From: Bolinopsis microptera
Lineage: Eukaryota; Ctenophora; Tentaculata; Lobata; Bolinopsidae
NCBI RefSeq assembly: GCF_026151205.1
Contig: NC_087076.1
Location: forward strand, 5,074,902 to 5,138,901
Length of the DNA stretch: 64,000 nucleotides
Direction: 5' to 3'
A model generated the notes under the pieces. The model saw only the letters and a program-made list of their open reading frames with translations, was not told where the DNA came from and did no database searches. The position numbers and the translations under genes are program-made. Numbering within the stretch: position 1 is the first letter of the stretch; every line of letters starts with the position of its first letter. Positions 1-64,000 of the stretch are shown here, one piece after another.

Positions 1-1902
1 TAGAAGGAGAAGGTAGAAGGAGAAGGTAGTGCGATTAAGGATACAGGTAGTGTATGTCAGGTAGAAGGAGAAGGTAGAAGGAGGAGAGGTAGTGCGATTA
101 AGGATACAGGTAGTGTATGTCAGGTAGAAGGAGAAGGTAGAAGGAGAAGGTAGTGCGATTAAGGATACAGGTAGTGTATGTCAGGTAGAAGGAGAAGGTA
201 GAAGGAGAAGGTAGTGCGAATTAGGATACAGGTAGTGTATGTCAGGTAGAAGGAGAAGGTAGAAGGAGAAGGTAGTGCGATTAAGGATACAGGTAGTGTA
301 TGTCAGGTAGAAGGAGAAGGTAGAAGGAGGAAGGTAGTGCGATTAAGGATACAGGTAGTGTATGTCAGGTAGAAGGAGAAGGTAGAAGGAGGAAGGTAGT
401 GCGATTAAGGATACAGGTAGTGTATGTCAGGTAGAAGGAGAAGGTAGAAGAAGGTAGAAGGAGAGGTAGAAGGGAGAAGGAAGCGATAAGGATACAGGTA
501 GTGTATGTCAGGTAGAAGGAGAAGGTAGAAGGAGGAGGTAGTGCGATTAAGGATACAGGTAGTGTATGTCAGGTAGAAGGAGAAGGTAGAAGGAGAAGGT
601 AGTGCGATTAAGGATACAGGTAGTGTATGTCAGGTAGAAGGAGAAGGTAGAAGGAGGAGGTAGTGCGATTAAGGATACAGGTAGTGTATGTCAGGTAGAA
701 GGAGAAGGTAGAAGGAGAAGGTAGAAGGAGAAGGTAGTGCGAATAAGGATACAGGTAGTGTATGTCAGGTAGAAGGAGAAGGTTGAAGGAGAAGGTAGTG
801 CGATTAAGGATACAGGTAGTGTATGTCAGGTAGAAGGAGAAGGTAGAAGGAGAAGGTAGTGCGAATAAGGATACAGGTAGTGTATGTCAGGTAGAAGGAG
901 AAGGTAGAAGGAGGAGGTAGTGCGATTAAGGATACAGGTAGTGTATGTCAGGTAGAAGGAGAAGGTAGAAGGAGAAGGTAGAAGGAGGAGGTAGTGCGAT
1001 TAAGGATACAGGTAGTGTATGTCAGGTAGAAGGAGAAGGTAGAAGGAGGAGGTAGTGCGATTAAGGATACAGGTAGTGTATGTCAGGTAGAAGGAGAAGG
1101 TAGAAGGAGAAGGTAGTGCGATTAAGGATACAGGTAGTGTATGTCAGGTAGAAGGAGAAGGTAGAAGGAGAAGGTAGAAGGAGGAGGTAGTGCGATTAAG
1201 GATACAGGTAGTGTATGTCAGGTAGAAGGAGAAGGTAGAAGGAGAAGGTAGTGCGATTAAGGATACAGGTAGTGTATGTCAGGTAGAAGGAGAAGGTAGA
1301 AGGAGAAGGTAGTGCGAATAAGGATACAGGTAGTGTATGTCAGGTAGAAGGAGAAGGTAGAAGGAGGAGGTAGTGCGATTAAGGATACAGGTAGTGTATG
1401 TCAGGTAGAAGGAGAAGGTAGAAGGAGAAGGTAGTGCGATTAAGGATACAGGTAGTGTATGTCAGGTAGAAGGAGAAGGTAGAAGGAGGAAGTAGTGCGA
1501 TTAAGGATACAGGTAGTGTATGTCAGGTAGAAGGAGAAGGTAGAAGGAGGAGGTAGTGCGATTAAGGATACAGGTAGTGTATGTCAGGTAGAAGGAGAAG
1601 GTAGAAGGAGAAGGTAGTGCGATTAAGGATACAGGTAGTGTATGTCAGGTAGAAGGAGAAGGTAGAAGGAGGAAGTAGTGCGATTAAGGATACAGGTAGT
1701 GTATGTCAGGTAGAAGGAGAAGGTAGAAGGAGAAGGTAGTGCGATTAAGGATACAGGTAGTGTATTTCAGGTAGAAGGAGAAGGTAGAAGGAGGAGGTAG
1801 TGCGATTAAGGATACAGGTAGTGTATGTCAGGTAGAAGGAGAAGGTAAAAGGTAGTGCGATTAAGGATACAGGTAGTGTATGTCAGGTAGAAGGAGAAGT
1901 AA
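1..1902. repeat. 61-bp purine-rich minisatellite array
   Basis: About 30 head-to-tail units. Each is built from short blocks that start TAG and end GG: TAGAAGGAGAAGG (usually twice, sometimes three or more times), then TAGTGCGATTAAGGATACAGG less its last base, then TAGTGTATGTCAGG. Length variants come mainly from gain or loss of the 12-13 bp TAGAAGGAGAAGG block and from GAGGAGG or GAGGAAGG variants. Copies are nearly identical, so the array is young or homogenised. The array runs off the left edge of the window and ends at AAGGAGAAGTAATG. The frequent in-register TAG blocks keep the plus strand from having long open frames. No function can be assigned from sequence. Confidence 0.97.
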
Positions 1903-2506
1903 TGTAATCATCCTAAATCCTCCACGCCCTGCCCTGTTCTGATCATCTTATGTATATCTAATGTAATTACACATGTCTTGTAGTGTATGCCAGCCTCCAA
2001 TCAAATCAGGAAATGTGCACCCATTTAGGATTGAAGTTACCACTGTGTGTACCCCCCCCCCCCCCCCACTGAATACTGCCGAGTTATCAGTATTTAGTGA
2101 TGTTAGAATAGTATCGAGTTAGAGTACCTCTATTGGGTTAAATAATAAACAAATTAATTAATATCAACATGTCTACCGGTGACAAAACAAGATCTAATCA
2201 AGAACAATTAAACCAGTAGCTTGTTAGCTCTGTGACAGACGAAGTAATGTTGGCTAGACAAGGGCAAAACTAAAACACCATGTAAGATATTTATTAATTA
2301 TAGCCTGATTCGGAACTTGGAGTGGTAATCCAAAAACATTATCATGAGGATAACTTTTAATATACAACGGGGAAGATAACCAAGATCTGAACAAGTAAAC
2401 ACCTACTCTAATACACACAAAGAGTTCTGCAAGTTTGAGAGGGAACTAAAAGAGGAAGTGAACTGGAGGAGGAGGAGGAGGAGTGAATATACAGTCTACA
2501 CTACAC
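1903..2506. other. Single-copy AT-rich flank, no gene recognised
   Basis: Non-repetitive sequence with a 16-base C-run, a GGA run at about 2466-2484, and a block starting TGTTAGAATAGT at 2101 that recurs at 3031. A very short ATG frame (2169, 16 codons) follows the first block and ends in TAG. I see no domain or continuous coding frame. Confidence 0.6.
2052..2067. repeat. C16 homopolymer
   Basis: Uninterrupted run of 16 C. Its exact length is likely to be polymorphic or miscalled. Confidence 0.9.
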
Positions 2507-2540
2507 AGTAGGCAGCACGCAGCAGTAGGCAGCACGCAGC
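2507..2540. repeat. Perfect 17-bp tandem duplication
   Basis: AGTAGGCAGCACGCAGC occurs twice in direct tandem (2507-2523 and 2524-2540) without mismatch, which is consistent with a recent slippage duplication. Confidence 0.92.
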
Positions 2541-2641
2541 ACCCTCACTTGGTGGCAGACACAGGGACACACTGTATTTAGTGTACTACAGACAGAGAGA
2601 CAGAGCGTCCCTAGTAGACTGGGAGTGGGCCAGTTATATGG

Positions 2642-2674
2642 GAATAATATGAGAATAATATGAGAATAATATGC
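2642..2674. repeat. 11-bp short tandem repeat (GAATAATATGA)
   Basis: Three consecutive copies of an 11-bp AT-rich unit; the last has G to C in its end. Ordinary microsatellite-scale repeat. Confidence 0.9.
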
Positions 2675-2936
2675 GAATCAGAGGATTATTCATTGCATGT
2701 GAATAATGTAGCTAGATAGAACCTGTGCATAAAAATGGGGATGCGCAGTATATCTTTAATATTTGTAATATCCGAACAATAAAGTGACAAATTGTCAGAA
2801 AATGGGTAATTTTCCAAGACAGACAGAAAGAGACGACAAAGAACAATAACAAATTACACCAGTCCAAAAAAGGAAGAGTGATCTGCAGCTTCACGACGAG
2901 GACTGGGAGGAGAGGAGGCTGCTCGTGGGGAGGACT

Positions 2937-2974
2937 GGGTTGTATCACGTGATACGTGACACGTGATACAACCC
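2937..2974. promoter_or_regulatory. 15-bp perfect inverted repeat with two CACGTG cores
   Basis: The left arm GGGTTGTATCACGTG (2937-2951) and right arm CACGTGATACAACCC (2960-2974) are exact reverse complements around an 8-base spacer. Each arm holds a CACGTG palindrome, the E-box core bound by bHLH and bHLH-ZIP factors in eukaryotes, and the spacer contains a further ACGTGA half-site. It could be a paired transcription-factor site or the terminus of a small foldback element. A regulatory role is inferred only from the motif. Confidence 0.45.
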
Positions 2975-4114
2975 TGTGCTATCGGCTTCCCACAGGCCGG
3001 AACCGCCAACCAACCGCACTCCGTGACGGTTGTTAGAATAGTGACTGAGTTATAGACAGCAGAAACATGTCAACATTTGACACAGTCTGCGGAAGTTGTA
3101 GTACTGGGTTAGAGATTGTCAGGCATGGCTCCAGCTCAAAATCTGAATTTTACTCTCCTAAACATATTTTAATATCTCTCAAAACAGTCTCAATTGAGTA
3201 CAGAAGTCAATTGACCCGTAGTTTAAACTAAATTTGACAATTATTGTGTGAACATTTTCAAATCGTTTGGGTGGGTGCAAGACCAAACTGAGTGGGTGCA
3301 ACATCCTTTGGGTGGGTGCGCACCCACCCGCACCTACACGGTGGAGCCATGCCTGGAGATTGTTACTATGGTTACTGGTTACAGAGCACGGTACCGCCAT
3401 CACGTGACCAACTGAAGTACTTACTAGTTTTACCCCTCACTATTACCCAACTCAGTAAAATTATACTTGGTCAAATTATTTACATGTAGTTATAAACAAC
3501 CTTAAAAATAAATGTATAAAATCTAACCATTTTGAGGCATCACATTGCTTTTCTCTGAATACAGACTTCAGGTATTAATTAACAGTAACTATACGTGCTA
3601 TTGATACAGGACACAGGTTTAGCAAAGAAAATGAGTAACATGAATAACAGGTTGAACAATAGTAGGTTATCGTATGACTTGGCAGCCAAAGCAGGAAACT
3701 CTTCAGTCTTCATTGTCATTAAAATTAAATACTCTAATTACTGAAACTGTTCAAGTTAATTGCTTTGTTTAAAGTAGATACTTAATAAAGTAGTAAATTA
3801 AATAAAGTAGATACGAGCTACTAAAGGACAGCAACGAGGGAATTAACAACTGTAATTTAGATACCAGGCAAAAAAGAAGCACAATATCAGATATATCCCC
3901 TCCCTACCCCTAGTAGTAGTAGTAGTGAAAGCAATCAAATGAACCCTGGTATTATCCCTGGTGTAAAGAGAGCGGACAATGTGTACTTTATTACAGCCTC
4001 CACATCACATCATATGAAATAACATAAAATAGAGTTAATTATCACGTATATATTATATTAGCTAAAGCTTTATCTCTAATATCTCTACTACAGATAAAGC
4101 AGATAATCAGCTAG
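2975..4114. other. Single-copy AT-rich DNA, no gene recognised
   Basis: Holds the second TGTTAGAATAGT block (3031), followed by a 55-codon frame from the ATG at 3067 to the TAA at 3232 with no recognisable domain; a GTGGGTGCA-rich stretch (3268-3340) containing a perfect palindrome; a short GTA run (3911-3925); and, on the minus strand, an AATAAA at 3992-3987. No convincing gene. Confidence 0.55.
3310..3329. repeat. Perfect 20-bp palindrome in GGGTGGGTGC repeats
   Basis: GGGTGGGTGC is followed directly by its exact reverse complement GCACCCACCC. Upstream at about 3270-3300 there are two more partial direct copies of the GGGTGGGTGCA motif, so the site combines tandem and inverted copies of one short G-rich motif. 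Such a structure can extrude a cruciform. Confidence 0.85.
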
Positions 4115-4213
4115 TTACAAAGTAATATTTACCTCTTCCTTTCTCCGCTCTACTTTCTGTAACCTTAGTTCCCGTACTACTGTGTCGGCTCCCCTAAACT
4201 TCTCTATTACCGT
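4115..4213 (-). CDS. Possible terminal exon of an unidentified gene
   Basis: On the minus strand a good 3' splice acceptor (pyrimidine-rich tract ending TTTTTCAG, 4220-4214) is followed by an open frame of 27 codons beginning TVIEKFRGADTV and ending RRKEE. It is rich in charged residues and compatible with a coiled coil. The other two frames have early stops. The codons are followed by GTAAAT (from 4132), which could be a 5' splice donor, or by read-through of five codons to a TAA ending at 4115. A minus-strand AATAAA lies about 125 bases further on (3992-3987), which fits a last exon. I could not find an upstream exon in a compatible phase: an exon-like segment around 4560-4640 with a GTATGT donor has the wrong phase. 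The composition suggests real coding sequence, but chance is not excluded. Confidence 0.3.
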   Translation of the reverse strand, partial: TVIEKFRGADTVVRELRLQKVERRKEEVNITL

Positions 4214-4216
4214 CTG

Positions 4217-4288
4217 AAAAATAACAAGTTTAAAATAACAAGTTTAAAATAACAAGTTTAAAATAACAAGTTTAAAATAACAAGTTTA
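4217..4288. repeat. 14-bp tandem repeat (AATAACAAGTTTAA)
   Basis: About five perfect copies of a 14-bp AT-rich unit. It sits directly upstream (minus strand) of the splice-acceptor-like site at 4214, so its rightmost copy would form part of the pyrimidine tract of that intron. Confidence 0.93.
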
Positions 4289-5207
4289 GTTTAAGGTTCA
4301 GTTATAAATTTTAAATTGCTGAAAAAATTCAAAGTTATTAGGTTCAGGTAGTGAGTGAACAAAATTTAAAATCTGAAACCGGGGTAAAATCTACAACTGC
4401 ATATTGGTGAATTGTGAAGAATAAGAGTAAAGAGACTTTAAAATACAATAAATGTAGTAAGATAAGCTAACGTTACAAACCTAAACTACAATGTTACTTC
4501 CAACCTTGCACCAGCCCTCTAACTTTCTAATAAGCAAACGGTTAACACACTAAGTTAACACACTAAACGCAAGAAGAAAAACACAACATACCACATTTCA
4601 CATATACTTTGCAAAGTGTCTCCCTCACACAGGACTATAGACACCTATATCCGGACCATGGGTAAAAGGGACAACCTTCAAACAGGGTGCCGACAACTAG
4701 TATTCTTAGTGACAAAGTGCACGTGCAATGGCGTAAAGTGCACGTGCATTAACACGCGGTGTTAGTGAGTGTATCTAGCACGTGTTACAGTAAGCAAGAT
4801 CAGGTAGATACTGCAGGTGAGGGATGTAATTAATTTGTCAGATTAATTGGAGGTCATTAGGAAGTGAGGCAGCAGTTTCAAGTAGTAGCCAGTAGGATGT
4901 AGTTATAAGCTATTGAAGAATATTATTTCATGATTCTACACGTACTTTAAAAATTTAATCACAGACTTTAAGCAAAACATAAACGTTATATAACGTTAAT
5001 ATTTATAAATAATAATAAATATAAATGTTTCCGAGCATAATAGAATTTCACGAACAAAAGCACGACTAAAAACACGGACGGAGCGATAACGAAGTTACTT
5101 CTGGCAATAAAACTAGCTAATACCCAACACAACAGTGCTAAGTGTGCAGCAAGGACACGGACCGGATAATACAATATAGTATCTACTAACTAACCCAGCC
5201 AGACCAA
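4289..5207. other. Single-copy AT-rich DNA, no gene recognised
   Basis: No open frame over about 60 codons and no recognised motif, apart from the duplicated CACGTG site at 4714-4748 and a CACGTG-containing segment near 4780. Confidence 0.6.
4714..4748. promoter_or_regulatory. Duplicated AAAGTGCACGTGCA motif
   Basis: The 14-mer AAAGTGCACGTGCA occurs at 4714-4727 and exactly again at 4735-4748, a 21-base centre spacing or two helical turns. Its core TGCACGTGCA is a palindrome containing CACGTG. Candidate paired bHLH-type site; function not shown. Confidence 0.35.
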
Positions 5208-5234
5208 GGGGGGGGGGGGGGGGGGGAGGGGGGG
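5208..5234. repeat. G19-A-G7 homopolymer
   Basis: Nineteen G, one A, then seven G. Capable of G-quadruplex formation; length calls in such runs are unreliable. Confidence 0.9.
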
Positions 5235-5599
5235 TCAGCTGTTATTTGCTGTGATGAGCGGCTAAAAACAGCTGCACCCCCCTTATTACTTTATAACTGT
5301 TGCTCTACCACCACTAGGCTTGTGAGAATCTAGTATATTACTACTGTTACAGCTCAAGTGATACAGGTATAGTACCAGTGTATAGTAGTTACAGTTACTA
5401 TCTGAACGAATGAGATGTCTGGATATATAAAAACATGTTCTACCACTCAGCCCACAGGAGCTAGGAAACATTAACAGAGATATTGGTATTATTAATACCA
5501 CTACTCGTCATAACCTATTACCTACCTGTAAACTTGTGTAGTATTACTAACTTAGAGAGCAATAGCAGACAGTGTCTCTAGAAAGGTGGGGGGGGGGTA
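5235..5599. other. Last single-copy segment before the macrosatellite
   Basis: A 71-codon minus-strand frame (5501-5286) has no recognisable domain and is probably random. The segment ends in a G-run (5587-5597) immediately before the first 58-bp satellite copy. The read quality visibly changes at this point, so this may be a join between assembled sequence and an unpolished patch. Confidence 0.5.
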
Positions 5600-8500
5600 A
5601 CTCTAGAACTGGGATACAGATATTGTTACTTGTACCATACTCAGACGAAGTGCTCTACTCTAAACTGTATACATATATTGTTAGCTTGTACCATACTCGA
5701 CGACAGCAGCGCTCTACTCTCAACTAGGAACAGCTATGTTAGCTTGTACATACTCCAGAAAACAACAGTGCTCTACTCTAAACTGGGATACAGATTTTGT
5801 TAGCTTGTACCATACTCAGACGACAGCGCTCTACAACTTCAAACGTGATCCAGACTTGTTAAGTTTGCCATACTCAGACGACAGCGGTCTACACTAAACA
5901 GGATACAGATATATTGTTTAGCTTGTACCATACTCAGACGACCAGCGCTCTACTCAAAACTGGGAAACAGATATTGTTAGCTTGAACCATACTCAGACGA
6001 ACAGACGCACTACACTAAACTGGGATACAGAAATTGTTAGCTTGTACCATACCTCAACGACAGCGCTCCTAACTCTAAACTGGGATAACAGATATTTGTG
6101 TTAAAGCTATGTACCAAACTCATACTACAGCGCTCTAACTCTAAACGGAAACAGATATTGTTAGCTTGTACCATACCAGACGAACAGGTTTCACTCTAAA
6201 CAGGGGATACAGATATAGATTAGCTTGTACCCATACTCATACGACAGCGCTCTTTCTCTAAACTGGGATACAGATATGTTAGCTTGTACCATACTTCAGA
6301 CGACAGCGCTCCCACTCAAACTGGGAATACAGATATTGTTACTTGTACCATACACGAGACGACAGCGCCAAGCTCTAACTGGGATAACAGATAATGTTAG
6401 CTTGTACCGAAACTCAGACGACAGTGCTCAACATCTAAACTAGGATACAGATATTGTTAGCTTTACCTATCTCAGACTACAGGCGCTCTACTCTAAACTG
6501 GGATACAAGATATTGTTAGCTGTACCATACTCAGACGACAGCGACTCTACACAAAACTTGGAAACGAGAAAATGTTAGGCTTGTACCATACTCAGACGAC
6601 AGCGCTCTACTTCTAAACTGGACACATATATTGTAGCGTTGTACATACCGACTACAAGCGCTCTACTCAAACTGGGATACAGATATTATTAGCTTGTACC
6701 ATACCAGACGACAGCGCTCATACACTAAACCTGGGATACGAGAAATTGTTAGCTTGGTACCAAGACTCAGATCGACACGCCTACAGTAAACTGGGATACA
6801 GATAATGACTTAGCTTGTACCATACACAGACGACAGCGCTCTAAACTCTAAACTGGAAACACATATTGTTAGCGTTGTACCATACTCAGACTACAGTGCT
6901 CTATCTCCACTACACTGGATACAGATATTTGTTGAGCTTGTACCATACTCAGGATACAGGCGATCTACTCTAAACTGGGATACAGATATTGTTATCTTGT
7001 ACCATACTCCAGACGACAGCGCACTACTTCTAAACTGGGATACAAGATAATGTTAGCTTGTACCAACTCAGACGACAGCGGCGCTCTACACAAACTGGGG
7101 ATCCAGATAATGTTAGTTGTGCCAGTACTCAGACGACAGTGCTTCTTCCCTAAACTGTGAACAGATATTGGTTAGCTAAGTACCATAACTCAGACTAACA
7201 AGCGCTCTAACTGAAACTAACTGGGATACAGATATTGTATACTTGTACCATACTCAGCCGACAGCGCTCTACTCTAAACTGGAAACAGATATTGTTAGCT
7301 TTGTACCATACTCAGGACGACAGCGCTCTACAGTAAACTGGAAAACAGATATTGTTAGTTTACCATACACAGAGACAGCGCACTACTCTACACCTAGGTA
7401 TACAGATATTGTTAGCATGTACCAAACTCCAGACGACAGCGCTCTCTCTTTAAACTGGATACAGATATTGTTAGCCTTGTACCATAACTCACGACACGCT
7501 CTACAGTAAACTGGGATACAGATATTGATAGCTTGTACCATACTCAGACGACGAAGCGCTCTACTGTAGAACGGGGATACAGATAAAGTTAGCTTGTACC
7601 AAATACTCAGACGACAGCGCTCAACTCTAAAACTGGGATACAGATCTTGTCGATAGCTTGATACCATACTCAGAACACAGCGCTCTACTCTAAACTTGCT
7701 ACAGATATTGTTAGCCTTGTACCATACTCTAGACGACAGCGCTCACTCAACACTGGGATTTACAGATATAGTTAGCTTGTGCCATACTCAGAACGATCGC
7801 GGTCTACACTAAACTGGGGATACAGATAATATAGTGTTAGCTGTACCAAACGTCAGAAGCGACAGCGCTCTACTCTTAAACTGTGATTCAGATATTTAGC
7901 TTGTACATACTCAGACGACAGCGCACTACTCCTAACCTAGATACAGATATGTTAGCATTACCATACTCAGACGACAGCGCTCTACTCTAAACTGGGATAC
8001 AGATATTGTTAGCTTGTACCATACTCAGAGACGACAGCGGCTCTACGCTAAACAGGGATACAGATATAGTTAGCTTGTACCATACCCAGACGACAGTGTT
8101 CTAACTCTAAACAGGGATACAGATGATTGTGTAGCTTGTAACCATACACAAGACGACAGCGCCGTCTATGAAACTCTAAAACTGGGATACAGATATTGTT
8201 AGCTTACCAAACTCAGACGAAAGCGCTCTACTCTAAACTGGGATACAAGATATTGTTAGCTTGTACATACTCAGACGACAGCCTCTCCTCTAAACTGGGT
8301 ACAGATATTGTTAGCTTGTACCATACTCAGACGACAGCGCTCTACTCTAAACTGGGAATAACAGAAATTGGTTACTTGTAACCATACCCAGGACGACAGC
8401 GCTCTAACTCAAACCAGGGATACAGATAATTGTAGCTTGTACATACTCAACGACAGTGCTCTACTCTTAACTAGGATACATATAATTGTTAGCTTGTAAC

Positions 8501-10545
8501 CATACGCAGACGACAGCGCTCTACTCTAAACTGGATAACAGAGTATGTTAGCTTGTCCAAACTCAGACGACAGCGCTCTACTCTAAACTGGGATACAGAT
8601 ATTGTTTAGCTTGTACCATACTCAGACGACAGCGCTCTAACGCTAAACTGGTATACAGAAATTGTTAGCTTTACATACTCAACGACAGAGCTCTACTCTA
8701 AAAAACTGGGATCTACAGTATATTTTTTACTGTACAATGTACCATACTCAGACGACAGGCTCTACTCAAAACTGGGATACAGATTTGTTAGCTGTACCAT
8801 ACTCAGACGACAGTGTTTTTCTACTCTATACAGGATATCAGAAATTGTAAGCTTGTTACCATACTCAACGACAGCGCTCTACTCTAAACTGGATACAGAT
8901 ATTGTTAGCTGTACCATACACAGACGACAGGGCTCTTCTCTAAACAGGGTACCGATATTGTTAGCTTGTACCAAACTCAACGACAGCGCTACTACTCTAA
9001 CCCAGGATACAGATATTGTTAGCTTGTACCATACTCAGACGACCACGCTCTAAACTAAATCTGGGGATACAGAATAGTTAGCTTGTACAGAACACATACT
9101 ACAGGTGCTCTACACAAATACTGGGATACAGATAATGTTAGCTTGTACATACTCAACGACAGCGCCCTAATCTCTAAACTGGGATACAGATATTGTTAGC
9201 TTGTACCATAGCTCAGACGACAGTGTTCATACACTAAACAGGGATACAGATATTGTTAGCTTTGTATCCCCATAACTCAGTCAGACGACAGCGCTCTACT
9301 GTAAACTTGGATACAGATATTGTTAGCTTGTACCAACTCAGACGACAAGCGCTCTACACTCAACTAGGATACAGATATTGTGAATTAGCTTGTGAGCCAT
9401 ACTCAGACGACAGCGCACTACTCGTAAACTGGGATACGATATATGTTATCTTGTATTACGCATAGCACAGACGACAGCGCTCTACTGTAAACTGGGAATA
9501 CCGATATTGTTAGCTTGTACCATACACAGACGACAGACAGCTCATCTACTCTAGACTGGGATACCATATATTTTAGCTGTACCATACTCATACGACAGTG
9601 CTCGACTCTAAACTGGGATACGATATTTGGTTTACTTGTTAGCCAGTACTCAGACGACAGCGCTCTACTCAAACTGGAAACAGAATATGTTAGCTTTACG
9701 CAAACTCAGACACAGTTGGCTTCTACTCAAAAATTGGGATACAGATTGATTTTTTTTGTGGGTTTTTTTTTATTTTGTTAGCTTGTACCATGACTCAGAA
9801 CGACAGTGCTCTACTCTAACTTGGAAACAGATATTGTTAGCTTGTACCATACTCCAGACACGAGTGCTCTACGTCTAACCATGGATACAGATATTGTTAG
9901 CTTTGTACCATACACAGACGACAGTGTTTCTACTCTAACTGGGAAACAGATAAAGTTTAGCTTGTACAATACTCATACGGACAGCGCTCTACTCCAGACT
10001 GGGGATACCAGCTATTGTTATCTTGTACCAAACGTCAGACGACAGAGCTCTACTCTAAACGGGATACAGATATTGTTAGCTGTACCATAGCACAGACTAC
10101 AGCGCTCTACTCAAATAAACTGGAACAGATAGTTGTTAGCTGTCCATACTCATACGTACAGCGCTCAACTCTAAACTGGGATACAGATATTGTTAGCTTG
10201 TGCATATAACTCAGAGCACAGCGCACTACCTCTAAACTGGGATAACAGATAATTGTTAGCTTGTACCATACTCAGAAGACAGCGCTCTACTGTAAACATA
10301 GGGATACGAAAGTTGTTAGCTAGTACCACACTCAACTACAGCGCTCTACTCTAAACTGGATAGCCGATATAGTTAGCTTGTACCATACTCAGACGACAGT
10401 GGCGTCTACTCTAAACTGGCTACAGATATTGTTAGCTAGTACGACAACCCTACGAAAAGCGCACTACGTCTAAACTGGGATACAGATAATTGTTTTGCTT
10501 GTACCATACTCAGACGACAGTGCTCTACTCATAAACTGGATACAG
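5600..10545. repeat. Module A1: 58-bp satellite array (short copy)
   Basis: About 85 head-to-tail units of a 58-bp satellite. Landmarks in unit order are GGGATACAGATATTG, TTAGCTTGTACCATAC, CAGACGACAGCGCTC and TACTCTAAACT. Recurrent variants include CAGTGTTC or CAGCGCAC for CAGCGCTC, CTGTAAAC for CTCTAAAC, and ACAGGG for CTGGG. Single-base indels are scattered throughout. This copy is about 1.6 kb shorter than A2-A4 and lacks their left A-run/CCTTA boundary; it joins the single-copy flank directly. About 28 foreign bases (T- and G-rich) interrupt it at 9747-9776. Confidence 0.97.
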
Positions 10546-12324
10546 TAAGGATTTTTTTTTACAAATGTCTCAGACCATAGCAAGATCTGTGAATTTTAGC
10601 AGAAGACCCACTCGACAGCGCCAATTTGCGCATTTATTATCCCAAGCCCGATACCCACTTTGCGCTCCCTATTATATTAACATCTCGTAAACGTCATAAT
10701 GAAGGTTCCTTTATTCAGTTTAAAGATTAAGTTTTTTTCGATTCTCGGCACGTAGCGCCGACACGACACGTAGCCGGTGCGAAGCTTACTTTGGTTGGCT
10801 AGGATGGGGGGAAGGCGCAGCCGCCCCAGAAATATTTGTGAGAAGTATGTGATTTAGACGACAATTGGCTAAAGAAATTATTAGGACAGTAATAATCAGA
10901 CATCACAATAATGACAAATTTGGGGGGCTAGGGGTGCGCCGCCCTGGCCATCGAATATTTTTGAGAAATAGGGTGTTCCAGACGACAATTGTAGACAGCA
11001 ATAATCAGAGCATACAATAATAGCAAGTTTGTGGCGGGGGTGGGTGGGGGGGGGGGCGCAACCCCCGTGAAACTTTTGATAAATAGGGTGATTCAGACTA
11101 CATTTGCAATAAAAGAAATTTGTAGGAGAGCATAATCAAACCACAAATATATAAAGTTTGGTTGGCAAGGGGAGCGACCCTCCAGGAAAATTTTTGAAAA
11201 TAGGGTGATAAACTGCATTTGGCATTAAAAGAAATTTTGGTGGATAGTAATAATCAGACATCACAAAATATCAAGTTGGGGGGCCGGGGGGGGTGGGGTT
11301 GCGACAGCCCCCAGAAAATTTTGAGAAATATATGTGTTTTAGACGACATTTGGCATTAAAGAAATTTGAGGACAAATAATCAGACATCACCATAATCTAA
11401 TAATACCAATTGGAGGCAGGGGGGCGCACCCCCCGAAAATATTTGAGAAAATAGGGTGAATTCAGACGACATTAGGCAATTAAAGAAATTAGTAGGGCAT
11501 AAAATCCTGAACATTAGACAATAATAAAATTTGGATTGGCTAGGGAGGGGCTGGGGGGCGCAGCCAATCAGAAAATTGTTGAGAAATTATGTGTTTTTTA
11601 GACGACATGTTAGTCATTAAAGAAATTTGTAGGACAGTAATTAAATCAGACAATCCACAATAATAAGTTTGGAGGCTAGGGCAGCGCATCCCTGCCTTCG
11701 GAACATTTTGAGAAAAAGGTGTAACCAGACGACATTTGTGGGACACAATAATCAGACCTAACAATAAGACAAGTTGGTGGTCTGGGGGTTGGCGCAGAAA
11801 ATAAACAGACATCACAAAAATATAAAGATTGGGTGACTGGTGGGGGGGGGGCGCAGCCCCAAGAAAATTTTTTTAGAAATTATTTGTTTTAGAGACGACA
11901 TTAGGCAATTAAAGATAGTGTAGGAAGCGGCGATAATACAAATTTGGGTGCAGTTTCCCCCTGAAATTTTTGAGAAATAGGTGTTCCAGACGACATTTGG
12001 TGAGACAGCAATGAATCACCAGTACAATAATACAAGATTGGTGTCAGGCTGGGGGGGAGCGCTTGATAATAATCATGACATCAAATAATATAAAGATGGG
12101 GGAACTGGGGGGGGGGGGGGGGGGCGCAGCCCGCCCAATAAAATTTTTTAGAAATATTTGGTTTTAGACACATTAGGCATTAAAAAATTTGTAGGAGCGG
12201 CGAAAATACAAAGTTGGGTGCACCCCCGGAAAAATTTTTTGAGAAATATGGAGATTTCAGACGACATATTGTCATTAAAATTTGTTAATATTTCAACATC
12301 ACAAAAATACAAAGTTGGGGGGAT
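10546..12324. repeat. Module B1: leader plus 14 units of a ~120-bp G/C-hairpin repeat
   Basis: Starts with TAAGG plus a T-run, then a leader of about 250 bases with conserved landmarks ATGTCTCAGACC, GCCCGATACCCAC, CATAATGAAGGTTCC and CGGCACGTAGCCG. Fourteen units follow, each with CAGACGACATT, GGCATTAAAGAAATTTG, AATAATCAGACATCAC and a G-run, a GCGCAGC core, a C-run, then GAAAATTTTTGAGAAAT. The G-run, GCGCAGC core and C-run can fold on themselves. Units 9 and 12 are shortened: the G-rich part runs straight into AATAATCAGACATCAC. The same order and the same two short units recur in B2-B4. Confidence 0.93.
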
Positions 12325-12557
12325 AGGGTGGAACTCAGTCTACTTGGTCACATTGAATAAGACTTATTGTATGGGGGATGGATTTGGGAATAATTTACGA
12401 AATGCTAAAGACGATTTGACCTGTTGCGTGTCTGTTTATCAAACATACATAGAACACAGCCCACTTACCAGCGAAGACCATTGCATGGGGACTAGGGCTT
12501 ATTTTTTTGGGGTTCAATTATTTATTTTTTTCCGGGCTTCCCCCATGCTACGTGTTC
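12325..12557. other. Module C1: ~0.2-kb spacer
   Basis: Single-copy within the repeat unit. Conserved landmarks are GGAACTCAGT, CACATTGAATAAGTACATA, CGATTGCCTGTCGTGTCG and CAGTCATAAACACAGCCCAC, ending with a T-rich stretch and CCGGGGTCTTCCCC (a GGGG/CCCC hairpin). A 142-codon frame crosses B1 and C1 here, but indels break it in C2-C4. Confidence 0.8.
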
Positions 12558-15500
12558 TGCATTCTAGTTGCCGACCCCACTATTAGAGTGGCAGACTCAA
12601 CATTTAGGTTTGCCAGACCCACTATTCTTAGAGTCCAGACCCACAATTCTGGTTTCCATATCCTCATATTCTAGTTCATAGACCCCCAATTTGGTTGACA
12701 GAGTGAAGGAATTACCAAATCTGGTTGCCGAGATTCACTCTTCCTAGAGAGGAGACCCACTCTTCTAGTAGGTACTGAGTCAAACCGCACTAGTTCTAAA
12801 ATGCAGACCCACCATTCTAAGCCAGAACCCACTCTCTTCTGAGGCGAAGAACCTCCCATTCTGGTTGCCACCCCACTCTTCTAGAGAGTAGACCGACCAA
12901 TCCGATTGCCGACCCACATCTTGAGTGAAACACCCACATTTCGGGTTGCCGACCCACTAGTCTAGACTCTAGACCCAGACGGCCGCATTCTGGTTGCCAT
13001 ATATCCTGTATCTAGTTTAACCCCCAATTCTGGTTGAACACTTGACAGAGTGTATGACTTACCATTCTGGTTGCCAGACCCACTCATCTAGAGTGGAAGA
13101 CCCCACTATTCTAGAATTCTACCCACCGATTCTTGGTGCCAGACCCACTCTTCCTAGTAAGAAGACCCCACTAAACAGAAATCCTGACCCACCTATACTT
13201 GTTTCCAGACCCACTACCCTAAGGCAGACCCACCATTCTGATTGCCAGACTCACTCACTTGATTCCCTAAATTGCCGACCATATTCTGGTGCCAGACCCA
13301 CTCATAAAGATTGCAGACACACCAATCTAGTTGCCAGACCCACGTCTACTAAAGTGTAACCCACCTATTATTCCTAGAAAGACCCACCTTTCGGGTTTGT
13401 CAGACCTCACCTTCAAGGGTTCGTACACCCACCATTCTGGTTGCCAGACCCAACTTCTTAGATTGCAGACCCACCATTCCAGCTGCCAACCCTCTCATCT
13501 CCAAGTCAGACCCACTACTCTGGTTGTCAGACACCAATTCTTCAAGGGTGTAGCTTACACCCACACATTCTGGTTTGCCATACCAACTTCTAGATTGCAG
13601 ACCCACCATTCCAGCGGCCAGAACCGCACCACTCGGTGGTCCAGACCCACTCTCAAGGGGTACCCCGGGTTTTGTTTTAAAAAAACACCCACCATTCTGG
13701 TTGCCAGACCAACTCCAGAATTGCAGACCCACCATTCCAGCTGCCAGAACCCACTTCTTCTCAATGCATATCTACCACTCTGTTGGTCATACTCCACACT
13801 TAAAGGGTGCAGACTGCAGTACCGACCGTTCTGGTTGCCAGACCCAATAGAAGATTGCAGACCCTACAATCTAGCATGCCAAACCCACTCTTCTCAATGC
13901 AGACCACCACTCTTGGTTGTCAGACCCACACTTGATCCTTGAAGCCTGAAGGTGGTGCAGACCCACCATTCTGGTTGTTATAAACCAACTTACTAATTGC
14001 AGACCCCACACCATTCCAGCTGCCAAGACCCACACATCATTCCAAGAGGCAGATCTACCACTCAGGTTGTCAGGAACCCAAACCCACTTCTTTAACCTAA
14101 GGTGCAGACCCCACCAATCATGTAGCCATAGAACCCACTCTAATTTGCAGTAACCCCACCATTCTAGCCTTGCCCAGAGAAACCGCACTTCTAGAATTGC
14201 CGACCCAACATTCTACTTCTAAAGCTTGCCGATAACCCACTCTTCTCAAGTGCAGACCCACCACAACCTGCGGTTTTCATACCACTCTTCAAGGGTGCAG
14301 GGACCCACCACTTTTATCTGGTTTGCAGCCCCTCATCAAGTGACGTACACCCACCTTTCTGGTTGCCGAGACCCACTTCTCAAGATTGCATACCCAGCCA
14401 TTCCAGCTGCCAAGACCCACTCGTCTCAAGTTTCAGAACCCACCACGGTTCGGGTGTCAGACCCACTCATTTTCAAGGGTTGTTCGAACACACCACTATT
14501 CTTTGTTCCTGGTTGCCATACCAACTGAATAGATTGCAGGTCCCACCCTAGTTCCAAGCAGTCTCAGATGAGTGGCAGATGAACCCACTCTTCTCCAAGT
14601 CCATACCACACCATTCTGTTGTCAGAGAAGGACCACCACTCTAAAAGGTTGAACGCCTCCACCCACAGCCCCCGCCTTCAACAACCATTTAGCGGCCAAA
14701 ACCACCCCACGCTTCTCTCTCAAGTGCAGACCTCCCCCACAACATTCCAAACTTCATGGTTTGCCGACCCCACTCTTCTAGAGTGAAAGTGACCTCATTA
14801 TTCTCGATGCTGATTTCCACAATTCTGGTTGCTAGAAAGAAGAAGATAACCAACTCCTAGATTGCAAGGCAGACAACCCCAAACCATTGCAATATCCATA
14901 GCCCGCCATATATAAAGAAGACCCCCCCACTCATTCTCCATGCCAATTACTCCCACCATTCATGTTTGAGTCGCACAGACGCCCACGTCAACCTCGTTAA
15001 GACCTCTTATCTCGAATGAGATCTCCCCAATTCTGGTTGCATTGCTATACCAACTTCTAACTTCTAATTGGCAGACCCTAAAGACTCCGACACCTCCAGG
15101 AACCATGCAGCGAAAGCAGACCCCATCCAACCTTACTAGATTTGCATACGGACCACAGCGGAATCCCCAACTCAGACTGATAATGCAGGGACCCACCAAT
15201 CTTATTTCCCTGTCATTCCAACATTACCAGGCCGCAAGAACCACCCTACTTCCCCCGACTCTTTCTCAAAGTGCAGAACCCCACCCACCATTCTGGTTGT
15301 CATACCCACATCATTAAACCTTCACAATGGTGTCGACGCCCAACAATATATAATTCAGGTTAACAAAGAACCCCCACCATCCCCTAGATTTGCATATGCA
15401 TACCCAAAAGCCCACCCACCATTCCCAACTGCCTATATTGCATACATGAACCTAACGAACTTCGCCCGCCACACCATTCACCGCTGCCTAGAGTATTAAC

Positions 15501-15692
15501 TCACCGCACTATACACATTGCCCAAACCAAAACCCCCACCACACCACTCAGATGTCCAGACCACGCTTAAGGGTAACAGACCCATCATTCTGGAATGCCA
15601 GAACCCACTCATTCTATTCTAGATTGCAGACCCACCATTCTAGCGGCCAGTCCCACTCTCCGCAAGTGCAGAACCCACCACTCTAAAGCAAC
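12558..15692. repeat. Module D1: diverged 21-bp minisatellite, inflated copy
   Basis: Roughly 21-bp units that begin CAGACCCAC and end in types such as CATTCTGGTTGC, TCTTCTAGAGTG, CATTCCAGCTGC, TCTTCTCAAGTG, CACTCTGGTTGT and TCTTCAAGGGTG. The types follow a fixed order that recurs in D2-D4. Spliced-in landmarks are an ATATATCC segment near 13000 and a CTTGATCCTTGAAGCCTGAA segment near 13930. D1 is about 0.5 kb longer than D3 and D4, and nearly all the excess lies in 14,560-15,560, where extra bases are scattered among recognisable units. Confidence 0.92.
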
Positions 15693-15968
15693 AGGGGGTG
15701 AAATAATATCAACAAATGGGTCCGAAATAACAAATACACAAAATAAATTCCGAACCCTCCACGTGTGTGTGGCTGGTTGGCACTAACGGGTGGTGGTTCC
15801 ACTTGTTTATAGTACAAAGGTTGTGGGCCTTGCCAACGTCAAAGTTCCCATAGGAACCAACATGGAAGACATCACAACAGCCTAACCAGCGCACCAGAAA
15901 TTTCTCTTTCCGATATTCAGTGTTACAAGAATAGTAACACACACAAATGACTAAACATTGGACAATCC

Positions 15969-16010
15969 TTTGATTACGATAAGCTCTAGAGAGCTACTAA
16001 ATCACCGAGG
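15969..16010. repeat. E1 copy of conserved long hairpin
   Basis: Degraded copy of the palindrome whose consensus arm is CTGGTGATTTAGTAGCTCT. The right arm GAGCTACTAAATCACC is intact here; the left arm carries an indel and substitutions. Confidence 0.75.
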
Positions 16011-17773
16011 AAATTCTCATACAGCTTTCAGTCCATCGAAGTACCCACCACAGAGCTAAGGATTCAATCGCTATCCTGACAACAAGACAACACTGATATT
16101 GAGAGTCCAGGGCACTTCCTCCCTCCAGTAACCATCTTTTCAGGTCATTTCCAGTTAAAACCCGTAATGCGTAAGGCTGGACACACGCTAAGACACAGCG
16201 CGTGCTAAGACAGCATTAGGGATTTAAAATCTGACTACGAGGACACACTGATAGCTGAGAATTCCCCTGACACTTCTCTCCATAACCACTTTTCAGGACT
16301 CGTTAGCATTGGCCACACTCTTCATTGAAGTGTTACTGACGGCTCTAACAATCATCTAGTAGCAGCATAGTTAGACTGACAAAACCCATACTGGTTCATT
16401 CAGTGTTCTACGCGAAGAATCTCAAACACTCGAAGAACAGTTTCATACTGGACCTCCTGCAGAGCTTCTTTTTCACAGCCTGCCCCATTGACACGGGACC
16501 CTTAGATCTACAGTACCCTGGGGGAGCATAGCTCACTAAGCATAGTGGACCTATAGTTCTGAGACGCAAAGCTAACCGGATCAGAGATAAACATCTATGC
16601 AATGCATAGTAGGGATGCGAAATAGAACATACAATGTTTATCGAAGCAATAACTTCCAATCTTTTGATTCCTTTTTTTTTAGCTCGACGATACATGGTAA
16701 CAGTTTCATGACTGACATTCCTCCTGTCAGGTTAATTGAGGAAATCATACCGCTATTTGCGTTATTACATGGCAAGTATCTGGACTTATGATAACTTAGA
16801 TCTCCATCAACATAAATTCCTCCATATACCCAGCTGCATTTAAAGTAAAAGCGCTTAACAGCACCAGTTTTTAACTCCAGATCGATCTGAACATCTCAGA
16901 CCACGTCACAATGGTAATTCCACATCGAGATGACTTCGTCGCAGACATTAAGGAGTATACGGTAAAGAACTACGAAGAATTCGCAAGGGACGATCAATCC
17001 AATCATCAACCCCATAGGACCAGGAACCCTTCCTCCCAAATAGCCAGAAAAAACACTCCAGTGGACAAAGGAACTTCCCACTTGTGATGTTCCTCCACAA
17101 ATTAAATACAGGAACTTTTATTTTTCTGGAACACACATCAGATGCTAACATGGACGCAATTCAGAATAGGTCATCAGCCCACTAGTTTTATTTACAGAAC
17201 GTGGCAAACAACGTCAACTTCATACGCAAGATTGCAACACTGTTTCGGATAACAGCAACATCCCGCACCTCCTCTACTAGTGCAAAAAAAATCCAGATCA
17301 TGACGTCAGAATTAGAATAATTGGTAAACTCTACCTAAAACACCAGTAAACTACATCATATCTTCAATATTGATGGAACAGTCGACAAGACAGGATAGGG
17401 AAAGACTCTTTTGGGTAACCTCCCTTGGATTCTTCAACCAAGAACTTCGCTAAAACCCATACTAGGAACTCACAAAACCATAAGCCCATCTCCCATAGAG
17501 ACATATCTCCCAGCTTTGACCTTGCTCGTAAGTCCGCTTGTCTACCCGCAGAATTACTACAACGAAAGTGGGTTTGCTCTGAGACAGTACGTGACAGCTT
17601 CAAGACTCCAGGGTTCTGTGCAGTTGATATTTATTATTAAATATTTCGTAAATACTTTGGGGAGTCCAGGCGAGCACTAGAGAGTTGCCATTCGTGGGCA
17701 ACGGTGAGAAGGCCTCCATCTTTACGTAAGAGCCAGAAACCGTTGACCCAAACAGAGAGCGATAGAATATCAC

Positions 17774-17779
17774 AATAAA
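17774..17779 (+). promoter_or_regulatory. AATAAA polyadenylation-like signal, E1
   Basis: AATAAAGATTGTTTAATTTT follows a GA-rich tract and is kept in all four E copies. It could end a plus-strand transcript, but no transcript is shown. Confidence 0.3.
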
Positions 17780-17821
17780 GATTGTTTAATTTTGCAAAAA
17801 TTTCTCGTCATGTGACAACCT

Positions 17822-17857
17822 TCCCACCCGCCCTCAACCCCTACCCCTCCCCCCCTA
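17822..17857 (-). other. G-quadruplex-prone strand, E1
   Basis: The plus strand has six or more C-runs of 3-7 separated by 1-3 bases, so the minus strand matches a G-quadruplex pattern. Present at the same place in each E copy. Confidence 0.6.
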
Positions 17858-17949
17858 AAAAACTCATCGATTTTGCTCCCGCTAACATGATTTTTTCTGA
17901 AAATTTTTGTCAGCAGATCATAAATATAGCCAATATGTAAAAAAAAAAA

Positions 17950-20900
17950 CCTTAGGATACAGATATTGTTAGCTAGTACCATAACTCAGACACACGCTCT
18001 ACTCAAAACTGGATAACAGATTATTGTTAGCATTGTACCATACACAGAACAAAAGCGCTCTACTCTAAACTGGATGACAGATATTGTTAGCTTTTACCAT
18101 ACTCCAACGACAGTGCACTTTGCTCTAAACTGGGATACAGATCTTGTTTAGCTTGTACCATAAAAAAAAACTCCATACTACAATCGCACTACACTAAACT
18201 GGATCTACAGAAAATTGTTAGCTTGTACCAGACTCAGATCGTACCGCGCTCTACTACTCTAAACTGGATACCGATATTGTTTACTGTACCTACCACAGAC
18301 GACAGCGTCTCTAGCACTACGCTAGGATACAGATATTGTTATCTTGTACCTACTCAACACAGCGCTTCTACTCTAAACTGGAATACAGATATTGTTAGCT
18401 TTTTACCATACCTCAGAACGACAGCGCTCTACTCTAAACTGGATATCAATAATGTATAGCTTGTACCATACTCATACTAACACGCTCTACTGTAAACTGG
18501 GATACAGATAATGTTGTAGCATGTACCATACACTGACGACAGCGCTCTAACACTAAACTGGGATATTCAGATATTGTTAGCTTGTACCATACTCAGACGA
18601 CAGTCTCTAACTAAACTGGGATACAGAATATTGTTCGCTTGATACATACTCAGACGACAGGCGCTCTACACAAAACTGATACAGATGAGTTGTTAGCTGT
18701 ACCATACTCGAGACGACAGCGCTCTACTCTACACTGGGATACAGATAATGTTAGCTTGTACCATACTCGCTGACGAAAGCGCTCTACCTCTAAACTGTTA
18801 TACAGATAATTTTAGCATTTTGCCATACTCAGACACAGTTCTCTTCTCTAAACTGGGATACAGATATTGTTAGCTTGTACCATACTCAGACGACAGCGCT
18901 ACTACTGATAAACTGGGATACAGAGATATGTTAGCTTGTACCATACTCAACGACAGCTCTTCAAACTTTACTCTAACTGGGATACACATATTGTATAGCT
19001 TGTAACCATACTCCAGACGACAGCGCTCTACAGCTCTAAAACTGGGATACACATCTGGTAAGCTTGTACCATACTCAGACGACAGCGCTCTACTCTAAAC
19101 TGGTGAATACACATATTGTTAGCTTGTACCATAACAACTCACAACGACCAGAGCTCTAAACCTAAGAACTTGGGGAAACAGATATTGTTAGCTTGTACCA
19201 AACTCAGACGAACAGCGCTCTACTCTAAACTGGGATACACATATTGTTACTTGTACCATACTCAGACGACAGTGCTCTACTCTAACTGGGATACAGATAG
19301 TGTTATCTTGTACCATATACCATACGACAGCGCTCCTACTGTAAACTGGATACAGATATTGTTACCATTGAACCATACTCATAACGACAGCGCTCTACTC
19401 TAAACTAGGATCAGATATAGTTATTTGTACCATACTCAGACGACAGCGCGTCAACACTAAACTGGGATACAGATATTGTTAGCTTGTACCGATACTCATG
19501 ACTACAGCGCTCTACTGAAAACTGGGATACAGAGTATGTATGCTTGTACTAAACATACTCAGACGACAGCGCACTACTCAAGACGGGGATACGGATATTG
19601 TTAGCTTGAAACCATACTCAGAAGACAGTGCTCTACCTCTAAACTGGATAACAATTCAGATATTTGTTAGCTTGTACCATACTCAACACGACAGCGCTCT
19701 ACTCTAAACTGGATACAGATCATGTTAAGCTTGTTACCAGTACACAAAAAACGACAGTGCACTACTCTAAACTGGGAATACAGATTTTGTTAGCTAGTAC
19801 CAACTCAACACAGCGCTCTACTCTAACCAGGATAACAGCTATTGTTAGCTTGGTGCCATACTCAACGACAGCGGTCTACTCTAAACTGGTATACAGATAT
19901 ATTGATATCTTGTACCATACGCAGACGACAGCGCTCTACACTAAAAACTGGGATACAGATATTGTTTAGTGAACCAACCTCAGACGACAGCGCTCTACTC
20001 TACACTGGTATACAGATATTGTTAGCATGTACCATACTCAGTACCGACAGCGCACTACTCAAAACTGGGATAACAGATATGTTAGCTTGTACCCATACTC
20101 AGACACAGCGCTCTACTCAAAAACTGGGATACAGATATTGTTAGCTTTACCATACACAGACGACAGTAATTTTGTTATCTACTCTAACGGATACAGATAT
20201 TGTTAGTTGTACCATACTCAGACGACAGCGCACATCTCTAAACTGGGATACAGATAATGCAATGCTTGAACCATAACAGACGACCGGCGCTCTACTCTAA
20301 ACTGGATACAGATATTTTAGCTTGTACCATACTCAGACGACAGGCGCACTACACTAAACTGGGATACAGATAATGTTAGCTTGTACCATACTCAGACGAC
20401 AGTGCTCTACTCTAAACTAGGATACAAGATATTGTAGCTAGTACCATACTCAGAACGACAGTCGCTCTAACTCTAGACTGGTATACCAGATATTGTTAAG
20501 CTTGTACCATACTCAACGCAGCGCACTACTCTAAACTGGGATACCAGATAATGTTAGCTGGTACCATACTCAGACGAAGCCTCTACCCTAGAACTGGATA
20601 CAGATATTGATTAGCTTGTAAACCATACTCAGACGACACGCTCTACTCTAAACCTGGCTACAGATATAGTAAGCTTTTTACCATACTCAGAACGACAGCG
20701 CCTCTAATACTCAAAACTGGTATACCAGATAATGGTTAGCTTGTACCAACTCAGACGACAAGCGCTCTGACTGTAAAACTGGGATACAGGAAATTTGTTA
20801 GCTGTACCATACTCAGACGACAGCGCTTACTCTAACTGGGATACGACATATTGTAGTTGTAACTCAACGTCAGAACTGACAGTGCTCTACACTAAACTTG

Positions 20901-23900
20901 GATACAGAATTGTTTAGCTTGTACCATACTCGAACACAGCGCTCTACTCTAAACTGACTGGGATACCGATATTGTTTAGCTTGTACCATACTCAGGTCAG
21001 ACTACAGCGCACTACTCTAAACTGGATACAGATCATGTTAGCTTGGTCCCATACACAGAACGACAGCGCCTACTCTAAACTGGGATACAGATATTGTTGG
21101 CATGTGCCATACACAGACAACAGTGCTCCTTTCTCTAAACTGGGATACAGATATTGTTAGCTTGTACCATAACACAGACGACAGCGCTCTAACTGGTAAA
21201 CTGGGATACAGCTATGTTATCTTGTACCAAACTCAGACGACAGCGCCTACTCTAAACTGGGATAACAGATATTGTTAGCTTGAACCATACACCAGACGAC
21301 AGCGGCTCTACTGTAAAACTGGGATACAGAAAATCTTAGCTTTGTACCATCTCAACGACAGCGCTCTAACTCTAAACTATGATTACAGATATTGTTAGCT
21401 TGTACCATACTCAGACGACAGCGCTCTACTCTAAACTGGGATACAGATAATGTTAGCTTGTACCATACCAGACGACAGAGCGGCACTACTGTAAACTGGG
21501 ATACAGAAAGTTTTTAGCTTGTACCATACTCAGCTACGACAGCGCTCTACTGTAAACTGTGGATACAATTATTGTTAGCTTGTACATACTCAGAATCGAA
21601 CAGCGCTCCTTAACTCTAAACTGGGATAGCAGATATTGTTACTTGTACCATAACTCAGACACAGGCGCTCTACTCTAGAACTGGGATATACAGAAATTGT
21701 TACATGTACCATACTCAACACAGCGCTCTACTCTAAACTGGGAATACAGATATTGTTTAGCTTTGTGCCATACCAGACGACAGCGACTCCTCTAAACTGG
21801 GATACAGATATAATTGTTACTTGTACATAACACAGACACACGCCTACTCTAAACTGGGATACAGATATTGTTAGCTTGTACCATACTCAGACGACAGCGC
21901 TTCTAACACTAAACTAGGATACAGAATATTGTTAGCTTGTAACCATACTCAGACGACAGCGCACGACTACTCTAACTGGGATAACAGATATTGTTTAGCT
22001 TGTACCATACTCAGACGACACGCAGCTAAGCCTAACTGGAAAACAGATATGTGATATACTTGTACCATACTCAGACGACCGTGTTATCTACACTAAACTG
22101 GGATAACCGATATTGGTTAGCTTGTACCATACACAGGACGACAGCGCTCAAAACTCTAAACCTGGATACAGATATGGTAACTTGTACCATACTCAGACGA
22201 CAATCGCTCTACTCACAACTGGGATAACAGATATTGTAGCAAGTAACATACTCAGGACGACAGCGCTCCTTCTCTAAATCTGGGATACAGATATTGTATG
22301 CTTGTACCAAACACAAGTCACGACAGCTCTCTACTCTAAACTTGGATACAGATAATTGTTGAGCTTTTGTTACATATCAGACGACAGCGCTCTACTCTAA
22401 ACTTTTGATACAGATATTGTTTAGCTGAACCAAATTCAGACGACCGAGCTCTACTCGTAAAACTAGATACAGATATTGATAGCTTGTACCATACTCAGCA
22501 CGACATCGCTACTATACACTAAAACGAGTACAGATATTGATAGCTTGTACCAATACTCAACTACAGCGCTCGTAGCTCTAAACTGGGATACCAGAATTGG
22601 TTAGCTGTACCATACACAGACGACAGCGCCTACTCTAAACTGGGATACAAGATATTGTTAGCTGTACATACTCAGACGACCGAGTGCTCTACACTAACCT
22701 AGGGATCTACAGATATTGTTAGCATGTACAATGTACCATACTCAGACGACAGCGCTCTAGCCACTAAACTGTGATAACAGATATTGTTAGCTTGTACCAT
22801 ACTCAGACGAACAGTGTTCTACTCTAAACTGGGATAGCAGATATGTTAGCTTGTACATACTCCAGACGACAGCGCTCTACCAAAACTGGGATACAGAAAT
22901 TGTTAGCTTGTACCATACACAGACACAGTGCACTTCTCTATACTGGGATACAGATATTGCATAGCTGTACCATCTCAACACAGCGCTCTACTCTAAACTG
23001 GATACAGATATAATACTTGGTACCATACTCAGACGACCGCGCTCTACACTAATCTGGGGATACAGATATGTTAGCTTGTACCATACTCAGATCGAACAGT
23101 GCTCTACTCTAAACTTGGGATACATATATTGTAACATGTACCATACTCAGTACCGACAGCGCTCGTCTACTCTAAACAGGGATACAGATATTGTTAATGC
23201 TGTACCATACACAGACGACAGTGTTCTACTCTAAACTGGGATACAGATATTGTTTAAGCCTTGTACATACTCAGACGAGCGCTCATACGATGTAAACTGG
23301 GAAACAGATATTGTTAGCTTGTACCATACTCAGACACAGCGCTCTACTCTAACTCTAGGATACAGATATTGTTTAGCTTGTACCATAAACTCAGACGACA
23401 GCGCTCACCTAAACTGGGATACAGATATTGTTAGCTTGTACCATACTCAAACACAGCGCTCTACTGTAATCTGGGATACAGATATGTTAGCTTGTAACCA
23501 TACTCTAGACGACAGCGCTCTACTCCAAGACGGGAATAACAGATATAGTTAGCGTTGTACCAAACACCAGACGACAGTGCCAACTCTAAACTGGATACAT
23601 GAAATTGTTAGCTTGTACCATACTCAGGACGACAGCGCTCTACTCTAAACTGGTGATACAGATACAGATAGCTTGTACCATACACAGACACAGTGCTCTC
23701 CTCTAAACTGGGATACAGATTTTGTTTAGCTTGTACATACATACCAGACGACAGTGCTCAACTTCTAAACAGGATAACAGATATAGTTAACTAGTACCAT
23801 ACTCAGAGACGACAGTGCTCTACTCTAACCTGGGATACAGAAAATTGTTAGCTTGTACCATACTCAGACGGACAGTGTTCTAACTCTAGAACTGGGATAC

Positions 23901-24498
23901 AGATATTGTTAGCTTGTACCATACTCATACGACAGCGCTCTACTCTAGACTGGGATACAGATATTGTTAGCTTGTAACCATACTCAGAACGACAGTGCTG
24001 CTATCTACTCTAAACTGGGATAACAGAATTGTTACTAGTACCATAACTCAACGACAGCGCTCTACTCTAAACTGGGATACAGATCTTGTATCTGTACCAT
24101 ACTCAGACGACAGCGCTCTACTCTAAACTGGATACAGAATTGTTATCTTATGCCATACCTCAGACGACAGCGCTCTTACCTATAACTGGGATACAGATAT
24201 TTGTTAGCTTTTAACATACTCATACACAGCGCTCTATACAGTAAAACTGGATACAGATATTGTTAGCTTGTACCATACTCAGACTACAGCGCTCTACACT
24301 AAACTGTGTGATACAGATATTGTTAGCTTGTACTCCATACTCCAGACGACAGCGCCTCTACTCGTAAACTGGGATACTGAATTTGTTAGCCTTTTACCAT
24401 ACTCAGACTACAGCGCTCTACTTCTAAACTGAATCACAGATATTGTTAGCTTGTACCATACTCAGACGACAGTGCTCTACTCAATAAACTGGAATACA
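17950..24498. repeat. Module A2: 58-bp satellite array, full length
   Basis: About 113 units of the 58-bp satellite between an A-run plus CCTTAGGATACAG on the left and GGAATACATAAGG plus a T-run on the right. A short A-run interrupts it near 18,162-18,171. Confidence 0.97.
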
Positions 24499-26306
24499 TA
24501 AGGTTTTTTTTTTTTAACAAATGTCTCAGACCCCATAGCTAGTCTGTGGAACATTTTAAGGCAGAAACCCACATCGACAAAGCGCCAAATTTGCGCATAA
24601 AGATCCCCAAGCCCGATACCCACTTTGCCTCCCAATTATATTAACATCTCGTAACTCATAATGAAGGTTCCGTTATTCATTTAAAAGATTAAGTTTTTTA
24701 CGATTCACGGCACGTAGACCGACACGACACGTAGCCGGGGCGAAGCATCTTGGTTGGCTAGGGTAGGGGGGAAGCGCAGCCCCCCAGAAAAGTTTTGAGA
24801 AATTATGTGTTTTAGACGACATTTGGCTTAAAGAATTTTTAGGACAGTAATATTCAGACATCACAATAAAACAAAGTTGGGGGCTAGGGGGCGCAGCCCT
24901 TGCCTCGGAAAAATTTTTGAGAAATAGGGTGTTTCCAGACGACATTTGTAGGAAGCAATAATCAACATTACAATAATACAAGGTTTGTGGGCTGGTGGGG
25001 GGGTGGGTTGCGCAACCCCCCGGTAAAATGTTTTTGAGGAATAAGGTGATATCAGACGACATTTAATGGCATTTAAAGAAATTAGGTAGGAGAGCAATAA
25101 TCATACATCAGAATAATAAAAAGTTGGTGGGCTAGGGAGCGAACCCGCAGGAAAATTTTAGAGTAAATAGTGGTGATTAAAACGGCATTTGCATTAAAGA
25201 AATTTGTGATAGGTAATAATCATACATCACAATAATATAAAGTTGGGGGCCGGGGGGGGGGGGGGGGGCGCAGCCCACCCAGAAAATTTTTTGAGAAATA
25301 ATGTGTTTTAGACGACATTTGGGCATTAAAGAAATTGTTTGACAAAAAATCAGACATCTCAATAATCTACTAATACCAAGTTGGGAGCTGGGGCGCACCC
25401 CCCGAAAATTTTTGAGAAATAGGGTATTCAGGACGACATTAGGCATTAAAGAAATTAGTAGGCAGTATTAATCCGAACATCACAATAATCTAAAGGTTGT
25501 TGCTAGGGAGGGGGGGGGGGGCGCTAGCCAAACATAAAATTTATGAGAAAATGATGTTTTTAGACGACATTGACATTAAAGAAATTGAAGACTGTATTTA
25601 AAATCAACAACACAATAATAAGTGGAGGGCTAGGCAGGCGCAGCCCTGGCCTTCGGAAACTTTTTGAGAAATAGGGAGTTCCAACGACATTTGTGGGACA
25701 GCAATAAACCCCCTCATACATACAATAACACAAGGTTGGTGGGCTGGGTGGGTGGGCGCATAATAATCAGACATCACAATATAAAAGTTGGGGGACTGGG
25801 GGGGGGGGGGGGGGGGGGGGGGGCCGCAGCCCCAAGAAAATTTTAGAATTAGTTTGTTTCAGACGACATTAGGCAATAAAGAAATTTGTAGGACGGCGAT
25901 AATACAAAGTTGTGGGTGCCAGCCCCCGGAAAAATTTTGGAGAAATAAGGGTGTTGCAGACGACATTTGTGAGACAGGCAGATAATCATACACTACAATA
26001 ATACAAGATTGGTGGGCTGGGGGGGGGGGCGCAGTAATAACAGACATCACAATAAAATAAAGTATGGGGACTGTGGGGGGGGGGGGGGTGGCGCAGCCCC
26101 AAGAAAATTTTTTAGTAAAGATATTTGTTTTATACGAACATTAGGCATTAAAGAAATTGATGACGGCGATAATACAAAAGTATGGTGGTGCAGCCACCCG
26201 GAAAAAATTTGAGGAAATAGGTGTTTTCAGACGACCAACATCGATTGGCATTAGAATTGTAATTAAACATATACATCACAATAAATACAAAGTTGGGGGC
26301 TAGGGG
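24499..26306. repeat. Module B2: leader plus 14 ~120-bp units
   Basis: Same leader landmarks and the same 14-unit order as the first copy, including the two shortened units near 25,755 and 26,030. One G-run near 25,798 is about 25 long. Minus-strand frames here (for example 25,062-24,673) are translations of the repeat: they reiterate the same short peptide and are not genes. Confidence 0.93.
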
Positions 26307-26530
26307 AAAACAGTTACTTTTTCCTAGACCACATTGAATAAGTACATATTGTATAGTGGATTGGGAATAATTTGAACAAATGCGAAAGTCGATTGCCTGT
26401 CGTGTCGTTATAATCAAACAGTCATAAACACAGCCCAACTTACCAGTCTACATGCATGGGACTAGGGGTCTATATTTTTTTTGGGGAGTTCAATTTTTTT
26501 CCGGGGGGTCTTCCCCTTGGTCTACAGTGC
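26307..26530. other. Module C2 spacer
   Basis: Keeps CACATTGAATAAGTACATA and CGATTGCCTGTCGTGTCG. The protein frame seen across the first copy is broken here. Confidence 0.8.
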
Positions 26531-27415
26531 CCCTGCATTCTAGTTGCCAGACCCACTCTATTAGAGTGCGAACTCACAATTATGGTTGCCATACCCCCTA
26601 GTACTGAGAGAGTCCAGACCCCACAATTCTGGTGTCATAATCTCCTATATTCTATTCAAAGACCCCCCCAATTCTGGTAGACGAGGTGAAGAATTACCAT
26701 TCTGTTGCCATAAAGATTCACTCTTCTAGAGAGGTAGAACCCACCTTCTAGTAGGTACAGAGTCAAGCCCCAGCTATCTAAAATGAGACTCACCACCATT
26801 CTGGTTGCCAGAACCCACTCATCTGAGGGAAACCTACCATTCTGTTGCCACCCCACGCATTCTAGAGTGTAGACGCACCATTCGAAGTTGCCAGAACCAC
26901 TATTCCTGAGTGAACACCCACCTTTTCGGGTTGCCGGAAACCCACTATTCCTAGACTCTAGACTCCAGCCGCACAATTCTGGTTGCCATATATCTATATT
27001 CTAGTTTAGACCCCCAATTCGGTTTGACCACTTGACAGAGTAGTAGACTTACCGATTCTGGTTGCGAGACCCACTCTTCTAGAGTGACGACCATATCTCT
27101 AGATTCTTTACCACCAATCTTGTTGCCAGACCCACTCTTAGCTAGAGTGAAGACCCACTATCAAGAAATTCTGACCCACCATTCCTGTTTCCAACCCCTA
27201 TACCCAAGGTGCAGACCCACCATTCCTGATTGCCAGACTCACTCATCTTGATCCCTTGATTGCCGACCCACTAATCTGTATGCCAGACCCACTCTTATAG
27301 ATTGCAGACACAACCAAATCTAGTTGCCAGACCCCACTCTTCTAAAGAGTAGAGACCCACCTATAATGCAAGAAGTGAAGACCCACCATTCGGTTGTCCA
27401 GACTATCACTCTTCA

Positions 27416-27431
27416 GGGTGTACGTACACCC
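27416..27431. repeat. 16-bp palindrome GGGTGTACGTACACCC
   Basis: Perfect palindrome formed where a unit ending in AAGGGTG meets one starting TACGTACACCCACC. It recurs several times in each D module. Confidence 0.85.
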
Positions 27432-29066
27432 ACCATTCTGGTTGCAGACCAACTTCTAGATTGCTAAGATCCCACCATTCCAGCTGCCCAACCCTCTCTT
27501 CTCAGTCCAGACCCACTAATCTGGTTGTCAGACCCATTCTTACAAGGGTGTTAAGTACACCCACCATATCTGGTTGCCAGACCAACTTCTAGATTGCAGA
27601 CCCACATTCCAGCTGCCAACCCACCACCTCGTTTGTCAGACCCACTCTTCAAGGGTGTACGTAGCACCCACCATTCTGGTTGCCCAAACCAACTTCTAGA
27701 TTGCATACCCACCATTCCCCAGCTCCAGACCACGTCAACTCAAGTGCATACTACCACTCTGGATGTCAGACCCACACTTTAAAGGGTGCCAGACGCAGAC
27801 CGCCGTTCTGGATTCCAGACGCCACTTAATAGATTGCAGACCCAACATTCTAGCTCCAGACCACTCTCTCAAGTGCAGACCCACCACTCTGGAGGTCAGA
27901 CCCCCTCTTGATCTTGAAGCCTGAAAGGGTGCAAGACCCACCATTCTGGTTGTTAGACCAACTTCTAGATTGCAGACCCACTCAACCAGCACCCTTACCC
28001 ACACTTCTCAAGTGCAGATCTACCACTCGTGGTTGCAGACCCACTGTTTAAGCCTGAAGAGCAGACCCACCATTCATGTTAGCCAGAACCCACGTCTAGA
28101 TAGCAGACCCAACCATTCTAACTGCCAGAAGAACCCCACTCAAGAATGCAGACCCAACATTCCTAAGCTGCCATGACCCCCCTCTACTCAAGTGCAGACC
28201 CACACACACAGGTTGTCTATGGAAGAGCCCACTCTCAAGGGTGCAGACCCACCACTCTGGATGTCATTACCCACTCTTCAAGGTGTACGTACGAACCCAC
28301 CATTCTGTTGCCGGACCCACTTCTCTAGATTGCAGACTCCACCATTCCAGCTGCCAAGACCCACTCTTCTCAGTTCAGTACCCACCACTCGGTTGTCATA
28401 CCCACTCATCAAGGGTTTGACGTACACCCCACAATTCTGTTGCCCAGACCAAACTTATAGTTGCAGTCCCAACCCATTTCCATGCAGCCAGTTGAGTGCC
28501 AGACCCACTCATCTCAGTCCATACAAACCCACCATTCTGGGTTGTCAGACCCACTCATAAAGTAGAGCAGAGCTCACCATATAAGCGCAGACCCATCGCT
28601 TCACAAGTGCAGACCCCCCACTTCTGGTTGCCGTAACCCACTCTTCTAAGAGTGAAGACTCATATTCTCGAATGCATATCCACAATTCCTGTTGCTATAA
28701 CCAACTTCTAGATTGCAGACCCCCCCATTCACCAGCCGCCAAACCCACACTTCTCAGTGCAGACCCCCTTCTGTGTCAACCCCACTCTTACAAGAGTGAA
28801 GACTCATGTATTTCTCGAATGCAGCTCCACAATTCTGGTTGCAAGAACCAACATCTAGATTGCACAGAACCCACCCCTTTCCACCGCAAGAACCACTCTT
28901 CTCAAGTGCAACCCACCATTCTGGTTGTCAGAACCCACACTTCAAGGGTGAGACCCACATTCTGGTTAACAGACACATTTCTAGATTGCTTACCCACCAT
29001 TCTAGCTCCATACCCACTATTCTCAAGTGCAACACCCACCACTTCTGGTATTTCCCCCGACAACTA

Positions 29067-29305
<239 letters not shown>

Positions 29306-29660
29306 GGGTTAAATATATAACAGACCCATCATTCTGGTGCCAACCCACTTCTAATTGCAGACCCACAATCTAGCGGCCAGACCCACTCTTCTCAAGTGCA
29401 GACCCACCACTCCTAGGGAAAAAAAAACAACAGGGTGAATAATATCAACAAATGGTCAACAAATCCTCCGCGAACCTCCCGTGGTGTGTCCCTGTTGGCA
29501 CTAACGGTGGTGTGCTCTCTTGATGATACAAAGGGGCCTTGCCAACTCAAAGATTCCAATAGAACCAGGGAAGGTCAACACTAACACTACCAACACCAGG
29601 CAATTCTCTTTCAGATATCAGTTACAAATATACACACAAAAGACGATACATTGGACATAC

Positions 29661-29696
29661 CTGTGAATTAGTAGCTCTACGAGCTCTACTCACCAG
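29661..29696. repeat. E2 copy of conserved long hairpin
   Basis: CTGTGAATTAGTAGCTCTAC followed by GAGCTCTACTCACCAG; both arms are recognisable, the right one with an internal deletion. Confidence 0.7.
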
Positions 29697-31439
29697 GAAA
29701 TTCTCTTCAGCTTTCCAGTCCCATCGAAGTCACGCCACCGACAGAGCATAGTGATTCCAATTCGCTTCAACCTGACTACAAGACACACTGATTATGAGTA
29801 GTCCTGGGCACTATCTCCCTCCAGTAACACCAACGTTTTCAGGTCTTTTCATTAAAACAGCTAATGCTAAGCTGAAACACCTAACACAGGCACGTGATAG
29901 ACAGAATTAGGATTTTAAACTCTGACTACGAGACACACTGAAGGCGAGAATTCCTGACACTTCTTCCTGCCGAGTAACCGACTTTTATCAAGGGGACCGG
30001 GTCAAGCTTTGCCACACTCTTCATTGAAGTGTGACGGAACGCTCTAACAACATCTAGTAGCAGCAGAGTTTGACTGACACCCGTTACTGGTTCTATTCAG
30101 TTTCGACAGCGGAAGATCTCAACACTCCGAAAACAGTTCTCTCGACAACCTGGCAAGTCTTCTTTTTCACAGCCTGCCCCATTGACACGGGAACCCATTA
30201 GATGCAACAGTAACCCTGGTGGCGAGCATACTCCTAAAGCATAGGGTATGGACCTCTTTAGTTCTGAGACCAAAGCTTAACGATCAGGAATAAACATCAA
30301 TCAATGCTTATGATGCAAATAGAACTACAATGTTTATCGAATGCATTACCAATCTTTTTGATTCATTTTTATTTAGCTCGAGCGTTACATGGTAACATCA
30401 GGACTGACATTCCTCTTCAGTTTAGATTGAGGAAACATACCCGCTATTTGCGTTATACATGGCAAGTATCTGGACATATGATAACTTAGGATCTCTCCAT
30501 CAATCAGAATTTCTCTCAGATTCCAGGCTCATTTAAAGTTCGCTAAACAGCACCATTTTTAACTGCCAGGTTCGTTTCTGAAACAGCTCAGACCACTCAC
30601 TAGTAATCCACATCGAGTAGGACTTCGTTCCAGACAATATTGAGATACGGAAAGAGAGACTAGGCGGAAGAATCGCAAGTGTACGATCAATCCAACAACA
30701 TCCCCATAGACCAAACCTTCCTCCCAATAGGCCACACACAGTGACAAGAGAACATTCACAGTGTGAGTTCCTCACAATTAAATACAGGAACTTTTATTTT
30801 TTCTGGAACTCAACATCAGATGCTAACAGTCGCTTTCAGAATAGAGCAACAGCCCACTAGTTTTTATTTTCAGAACGTGGCAAACAACGCAACTTCAAGA
30901 TCGCAAGAATTTGCGAACAGACTTTTCGGAGAACGAGCAACAACCAGCACCTCCTCTACAAGCGCAATCCAATCATGACGTTCAGAATAAATTAATTGGT
31001 AAACTCTACCTTAACACCAGTAACTACTCATATCTTCAATTGTGGAACAGCGACAAGACTGGATAGGTAAACTCTTTGGTAAAGCCCCTTGGATTCTTCA
31101 CCAGGAACTTTCGCTAAACCCCATCTAGGTAACTCAACCTAGCCCTCTCCGCATAGAGACTATATCTCCCCATGGGGCTTGAACCTTGCTCGAATCCCTT
31201 GTCTACCGCAAAAGTACTACAACGGAAGTGGGATTATGCTCTGAGACAGTAGTGACAGCTACAAACTCCAGGGTCTGTTTGCACTGATATTTATTAATTA
31301 GGATTTTCGTAGTATACTTTGGGAGTCCTGGCGTGCAGCTAGCAGAGGTGGCATTCAGTGGTCACGGTGAGAAGGCACCATCTTAACGTAAGAGGGCCAG
31401 AAAACCGTGACGCAGAACAGAGAGAGAGAGAATATAACA

Positions 31440-31445
31440 AATAAA
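31440..31445 (+). promoter_or_regulatory. AATAAA polyadenylation-like signal, E2
   Basis: Same context (AATAAAGATTGTTTAATTTT) as in the other linker copies. Confidence 0.3.
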
Positions 31446-31488
31446 GATTGTTTAATTTTTGCAAAAAATTTAGCTCGTCATGTGACAA

Positions 31489-31527
31489 CCCTTCCCATCC
31501 CCCCACAACCCCCAACCCCTCCCCCCT
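31489..31527 (-). other. G-quadruplex-prone strand, E2
   Basis: C-runs of 3-6 on the plus strand with 1-3 base gaps; conserved position 45-50 bases after AATAAA. Confidence 0.6.
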
Positions 31528-31632
31528 AAATAACTGGCGATCGATTTTGTGCTGTCCCCCTCGCGAACATGAAGTTATTCTGAAAATTTTTGTCAAGACC
31601 AGATCTGTAACTATCAAATATTAAAAAAAAAA

Positions 31633-34600
31633 CCTTAGGATACAGAAATTGGTTACTTGTACACAAAACAACCACCAATACTCAGACGACAGCGCTCTAC
31701 ACTAAAACTGGATACAGATATTGTTAGGCTTGTACATACTCAGGACAACAGCGTCTACTCTAAACAGGATACAGATATTGATTAAGCTTGTACCATACTC
31801 AGACGACAGTGCTCTCTCTAAACTGGGATACAGATATAGTAGCTTGTACCATACCAGAGACAGCGATCTACTCTAAACTGGGGATCTACAGCTATTTTAG
31901 CTTGTACCATACTCCAGACGACAGCGCCTCGTTACTCTAACCGGATACCGATATTTGTTAGCTTTCATACTCAGGACGACAGCGCTCTACTCTAAACTAT
32001 GATACGAGATAGTTGTTAGCATGGACCATACATCAGACGGACAGCGCTCTACTCTAAACTGGATACATATATTGTTAGCTTGTACCATACTCACATACTA
32101 CAGCTCTCTACACTTAAACGTGATACAGATTATTGATTAGCTTGCACCAAACCAGACGACAGCGCTCTACTGTAAACTGGAAACAGAATTGTTAGCATGA
32201 ACCATAACTCATACGACCAGCGCGCTACCACTAAACGGGATACAGAATATTGTTAGCTTTTACCATACTCAGACACAAGAGCTCTACTCAAAAACAGGAT
32301 ACAGATATTGTATAGCATGTAAAACCATACATCAGACGACAGCGCTCTACTCTAAACTGGGATAAGCAGATAATGTAGCTTGTACCATACTCCAACGACA
32401 GCGCTCTACTCTAAACTGGGATACAGATAATGATTAGCTTTACCATACTCAACGACAGCGCTCAACTCTAAACTGGGATGGGATACATATAATGTTAGTT
32501 GTGCCATACTCAGACACAGGCTCTTTCCTCTAAACTGGGTATAAGAAATAGTTAGCATTTGTACCATACTCAGACGACAGCGCTCTAGCTGTCAAACGTG
32601 ATACAGATATGTTAGCTTGTACCATACACAAGACGACAGCGCTCTACTCGAAACTGGATACACATATAGATAGCTTGTCCCATACTCAGACACCGCGCTC
32701 TACTCTAAACTGGATAGCACAATATTAGTTAGCTTGTACTAACACAGACGACCGGCGCTCTACTCAAACTGGGATACCATATTGTTTACGCATGTACAAA
32801 CCAGCACGACAGTGCACTACACTAAACTGGATACAGATATTGTTACTTGTACCATACACATACTACAGCGCTCTACTCTAACCTGGGATACACATATATG
32901 TTAGCTTTTACCATGTACTCAAGACGACATTGCTCTAAACTCCTAACTGTGGATACAGAAATGTTAGCTTGTATCACCATACACAGACGACAGCGCTCTA
33001 TCTGTAAACTGAGGCTTACAGATATTGTTAGCTTGTACAACACAGACGACACGCTCTAACATCAAAACTAGGATATAGATATTTTTAGCTTGTCCCATAC
33101 TAGACGACAGCGCTCTACTCTAAACTGGGATACAGATTTTGTATATCTTGACCATACTCAGACACAGCGCTCTATCTGTAAACTGGGATAAACCGATCAT
33201 GAGTATACTTGTACCCAAACTCAGACACAGCGCACTACTCAAGACTGTGATACAGAAAATGATAGCTGTACCATAACGCAGACGACAGTGCACATACATC
33301 AAAACTGGATACAAGATATTGTTAGCTTGTACCATAACTCAGACGACAGCGCTCTACTCTAAACAGGTAAACGAAATTGTTAGCATGTACATACTCAACG
33401 ACAGTGCTCAACTCGTAAACTGGGATACAGATTTTGATAGCTTGTACCAGACTCAGACGCAGCGCTCAACTCAAACTGGGATACAGATATTGTTAGCTTG
33501 TGCCATACACATACGACAGCGTTCTAACTCAAAACTGGGATACAGATAAAATGTTAGCTTGTACCATACTCTCAGACGACAGCGTCTAACTCCTAAACTG
33601 GGATTTTATCAAGGAAAAAAAATTATTGTAAGCTTGGTAACCATACTCCAGAACACAGCGCACTGGTCAAACTGGATCCAGATATTGATTACTTGTACCA
33701 TACTCAGACGACAGGCGCTCACTCTAAGCCCTGGGATACAGATACTGTTTAGCCTTGTACCATACTCATCAGAACGACAGCCTCTACTCCTAAACTGTGA
33801 TACAGATATTGTTATCTATATAACCCTACTTCAGACGACAGTGTTCTACTCTAAACTGGATTACAGATAGTTGTTCGCTTGTACCATACTCAGACGACAG
33901 CGCTCTACTCTAACTGGGATACAGATAACTGTTAGCTTTTACCAAACTCAGACACAGCAGCGCCTACTCTAAACTGGGAAACCGAATTGTTATCTTGTAC
34001 CATACTCAGACGACAGCGCTACTACTCAACAGGATACAGATATTGTTATCTTGTACCATACTCAGACGCAGTGCTCCTACTCTAAACAGGATACAGATAT
34101 TGTTAGCTTGTATACCATACTCAGACGACTGCGCTCTACACTAAACTGGGATACAGATATTGTTAAGCTTTGTACCATACTCAAGACACAGCAGCTCTAA
34201 CTCTAAAACTGGAAACAGCTATTTTTAGCTTGATACCATACTCCGACACACGCTCTACTCTAAACAGGGATACAGAATTGTTAGCTTGTACCATACACCA
34301 GACGACAGCGCTCTACTCTAAACTGGTACAGATATTGTTAGCTTGTACCATACTCAGAACGACAGCGCTCAAAACTCTAAACTGGGATAACCATTAGTAA
34401 TGCATTGATAGTCTTGTACATACTCAGACGACAGCGCACTACTTAAACTGGAATACTGATATTGTAAGCTGTACCATACACATACACAGCGCTCTACCTA
34501 ACTGGGATACAGCATATGATTAGCTTGTACCATACTCAGACGACAGTTGCACTACTCTAAACTACTGATACAGGATATTGTTAGCTTGAACCAAACTCAG

Positions 34601-37600
34601 GACGACAGCGCTCTACTCTAAACTGGGATACATATATTGTTAGCTGTACCATACTCAGACACAGCGCTCTAACTCTAAACAGGTATACAGATAATGTTAG
34701 CCTTGTACCATACTCCAGACGACAGCGCACTACTGCTAAACTGGGATACGCTATTGTTAGCTTGGTGAGCCATACTAGACTACAGTGCACATTCTCATAA
34801 ACTGGATACAGATATTGTTAGCGTGTACCATACTCCAGACGACAGCGCTCTACTGTAAACTGGGGATACAGATATTGTTTAGCTTGTACCTACTCCATAA
34901 CGACAGCGCACAACTCTAAACTGGGATATCGGATATTGTAAGCTTGATACCATACTCAGACGACAGATGCGCTCAACTGTAGGAACTGGGATACAGAAAT
35001 TGTTAGCTTTTACCATACTCAACGACAGCGCACTACTCTAAACTAGGAACAGATATTGTTAGCGTTGTACCATACTCAGACGACAGCGCTTTCTAAAAAA
35101 AATACCTCCCGAAACTGGGAACAGATTATTGTTACTTTTGTACCTATACGCAACGACAGCGCACTACTGTAAAACTGGGATACAGATATTGTTTAGCTTG
35201 TAACCATACTCAGACGACAGAGCTCATAACTGATAAACTGGGATACCCTATATGTTAGCTTGTACCATACTCAGACGACAGCGCTCTACTCTAAACTGGG
35301 ATCAGATATTGTAGCTTGTAACCATACTCAGACGACAGCTCTCTACGCCTAACTGGGATACAGATAATTGTTAGCTGTGTACCATACTCAGAAACGACAG
35401 CGCTCAACTCTAAACTGTGATACAGATAAAGTTAGCTTGTGCCATACTCAACGAGCAGCGTCAACTTAAACTGGGATACAGATATATTGTTATATCTAGT
35501 ACCAATACACAGACACAGCGCTCTACTCTAAACTGGGATACAGATATTGTTATCTGTACGCAAACTCAGACGACAGCGCTCTAATCTAAACAGGATACAG
35601 ATATGTTACTTGTACCAACTCAACGCCCTGCGCTCTACTCTAAAACTGGATAACAGATATTGTTAAGCTTGTACCATACTCCCAGACGTTACCGCGCTCT
35701 TACTCTAAGCCTGGTGATACAGATATTGTTAGCTTGAAAGCCATACTCAGAAGACACAAGTGTTCTACACTAAACTGGGATACAGATAAAGATCGCTTGT
35801 ACCAAAGCACATACGACAGCGCTCTAAACTCTAAACAGGATACAGATATGTTAGCTTGTACCTACACTCAGACGACAGCGCTCTATCTAAACCTGGGATA
35901 CAGATATTGTTACTTGTACAATACTCAGACGACATCGCACTTCTCTAAACTGTGATACAGATATTGATAGCATGTACCATACTCAGAACTACAGTCGCTC
36001 TACTCTAAACAGATACAGATATTGATAGGCTTGTACCAACACAGACGACAGCGCTCTAACTCTAAACAGGGCATACAGATATAGTTAGCTATGTACTCAT
36101 ACTCAGACGACAGTGCTCTACTCTAAACAAACTAGATACAGAATATTGTTTAGCTTGTACCATACTCAGACCGACAGCGCTCTACTCTAAACTGGGATAC
36201 AGATATTGTTAGCTTTGTACCATACCCAGACGACAGCGCTCTACCTAAACTGGTATACAGATATTGTTTAGCTTGTACCATACTCAGACACAGCGCTCAA
36301 CTCTAAACTGGATACAGATATTGTTAGCTTAGTACCATACTCAGACTACTTGCTCTACTCTAAACTGGATCACAGATATTGGTTACTGTACAATGTACCA
36401 ACTCCAGACGACAGCGCTCTACTCTAAACTGGGATCAGATATTGTTAGCTTGTACCATACTCAGACGACAGTGTTCTACTCTAAACTGGGATACAGATAT
36501 TGTTAGCTTGTACCAACACAGACGACAGCGCTCTACTCAAAACTGGGATACAGTAATTGTTAGCTTGTACCATACTCAGACGAACGTGCTCTTCTCTAAA
36601 CTGGGATACAGGATATTGTTACTATGTACCAACTCAGACGAAGCGCACTACACTAACTGGGCTACAGATAATGTTAGCGTTGTACATACTCAGACTCAGC
36701 GCTCTACTCTAAATGGGATACAGATATTTTAGCTTGAACCATTACTCAGACGACAGTGCTCCTAACACTAAAGCTGGTACACAGATTATATTTATCTTGT
36801 AACCATACTCAGACGACAGGCGCTCTACTCTAAACTGGGATACAGATATTGTTAGCTTATTGATACATACTCAGACGACAGTGTTCACACAAAACTGGGA
36901 TACAATAATGTTAGCTTGTACCAAACCCAGATCGACAGCGCTCTTACTGTAAAGACTTGGGATACAGATATTGTTAGCTTGTACCATACCAGACACAGCG
37001 CTCTACTCTAAACTAGGATACAGATATTGTTAGAGCTTGTACCATACTCAGACGACAAGCGCTCTACACAAACTGGATACAGATATTAGTTAGCATTGTA
37101 CCTACACAGACGACAGCGCACTACAGTATAACTGGGATACAGATAATGTTAGCTTGTACCCATACTCAGACTACACGCTCTACTCTCGACTGGGATACCG
37201 ATATTGTTAGCTTGTACCAAAGTCAGACGACAGTGCTCAAAACCTAACTGGGATACAGATATTGTTAGCTTGTACCATACTCAGACGACAGCGCTCTAAC
37301 TTCTAAACTGGGATACATATATAAGTTAGCTTGTACATACTCAGACCCCGAAAAAACAGGCTCTACACTAAACTGGGATACAGATTTGTTAGCTTTACCA
37401 TTCTCAGACTACAGTGCACTACTCTAAAACTGTATAACAGATATTGTTAGCTTGTACCATACTCAGAACGACGAGTGCTCTACTAGCTCTAAACTGGATA
37501 CAGATATGATTAGCATGTAATCCATACCATACGACAGTGTTCTAACTCTAAACATAACTGTGATACAGATATTGTTAGCTTGTACCATACACAGACGACC

Positions 37601-38162
37601 AGCGCTCTACTCTAGACTGGGAATACAGATATTGTAGCTTGTAACCATACTCAGACGACAGTGCTCAACTCTAAACTGAACTGGATACCAGATATTGTTA
37701 GCTTGACATACTCGACGAACAGCGCTCTACTCTAAACCTGGGATACAGATATTTTTACTTGTACCAAACTCAGACGAAAAGCGCGTCTACTACTCAACTA
37801 ACTGGATACGATATTGTTAGCTTGCGCAGAACTCAACGACAGCGCTCTGTAACTCTAAAACTGGGATACAGATATTGTTAGCCTGTACCATACTCAGACG
37901 ACAGCGCTCTACTGTACACATGGATACAGATATTGTTATCTTGTACCATACTCAGACGACAGCCCTACTCTAAACTGATACAGAATATGTTAGCTTGTAC
38001 CAATACTCAGACGACCAGCGCTCTAATCTAAACTGGGATACTGATATTGATACTTTACCTATACTCAGACGACAGCGCACTACTCTAAACTGGGATACAG
38101 ATATTGTTATCTTGTAACCATACTCAGTACGACAGTGCTCTACTCATAAACTGGGATACAAT
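31633..38162. repeat. Module A3: 58-bp satellite array, full length
   Basis: About 112 units between an A-run plus CCTTAGGATACAG and ATACAATTAAGG. Foreign A-rich bursts occur near 33,604-33,626 and 35,093-35,110. Confidence 0.97.
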
Positions 38163-39960
38163 TAAGGTTATTTATTACAAATGTCTCTGACCCATAGCTA
38201 AGATCGTGAATTTTAGGCAGACCCACTCGACAGCGGCCAAATGATTGCGCATAATGAGCCCCCAGCCCGATACCCATTTTGCCTCCCAATTATATTAGTC
38301 ATCACGTTAAAGTTGCATAATAGAAGGTTCCGTTAATTCATTTAAAGATTAAGTTTTTTTCTATTTCTCGGCACGTAGCCGCGACACGACACGTAGCCGG
38401 GGCGAAGCTTCTTTGGTTTGGCAAGGGAGGGGGGAAGGCGTCAGCCCCCCAGAAAATTTTTGAGAAATTATGTGTTTTAAGACGACTATTTGGCTTTAAA
38501 AAAATTTTTAGGACAGTAAAAATCAGACATCACAAAAATACAAAGTTGGGTGGCTGAGGGGGCGCAGCCCTGGCCTTCTCGGACAATATTGAAAAATATG
38601 GGTGTTTCCAGACGACATTTGTAGTACCAAATAATCAGAGACAGATAACAAAAAAACAAGGTTGGTGGGCTGGGGGTGGGGGCGCAACCCCCGGAAAAGT
38701 TTAGTTGAGAATAGGTGATTCAGACGACATTTGGCCATTAAAGAAATTTGTAGGAAGCAATAATCATACATCAGAATAATATAAAGTTTGGAGGGCAATA
38801 GGGGAGCGAACCCCCAGGAAAATATTTGAGAAATATGGTGAATAAAACGGCATTTGGCATAAAGAATTTGGTGATAGTAATATCAGACATCACATAATAT
38901 AAAGTTGGGGGCCGGGGGGGGGGGGGGGGGGGCGCAAGCCCCCCAGAAATTGTTTGAGAAAATAATGTGTTTTAACGAGCAATTGGCAATAAAAAAATGT
39001 AGACAGTAATAATCAGACATCACAATAATCTAATAATACATAGTTGGAGCTATGGGGGCGCAACCCCCGCGAAATTTTGGAAATAGGTAGAATTCAGACG
39101 ACATTAGGCATTAAAAAAATTAGTAGGGGCAGTAATAACCAGAACAAACACAATAATATAATAGTTGGTTGGCTAGGAGGGGGGGGGGCGCAGCCAATCA
39201 GAAAATTTTTTGAGAAATTATGTGTTTTAGACGACATTTTACATTAAAGAAAATTTGTAGGACATTAATTATAATCAGAACATCACAATAATAAGTTGGA
39301 GGGCTAGGCAGGACTCAGCCCCAGCCTTCGAAACTTTTTGAGAATAGGGTGTTTCCAGACGACATTGAGGGAACCAGATATATCAGACATTACAATAATA
39401 CAAGGTGTGGGCTGTGGTGGGTGTGCGCAGTAATAAACATACATCCAAATAATATAAATATGGGACTGGGGAGGGTGGGGGCGCAGCCCCCAAGAAAATT
39501 TATTAGAAATTATATGTTAAGGGAACGACATTAGGCATTAAAGAAATTTTGTAGGACGGCTATAATACAAAGTTGGGGGGTGCAGCCCCCGGAAAATTTT
39601 GTGAGAAATAGGTGTTTCCAGACGACAATTGTGAGACAGCAATAATCAGAGACATTACAATAATACAAATTGGTGGGCTGGGGGGGGGCGGCTAGTAATA
39701 AGTCAGACATCCAATAATATAAAGATGGGGGAGCTGGGGGGGGGGGGGTGGGGGGCGTCAGCCCCCAAGAAAATTTTGTAAGAAATATATTTGTTTTAGA
39801 CGAATAAAGGGCATTAAAGAAATTGTATGACGGCGATAAGACCAAGTGGGGTGGCAGCCCCCCGGAAAATTTTTGAGAAATAGGTGTTTCAACGAACATT
39901 TGGCATTAGAAATTAGTAATATCAGACAATCACAATATATACAAAGTTGGGGCAAGGGGG
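38163..39960. repeat. Module B3: leader plus 14 ~120-bp units
   Basis: Leader with GCCCGATACCC and CGGCACGTAGCCG, then the 14-unit series in the same order with the short units near 39,425 and 39,690. Confidence 0.93.
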
Positions 39961-40178
39961 GAACTCAGTACTTGTCACATTGAATAAGTACATATTGTAT
40001 AGAGGGATTTTGGGAATGAATTACGAAATCTAAAGTCGATTGCCTGTCGTGTCGTTTAATACAAACAGTCATAAACAACAGCAGCCCACTTACCAGGCGA
40101 CCATTGCAAGGACTAGGGGGCTTATTATTTTTTGGGGTTCAATTTTTTTCCGGGGTTCTTCCCCCTTGGCTACGTTGT
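39961..40178. other. Module C3 spacer
   Basis: Begins GAACTCAGTACTTGTCACAT and keeps all C landmarks. Ends in the GGGG/CCCC hairpin before the first D unit. Confidence 0.8.
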
Positions 40179-42800
40179 CTGCATTCTAAGTTTGCCCAGA
40201 CGCACTCTATTAGAGTGCAGACTCAACATTTGTTGCCAGACCCACTAATCTAGAGTCCAGACCCACAAATACAGGTGTCATATCTCCTATATTCTAGTTC
40301 AAAGACCCCCAATTCGGTTGACAGAGTGAAGAATTACCATTCAGTTGCCAGAATCACCTCTTTCTAGAGAGAAACCCAGTTCTCTTCTAGTAGTACAGAG
40401 TCAAGACCCACTATTCAAAAAATGCAGACCCACCATTTGGTTGCATACCCACTCTTCTGAGGGCGAGAGACCTAACATTCTGGTTGCCAGCCCCACTCAT
40501 CTAGAGTGTAGACGCCCATTCCGATTGCCAGACCGCACTATTCATGAGTGAACACCCACCTTCGTGTTGCCGACTCCATCTAATCAAGACTCTAACCTCC
40601 AGACGCACAATTCTTGGTTGCCATATATCCATATACTCAGTTTAGAAACCTGCCTCCAATTCTGTTGACACTTGACCAGAGTGGTAGACTTACCATTCTG
40701 GTTTGCCCAAGACCACCTTCTAGATGAAGACCCACTGATTCTAGAATTCTTACCCACCATACTTGTTGCATACCAACTTCTTAGCTAGAGTGAAAGAGAC
40801 CCACTATTCACAATTCTGACCCACCTAATCTTGTTTCCAGACCCTACTAACCTAGAGGTGCAGACCCACATTCTGTATTGCCAGACTCACTCATCTTTGA
40901 TTCCCTGATTCCGACGCCACAATTCTGGTTGCCAGACCCACTCTTATAGATGCAGACACACCAAATCTCGTTGCCAGACACCACGTCTTCTAAAGTAAAC
41001 CCACCTATATAATTCAAGATTGAAGACCCACCATTCGGGTTGTCCAGACACTACTCTTCAAGGGTGTACGTAACACCCACCATTCGGTTGCCAGACCAAC
41101 ATCTAGATTGCAGACCCACCATTCCATCTGCCAGACCCTCTCTTTCTCAAGTCCAGACCCACTACTCAGGTTGTCAGACCCAATTCTTTTCAAGGTGTAC
41201 TACACCCACCAATCTGGTTGCCAGACCCACCTTCTAGATGCAAGGACCCACCATTCCAGCTGCCAGACCCACCACTCGGGTTGACAGACCCACTCTTCGA
41301 ATGGTGTACGTACACCCACCATTCTGGTTGCCAGACCACTTCTAGATTGCAGACCCACCATTCCAGCTGCCAAACCCACTCATCTCAAGTGCATAACTAC
41401 CACACCTGGTTGTCAGACCACCTTTAAGGTGCAGACTGCAGACCGACCGTTTCTGGTTGCCAGACCCACTTATAGATAGCAGACTCCAACATTCGAGCTG
41501 CCAAACCCACTCTTCGTCAGTGCATACCCCCCACTTCTGGTTGTCGACCCACTCTTATCTGAAGCCTGAAGGGTGCAGACCCACCATTCTGTTGTAATAC
41601 CAACTTCTAATTGCAGACCCACCATTTCCACTGCCAGACCCACACATCTCAAGTGCAGATCGTACCACTCTGGTATGTCAGAACCCACTCGTTAAGCCTG
41701 AAGGGTGCAGACCCACCATTCATGTTGCCAGAACCCACGTCTATATTGCAGACCACCATTCTAACTGCCAGACCCACTTCTAGATTCAGACCAACATTCT
41801 AGCTGCCAACCCCCTCTTCACAAGTGCAGACCCACCAACTGGTTGTCAGACCCACTCTTCAAGGGTCAGACAGCCACCACACTGGTTGTCAGACCCACAC
41901 TTCAAGGTGGTACGTAACACCCACCATTCTGGTTTCCGGACCCACTTCTAGAGTGCAGACCCCAACCATTCCAGCTGCCAGACCCACAGCTTCTCACGTT
42001 CAGACCCACAAACTCGTGTGTCAAACCCACCTCATATCAAGGGTGTACGTACAACCCACAATTCTTGTGCCAGACCAACTTATAGTATAGGCAGTTCCCC
42101 CATTCATCTGCCAGTTTGAGTGCCAGAACCCACTCATCTCAAGACCCATACCCACATTCTGTTTGTCAGAACCCACACTTAAAGGGTGCAGACTCACCAA
42201 ATAGCGGCCAGACCCACGCTTCTCAAGTGCAGACCCACCACTCTGGTTGCCAGGACCCCACTCTTCTAAGGTGAAGACACATATTCCCGAATGCAGAACC
42301 ACAATTCTGTTGCTAGACAACTTCTAGATTGCAGACCCACCATTCAGCCGCCAGACCCACTCTTCCACAGGTGCAGACCCACCATTCTGGTTGTCATAAG
42401 AACCCCTCTTCTAAGAGTGGAAGAACTCATTATTCCTCGAATGCAGATCCACAATACCTGGTTGCTAGACCAACTTCAAGATTGCAGACCACCATTCCAG
42501 CCGCAAGAACCACGCTTCCAAGTGCAGACCCACCATTCTGGTTGACAGACGCCACCTCTTCAAGGGTGTAGACCTCAACAATTCAGGTTAACAGAGCCCA
42601 CCTTCTAGATTGCATATACCCACCATACTAGCAGCCAGAAACCCACTATCTCCAAGTGCAACACCCACCACTTCCTGGTTTCAGACACCAGTTTAAGGTA
42701 CAACCCATCATTCTGGTTGCCAGAACCCACTTCTAATTGCAGACCCACCATTCAAAGCCAGACCCACACTCTTCTCAGATGCATACACACCACATCTAGG
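40179..42800. repeat. Module D3: 21-bp minisatellite
   Basis: About 125 units in the conserved order, the cleanest copy for defining unit types. GGTGTACGTACACCC palindromes occur near 41,303 and, with single-base insertions, near 41,062 and 41,198. Confidence 0.93.
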
Positions 42801-43042
42801 ACATCAGGGGTGAATAAAATCAACAAATGAGTCACGAAATCCTCCCCGAACCTCCACGTGGTGTGGCCTGGTTGGCACTAACGTGGTGTGCTCTCTGTTG
42901 AGTACAAAGTTGGCCTGCCAACGCAAAGTTCCCATAGAACCAGAATCAACACTAACAGCTACCAAGCACCAGGAAATTTCTCGTTTCCCGGAATATCAGT
43001 TCCAAGATATGTACACACACAAATGACATACATTGACATCCT

Positions 43043-43080
43043 CTGGTGATTTAGTACTCAAAGAGCTACTAAATCACCAG
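43043..43080. repeat. E3 copy of conserved long hairpin
   Basis: CTGGTGATTTAGTACTCAAA followed by GAGCTACTAAATCACCAG: near-perfect arms of about 17-18 bases with one missing G on the left. Confidence 0.82.
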
Positions 43081-44854
43081 AACTTCCTCATTTCACTTTT
43101 CCAGGTCCCATCGAAGTCCACCACCACAGAGCTATGGATTTCAAATCAACGCACAACTGACACAAGGACACACTGAATATTGAGTATCCTAGGCACTCCT
43201 CCCTCCAGAAACCACTTTTTCCAGGTCTTTTTCATTAAAACAGCTAATGCTCAAGGGCTGACACATTACACCAGACACAGGCTCGTGATAAGACAGAAGT
43301 ATGGAGTTAAAAACTCTGACAACTAGGACCACTGATACGAAATTCCTGAAACACATCGTCCTCCATAACCATTGTTCAGGGGACCGGGTTAAGCTTTGCC
43401 GACCCTCGTACATTGAAAGTGTGACTGACGCTCTACAATCATCTAGTAGCAGCAGATGTATGAATGATCACCCTTACTGGTTCTATTCATTTCTACAGCG
43501 TAGATCTCAACACTCGAAAACATTTCATCTCGTACATCCATCCGAGCTGCTTTTTCACAAGCCTGCCCCATTACACGGGGAACCCTTAGAATCTACAGTA
43601 CCGCTGGTGAGCAGCATAGCTCACTAAAGCATAGAGGACCTCTTTAGTTTCTGAGACGCAAGCTAACCGGATCATGAATAAACCTCAATGCAATGCTTAT
43701 GGGATGCAAATAGAAACATTCAAGGTTTATCGAAAGCATTACTCAATCTTTTGATCATTTTTTTAGCTCGACTGATAACATGGTAACCATTCAGTGACTG
43801 ACATTCCCTCCTCAGGTTAATTGAGGAAATCATACCCGCAATTTGCGTTATACATGGCAATATCTGGACTTATGAATAACTAGGATCACCATCAATGCAT
43901 GAAGTTCCCTCTCAGAATCCCAGGCTGGCATTTAAGCGCTTAACAGCACCATTTTTAACTCCAGGTACGTTTCTGAACATCTCAGACCAACTCACAAGGA
44001 ATTCACATCGAGGTAGACTTCGTTACCAGGACATTAAGGAATATACGGTAAAGAAATATCGGAATAATTCGCAAGTGGACGATCAATCCAACAACAACCC
44101 CATAGACCAGAACCCTTTCCTGCCCAAATAGCCACCACTGCAGTGACAAAGGAACATTCCACTTGTGTGTTCCTCCACAAATAAATACAGAACTTTATTT
44201 TTCTGGAACTGCACATCAGATGCTCACGATGGTACGCTTTCAGATAGGTCACAGCCCACTATTTATTTTCAGAACGTGGCATAACAACGTCCACTTCAAG
44301 ACGCAAGATTGCGAACACTTTTCAGGAGAGCAGGCAACATCCTCAGCACCTCCTCACAAGTGCATCCAGATCATGAAGATTCAGAAATTAGAAATAATTG
44401 GTAAACTCAACCTTAACACCAGTAAACTACATCATATCATTCAAATTTGGGAACAGTCGACAAGGACTGGATAGGAATACTCTTTTGGGTAACCTTCCTT
44501 GGATTCTTCAACCAGGAACTTTCGCTAAACCCCATACGTAGGAACTCCCAAGGCCCATCTCGCATAGAGACCTATCTCCCACGGCTTTGACCTTGCTCGA
44601 AGTCCCTTGTCTACCCGCAGAAGTAACTACAACGGTAGTCTTGTTTGCTCAGATAACAGGTAGTGACAGCTTCAAGACTCCAGGGTCTGTTGCAAATGAT
44701 ATTTTATATTTATATTTCGTATAATACATTTGGGAGTCCTGGCGTGCAGCTAAGCAGTAGTTGCATTCTGTGGGCACGGTGGAAGGCCGTCCATCTTAAC
44801 GTAAGAGGCCCAGAAGAACCGTTGACCAGAACAGAGAGAAAGAGAATATCAACA

Positions 44855-44860
44855 AATAAA
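44855..44860 (+). promoter_or_regulatory. AATAAA polyadenylation-like signal, E3
   Basis: Follows GAGAATATCAAC and precedes AGATTGTTTAATTTTTGC, as in the other copies. Confidence 0.3.
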
Positions 44861-44902
44861 AGATTGTTTAATTTTTGCAAAAGAATCTCGTCCATGTGAC
44901 AA

Positions 44903-44941
44903 CCCTTCCCAACCCCCCTCAACCCCCTACCCCTTCCCCCC
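44903..44941 (-). other. G-quadruplex-prone strand, E3
   Basis: Five C-runs of 3-6 on the plus strand ahead of CTAAAAAACTC. Confidence 0.6.
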
Positions 44942-45042
44942 TAAAAAACTCAACGGATTTTTGCTTCCCCGCAACAAGATTTTTTTCTGAAATTTTGTCA
45001 GCCAGATCTGTAACATCCTATCAATAATGTAAAAAAAAAAAA

Positions 45043-48000
45043 CCTTAGTATGACAGATATAGTTATGCTTTTACCAAACTCTGACGACAGCGGCTCAACT
45101 CTAAACTGGATAAACAGATATTGTTAGCTTGTACCATATCAGCACAACAGCGCTCTACTCTAAACTGGGATACAGATATTGTTAGCTTGTACCATACTCA
45201 ACGCAGTGCTTTCCTAAACTGGATACAGAATTGTTTAGCTTTACCATACACAGAACGAACAGCGCTCACGCTAAACTGGATCTACAGTAATTTAGCTTGT
45301 ACCATACTCCAGGACAGACAGCGCTCTAGAAACTCTAAACTGTGGATACAGATTTTGTTAGTTGTTACATACTCATCGGACCAGCGCACATACTCTAACT
45401 AGGATCCGAGAAATTGTTAGCCTTGATTACCATAACTCAGACGACAGCGCTCTACTCAAAACGGGATACAGATATTGTAAGGCTTGTACCAACTCAAGAC
45501 GACACGCTCTACACTAAACTGGGATACAGATATTGTAAGCTTGTACCATACACAGACGACAGCGTGCTCGTACGTAAACCATGGGAAATACAGATATTGT
45601 TAGCTTGTGACCATACTCAGACGACAGCGCGTCTACTACTCTTAAACTGGTATAACAGATTAATGTTAGCTTTACCATACTCAGACGACAGAGCTCTACT
45701 CTAAACTGGGATTCAGATATGTGTTATGCTTGTACCATTACTCCAGAAGACGACAGCGCTCTACTCGAAAACTGGGAACAGAATATTGTTAGCTTGTAAC
45801 CAAACTCGAGACGACAGCGCTCTACTCTAAACAGGGATACAGATCATGTTTACTTGTACCAACTCATACGACAGCGCTCTACACTAAACTGGATACAGAT
45901 ATTAGACGCTTGTCTCAACACAGACGACAGTGCTGTGCTTTCTCTCTAAACTGGGATACAGATATGTGGTTAGCTTGTTACCATACTCAACGACAGCGCT
46001 CTACTGTAAACAGGATACAGAATTGTTAGCTTGTACCATACACAGACTACACGCTCTACTCTAAACTGGGATAACACATAATTTAGCTTGTGACCATACA
46101 CAGACGACAGCGCACTACACTAAACTGGGTATACACATATAGTTTAGCTGTACCATACACATACGACAGGCGCGATAACTCTCTAAACGAGGGATAACAC
46201 AATTGTTAGCTTGTACATACTCAACGACATGCTACTACTCTAAACTGGGATACAGAAATGTTAGCTTGTACCATACTCCAGACGACAGCGCTTCTACTCA
46301 AACTTGGGGATACACTATTGTTAGCTTGAACCATACACATACGACAGTGCTCTACTCTAAACAGGATACAGATATTGTTAGCTTGTCCATACTCAACGAA
46401 CAGCGCTCTACTGTAAAACTGGGATACAAGAGATTGTTTAGCTGTACCATACTTCATACGAACAAAGCGCTCTACTCAAACTAGGATGCAATATTGTTAC
46501 TTGTACCAAACTCCAGACGACAACGCTCTAAACTCTAAACTGGGATACAGATATTGTTAGCTTTACCATACTCAGGGACGACAGCGCTCTGACTGTAAAC
46601 TGGGATACAGATATTGTTTACTTAGTACCAACTCAGACGACAGCGCTCTACTCTAGACTGGGCTAACAGATATTGTTTTACTTTTAACCACCATACTCAG
46701 AACGACAGTAGCTTCTACTCTAACTGAGATACAGTATATAGTTAGCTTTACCATAGACTCAACGACAGTCGCGACAACTCTACAACTGGGATACAGATAT
46801 TGAGCTAGCTTGGTATCCCCATACACTCAGACGACATGCTCTACTCTAACAGGGATACAGATTTTGTTAGCTTGTACCATACTCAGACGACAGCCTCTAC
46901 TCTAAACTGGGATACAGATAGTTTAGCTTGTGGCCATACACAGATACGACAGCGGTCTACTCAAAACAGGGATAAGAAATAATGTTAGCTTGTACCATAC
47001 TCTGACGGACATCGCTCTATACAAACTGGGATACAGATATTGTTAGCTTGTACCATCACAGACGACAGCGCTACTACTCTAAACTGGGATAAACAGTATA
47101 TTGTTATCTTGTACCATACACATACCGAACAGCGCTCTACTACTCTAAACTGGTATACAAGATAATGTTAGCATGCACCATACTCAGACGACAGCGCTGT
47201 AACTCTAAACTGGATACAGATATTGTTAGCTTGTACCATACTCATACGACAGTGTTCAACTCTAAACTGGATACAGATATTGTAGTTGTACCATACTCAG
47301 ACGACAGCGCTCTTCTCTATACTGGGATACAGATATTGTTAGCTTGATACCATACCTCAGACGACAGCGCTCTAACTCTAAACTTGGGATACAGATATTG
47401 TTAGCTGTACCATACGTCAGGACGACAGCGCACTACTCTAAACTTGGGATAATCAGATATTGTTATACTTTACTCATACACAGACGACAGTGCTCTACTC
47501 TAAACTAGGATACAGATAGATGTAGCTTGTACCATACTCAGACACAGCGGCACTACTGCTAAACAGGTGATACAGATATTGTTAACTGTACATACTCAGA
47601 ACGACAGCGCTCTACCTAAACTGTGGATACAGAATATTGTATAGCTTTGTACCATACTCAGACTACAGCGCTCTACTCTAAACTGGTTACATATATTTGT
47701 TAGCGTGTACCATACCTCCAACCACAAGCGCTCTACTCTACACTGGGATACAGATATTGTTAAGCTTGTCCATACTCAGACTAACAGCGCTCTACTCTAA
47801 ACGATACAGATATTGTTAGCTTTACCATACTCAGTACGACAGCGCCCTACTACTGTAAACTGGGAACAGATATTGTTTAGCTTGTACCATACTCAGACGA
47901 CAAGCGGCTCAACCTAAACTGGATACACATATTTTAGCTTGTACCATACTCAAGCGACAGTGCTCTACTCTAAAACTGGGATACAGATATTGTTAGCTTG

Positions 48001-51000
48001 TACCATACTCGGAAACGACAGCGCTCGTACTGCTAAACTTGGATTACAGATATTGTTTTAGCTTGTACCATACTCAGACGACAGCGCCTCTACTCTAAAC
48101 TGTGATACAGATATTGTTAGCTTGTACATACTCTAGAACGAAAAAAAACAGCCCTCCTATCTCCTACACTGGGATACATATAATGTAACTTGTGCCATAC
48201 TCAGACGACAGTGCTCTCTCTAAACTGGGATACAGATATTGTTATGCTTGTTACCATACTCAGACGACAGCGCTCTACTGTAAACTGAGTACAGATATTG
48301 TTAGGCTTGTAACCATACACAACCAGCGCGCTCTAAGCACTAAACTGGGGGATACAGATATTGTTAAGCTTGCTCCGTACCATACTCCAGACGACACGCA
48401 CCTACAGTAAACTTGGATACAGATAAAGTTAGCTGTACCATACTAGACGACCGCGCTCTAAACTCTAAACTAGTGATACCGATATTGATAGCCTTGTACC
48501 ATACCAGACGACAGCGCGCGTAAAGACTAAACTGGATACAGATATTGTTATGCTTGTACCATACTCAGACGACAGCGCTCTAACTAGTAAACTGTATACA
48601 GGTTTGTTAGCTTGTACCATACTCAACGACAGCGCTCACTGTAAACTGGGAATAACATAAATGTACTTTACCATACTCAGACGACAGCGCTCTACGCTAA
48701 ACTGGATACAGATATTGTTAGCTGTGTACCATACTCAGACTACAGCGTCTCTACTCTAAACTGGGATACAGATATTTGTTTGCTTGTAACCATCCTCAGA
48801 CGACAGCGCTCTACTCTAAAACTGGGAACAGATTAATGTTTAGCTTGTGCCATACTGCAAGACGACAGGCGTCCCTACTCTAAAACTGGGATACAGATAT
48901 AGTTGTTTTAGCTTGTAAACCATAACTCAGACACAGCGCTCTACTCTAAACTGGGAAAGCAGATATTGTAAGCTTGTATACCATACTCCCACGACACGCT
49001 CTACTCTAAATAGGATACAGATATGGTTACTTGTAACCATATCAGCACTGACAGCGCTCCTACTCGTAAACTGATACAGATAATTTTCTTGTACCATACT
49101 CCAGACGACAGCGCACTACGTCTAATACTGGGATACAGATATTGCATTGTACCATAAGAAAAACCTCTCCCCGCCCAACCCCCCCAGACGACAGTGTTCG
49201 ACCTAAACTGGGATACAGATATTGTTTGACTGTACCATACACAGACACACGCTCTGACTCTAACAGGATACAGATATTGTTTAGATTGTACCATACTCAA
49301 CCGACAGACGCTCTACTCTAAACGGATACATATATTGAAAGCTGTACCATACTCAGACGACAGCGCTCTTCACTAAACTGGGATAACAGATATGGGTTAG
49401 CTTGTACCATACTCAGATCGACAGCGCTCTACTCTAAAGCGGGATAACAGATATTGTTAGCTTTACCAAACTCAGACGACCAGCGTTCTACTCTGAAACT
49501 GGGATACAGATATTGTTAGCCGTGTACCATAACTCAGCGACATGCCTAACGTCGTAAACTAGGATATCAGAGATTGTTAGCTTGTACCATACTCAGAACC
49601 ACATCGTCTACACTAAACTGTGATACAGATATGTGTTCTTGTACCATACTTCAGACGGACAGAGCGCCTCTACTCAAAACTGGATACAGATATTGTTATC
49701 TTGTACGATATCATTACGACAGAAGGCCTAACTCTAAAATGTATACAATATTGTTAGCTTGTACCCATACTCAGAAGACAGTGCTCACTCTACACTGTAT
49801 CTACAGATATTGTTATCTTGTAGCAAAGTACCAAACTCAGAACGACAGCGCCTCTACTCTTAAACTGGATACAGAAATTGTTAGCTTTTACCCAAACTCA
49901 GACGACAGTGTCTACTCTAAACTGGGATACAGATATTGTTAGCTTGTACCATACTCAGCCGACAGCGCTCTACTCTAACTGGGATACAGATATTGTTAGC
50001 TTGTACCATACTCAACGACAGTGCTCTTCTCTAAACTGGGATAACAGAATTTTACTTGTACCATACTCAGACACAGCGCTCTACGCTAAACTGGGATACA
50101 ATATTGTTAGCTTGTACCATACTCAGAGACGAACAGCTCACTACGTCTAAACTGGATACAGAAATTGTAGCTTTACCATACTCATAACGACAGTGCACTA
50201 CTCTAAACTGGATACAGAAATTGTTAGCTTGTAGCCATACTCAGACCGACAGCGCTCAACTCTAAAACTGGGATACAGATATTTGTTAGCTTGTACCATA
50301 CTCAACGACAATGAACTACTCTAACACTGGGGATACAGATATTGGTTCAGCATTACCATACGTCATGACGACAAGCGCTCTAATCTGTAAACTGGATACA
50401 GATATTGTATTAGCCTGTACCATACTCAGAAGACAAGCGCTCTACTCTAAACTAGGATACAGATATTGTAGCTTGTACCATACTCAGACTACAGCGCTCA
50501 TACTCCTAAACTGGATACAGAAAATGTAAGCTTGTACCATACTCATACGACAGCGCTCAACCGTAAAACTGGGTATACCAAGATATTTTTAAGCTTACCA
50601 TACTCATACGACAGCGACTCTAACTCAACTGGGATAAACAGATGTGTTAGCTTGTCCAATACTGCAGACGACAGTGCTCTACTCTAAATCAGGGATACAG
50701 ATATTGATAGCTTGTACCACATACTCATACACACGCTCTACTCTAAACTGGAATAACAGATATTTGTGATCCTTACCATTACTCAGGACTACAGTGCTCT
50801 ACTCTAAACTGGGATACAGATTTTTTGTAGCTGTACCATACTCAACGACAGTGCTCTACTCTAAACTGGGATACAGATATTGTTTAGCTTGTACATACAC
50901 AGACGACGAGTGCTCTACTCTACAACTGGGATAGTCAGTATATTGTATAGCTTGTACGTCATACTCAGCATACGAGTGTTTCTACTCTAAACTGGGATAC

Positions 51001-51594
51001 AGATAATGTGTAGCTTGAACAAACTCAGACACAAGCCGCTTCTACTCTAGACTGGGATACAGATATATGAGCTTATGGAACCATACTCAGACGACAGTGC
51101 TCTACTCTAAACTGGGATACAGATATTGAGAGCTTGTACCATACACAGTACGACAGCGCTCGACACTAAACGGGGATAAACAGATATTGTTAGCTTGGTA
51201 GCCTTACTCAGAACGACAGCGCATCTAACCAAAACTGGATCAATATTGTTTAGCTTGTGCCATACTCAGACGACAGCGCACTACTCTAAAGCTGGATACA
51301 GATATTGTTGCTTTACCATACTCAGACGAACCAGCGCTCTAACTGTATAGACTGGGATACCGATAATGTAACATGTACCATCTCAGACGACAACGCTCTA
51401 CTCCTAAACTGGATACAGATATTGTTAGCTTGTACCATACACAACTACAGCGCTCTAACTCTAAACTGGATACTGATATTGTTAGCTGTACCCATACTCC
51501 GAAGACAGCGCGACTCACTCTAAACTGGGATACAGATATTGGTAGCTTTGTACCATACTCAGACGACGTGCTCTACACTGAAACTGGGATACAA
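45043..51594. repeat. Module A4: 58-bp satellite array, full length
   Basis: About 113 units between A12-CCTTAG and ATACAATAAGG plus T7. A foreign C-rich burst interrupts it at about 49,155-49,188. Confidence 0.97.
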
Positions 51595-53440
51595 TAAGGT
51601 TTTTTTGTTTTAGCAATGTCTCAGACCCCATAGCAATCCTGTGAATTAAGGCAGACGCCACACGAACAGGCGCCCAAAATTTGCGTAATTAAATTTATAG
51701 AATCAATATAATTGATACATTATGAGCCCAATCCCGATACCCACTTTTGCCTCCCAATTATATATATCATCTCGTAACTTCATAATGAAGGGTTCCGTAA
51801 ATTCATTTTAAAGATTAAGTATATATCGATTCTCGGCACCGTAGCCCGACACCACACTAGCCGTGTCGAAGCTTCTTTCTTTGGTTGGCTAGGAGGGGGG
51901 AAGGCCAGCCCCCAGAACTTATTTGAGAAATTTTAGATGTGTTATCGACTCTTTTGGCTTAAAGAAATTTTTAGGACAGTCAATACTCAGACAACACAAA
52001 TAATACAAAGTTGGGTGGCAAGGGGGGCGTGGCAGCCCAGGCCGAATCGAAAATTTTGAGAAATCGGGTGTTCCAGACGACATTTTAGGACAAGCAAGAA
52101 ATCAGACATTACAAAAATACAAGGTTCGGTGGCTTGGGGGGGGGGGGGCGCAACCCCCGAAAATTTTGAGAATTAGGTGATTCGACGACTTTTGGCATTA
52201 AGAAATTTGTAGAGAGCATAATCATACATCAGAAAAATAAAAAATATTTGTGGGCTAGGGAGCGTAATCCCCCAGGGAGAACTTTTAGAAATAGGTGATT
52301 TAAAACGGCAATTTGGCATTAAGAAATTTGGAAAGTAATAATCAGACATCAACAATAATATAAAGTTGGGGGTCCGGGGGGGTGGGGGGGGGCGCGCAGC
52401 CCCCCAAAATGTTTTGAGAAATAATAATTGTTTTTAAAAGGATACGAACAATTGGCATTAAAGAAATTTTGTTGGACAGGTAATAATCAGAACATCACAA
52501 TAATCTAATAATACAAATTGGGAGGCTAGGAGGGGGGGAAAGGGGGGCGCACCCCCCGGAAAATTTAGAAACATAGGTGTATTCCGACAGCATTACGGCA
52601 TATAAAGAAATTAGTAGGGCATTAATAATCTGATAACAATCACAAGAATATAAAGTTATTGGCTAGGGAGGTGGGGGTGGCGCAGCCAATCAGAAAATTT
52701 ATGTTGAGAAATTATGTTTTTTTACGGGAACGACATTTGACATAAAGAAAATTTGTAGGAACAGTATTTATAATCAACAACACAATAATAAGTCGGAGGG
52801 CTAGGCAGGCGCAGCCCTGCCTTCGGAAACTTTTTCGAGAAAAAGGGTTTTCCAGACGACATTTGTTGGACAGCAAATCAGACAAACAAAAGTACAAGGG
52901 TAGAGGGCGGGGGGTGGGCGCAGTACTAATCATACATCACAATAAAATATAATTTGGGGACTTTGGTGGGGGGCGCAGCCCCCACGAAAATAGTTAGAAA
53001 TTATTGTTTAGACGACATTAAGGCATAATGAATTTGTAAGGACGGCGATAATACTAAGTTGGGGGTGCAAGACCCCGGAAAATTTTTGAGGGAATATGGT
53101 GTTCCAGACGACATTTGGTTGAGACAGCAATAATCAGACATTACAATCATACAGAATTGGTGGGGCTGGGGGGGGGGCGCCGTAGATAATCAACAGTCAC
53201 AATAATATAAAGTTGGGACTGGGGGGGTGGGGGGCGCAGCCCCCAAGAAAATAATTAGAAAATATTTTGTTTTAGAGCGACATTAGCATAAGAAAATTTG
53301 TAGGACGGCGATAATACAAAGTTGGGGGTGCAGCCCCCGGAAAATTATTGCGAAAATAGGAGTTTTTCAGTCAAGAGCGACAAATGGCATTAGAAATTTG
53401 TAATTTCAGACATCACAATAATACAAAGTTGGGGTCTAGG
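51595..53440. repeat. Module B4: leader plus 14 ~120-bp units
   Basis: Same leader and unit series. An extra AT-rich stretch of about 35 bases at 51,684-51,720 in the leader is absent from the other copies. Confidence 0.92.
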
Positions 53441-53660
53441 TGGAACTCAGTACTTTCACATTGAATAAGTACATATTGTATATGGATTAGAATAGATTTA
53501 CGAAAATGCTAAAGTCGATGCCTGTCGTGTTCGATTTAAATCAAACAGTCATAAACACAGCCCACTACGAGGCGACCACTGCATGGTTGACTAGGGGCTT
53601 AATTATTTTTTTTTGAGGGGTTCAATTTTTTTTCCGGGGTCTATCCCCTTGACGACGTGT
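53441..53660. other. Module C4 spacer
   Basis: All C landmarks present, ending CCGGGGTCTATCCCC before the first D unit. Confidence 0.8.
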
Positions 53661-56296
53661 CTGCATCTAGTTGCCAGACGCACACAATTATAGTGCAGAC
53701 TCAACATGTTTGGTGCCAACCCCCCTATCTAGATCCAGACCCACAATTCTGTTGTCATATCTCCTAAATACAAGTTCAGAGACCCCAATTCTGGTTGACA
53801 GAGGAAGAATTACCATTCTGGTTGCCATATTCACTCTTCTAGAGAGGAGACCCACCTTCCAAGTAGTACAGAGTCAAGACCCCACTATTCTCAAATGCAG
53901 ACCGCCACCTTTCTGGTTGCCAGCCCTCTCTTCTGAGGCTATGACCTACCTTCTGGTTGCCAGCCCCACTCTTCTAGAGTGTAGACGCACCATTCCGAGA
54001 TTGGCCTAGACCCACTATTTCTGAGTGAAACACACCACCTGTTCGGGGTTGCCAGGACCCACTATGCTAGAACTCTAGACTCCAGAAGCACAATCCTGGT
54101 TGCCATAATATCCTAATTCTATGTAGACCCCCAATTCTGGTTGACACTTGACAGAGAGTAGACATACCAATCTGTTGCCAGACCCACTCTTCTAGAGTGA
54201 AGACCCACTTTCCTAGAATTCGTTACCGCACCCTTCTTGTTGCCGTTAGACCCACCTCACAGCTGAGAGAGTAAACCCACTATCATGAAATTCTGACCCA
54301 CCTTCTTTGTTTCCAGAACCCTCTAGCCTAGGTGCAACGCCTCCATTCTGATTGGCCATAACTCCCTCATCTTGATTCCCTGATTGCCGACCCACTCTTC
54401 TGGTTGCCAGACCCATCTTAGTAGAGTGCAGACACAACCAATCTAGTTGCCAGAACCCCACCTCTTCTTTCTAAAGTGTAGACCCACCTATTATTCAAGA
54501 GTGAGGACCACCCTCGGGTTGTCAGACTCACTCTTCAAGGGTGTACGTACACCCACCATTCTGGTTGCCAGCCGCAACTCTAGATTGCAGACCCACCATT
54601 CGCAGCATGCCAGAACCCTCTCCTTCTCAAGTCCAGACCCACTACTCTGTTGACAGACCCATTCTTCAAGGGTGTACGTACATCCCACCATTTCCGGTTG
54701 CCAGACCAACTTCTAGATTGCAGACCCACCCATACCACTGCCAAGAACCACCACTCGTGGTGTGTCAGGCCACACTTCAAGGGTGTACGTACACCGCACC
54801 GATTCTGGTTGCCAACCATCTTCTAGATTGCAAGACACCACCATTCCAGCTGCCAGACCCACTCATCTCAATCAATATCACCACTCTGGTTGTCAGACCC
54901 ACTCTTTAAGGTGCAGACTGCAGACGACCGTTTCTGGTGCCAGACCCTTATAGATTGTCAGAACCCAACATTCTATGCTGCCAGACCCACACTTCTCAAG
55001 TGCAGACCCACCACTCTGGTTGTCAACCCACTCTTGATCTTAAGCCTGAAGGGTCCGACCACCAATCAGTTTGTTAGACCAACTTCTAGATTCAGACCCA
55101 CCATCCAGCCCAGACCCACACATCTCAAGTGCAGAACTACCACTCTGTTGTCAGACCCACTCTTTAAGCCTGAAGGTGCAGACCCACCATTCATGTTGCC
55201 AGAAACCACGTCTAGATTGCAGACCCACATTCTAACTCCGAGAACCCACTCTAGATTTGCAGACCCAACATTACGTAGCTGCCATACCCACTCTTCTCAA
55301 TGCAGACCCACCACACTGGTTTGTCAAGCCCTCACTATCTCAAGGGTGCAGACACACCACTCTGGTTGTCAGACCCACACTATCGAAGGTTGTACGTACA
55401 CCCACCATTTCTGGTTGCCGGACCCACGTTCCACGATTTGCAGACGCCAACCATTCCAGCGCCAGACCCACTCCTTCACAAGTTCAAGAGACCACCACTC
55501 GGTTGTCAGACCACTCTCAAGGGTGTACGTACACCCACTATTCTGGTTGCCGACCACTTATAGGATTGCAATTCCCAACCTTCCAGCGTCCAGTTGAGTG
55601 CCAGGATGCACTCTCTCCAAAGTCCAAACCCTCCAATCTGTTTGTTCAGGACCCACTCTTAAAGGGTGCCATACCTCACCATTTAGCGGCCAGAACCCAC
55701 GCTTCTCAAGTGGAGACCCACCACTCTGGTGCCGAACCCACTCTTCTAGAGTGAAGAACTCATTATTCTCGAATGCTAGATCCCCAATTCTGTTGCTAGA
55801 CCAAACTTCTAGGATTGCAGAACCTCCACCATTCCATCCGCCGATAGACCCCCTCTTGCTCAGTGCAGACGTACCCACATTCTGTTTGTCAACCCACTCT
55901 TCTAGAGTGAAGACTCATTATTCTCGAATGCAGATCCACAATTCTGGTTGCTAGACCAACTCTAGAGTTGCGAGGACCCACCATTCCAGCCGCAAGAAGC
56001 CTCTCTTCACAAGTGCAGACCCCACCATTCCTGGTTGTCAGACCCACTCTTCAAGGTGTAGACCCCAACAATACTGGTTAACATACCCACTTCTAGTTGC
56101 ATACCCACCATTCAAGCTGCCAGACCCACATGCACAAGTGCACACCCACCACGTCTGGTTGTCCAGACCCACTCTTTAAAAAGGGTACAGACCCAATCAT
56201 TTCTGGTTGCCAGAGAACCCACTTCTCTAGATTGGCAGACCCACCATTCAAGCTGGCCAGAACCCACTCTTCTCTAAGTGCAAACCCCCACTCTAG
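53661..56296. repeat. Module D4: 21-bp minisatellite
   Basis: Same order of unit types and the same length as D3. The plus-strand frame of 235 codons at 54,890-55,597 is a translation of the repeat and is not kept in the other D copies. Confidence 0.93.
54539..54554. repeat. 16-bp palindrome GGGTGTACGTACACCC
   Basis: Perfect copy; another perfect copy is at 55,521-55,536 and near-perfect ones are near 54,669, 54,780 and 55,390. Confidence 0.88.
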
Positions 56297-56545
56297 GCAA
56301 CAGGGTAGAATAATATCACAACAAATGGGTCACGATATCCGCTCCGACTCACGGGTGTGGCCAGGTTGGCACTACGGTGGTGTGCTCTCTTGGTTGAGTA
56401 CAAAGGTTTGGACTTGCCAACTCAAAGTTCCATCGGAACCAGAGTAACACTAAACACATACCCAGCACAGGGAAATTATCTCTTTCAGATATCCAGGAAT
56501 TGCAAGATAGTCCACACAACACCAGTACGATACATAGTGACAATC

Positions 56546-56586
56546 CAGTGATAGTTAGTAGCTCTAAGAGCTACTAAATCACCAGG
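56546..56586. repeat. E4 copy of conserved long hairpin
   Basis: The best-preserved centre, TTAGTAGCTCTAAGAGCTAC, continues into CTAAATCACCAGG. The left arm has one inserted A. Confidence 0.85.
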
Positions 56587-58367
56587 AACATCCGACTTTC
56601 GCTCCGTTTCCAGGTCCCAACGAAGTCAACCCACCACTGTAGCAAGTGAATCTCAATACGCACCTCCTTACTACAAGGACACACTGATATTGAAGTATCC
56701 TGGCACTTCTCCCTCACATAACCACATATCATGTCATTTATCAGTAAAAAACAGCTAATGCGTACGGCAGCCACATGGCGCTAACACAGGCTCATGGAAA
56801 AACAGAAATAGGGAATAAAACTCTGACAACGGAGGACCCACTGATAGCGAGAAATTCCTGACACTGTCTTCCTCCAGGATAACCACTTTTCATGGACCGT
56901 GTAAGCTGTTGCCACACACTTCATTGAAGTTTGACTGGACGCCACTACAAATCATCAGTAGCAGCATAGTTTGAACTGACATCCCTTACGGTTCTATTCA
57001 GTTTCCACCGCGTAAGATCTCAACACACGAAAACATTCATCTCGGACATCCAGCAGAGCTGCTTTTTCACAGAAAGCTCCCCAATACACGGGGAACCCTT
57101 AGACTACATACCCTGGTGCGAGCATAGCTCACAAAAGCATAGAGGACCTCTTAGTTCTGAGACGCAAGCTAACCGGAACATGAATAAACATCAATGCACT
57201 GCATAGGGGATGCAAAATAGAACATACCATGTTTATTCGAATGCATACTCAATCTTTTGATTCATTTTTTTAGCTCGACGTACATGGTAACATTTCAGAC
57301 TGAACATTCTCCTTCAGGTAATTTGAGGAAACAAACCGCTATTTGCGTTAAACCATGCAATATCAGGACTTATGATAACTTAGGATCTCCATCAATCATA
57401 AATTCCTCTCACGGATTCCCAGGCTGCATTTAAAGCGTCTTATACAACGCAAGCACCATCCACCTCCAGGTTTCGTTCTAGAAACATCTCAGACAACTCA
57501 CTAGGTATTCACATCGAGTAGGACTTCGATTCCAGACATTAAGAGTATAACGGTAAAGAACTAAGTCGGAAGAATTCGCAAGGGAACGAAAACATTCCAA
57601 CCAGCATCCCCATAACCCAGAACCTTCCTCCAAATAGCCACACTCAGTAACAAAGGAACATTCCCACTTTTGATGTTTCCTCCACAAATTAAGATACAGG
57701 AACTTTTATTTTTCTGGAACTTCACAACAGATGGCTAACATGTCGCTTTCAGAATATGTCACAGCCCACTAGTTTCTATTCAGAACGTGGCAAACAACGT
57801 CAACTTCAAGACGGCAAGATGTGCGAAACACCTTTTCAGAGAAGCACAACATCCGCAGCATCCTCCACTACAAGAGCATCCAGATCATGACGTTCAGAAT
57901 GAAATAATTGGTAAACTCTACCTTAACACCAGTAAACTACATCCATAACTTCAAATATGTGGAACATTCCGACAAGACTGGATAGGGAAAACTCTTTTGG
58001 GTTAACCACCTTGGATTCTTCACCAGGAACTTGTCGCTAAACCCCATACAAGAACTCAACCTAGGCGCATCTCCACGCATAGAGACAGAATCTCCCAGGC
58101 TTTGACCTTGCCTCGAAGACCCTGTCTACCCGCCAGAAGTACTACAACGGAAGTGGTTTGCTCAGAGACAGGAAGATGACAACAGCTTCAAGACTCCAAG
58201 GGGTTCTGTTGCATTGAGATTAATAATTTATGATTTCGTATATACATGGGAGACCTGGGCGTGCACTAGCAGGAGTGCATTCTGTGAGGCTCGTTGAAAA
58301 GGCCTCCAGCTTAAACGTAAGAGGACAAACCTGTTTGACCACAACAGAGAGAGAGATAATAACAACA

Positions 58368-58373
58368 AATAAA
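58368..58373 (+). promoter_or_regulatory. AATAAA polyadenylation-like signal, E4
   Basis: AATAAAGATTTTAATTTTTG, matching the other copies. Confidence 0.3.
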
Positions 58374-58415
58374 GATTTTAATTTTTGCAAAAAATTTCTC
58401 GTAACATGTGCCAGA

Positions 58416-58454
58416 CCCTCCCATCCCCCACTCAACCCCCTACCCCTCCCCCCC
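58416..58454 (-). other. G-quadruplex-prone strand, E4
   Basis: C-runs of 3-7 on the plus strand followed by CTAAAAAACTC. Confidence 0.6.
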
Positions 58455-58553
58455 TAAAAAACTCATCGGAATATTTTCTTCCCGCGAACCATATTTTTCT
58501 GAAATTTTTGTCAAGCCAGATCTGTAAAATCTATCAATATGAAAAAAAAAAGA

Positions 58554-61500
58554 CCTTATGATACAGATATTGTTAGCCTTGTACCATACTCAGACGGTAA
58601 CAAGTCGCACTACTCTAAACGTATAACAGAGTAATGTTAGCTTGTACCAACTCAGACAACAAGCGCTCTACTCTAAACTTGGGATACAGATATTGTTAGC
58701 TTGGACCATACTCAACGACAGTGCGCATCTCTAAACTGGGATACAGATATGTTGCTTGTACCATACTCAGACGACGAGCGCTCTACTCTAAACTGGGATC
58801 TACAGATATTGATAGCTTGTGACTCATAGTCAAGCGACAGCGCTCGACTCGTAAACTGATACAGATGATTGTTATCTGTACCATACTCAACACACGCCTA
58901 CTCTAAACTAGGTACAGATATTGATAGCTTGACCATACTCAGAACGACAGCGCGTTCTACTCTAACCTGGGATACAGATATTGTTAGCTAGTACCAAACA
59001 CAGACGACATCGCTCTTACTCTAAACAGGATACAATATTGATATCTTGTACCATACTCAACTACAGCGCCTACTGTAAACGGTGATAACAGATATTGTTT
59101 AGCTTGTACCATACTCAGACGACAGCGCTCTACTCTAAAACTGTGATACATATATTTTAGCTTGTAGCCATACTCAGACTACAGAGCTCTACTCTAAACT
59201 TGGGATACAGATATTGTTAGCTTGTACCCAATACCTCAGAACGACAGCGCTTTACTCTAAACTGGGAATACAGATATTGTTAGCTAGTGACCATACACAT
59301 ACGACAGCGCACTACTCTAAACTGGTATAGCAGATAATGTTAGCTTGTACCATACTCAGACGACAGCGCTCTACACTAAACGGGGAACAGAATTGTTAGC
59401 TTGTGGCCATACTCAGCGACGAGTGCACATCTCTAAACTGGGATACAGATATTGTTAGCTTGTAACCATACTCAGACGACAGCGCTCCTACTGTAAACTG
59501 GATACAGAATGTGTTAGTCTGTACAACTCAGACGACAGCGCTCTACTCTAAACTGGGAGAACACAAATTGTTAGATTGTACCATACTCAGCCGACAAGCG
59601 CTCTAATACTCTAAACTGGGATACAGCCAATTGTTAGCTTGTACCATACTCAGACACAGCGCACTACTCAACTAGGATTACACATATTGTTACTTGTAAC
59701 CATACTCAGACGACAGTGCACTACTCAAAACTGGGATACAGATATTGTTTACTTGTACCGATACACAGAACGACAGCCGCTCACTAACTCAAAACTGGTA
59801 TACACATATTGTTTAGCTTGTACCATACTCATAACGACAGTGATCAACTCTAAACAGGGATAACAGATATTGTTAGCTTACCAATACTCAGACGACAGCG
59901 CCTACTGTAAACGGGGATACCGAATATTGTTTGCTGTGTAACATACCTCAGACGACAGCGCTCTACTCTAAACTAGAAACAGATATTGTAAGCTTGTACC
60001 ATACTCAGAAACGACAGCGCTCAACTCTAAACTGGAAACAGATAATGTTACTTGTACCATAGCTCAGACGACAGCGTGCTCTAACTGTAACAGGGATACA
60101 GATATTGTTGAGCTATGTAACCATACACAGATCACAGCGCGCTAATCAGACTGGGATAACAGATATAGTGTAGCTGTACCATACCAACACAGTGGCTCAA
60201 CGTCAAAACTGGGATACAGGTATTGTTAGCTTTGTACCTACTCATACGACATCGCACTACTCTAAAGTCGGTATACAGATATGGTTAGCTTGAACCATAC
60301 TCAGACGACATTGATTGCTCTACTCTAAAAGGGATACATATTTTTGTTACTTGTACCAATACTCAGACGACCAGCGCACTAACTCTAACTGGATACAGCT
60401 ATTGAACATGGCAGTACTCAGACGACAGCGGTCTACTCTAAACTGGGATACGATAAATTGTTAGCATGTACCCATACTCAGACGACAGCGCTCAACTCCT
60501 TAAACTGGGTATACAGATAGTTGTTAGCTTGTACCATGACACAACTACAGCGCTCTACTCTAAACTTGGGATACAGAAAATTTAGCTGTACCATATCCAG
60601 ACCGACAGCGCTCTACTCTAAACTGAGGCTACAGAAATTTTAGCTTGTAACCATACCAGACGACAGCTGCTCTACTAACTCTAAACTGGATACATGATCT
60701 TAGTGTCGCTTGTACCAAACTCAGACCCCGACGTGTTCTACACTAAACTGGATACAGGATATTGTTAGCTTGTATCCATACCTCAGACGACAGCGCTATC
60801 TCAAACTGGATACAGAATTGTTAGCTTGACCATACCAGACGACAGCGCTCTACTCTAAACACTGGTGATACAGATATTGTAAGCTGTGTAACCAAACTCA
60901 GAACGACAGCGCTCTACTCTAAACTGGAAACAGATAATGATTTAGCTTGTACCATACCAGAACCCGACAGTACCTACTCTAAACTAGTATACAGATATTG
61001 TTACATGTACCATACTCAGACGACAGCGCTCTACTCTAAACTGTATATCAGATATTGTTAGCTTGTACCATAACTCCAGACACAGCGCTCTACTCTAACT
61101 GGGATACAGATAATGTTAGCTTGTACCACACTCAGACGAACAGCGCTCACTCTAAACTGGTATACAGATATTGTTAGCTGTGTACCATACACAGACGGAC
61201 AGCGCTCTACTCTAAACTGATACAGATATTGTTAGCTATACCATAACTCAGACGACATCGCTCTACTCAAACTGGTACGAATTTGTTAGCTGAACCATAT
61301 CTCATACGCGAGCGCTCTACTGTAAACTGATACGATATTGTTAGCATGTACCATAACTCCGACGACGACGTCTCCTACTCTAACTGGGATACACATATTG
61401 TTACTTTTTACCATACACAAACGACAGTGCTCTATCTAAACTGGGATACAGTATATTGTTAGCTTTACCAATACTCCGACGCCAGCGCTCTACTCCTAAA

Positions 61501-64000
61501 CTGGGATACAGATATTGTTAGCTTGTACCATACTCAGACACAGCGCTCCTACTCTAAACTGGGATACAGATAATGTAGATTGTAACATACTCAGAACGAC
61601 GCGCTCAAACTCTAAACAGGGATACAGATATTGTTAGCGTTGTGCCTACACAACGATCAGTGCTCCTTCTCTAAACAGGATACAGAAAATGTTAGCTTGT
61701 ACCAACTAGACGACAGCGCTCACTGGTAAAGCTGTGGATAGCAGATATTGTTAGCTTGTACCAAACTCAACGACAGCGCTCTACGTCTAAACTGTGAATA
61801 ACAAGATATTGTTAGCTTGTACCATACTCAGACGACAGCGATCTACTGTAAACTGGGATACAGATATTGTTATCTTTGTAATCCATACTCAACGACAGCG
61901 CAGTCTACTACTCAACTAAACAAGATACAGATAATGTTACTGTACCATACTCAACGACAGCGCTCTACTCAAACTGGATACAGATATTGTTAGCTTGTAC
62001 CAAACACAACGACAAGCGCTCTAAACTGTAAACTGGATACATATATTGTTAGCTAGTACCATACACAGACGACAGCGCCTACTGTAAAGCATGGAGTACA
62101 GATATTTGAATAGCTTGTACCATACTCTGACGACATCGCTCTACTCAAAAACAGGGATACAGATATGATAGCTTTAGGCCATACACAACGAACAAGCGCT
62201 CCGACTCTAAACTGGATACAGATATTGTTAGCTTGTACATACTCAGACGACATCGCTCACCTCTAAGACTGGGATACAGAAATTGTTTAGCTGTTCCATA
62301 CTCAGATACGACAGCGGACTAACACAAAACTGGGATACTATATATTGTTAGCTTGTACCATACTTCAGTACGAAGCGCCTCTACACTAAACTGGGGATAC
62401 AGAAATTGTTACATTGCACCATACTCCAACACAGCGCTCTACTCTAAAACTAGAGACAGAAATTGTTAGCATGTACCATACTCAGACGACAGCGCTCTAC
62501 TCTACATGATAACCAGATATTGTTAGCTAGTACCATACCTCAGGAAGACACAGCGCCTACTCTAAACTGGGATACAGATTTGTTAGCTTGTAACCATACA
62601 CAGGACGACATGTTCACTCTAAACAGGGATACAGAAATTGTTAGCGAATGTACCATACGCGTCAGACGACAGCGCTCTACTCTAAAGCTGGGATCAGATA
62701 TTGTTTAGCATGTCCCATACTCAGACGACAGAGCTCTACTCAAAACTGGGATACAGATAAAGTTATCTTGAACCAAACTCAACGGACAGCGCTCTACTCT
62801 AAACGGGATACCGAAATTGAATTAGCTTGTACCAACTCATACGACAGCGCTCTACTCTAAACTGGTATACAGATATTGGTTACATTACCATACTCAGACG
62901 ACAGCTCCTACTCAAACTGGGATACAGATATTGTTACTTGTACCATACTCATACGACAGTCTCTACTCTAAACTAGATACAAGATATTGTTAGCTGTACC
63001 ATACTCAGAGGCACAGCGCACTATCTCAAACTGGAAATCAGATATTGTTTGCTTGTACCAAACTCAGACGACAGCGCTCTACGCTAAACTGGTATACAGA
63101 TATTGTTAGCCTGTACCATACGTCAGACACAGAGCGCTCTACTACTAAACTGGATACAGATATGGTTAGCTTGTACCATACTCAGACGACATTGCACTAC
63201 TCTAGAACTGGATGCTACAGATATTGTTAGCTTGTACCAATGTACCTACTCCCAACGACAGCGGTCTACTCTAACTGGGATACAGAATTGTTAGCTTGTA
63301 ACATACTCAGACGACAGTGACCTACTCTAAACTGAGGATACAGATATGTTAGCTTGTACCATACTCAGACGTCAGCCTGCTCGACATCTAAACTGGATAC
63401 AGTATATTGTAAGCTGTACCATACTCAGGAACGACAGTGCTCGTTCTCTAAACTGGGAGTACAGATATATTGTAAGCTGTACCAACTCAGACCGACAGCG
63501 CTCTACTCTAAACAGGGATAGCAGAAGATAGTTAGGCTTTGTACCATAGTCGACTATCACGCTCTACTCAAATCTGGATACAGATAGGTTAGCCTTGTAC
63601 CATACTCAACACCGTGCTCTAACTCTAAACAGGGATACAGATATGTTAGCTAGTATACCACACTCAGAACGACAGCGCTCTACTCGTTAAAAACCCCCTG
63701 GGGAATACCGATATGTTAGCTTTACCATACTCAGACTGACAGTGTATCTACCTACTCTAAACTGTATACAGATATTGTTCGCTTGTACCATACACAGACG
63801 TACACGCGCTCGTACTGTAACCTGGGATACAGATATTGTTAGCTTGTACCTCCTACCAGACGGAACGACAGCGCTCACTCTAAACTAGGAACAGATATTG
63901 TTAGCTTGTACCATACTCAGACGACAGCGCTCTACTCAAACTGGGATCCAGATATTGTTAGCTTGTACCATAACTCAGACTACAGCCGCTCCTACTGTAA
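58554..64000. repeat. Module A5: 58-bp satellite array, cut by window end
   Basis: About 94 units of the 58-bp satellite from the A-run/CCTTA boundary to the window end. If like A2-A4, it should continue for about 1.1 kb beyond the window before the next B module. Confidence 0.97.

What the first reader, a model, noticed from the sequence alone, without database searches (positions are those of the whole stretch)
5600..64000. A ~13.5-kb composite macrosatellite built of four nested repeat or spacer modules plus a linker
The landmark ATGTCTCAG at the start of B lies at 10,565, 24,521, 38,181 and about 51,616, giving periods of 13,956, 13,660 and 13,435. The A-left boundary recurs at 17,950, 31,633, 45,043 and 58,554. 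Within each unit three unrelated tandem repeats (58 bp, about 120 bp, 21 bp) and two non-repeat segments keep the same order and length. Macrosatellites and higher-order repeats are known, but one unit holding three different internal tandem arrays in fixed proportion is unusual. The order implies that the whole 13.5-kb block was amplified as one piece, for example by unequal exchange or rolling-circle amplification. I do not recognise this family.
Basis: seen in the sequence. Interest (0 to 1): 0.88.

Follow-up and report, generated by a model that had tools for sequence, protein, structure and literature searches.

The report
Transposon-in-satellite repeat pasted as raw reads
The repeating 13-kb block is a local 58-base satellite carrying one jumping element that itself contains two short-repeat arrays and a second element, and in this stretch of the assembly it is written in error-filled letters, part of which also stand on another contig, so its number of copies and its place here cannot be trusted.

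Summary
The periodic order is there: four transposon-bearing blocks in the window, six on contig C5. Two corrections follow.

First, from about 5,600 on the letters look like unpolished single-pass long-read sequence. Six units differ from a clean copy on contig C3 by 5-13% insertions, 3-4% substitutions and 3-4% deletions. Majority vote of five units gives back C3 at all but 6 of 6,782 positions, all six single C or G deletions. Window 47,804-64,000 and 2.7 kb beyond (18,903 bp) is letter-identical, errors included, to the reverse complement of a stretch of C1. The right end switches from noisy array-type E to clean flank-type E inside a dispersed retroposon, as a misjoin would. The 13.4-13.96 kb period is inflated; about 13.2 kb is likely true.

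Second, the modules are not one unknown family. A is a 58-bp satellite seen only on C3, C5 and C1. B+C+D plus about 190 bp is a dispersed, apparently non-autonomous TIR transposon, hAT-like (TAAGG ends, 8-bp TSD), with two internal minisatellites. E is a 2-kb dispersed retroposon nested in it. Each C5 A block begins like C3's right A and ends like C3's left A, as unequal exchange or circle formation would give. Tandem repetition is probably real; copy number and C5 location are not shown.

The parts
1..5597 (+). Clean left flank (X_L), with a 61-bp minisatellite at 1-1899; a homologous copy (X_R) lies right of the array at C5:5,160,076-5,172,621
5600..10545 (+). A block 1: 58-bp satellite, noisy, partial (about the first 27 monomers of the unit missing, by chunk placement)
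10546..17954 (+). hAT-like element copy 1 with nested E: B about 10546-12311, C about 12312-12546, D about 12547-15700, E about 15715-17768, element 3' end to 17954
17955..24498 (+). A block 2
24499..31637 (+). hAT-like element copy 2 (C about 26290, D about 26519, E about 29455-31431)
29075..29298 (+). A run of about 224 A (92% matches) at the end of D of copy 2 that the clean C3 copy lacks; probably a read artefact
31638..38162 (+). A block 3
38163..45047 (+). hAT-like element copy 3 (C about 39944, D about 40168, E about 42829-44845)
45048..51594 (+). A block 4
47804..64000 (+). Stretch (continuing to window coordinate 66706) letter-identical over 18,903 bp, errors included, to the reverse complement of C1:19,012,777-19,031,679
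51595..58558 (+). hAT-like element copy 4 (C about 53426, D about 53655, E about 56324-58360)
58559..64000 (+). A block 5 (continues beyond the window to C5:5,139,923)

Best explanation
SHOWN: at C3 a TIR transposon of about 4.8 kb (B-C-D plus about 190 bp, two internal minisatellites) lies in a monomer of a 58-bp satellite, flanked by an 8-bp duplication GGATACAG; a 2-kb retroposon (E) lies inside it, flanked by a 13-bp duplication. On C5 this element alternates with satellite blocks of about 111 monomers whose start matches C3's satellite right of the element and whose end matches C3's satellite left of it. C5 from window about 5,600 to about C5:5,159.6 kb carries insertion-rich, largely unit-specific errors around the C3 sequence, and 18.9 kb of it recurs letter for letter on C1. 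INFERRED: these are uncorrected long-read letters placed by gap closing or an equivalent assembly step. One exchange between satellite left of one copy and satellite right of another (unequal crossing-over, or excision as a circle) made a unit of about 13.2 kb that was then amplified as one piece. The reads probably come from the array whose clean edges are seen at C3:660,589-676,139; this origin is the weakest step, about 0.6. Copy number, and whether any of it belongs on C5, stay open.
For: Raw-read nature: six units against C3 show ins 4.6-12.8%, sub 2.8-4.1%, del 3.0-3.8%; majority of units 1-5 differs from C3 at 6 of 6,782 positions (at least 4 of 5 agreeing), all single C/G deletions; 6-15 shared identical substitutions per pair of units; an exact 20-mer of A occurs 0.90 times per monomer at C3 against about 0.10 in C5. 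Pasting: 18,903 of 18,903 letters identical with C1. Misjoin: from C5:5,159,100 to 5,159,600 five of five 100-bp bins fit C3-type E better than flank E, with 10-27 errors each against C3-type E; from 5,159,700 to 5,160,075 there is 1 difference from flank E and 9 from C3 E. Transposon: 76 exact TIR matches in the genome, reversed-pattern control 0; 28 inverted pairs, each with one end of either type, half of them about 4.6 kb or shorter; exact 8-bp TSD in 8 of 10 copies, read by eye. E: TSD-like repeats in 8 of 10 copies printed, by eye; 2 of 2 E-less elements show the uninterrupted site. A: 136 + 63 + 12 exact 20-mers on C3, C5 and C1 make up all 211 in the genome. Unit formation: 6 of 6 A ends match C3 A1's end in register and 5 of 5 A starts match A2's start in register.
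Against: No raw reads were available, so 'gap closing' is inferred from the letters. The C1 patch begins in the middle of B and ends in the middle of A next to sequence without A or long B-E matches, so what anchored it there cannot be seen. At the left C5 border A follows sequence X_L; a 1-kb X_L probe has only two long matches in the genome, so a real read may join X_L to A. With 3 of 5 units agreeing, 33 positions differ from C3, 3 of them substitutions. Shared error positions are 1.5 to 2.1 times the independent expectation, as context-dependent errors give but slight true divergence could too. Chunk placement of the later part of the A blocks against A2 is ambiguous and differs between units, and one of four late consensus chunks fits A2 slightly better than A1 (1018 against 1012).
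Confidence: 0.8

Rival explanations
1. A real, recent array of six or more units stands at C5:5.080-5.160 Mb; it was merely left unpolished because short reads cannot be placed in it, and C3 holds a separate single-unit locus.
For: A starts next to X_L sequence, a 1-kb probe of which has only two long matches in the genome; the A starts and ends of all C5 units tested agree in register.
Against: Exact recurrence of 18.9 kb of noise on C1; the right end switches to another E copy where the noise stops; homologous flanks X_L and X_R on both sides, 87-95% alike in their main colinear pieces, look like two haplotypes or a duplication wrongly bridged.
Confidence: 0.2
2. The tandem order is itself an assembly product: reads of a single C3-type locus were chained through false overlaps inside the satellite.
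For: Element majority sequence equals the C3 element but for 6 of 6,782 positions; A1 and A2 are similar enough to mislead overlaps.
Against: A loop in an assembly graph would repeat the same errors; here errors differ between units, yet 6 of 6 A ends and 5 of 5 A starts agree in register and the five complete A blocks measure 6,464-6,547 bp.
Confidence: 0.12
3. The unit was amplified by rolling-circle copying of an excised 13.2-kb circle and then integrated, rather than by unequal crossing-over. (A variant of the best explanation, not exclusive of it.)
For: The A blocks begin and end alike and have nearly the same length.
Against: A single unequal exchange followed by homogenisation gives the same pattern; no circle was looked for.
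Confidence: 0.25

Closest known systems
Non-autonomous hAT-superfamily DNA transposons
   Same: Short TIR (TAAGG...CCTTA), 8-bp TSD, 3.3-5.0 kb in 19 of 28 end pairs; the one ORF of the element that was scanned had no Pfam match
   Different: Carries two long internal minisatellites; no autonomous partner was sought, so the likeness is by structure only
Transposons with internal tandem repeats that seed satellite DNA (MITE and Helitron/Helentron cases reviewed in PMC12628747; passages seen)
   Same: Tandem arrays inside a dispersed element; element length varies between copies
   Different: Here the internal arrays did not become the satellite; the element lies in an unrelated satellite
Macrosatellites / higher-order repeats (recalled, for example D4Z4)
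   Same: Unit above 10 kb in tandem, satellite plus other sequence in one unit
   Different: Copy number and chromosomal place not established; the unit is a satellite block with one nested transposon
Raw-read gap filling of assemblies (TGS-GapCloser paper PMC7476103; passages seen)
   Same: Raw long-read segments with a high error rate set between cleaner contigs
   Different: The software used for this assembly is unknown and no gap was observed directly

Membership tests
hAT superfamily | 8-bp target site duplication | tested here: met
   Exact in 8 of 10 copies with both ends read by eye, 2 of 10 unclear. hAT size and TSD description from passages of PMC3942097
hAT superfamily | Short terminal inverted repeats | tested here: met
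   18 identical bases at both C3 ends; 76 exact genome matches, reversed-pattern control 0; 28 inverted pairs, 20 ends unpaired. That TAAGG fits a YARNG hAT end is recalled
hAT superfamily | hAT transposase, own or of an autonomous relative with the same ends | not tested
   Six ORFs from the C3 locus, of which only one (L012:3082-3363) lies in the hAT-like element clear of E, had no Pfam match; no search for an autonomous relative was made
Non-LTR retroposon (E) | Variable-length TSD and simple 3' tail | tested here: met
   11-13-bp repeats and an (AG)n tail in 8 of 10 copies printed, by eye (one of them, L032, with extra bases between left repeat and element); L029 is 3'-truncated, L037 interrupted; 13-bp TSD in C3
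Non-LTR retroposon (E) | Reverse transcriptase, own or of a partner element | tested here: inconclusive
   Four short ORFs in E and one across its start had no Pfam match; the RT element nested in another E copy looks like an independent insertion
Macrosatellite / higher-order array | Several large units in tandem in genomic DNA | tested here: inconclusive
   Six noisy units agree in register, but clean sequence with A holds only one element (C3) and no reads were available
Raw-read insertion artefact | Indel-rich, largely random noise around one consensus, with an abrupt clean-noisy border | tested here: met

The most novel reading that the evidence does not exclude
A hAT-like transposon with two internal minisatellites and a nested retroposon lies in a single-locus 58-bp satellite and was captured with about 111 monomers as the unit of a young macrosatellite, by one unequal exchange or by a 13.2-kb circle: a snapshot of the birth of a higher-order repeat.
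Probability: 0.5. Interest if true: 0.45.

Novelty: new member of a known kind. Interest (0 to 1): 0.3.

Why it matters
It is a clear example of how a transposon lying in a satellite can become part of a long composite repeat, and a warning that unpolished, pasted long-read stretches can mimic a large array with exact-looking periodicity. Two mobile-element families of this genome (a hAT-like element with internal minisatellites and a 2-kb retroposon) are described with ends and target-site duplications.

Tried and rejected
Rfam (gathering threshold) and tRNA genes: none in the window. Coding content: 6 of the 44 ORFs listed for locus L012 were scanned against Pfam, no match up to E = 1; the noisy copies were not searched for genes. 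Organism: a TIR-HEAT ORF on C3 found 35 proteins, the best 92% identical but unnamed; the only hit with an animal's name was Bugula neritina at 32%; a COX1 family search did not complete; species not identified. Literature: six searches; only passages of PMC12628747, PMC3942097 and PMC7476103 were seen; no claim of absence from print is made. Considered and rejected: that B, C, D and E are array-specific; that the noise is biological divergence; that the RT element in another E copy is E's autonomous form (a repeat AAGTATCTGG on both sides, read by eye, points to a separate insertion).

Full report
What was checked. The window is G000:C5:5,074,902-5,138,901 of a 264.65-Mb assembly in 232 contigs. 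Outside the window two more follow, and the noisy region ends near C5:5,159.6 kb.

The letters. TRF already shows the oddity: the 61-bp array at 1-450 has 97% matches and 1% indels, while the 58-60-bp rows of the A blocks have 70-77% matches and 10-15% indels. A search with the A consensus gave 529 matches, about 150 of them listed; the perfect ones lie only at C3:660-676 kb, and the listed C5 and C1 copies are at 90-96%. C3 holds one clean unit: A1 (40 monomers), element 6,782 bp, A2 (about 111 monomers). Aligned to it, the six C5 units show substitutions 2.8-4.1%, deletions 3.0-3.8% and insertions 4.6-12.8%; units 1 and 2 are raised by local insertions, in unit 2 a run of about 224 A. Majority vote over units 1-5 departs from C3 at 6 of 6,782 positions when 4 of 5 must agree, all single C or G deletions next to the same base, and at 33 positions when 3 of 5 suffice, 3 of them substitutions. 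Pairs of units share 6-15 identical substitutions; shared error positions are 1.5 to 2.1 times the chance value, as context-dependent errors would give. None of the 76 exact TIR matches of the genome lies in the noisy stretches, although C5's holds six element starts and five ends.

Pasting and misjoin. C5:5,122,705-5,141,607 (window 47,804 onward) equals the reverse complement of C1:19,012,777-19,031,679 over all 18,903 letters. Independent reads would not share random errors, so I take it that the same letters were used twice. The C1 patch is cut in the middle of B and of A against unrelated sequence; a diverged copy of the hAT-like element lies 2.8 kb away (85-93% in B and D, 99% at its 3' end). 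On the right of C5, the five bins from 5,159,100 to 5,159,600 have 10-27 errors against C3-type E and more against the flank's E; from 5,159,700 to 5,160,075 the sequence differs from flank E at 1 place and from C3 E at 9. Sequence X is present on both sides of the array (C5:5,065,376-5,080,458 and 5,160,076-5,172,621), its main colinear pieces 87-95% alike, with unmatched stretches between them; a 1-kb probe from it has two long matches in the genome and six of 30-37 bp. Two alleles, or a duplication, bridged by raw reads is the simplest reading; it is an inference. The TGS-GapCloser paper says that inserted raw long-read segments still need error correction (passage); which software was used here is unknown.

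The element. B, C and D occur together at dispersed sites: 40 of 450 (B) and 40 of 297 (C and early D) first-look candidates were scored; their best matches run from 82 to 100% (B, many partial) and 90 to 100% (C/D), B also with weaker second matches. Left ends of four fetched copies share (T)AAGG plus a T run, with flanks that look unrelated by eye. The 3' 200 bp gives 40 scored matches at 98-100% out of 64 candidates. The exact end pattern occurs 76 times with a reversed-pattern control of 0; neighbouring ends form 28 inverted pairs, each with one end of either type, lengths 3,338-11,876 bp, 19 of 28 at 5,032 bp or less; 20 ends stay unpaired. In 8 of 10 copies read at both ends an exact 8-bp target-site duplication is seen, by eye; 2 of 10 are unclear. 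In C3 this duplication is GGATACAG, part of the A monomer. PMC3942097 gives 2.5-5 kb, 10-25-bp TIRs and 8-bp TSDs for hAT elements (passage). The one ORF scanned from the element had no Pfam match, and no whole-genome search for a transposase was made.

E. A probe of its first kilobase gave 294 first-look candidates; 40 were scored and match at 93-100%. Of ten copies printed, ten start within one base of the same place, and eight reach the same end with an (AG)n tail and show 11-13-bp target-site repeats by eye; L029 is 3'-truncated and L037 is interrupted by another element. In C3, E is flanked by AATATCAACAAAT; 2 of 2 E-less elements fetched show this site uninterrupted.

How the unit formed. 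By an exact 20-mer, A occurs only on C3, C5 and C1: 136 + 63 + 12 make up all 211 matches in the genome. In C5, the 1,300 bp before the element match C3 A1's end in register in 6 of 6 units (margins 45-74 over the best place in A2, 127-167 over other places in A1), and the 1,300 bp after it match C3 A2's start in register in 5 of 5 (margins 82-100). The A block, 111 monomers by consensus, follows A2 for about 40 monomers, then a stretch with about nine extra monomers, then A2 again, and ends like A1; three of the four late consensus chunks fit A1 better, one fits A2 slightly better (1018 against 1012), and chunk placement of the late part of single units against A2 is ambiguous. The consensus is imperfect, as 58-bp repeats are hard to align. 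So the unit is element + A2-like start + A1-like end, the product expected from unequal exchange between two copies or from a circle. Because the errors differ between units while the arrangement is the same, I take tandem repetition as probably real. The noise-free unit is about 6,782 + 6,438 = 13,220 bp.

Judgement. A known kind of process (transposon in satellite, amplified as a block), a new member of a known kind, seen here through an assembly flaw. Interest lies in the young nested structure and in the warning about pasted raw reads.

Noticed in passing
C5:5,065,376-5,080,458 and 5,160,076-5,172,621 (window 1-5,557 is part of the first): Two homologous flanks, same orientation, 87-95% identical in their main colinear pieces: possible haplotypic duplication left in the assembly.
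   Followed up: partly
window 1-1899; L018 5294-10000; L019 6343-10000: A 61-bp purine-rich minisatellite in both flank copies; an 11-bp AGAGTGGGGTT array lies nearby in L018 and L019.
   Followed up: no
L037 5649-9554 (C5:5,060,550-5,064,455): A non-LTR retrotransposon with a 988-codon open frame (endonuclease and RT Pfam matches), nested in a dispersed E copy, with a short repeat on both sides and a TAG-repeat tail.
   Followed up: partly
L037 627-3452: A second open frame with RVT_1 and PHD-finger matches.
   Followed up: no
L011 2649-3956 and C3:639,136-640,464: Two similar-looking ORFs on C3; the one scanned (L011) has TIR and HEAT-repeat matches, and its closest database relative (92%) is unnamed.
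   Followed up: partly
C1:19,034,437-19,039,371: A diverged hAT-like element copy 2.8 kb from the pasted noisy block on C1.
   Followed up: partly
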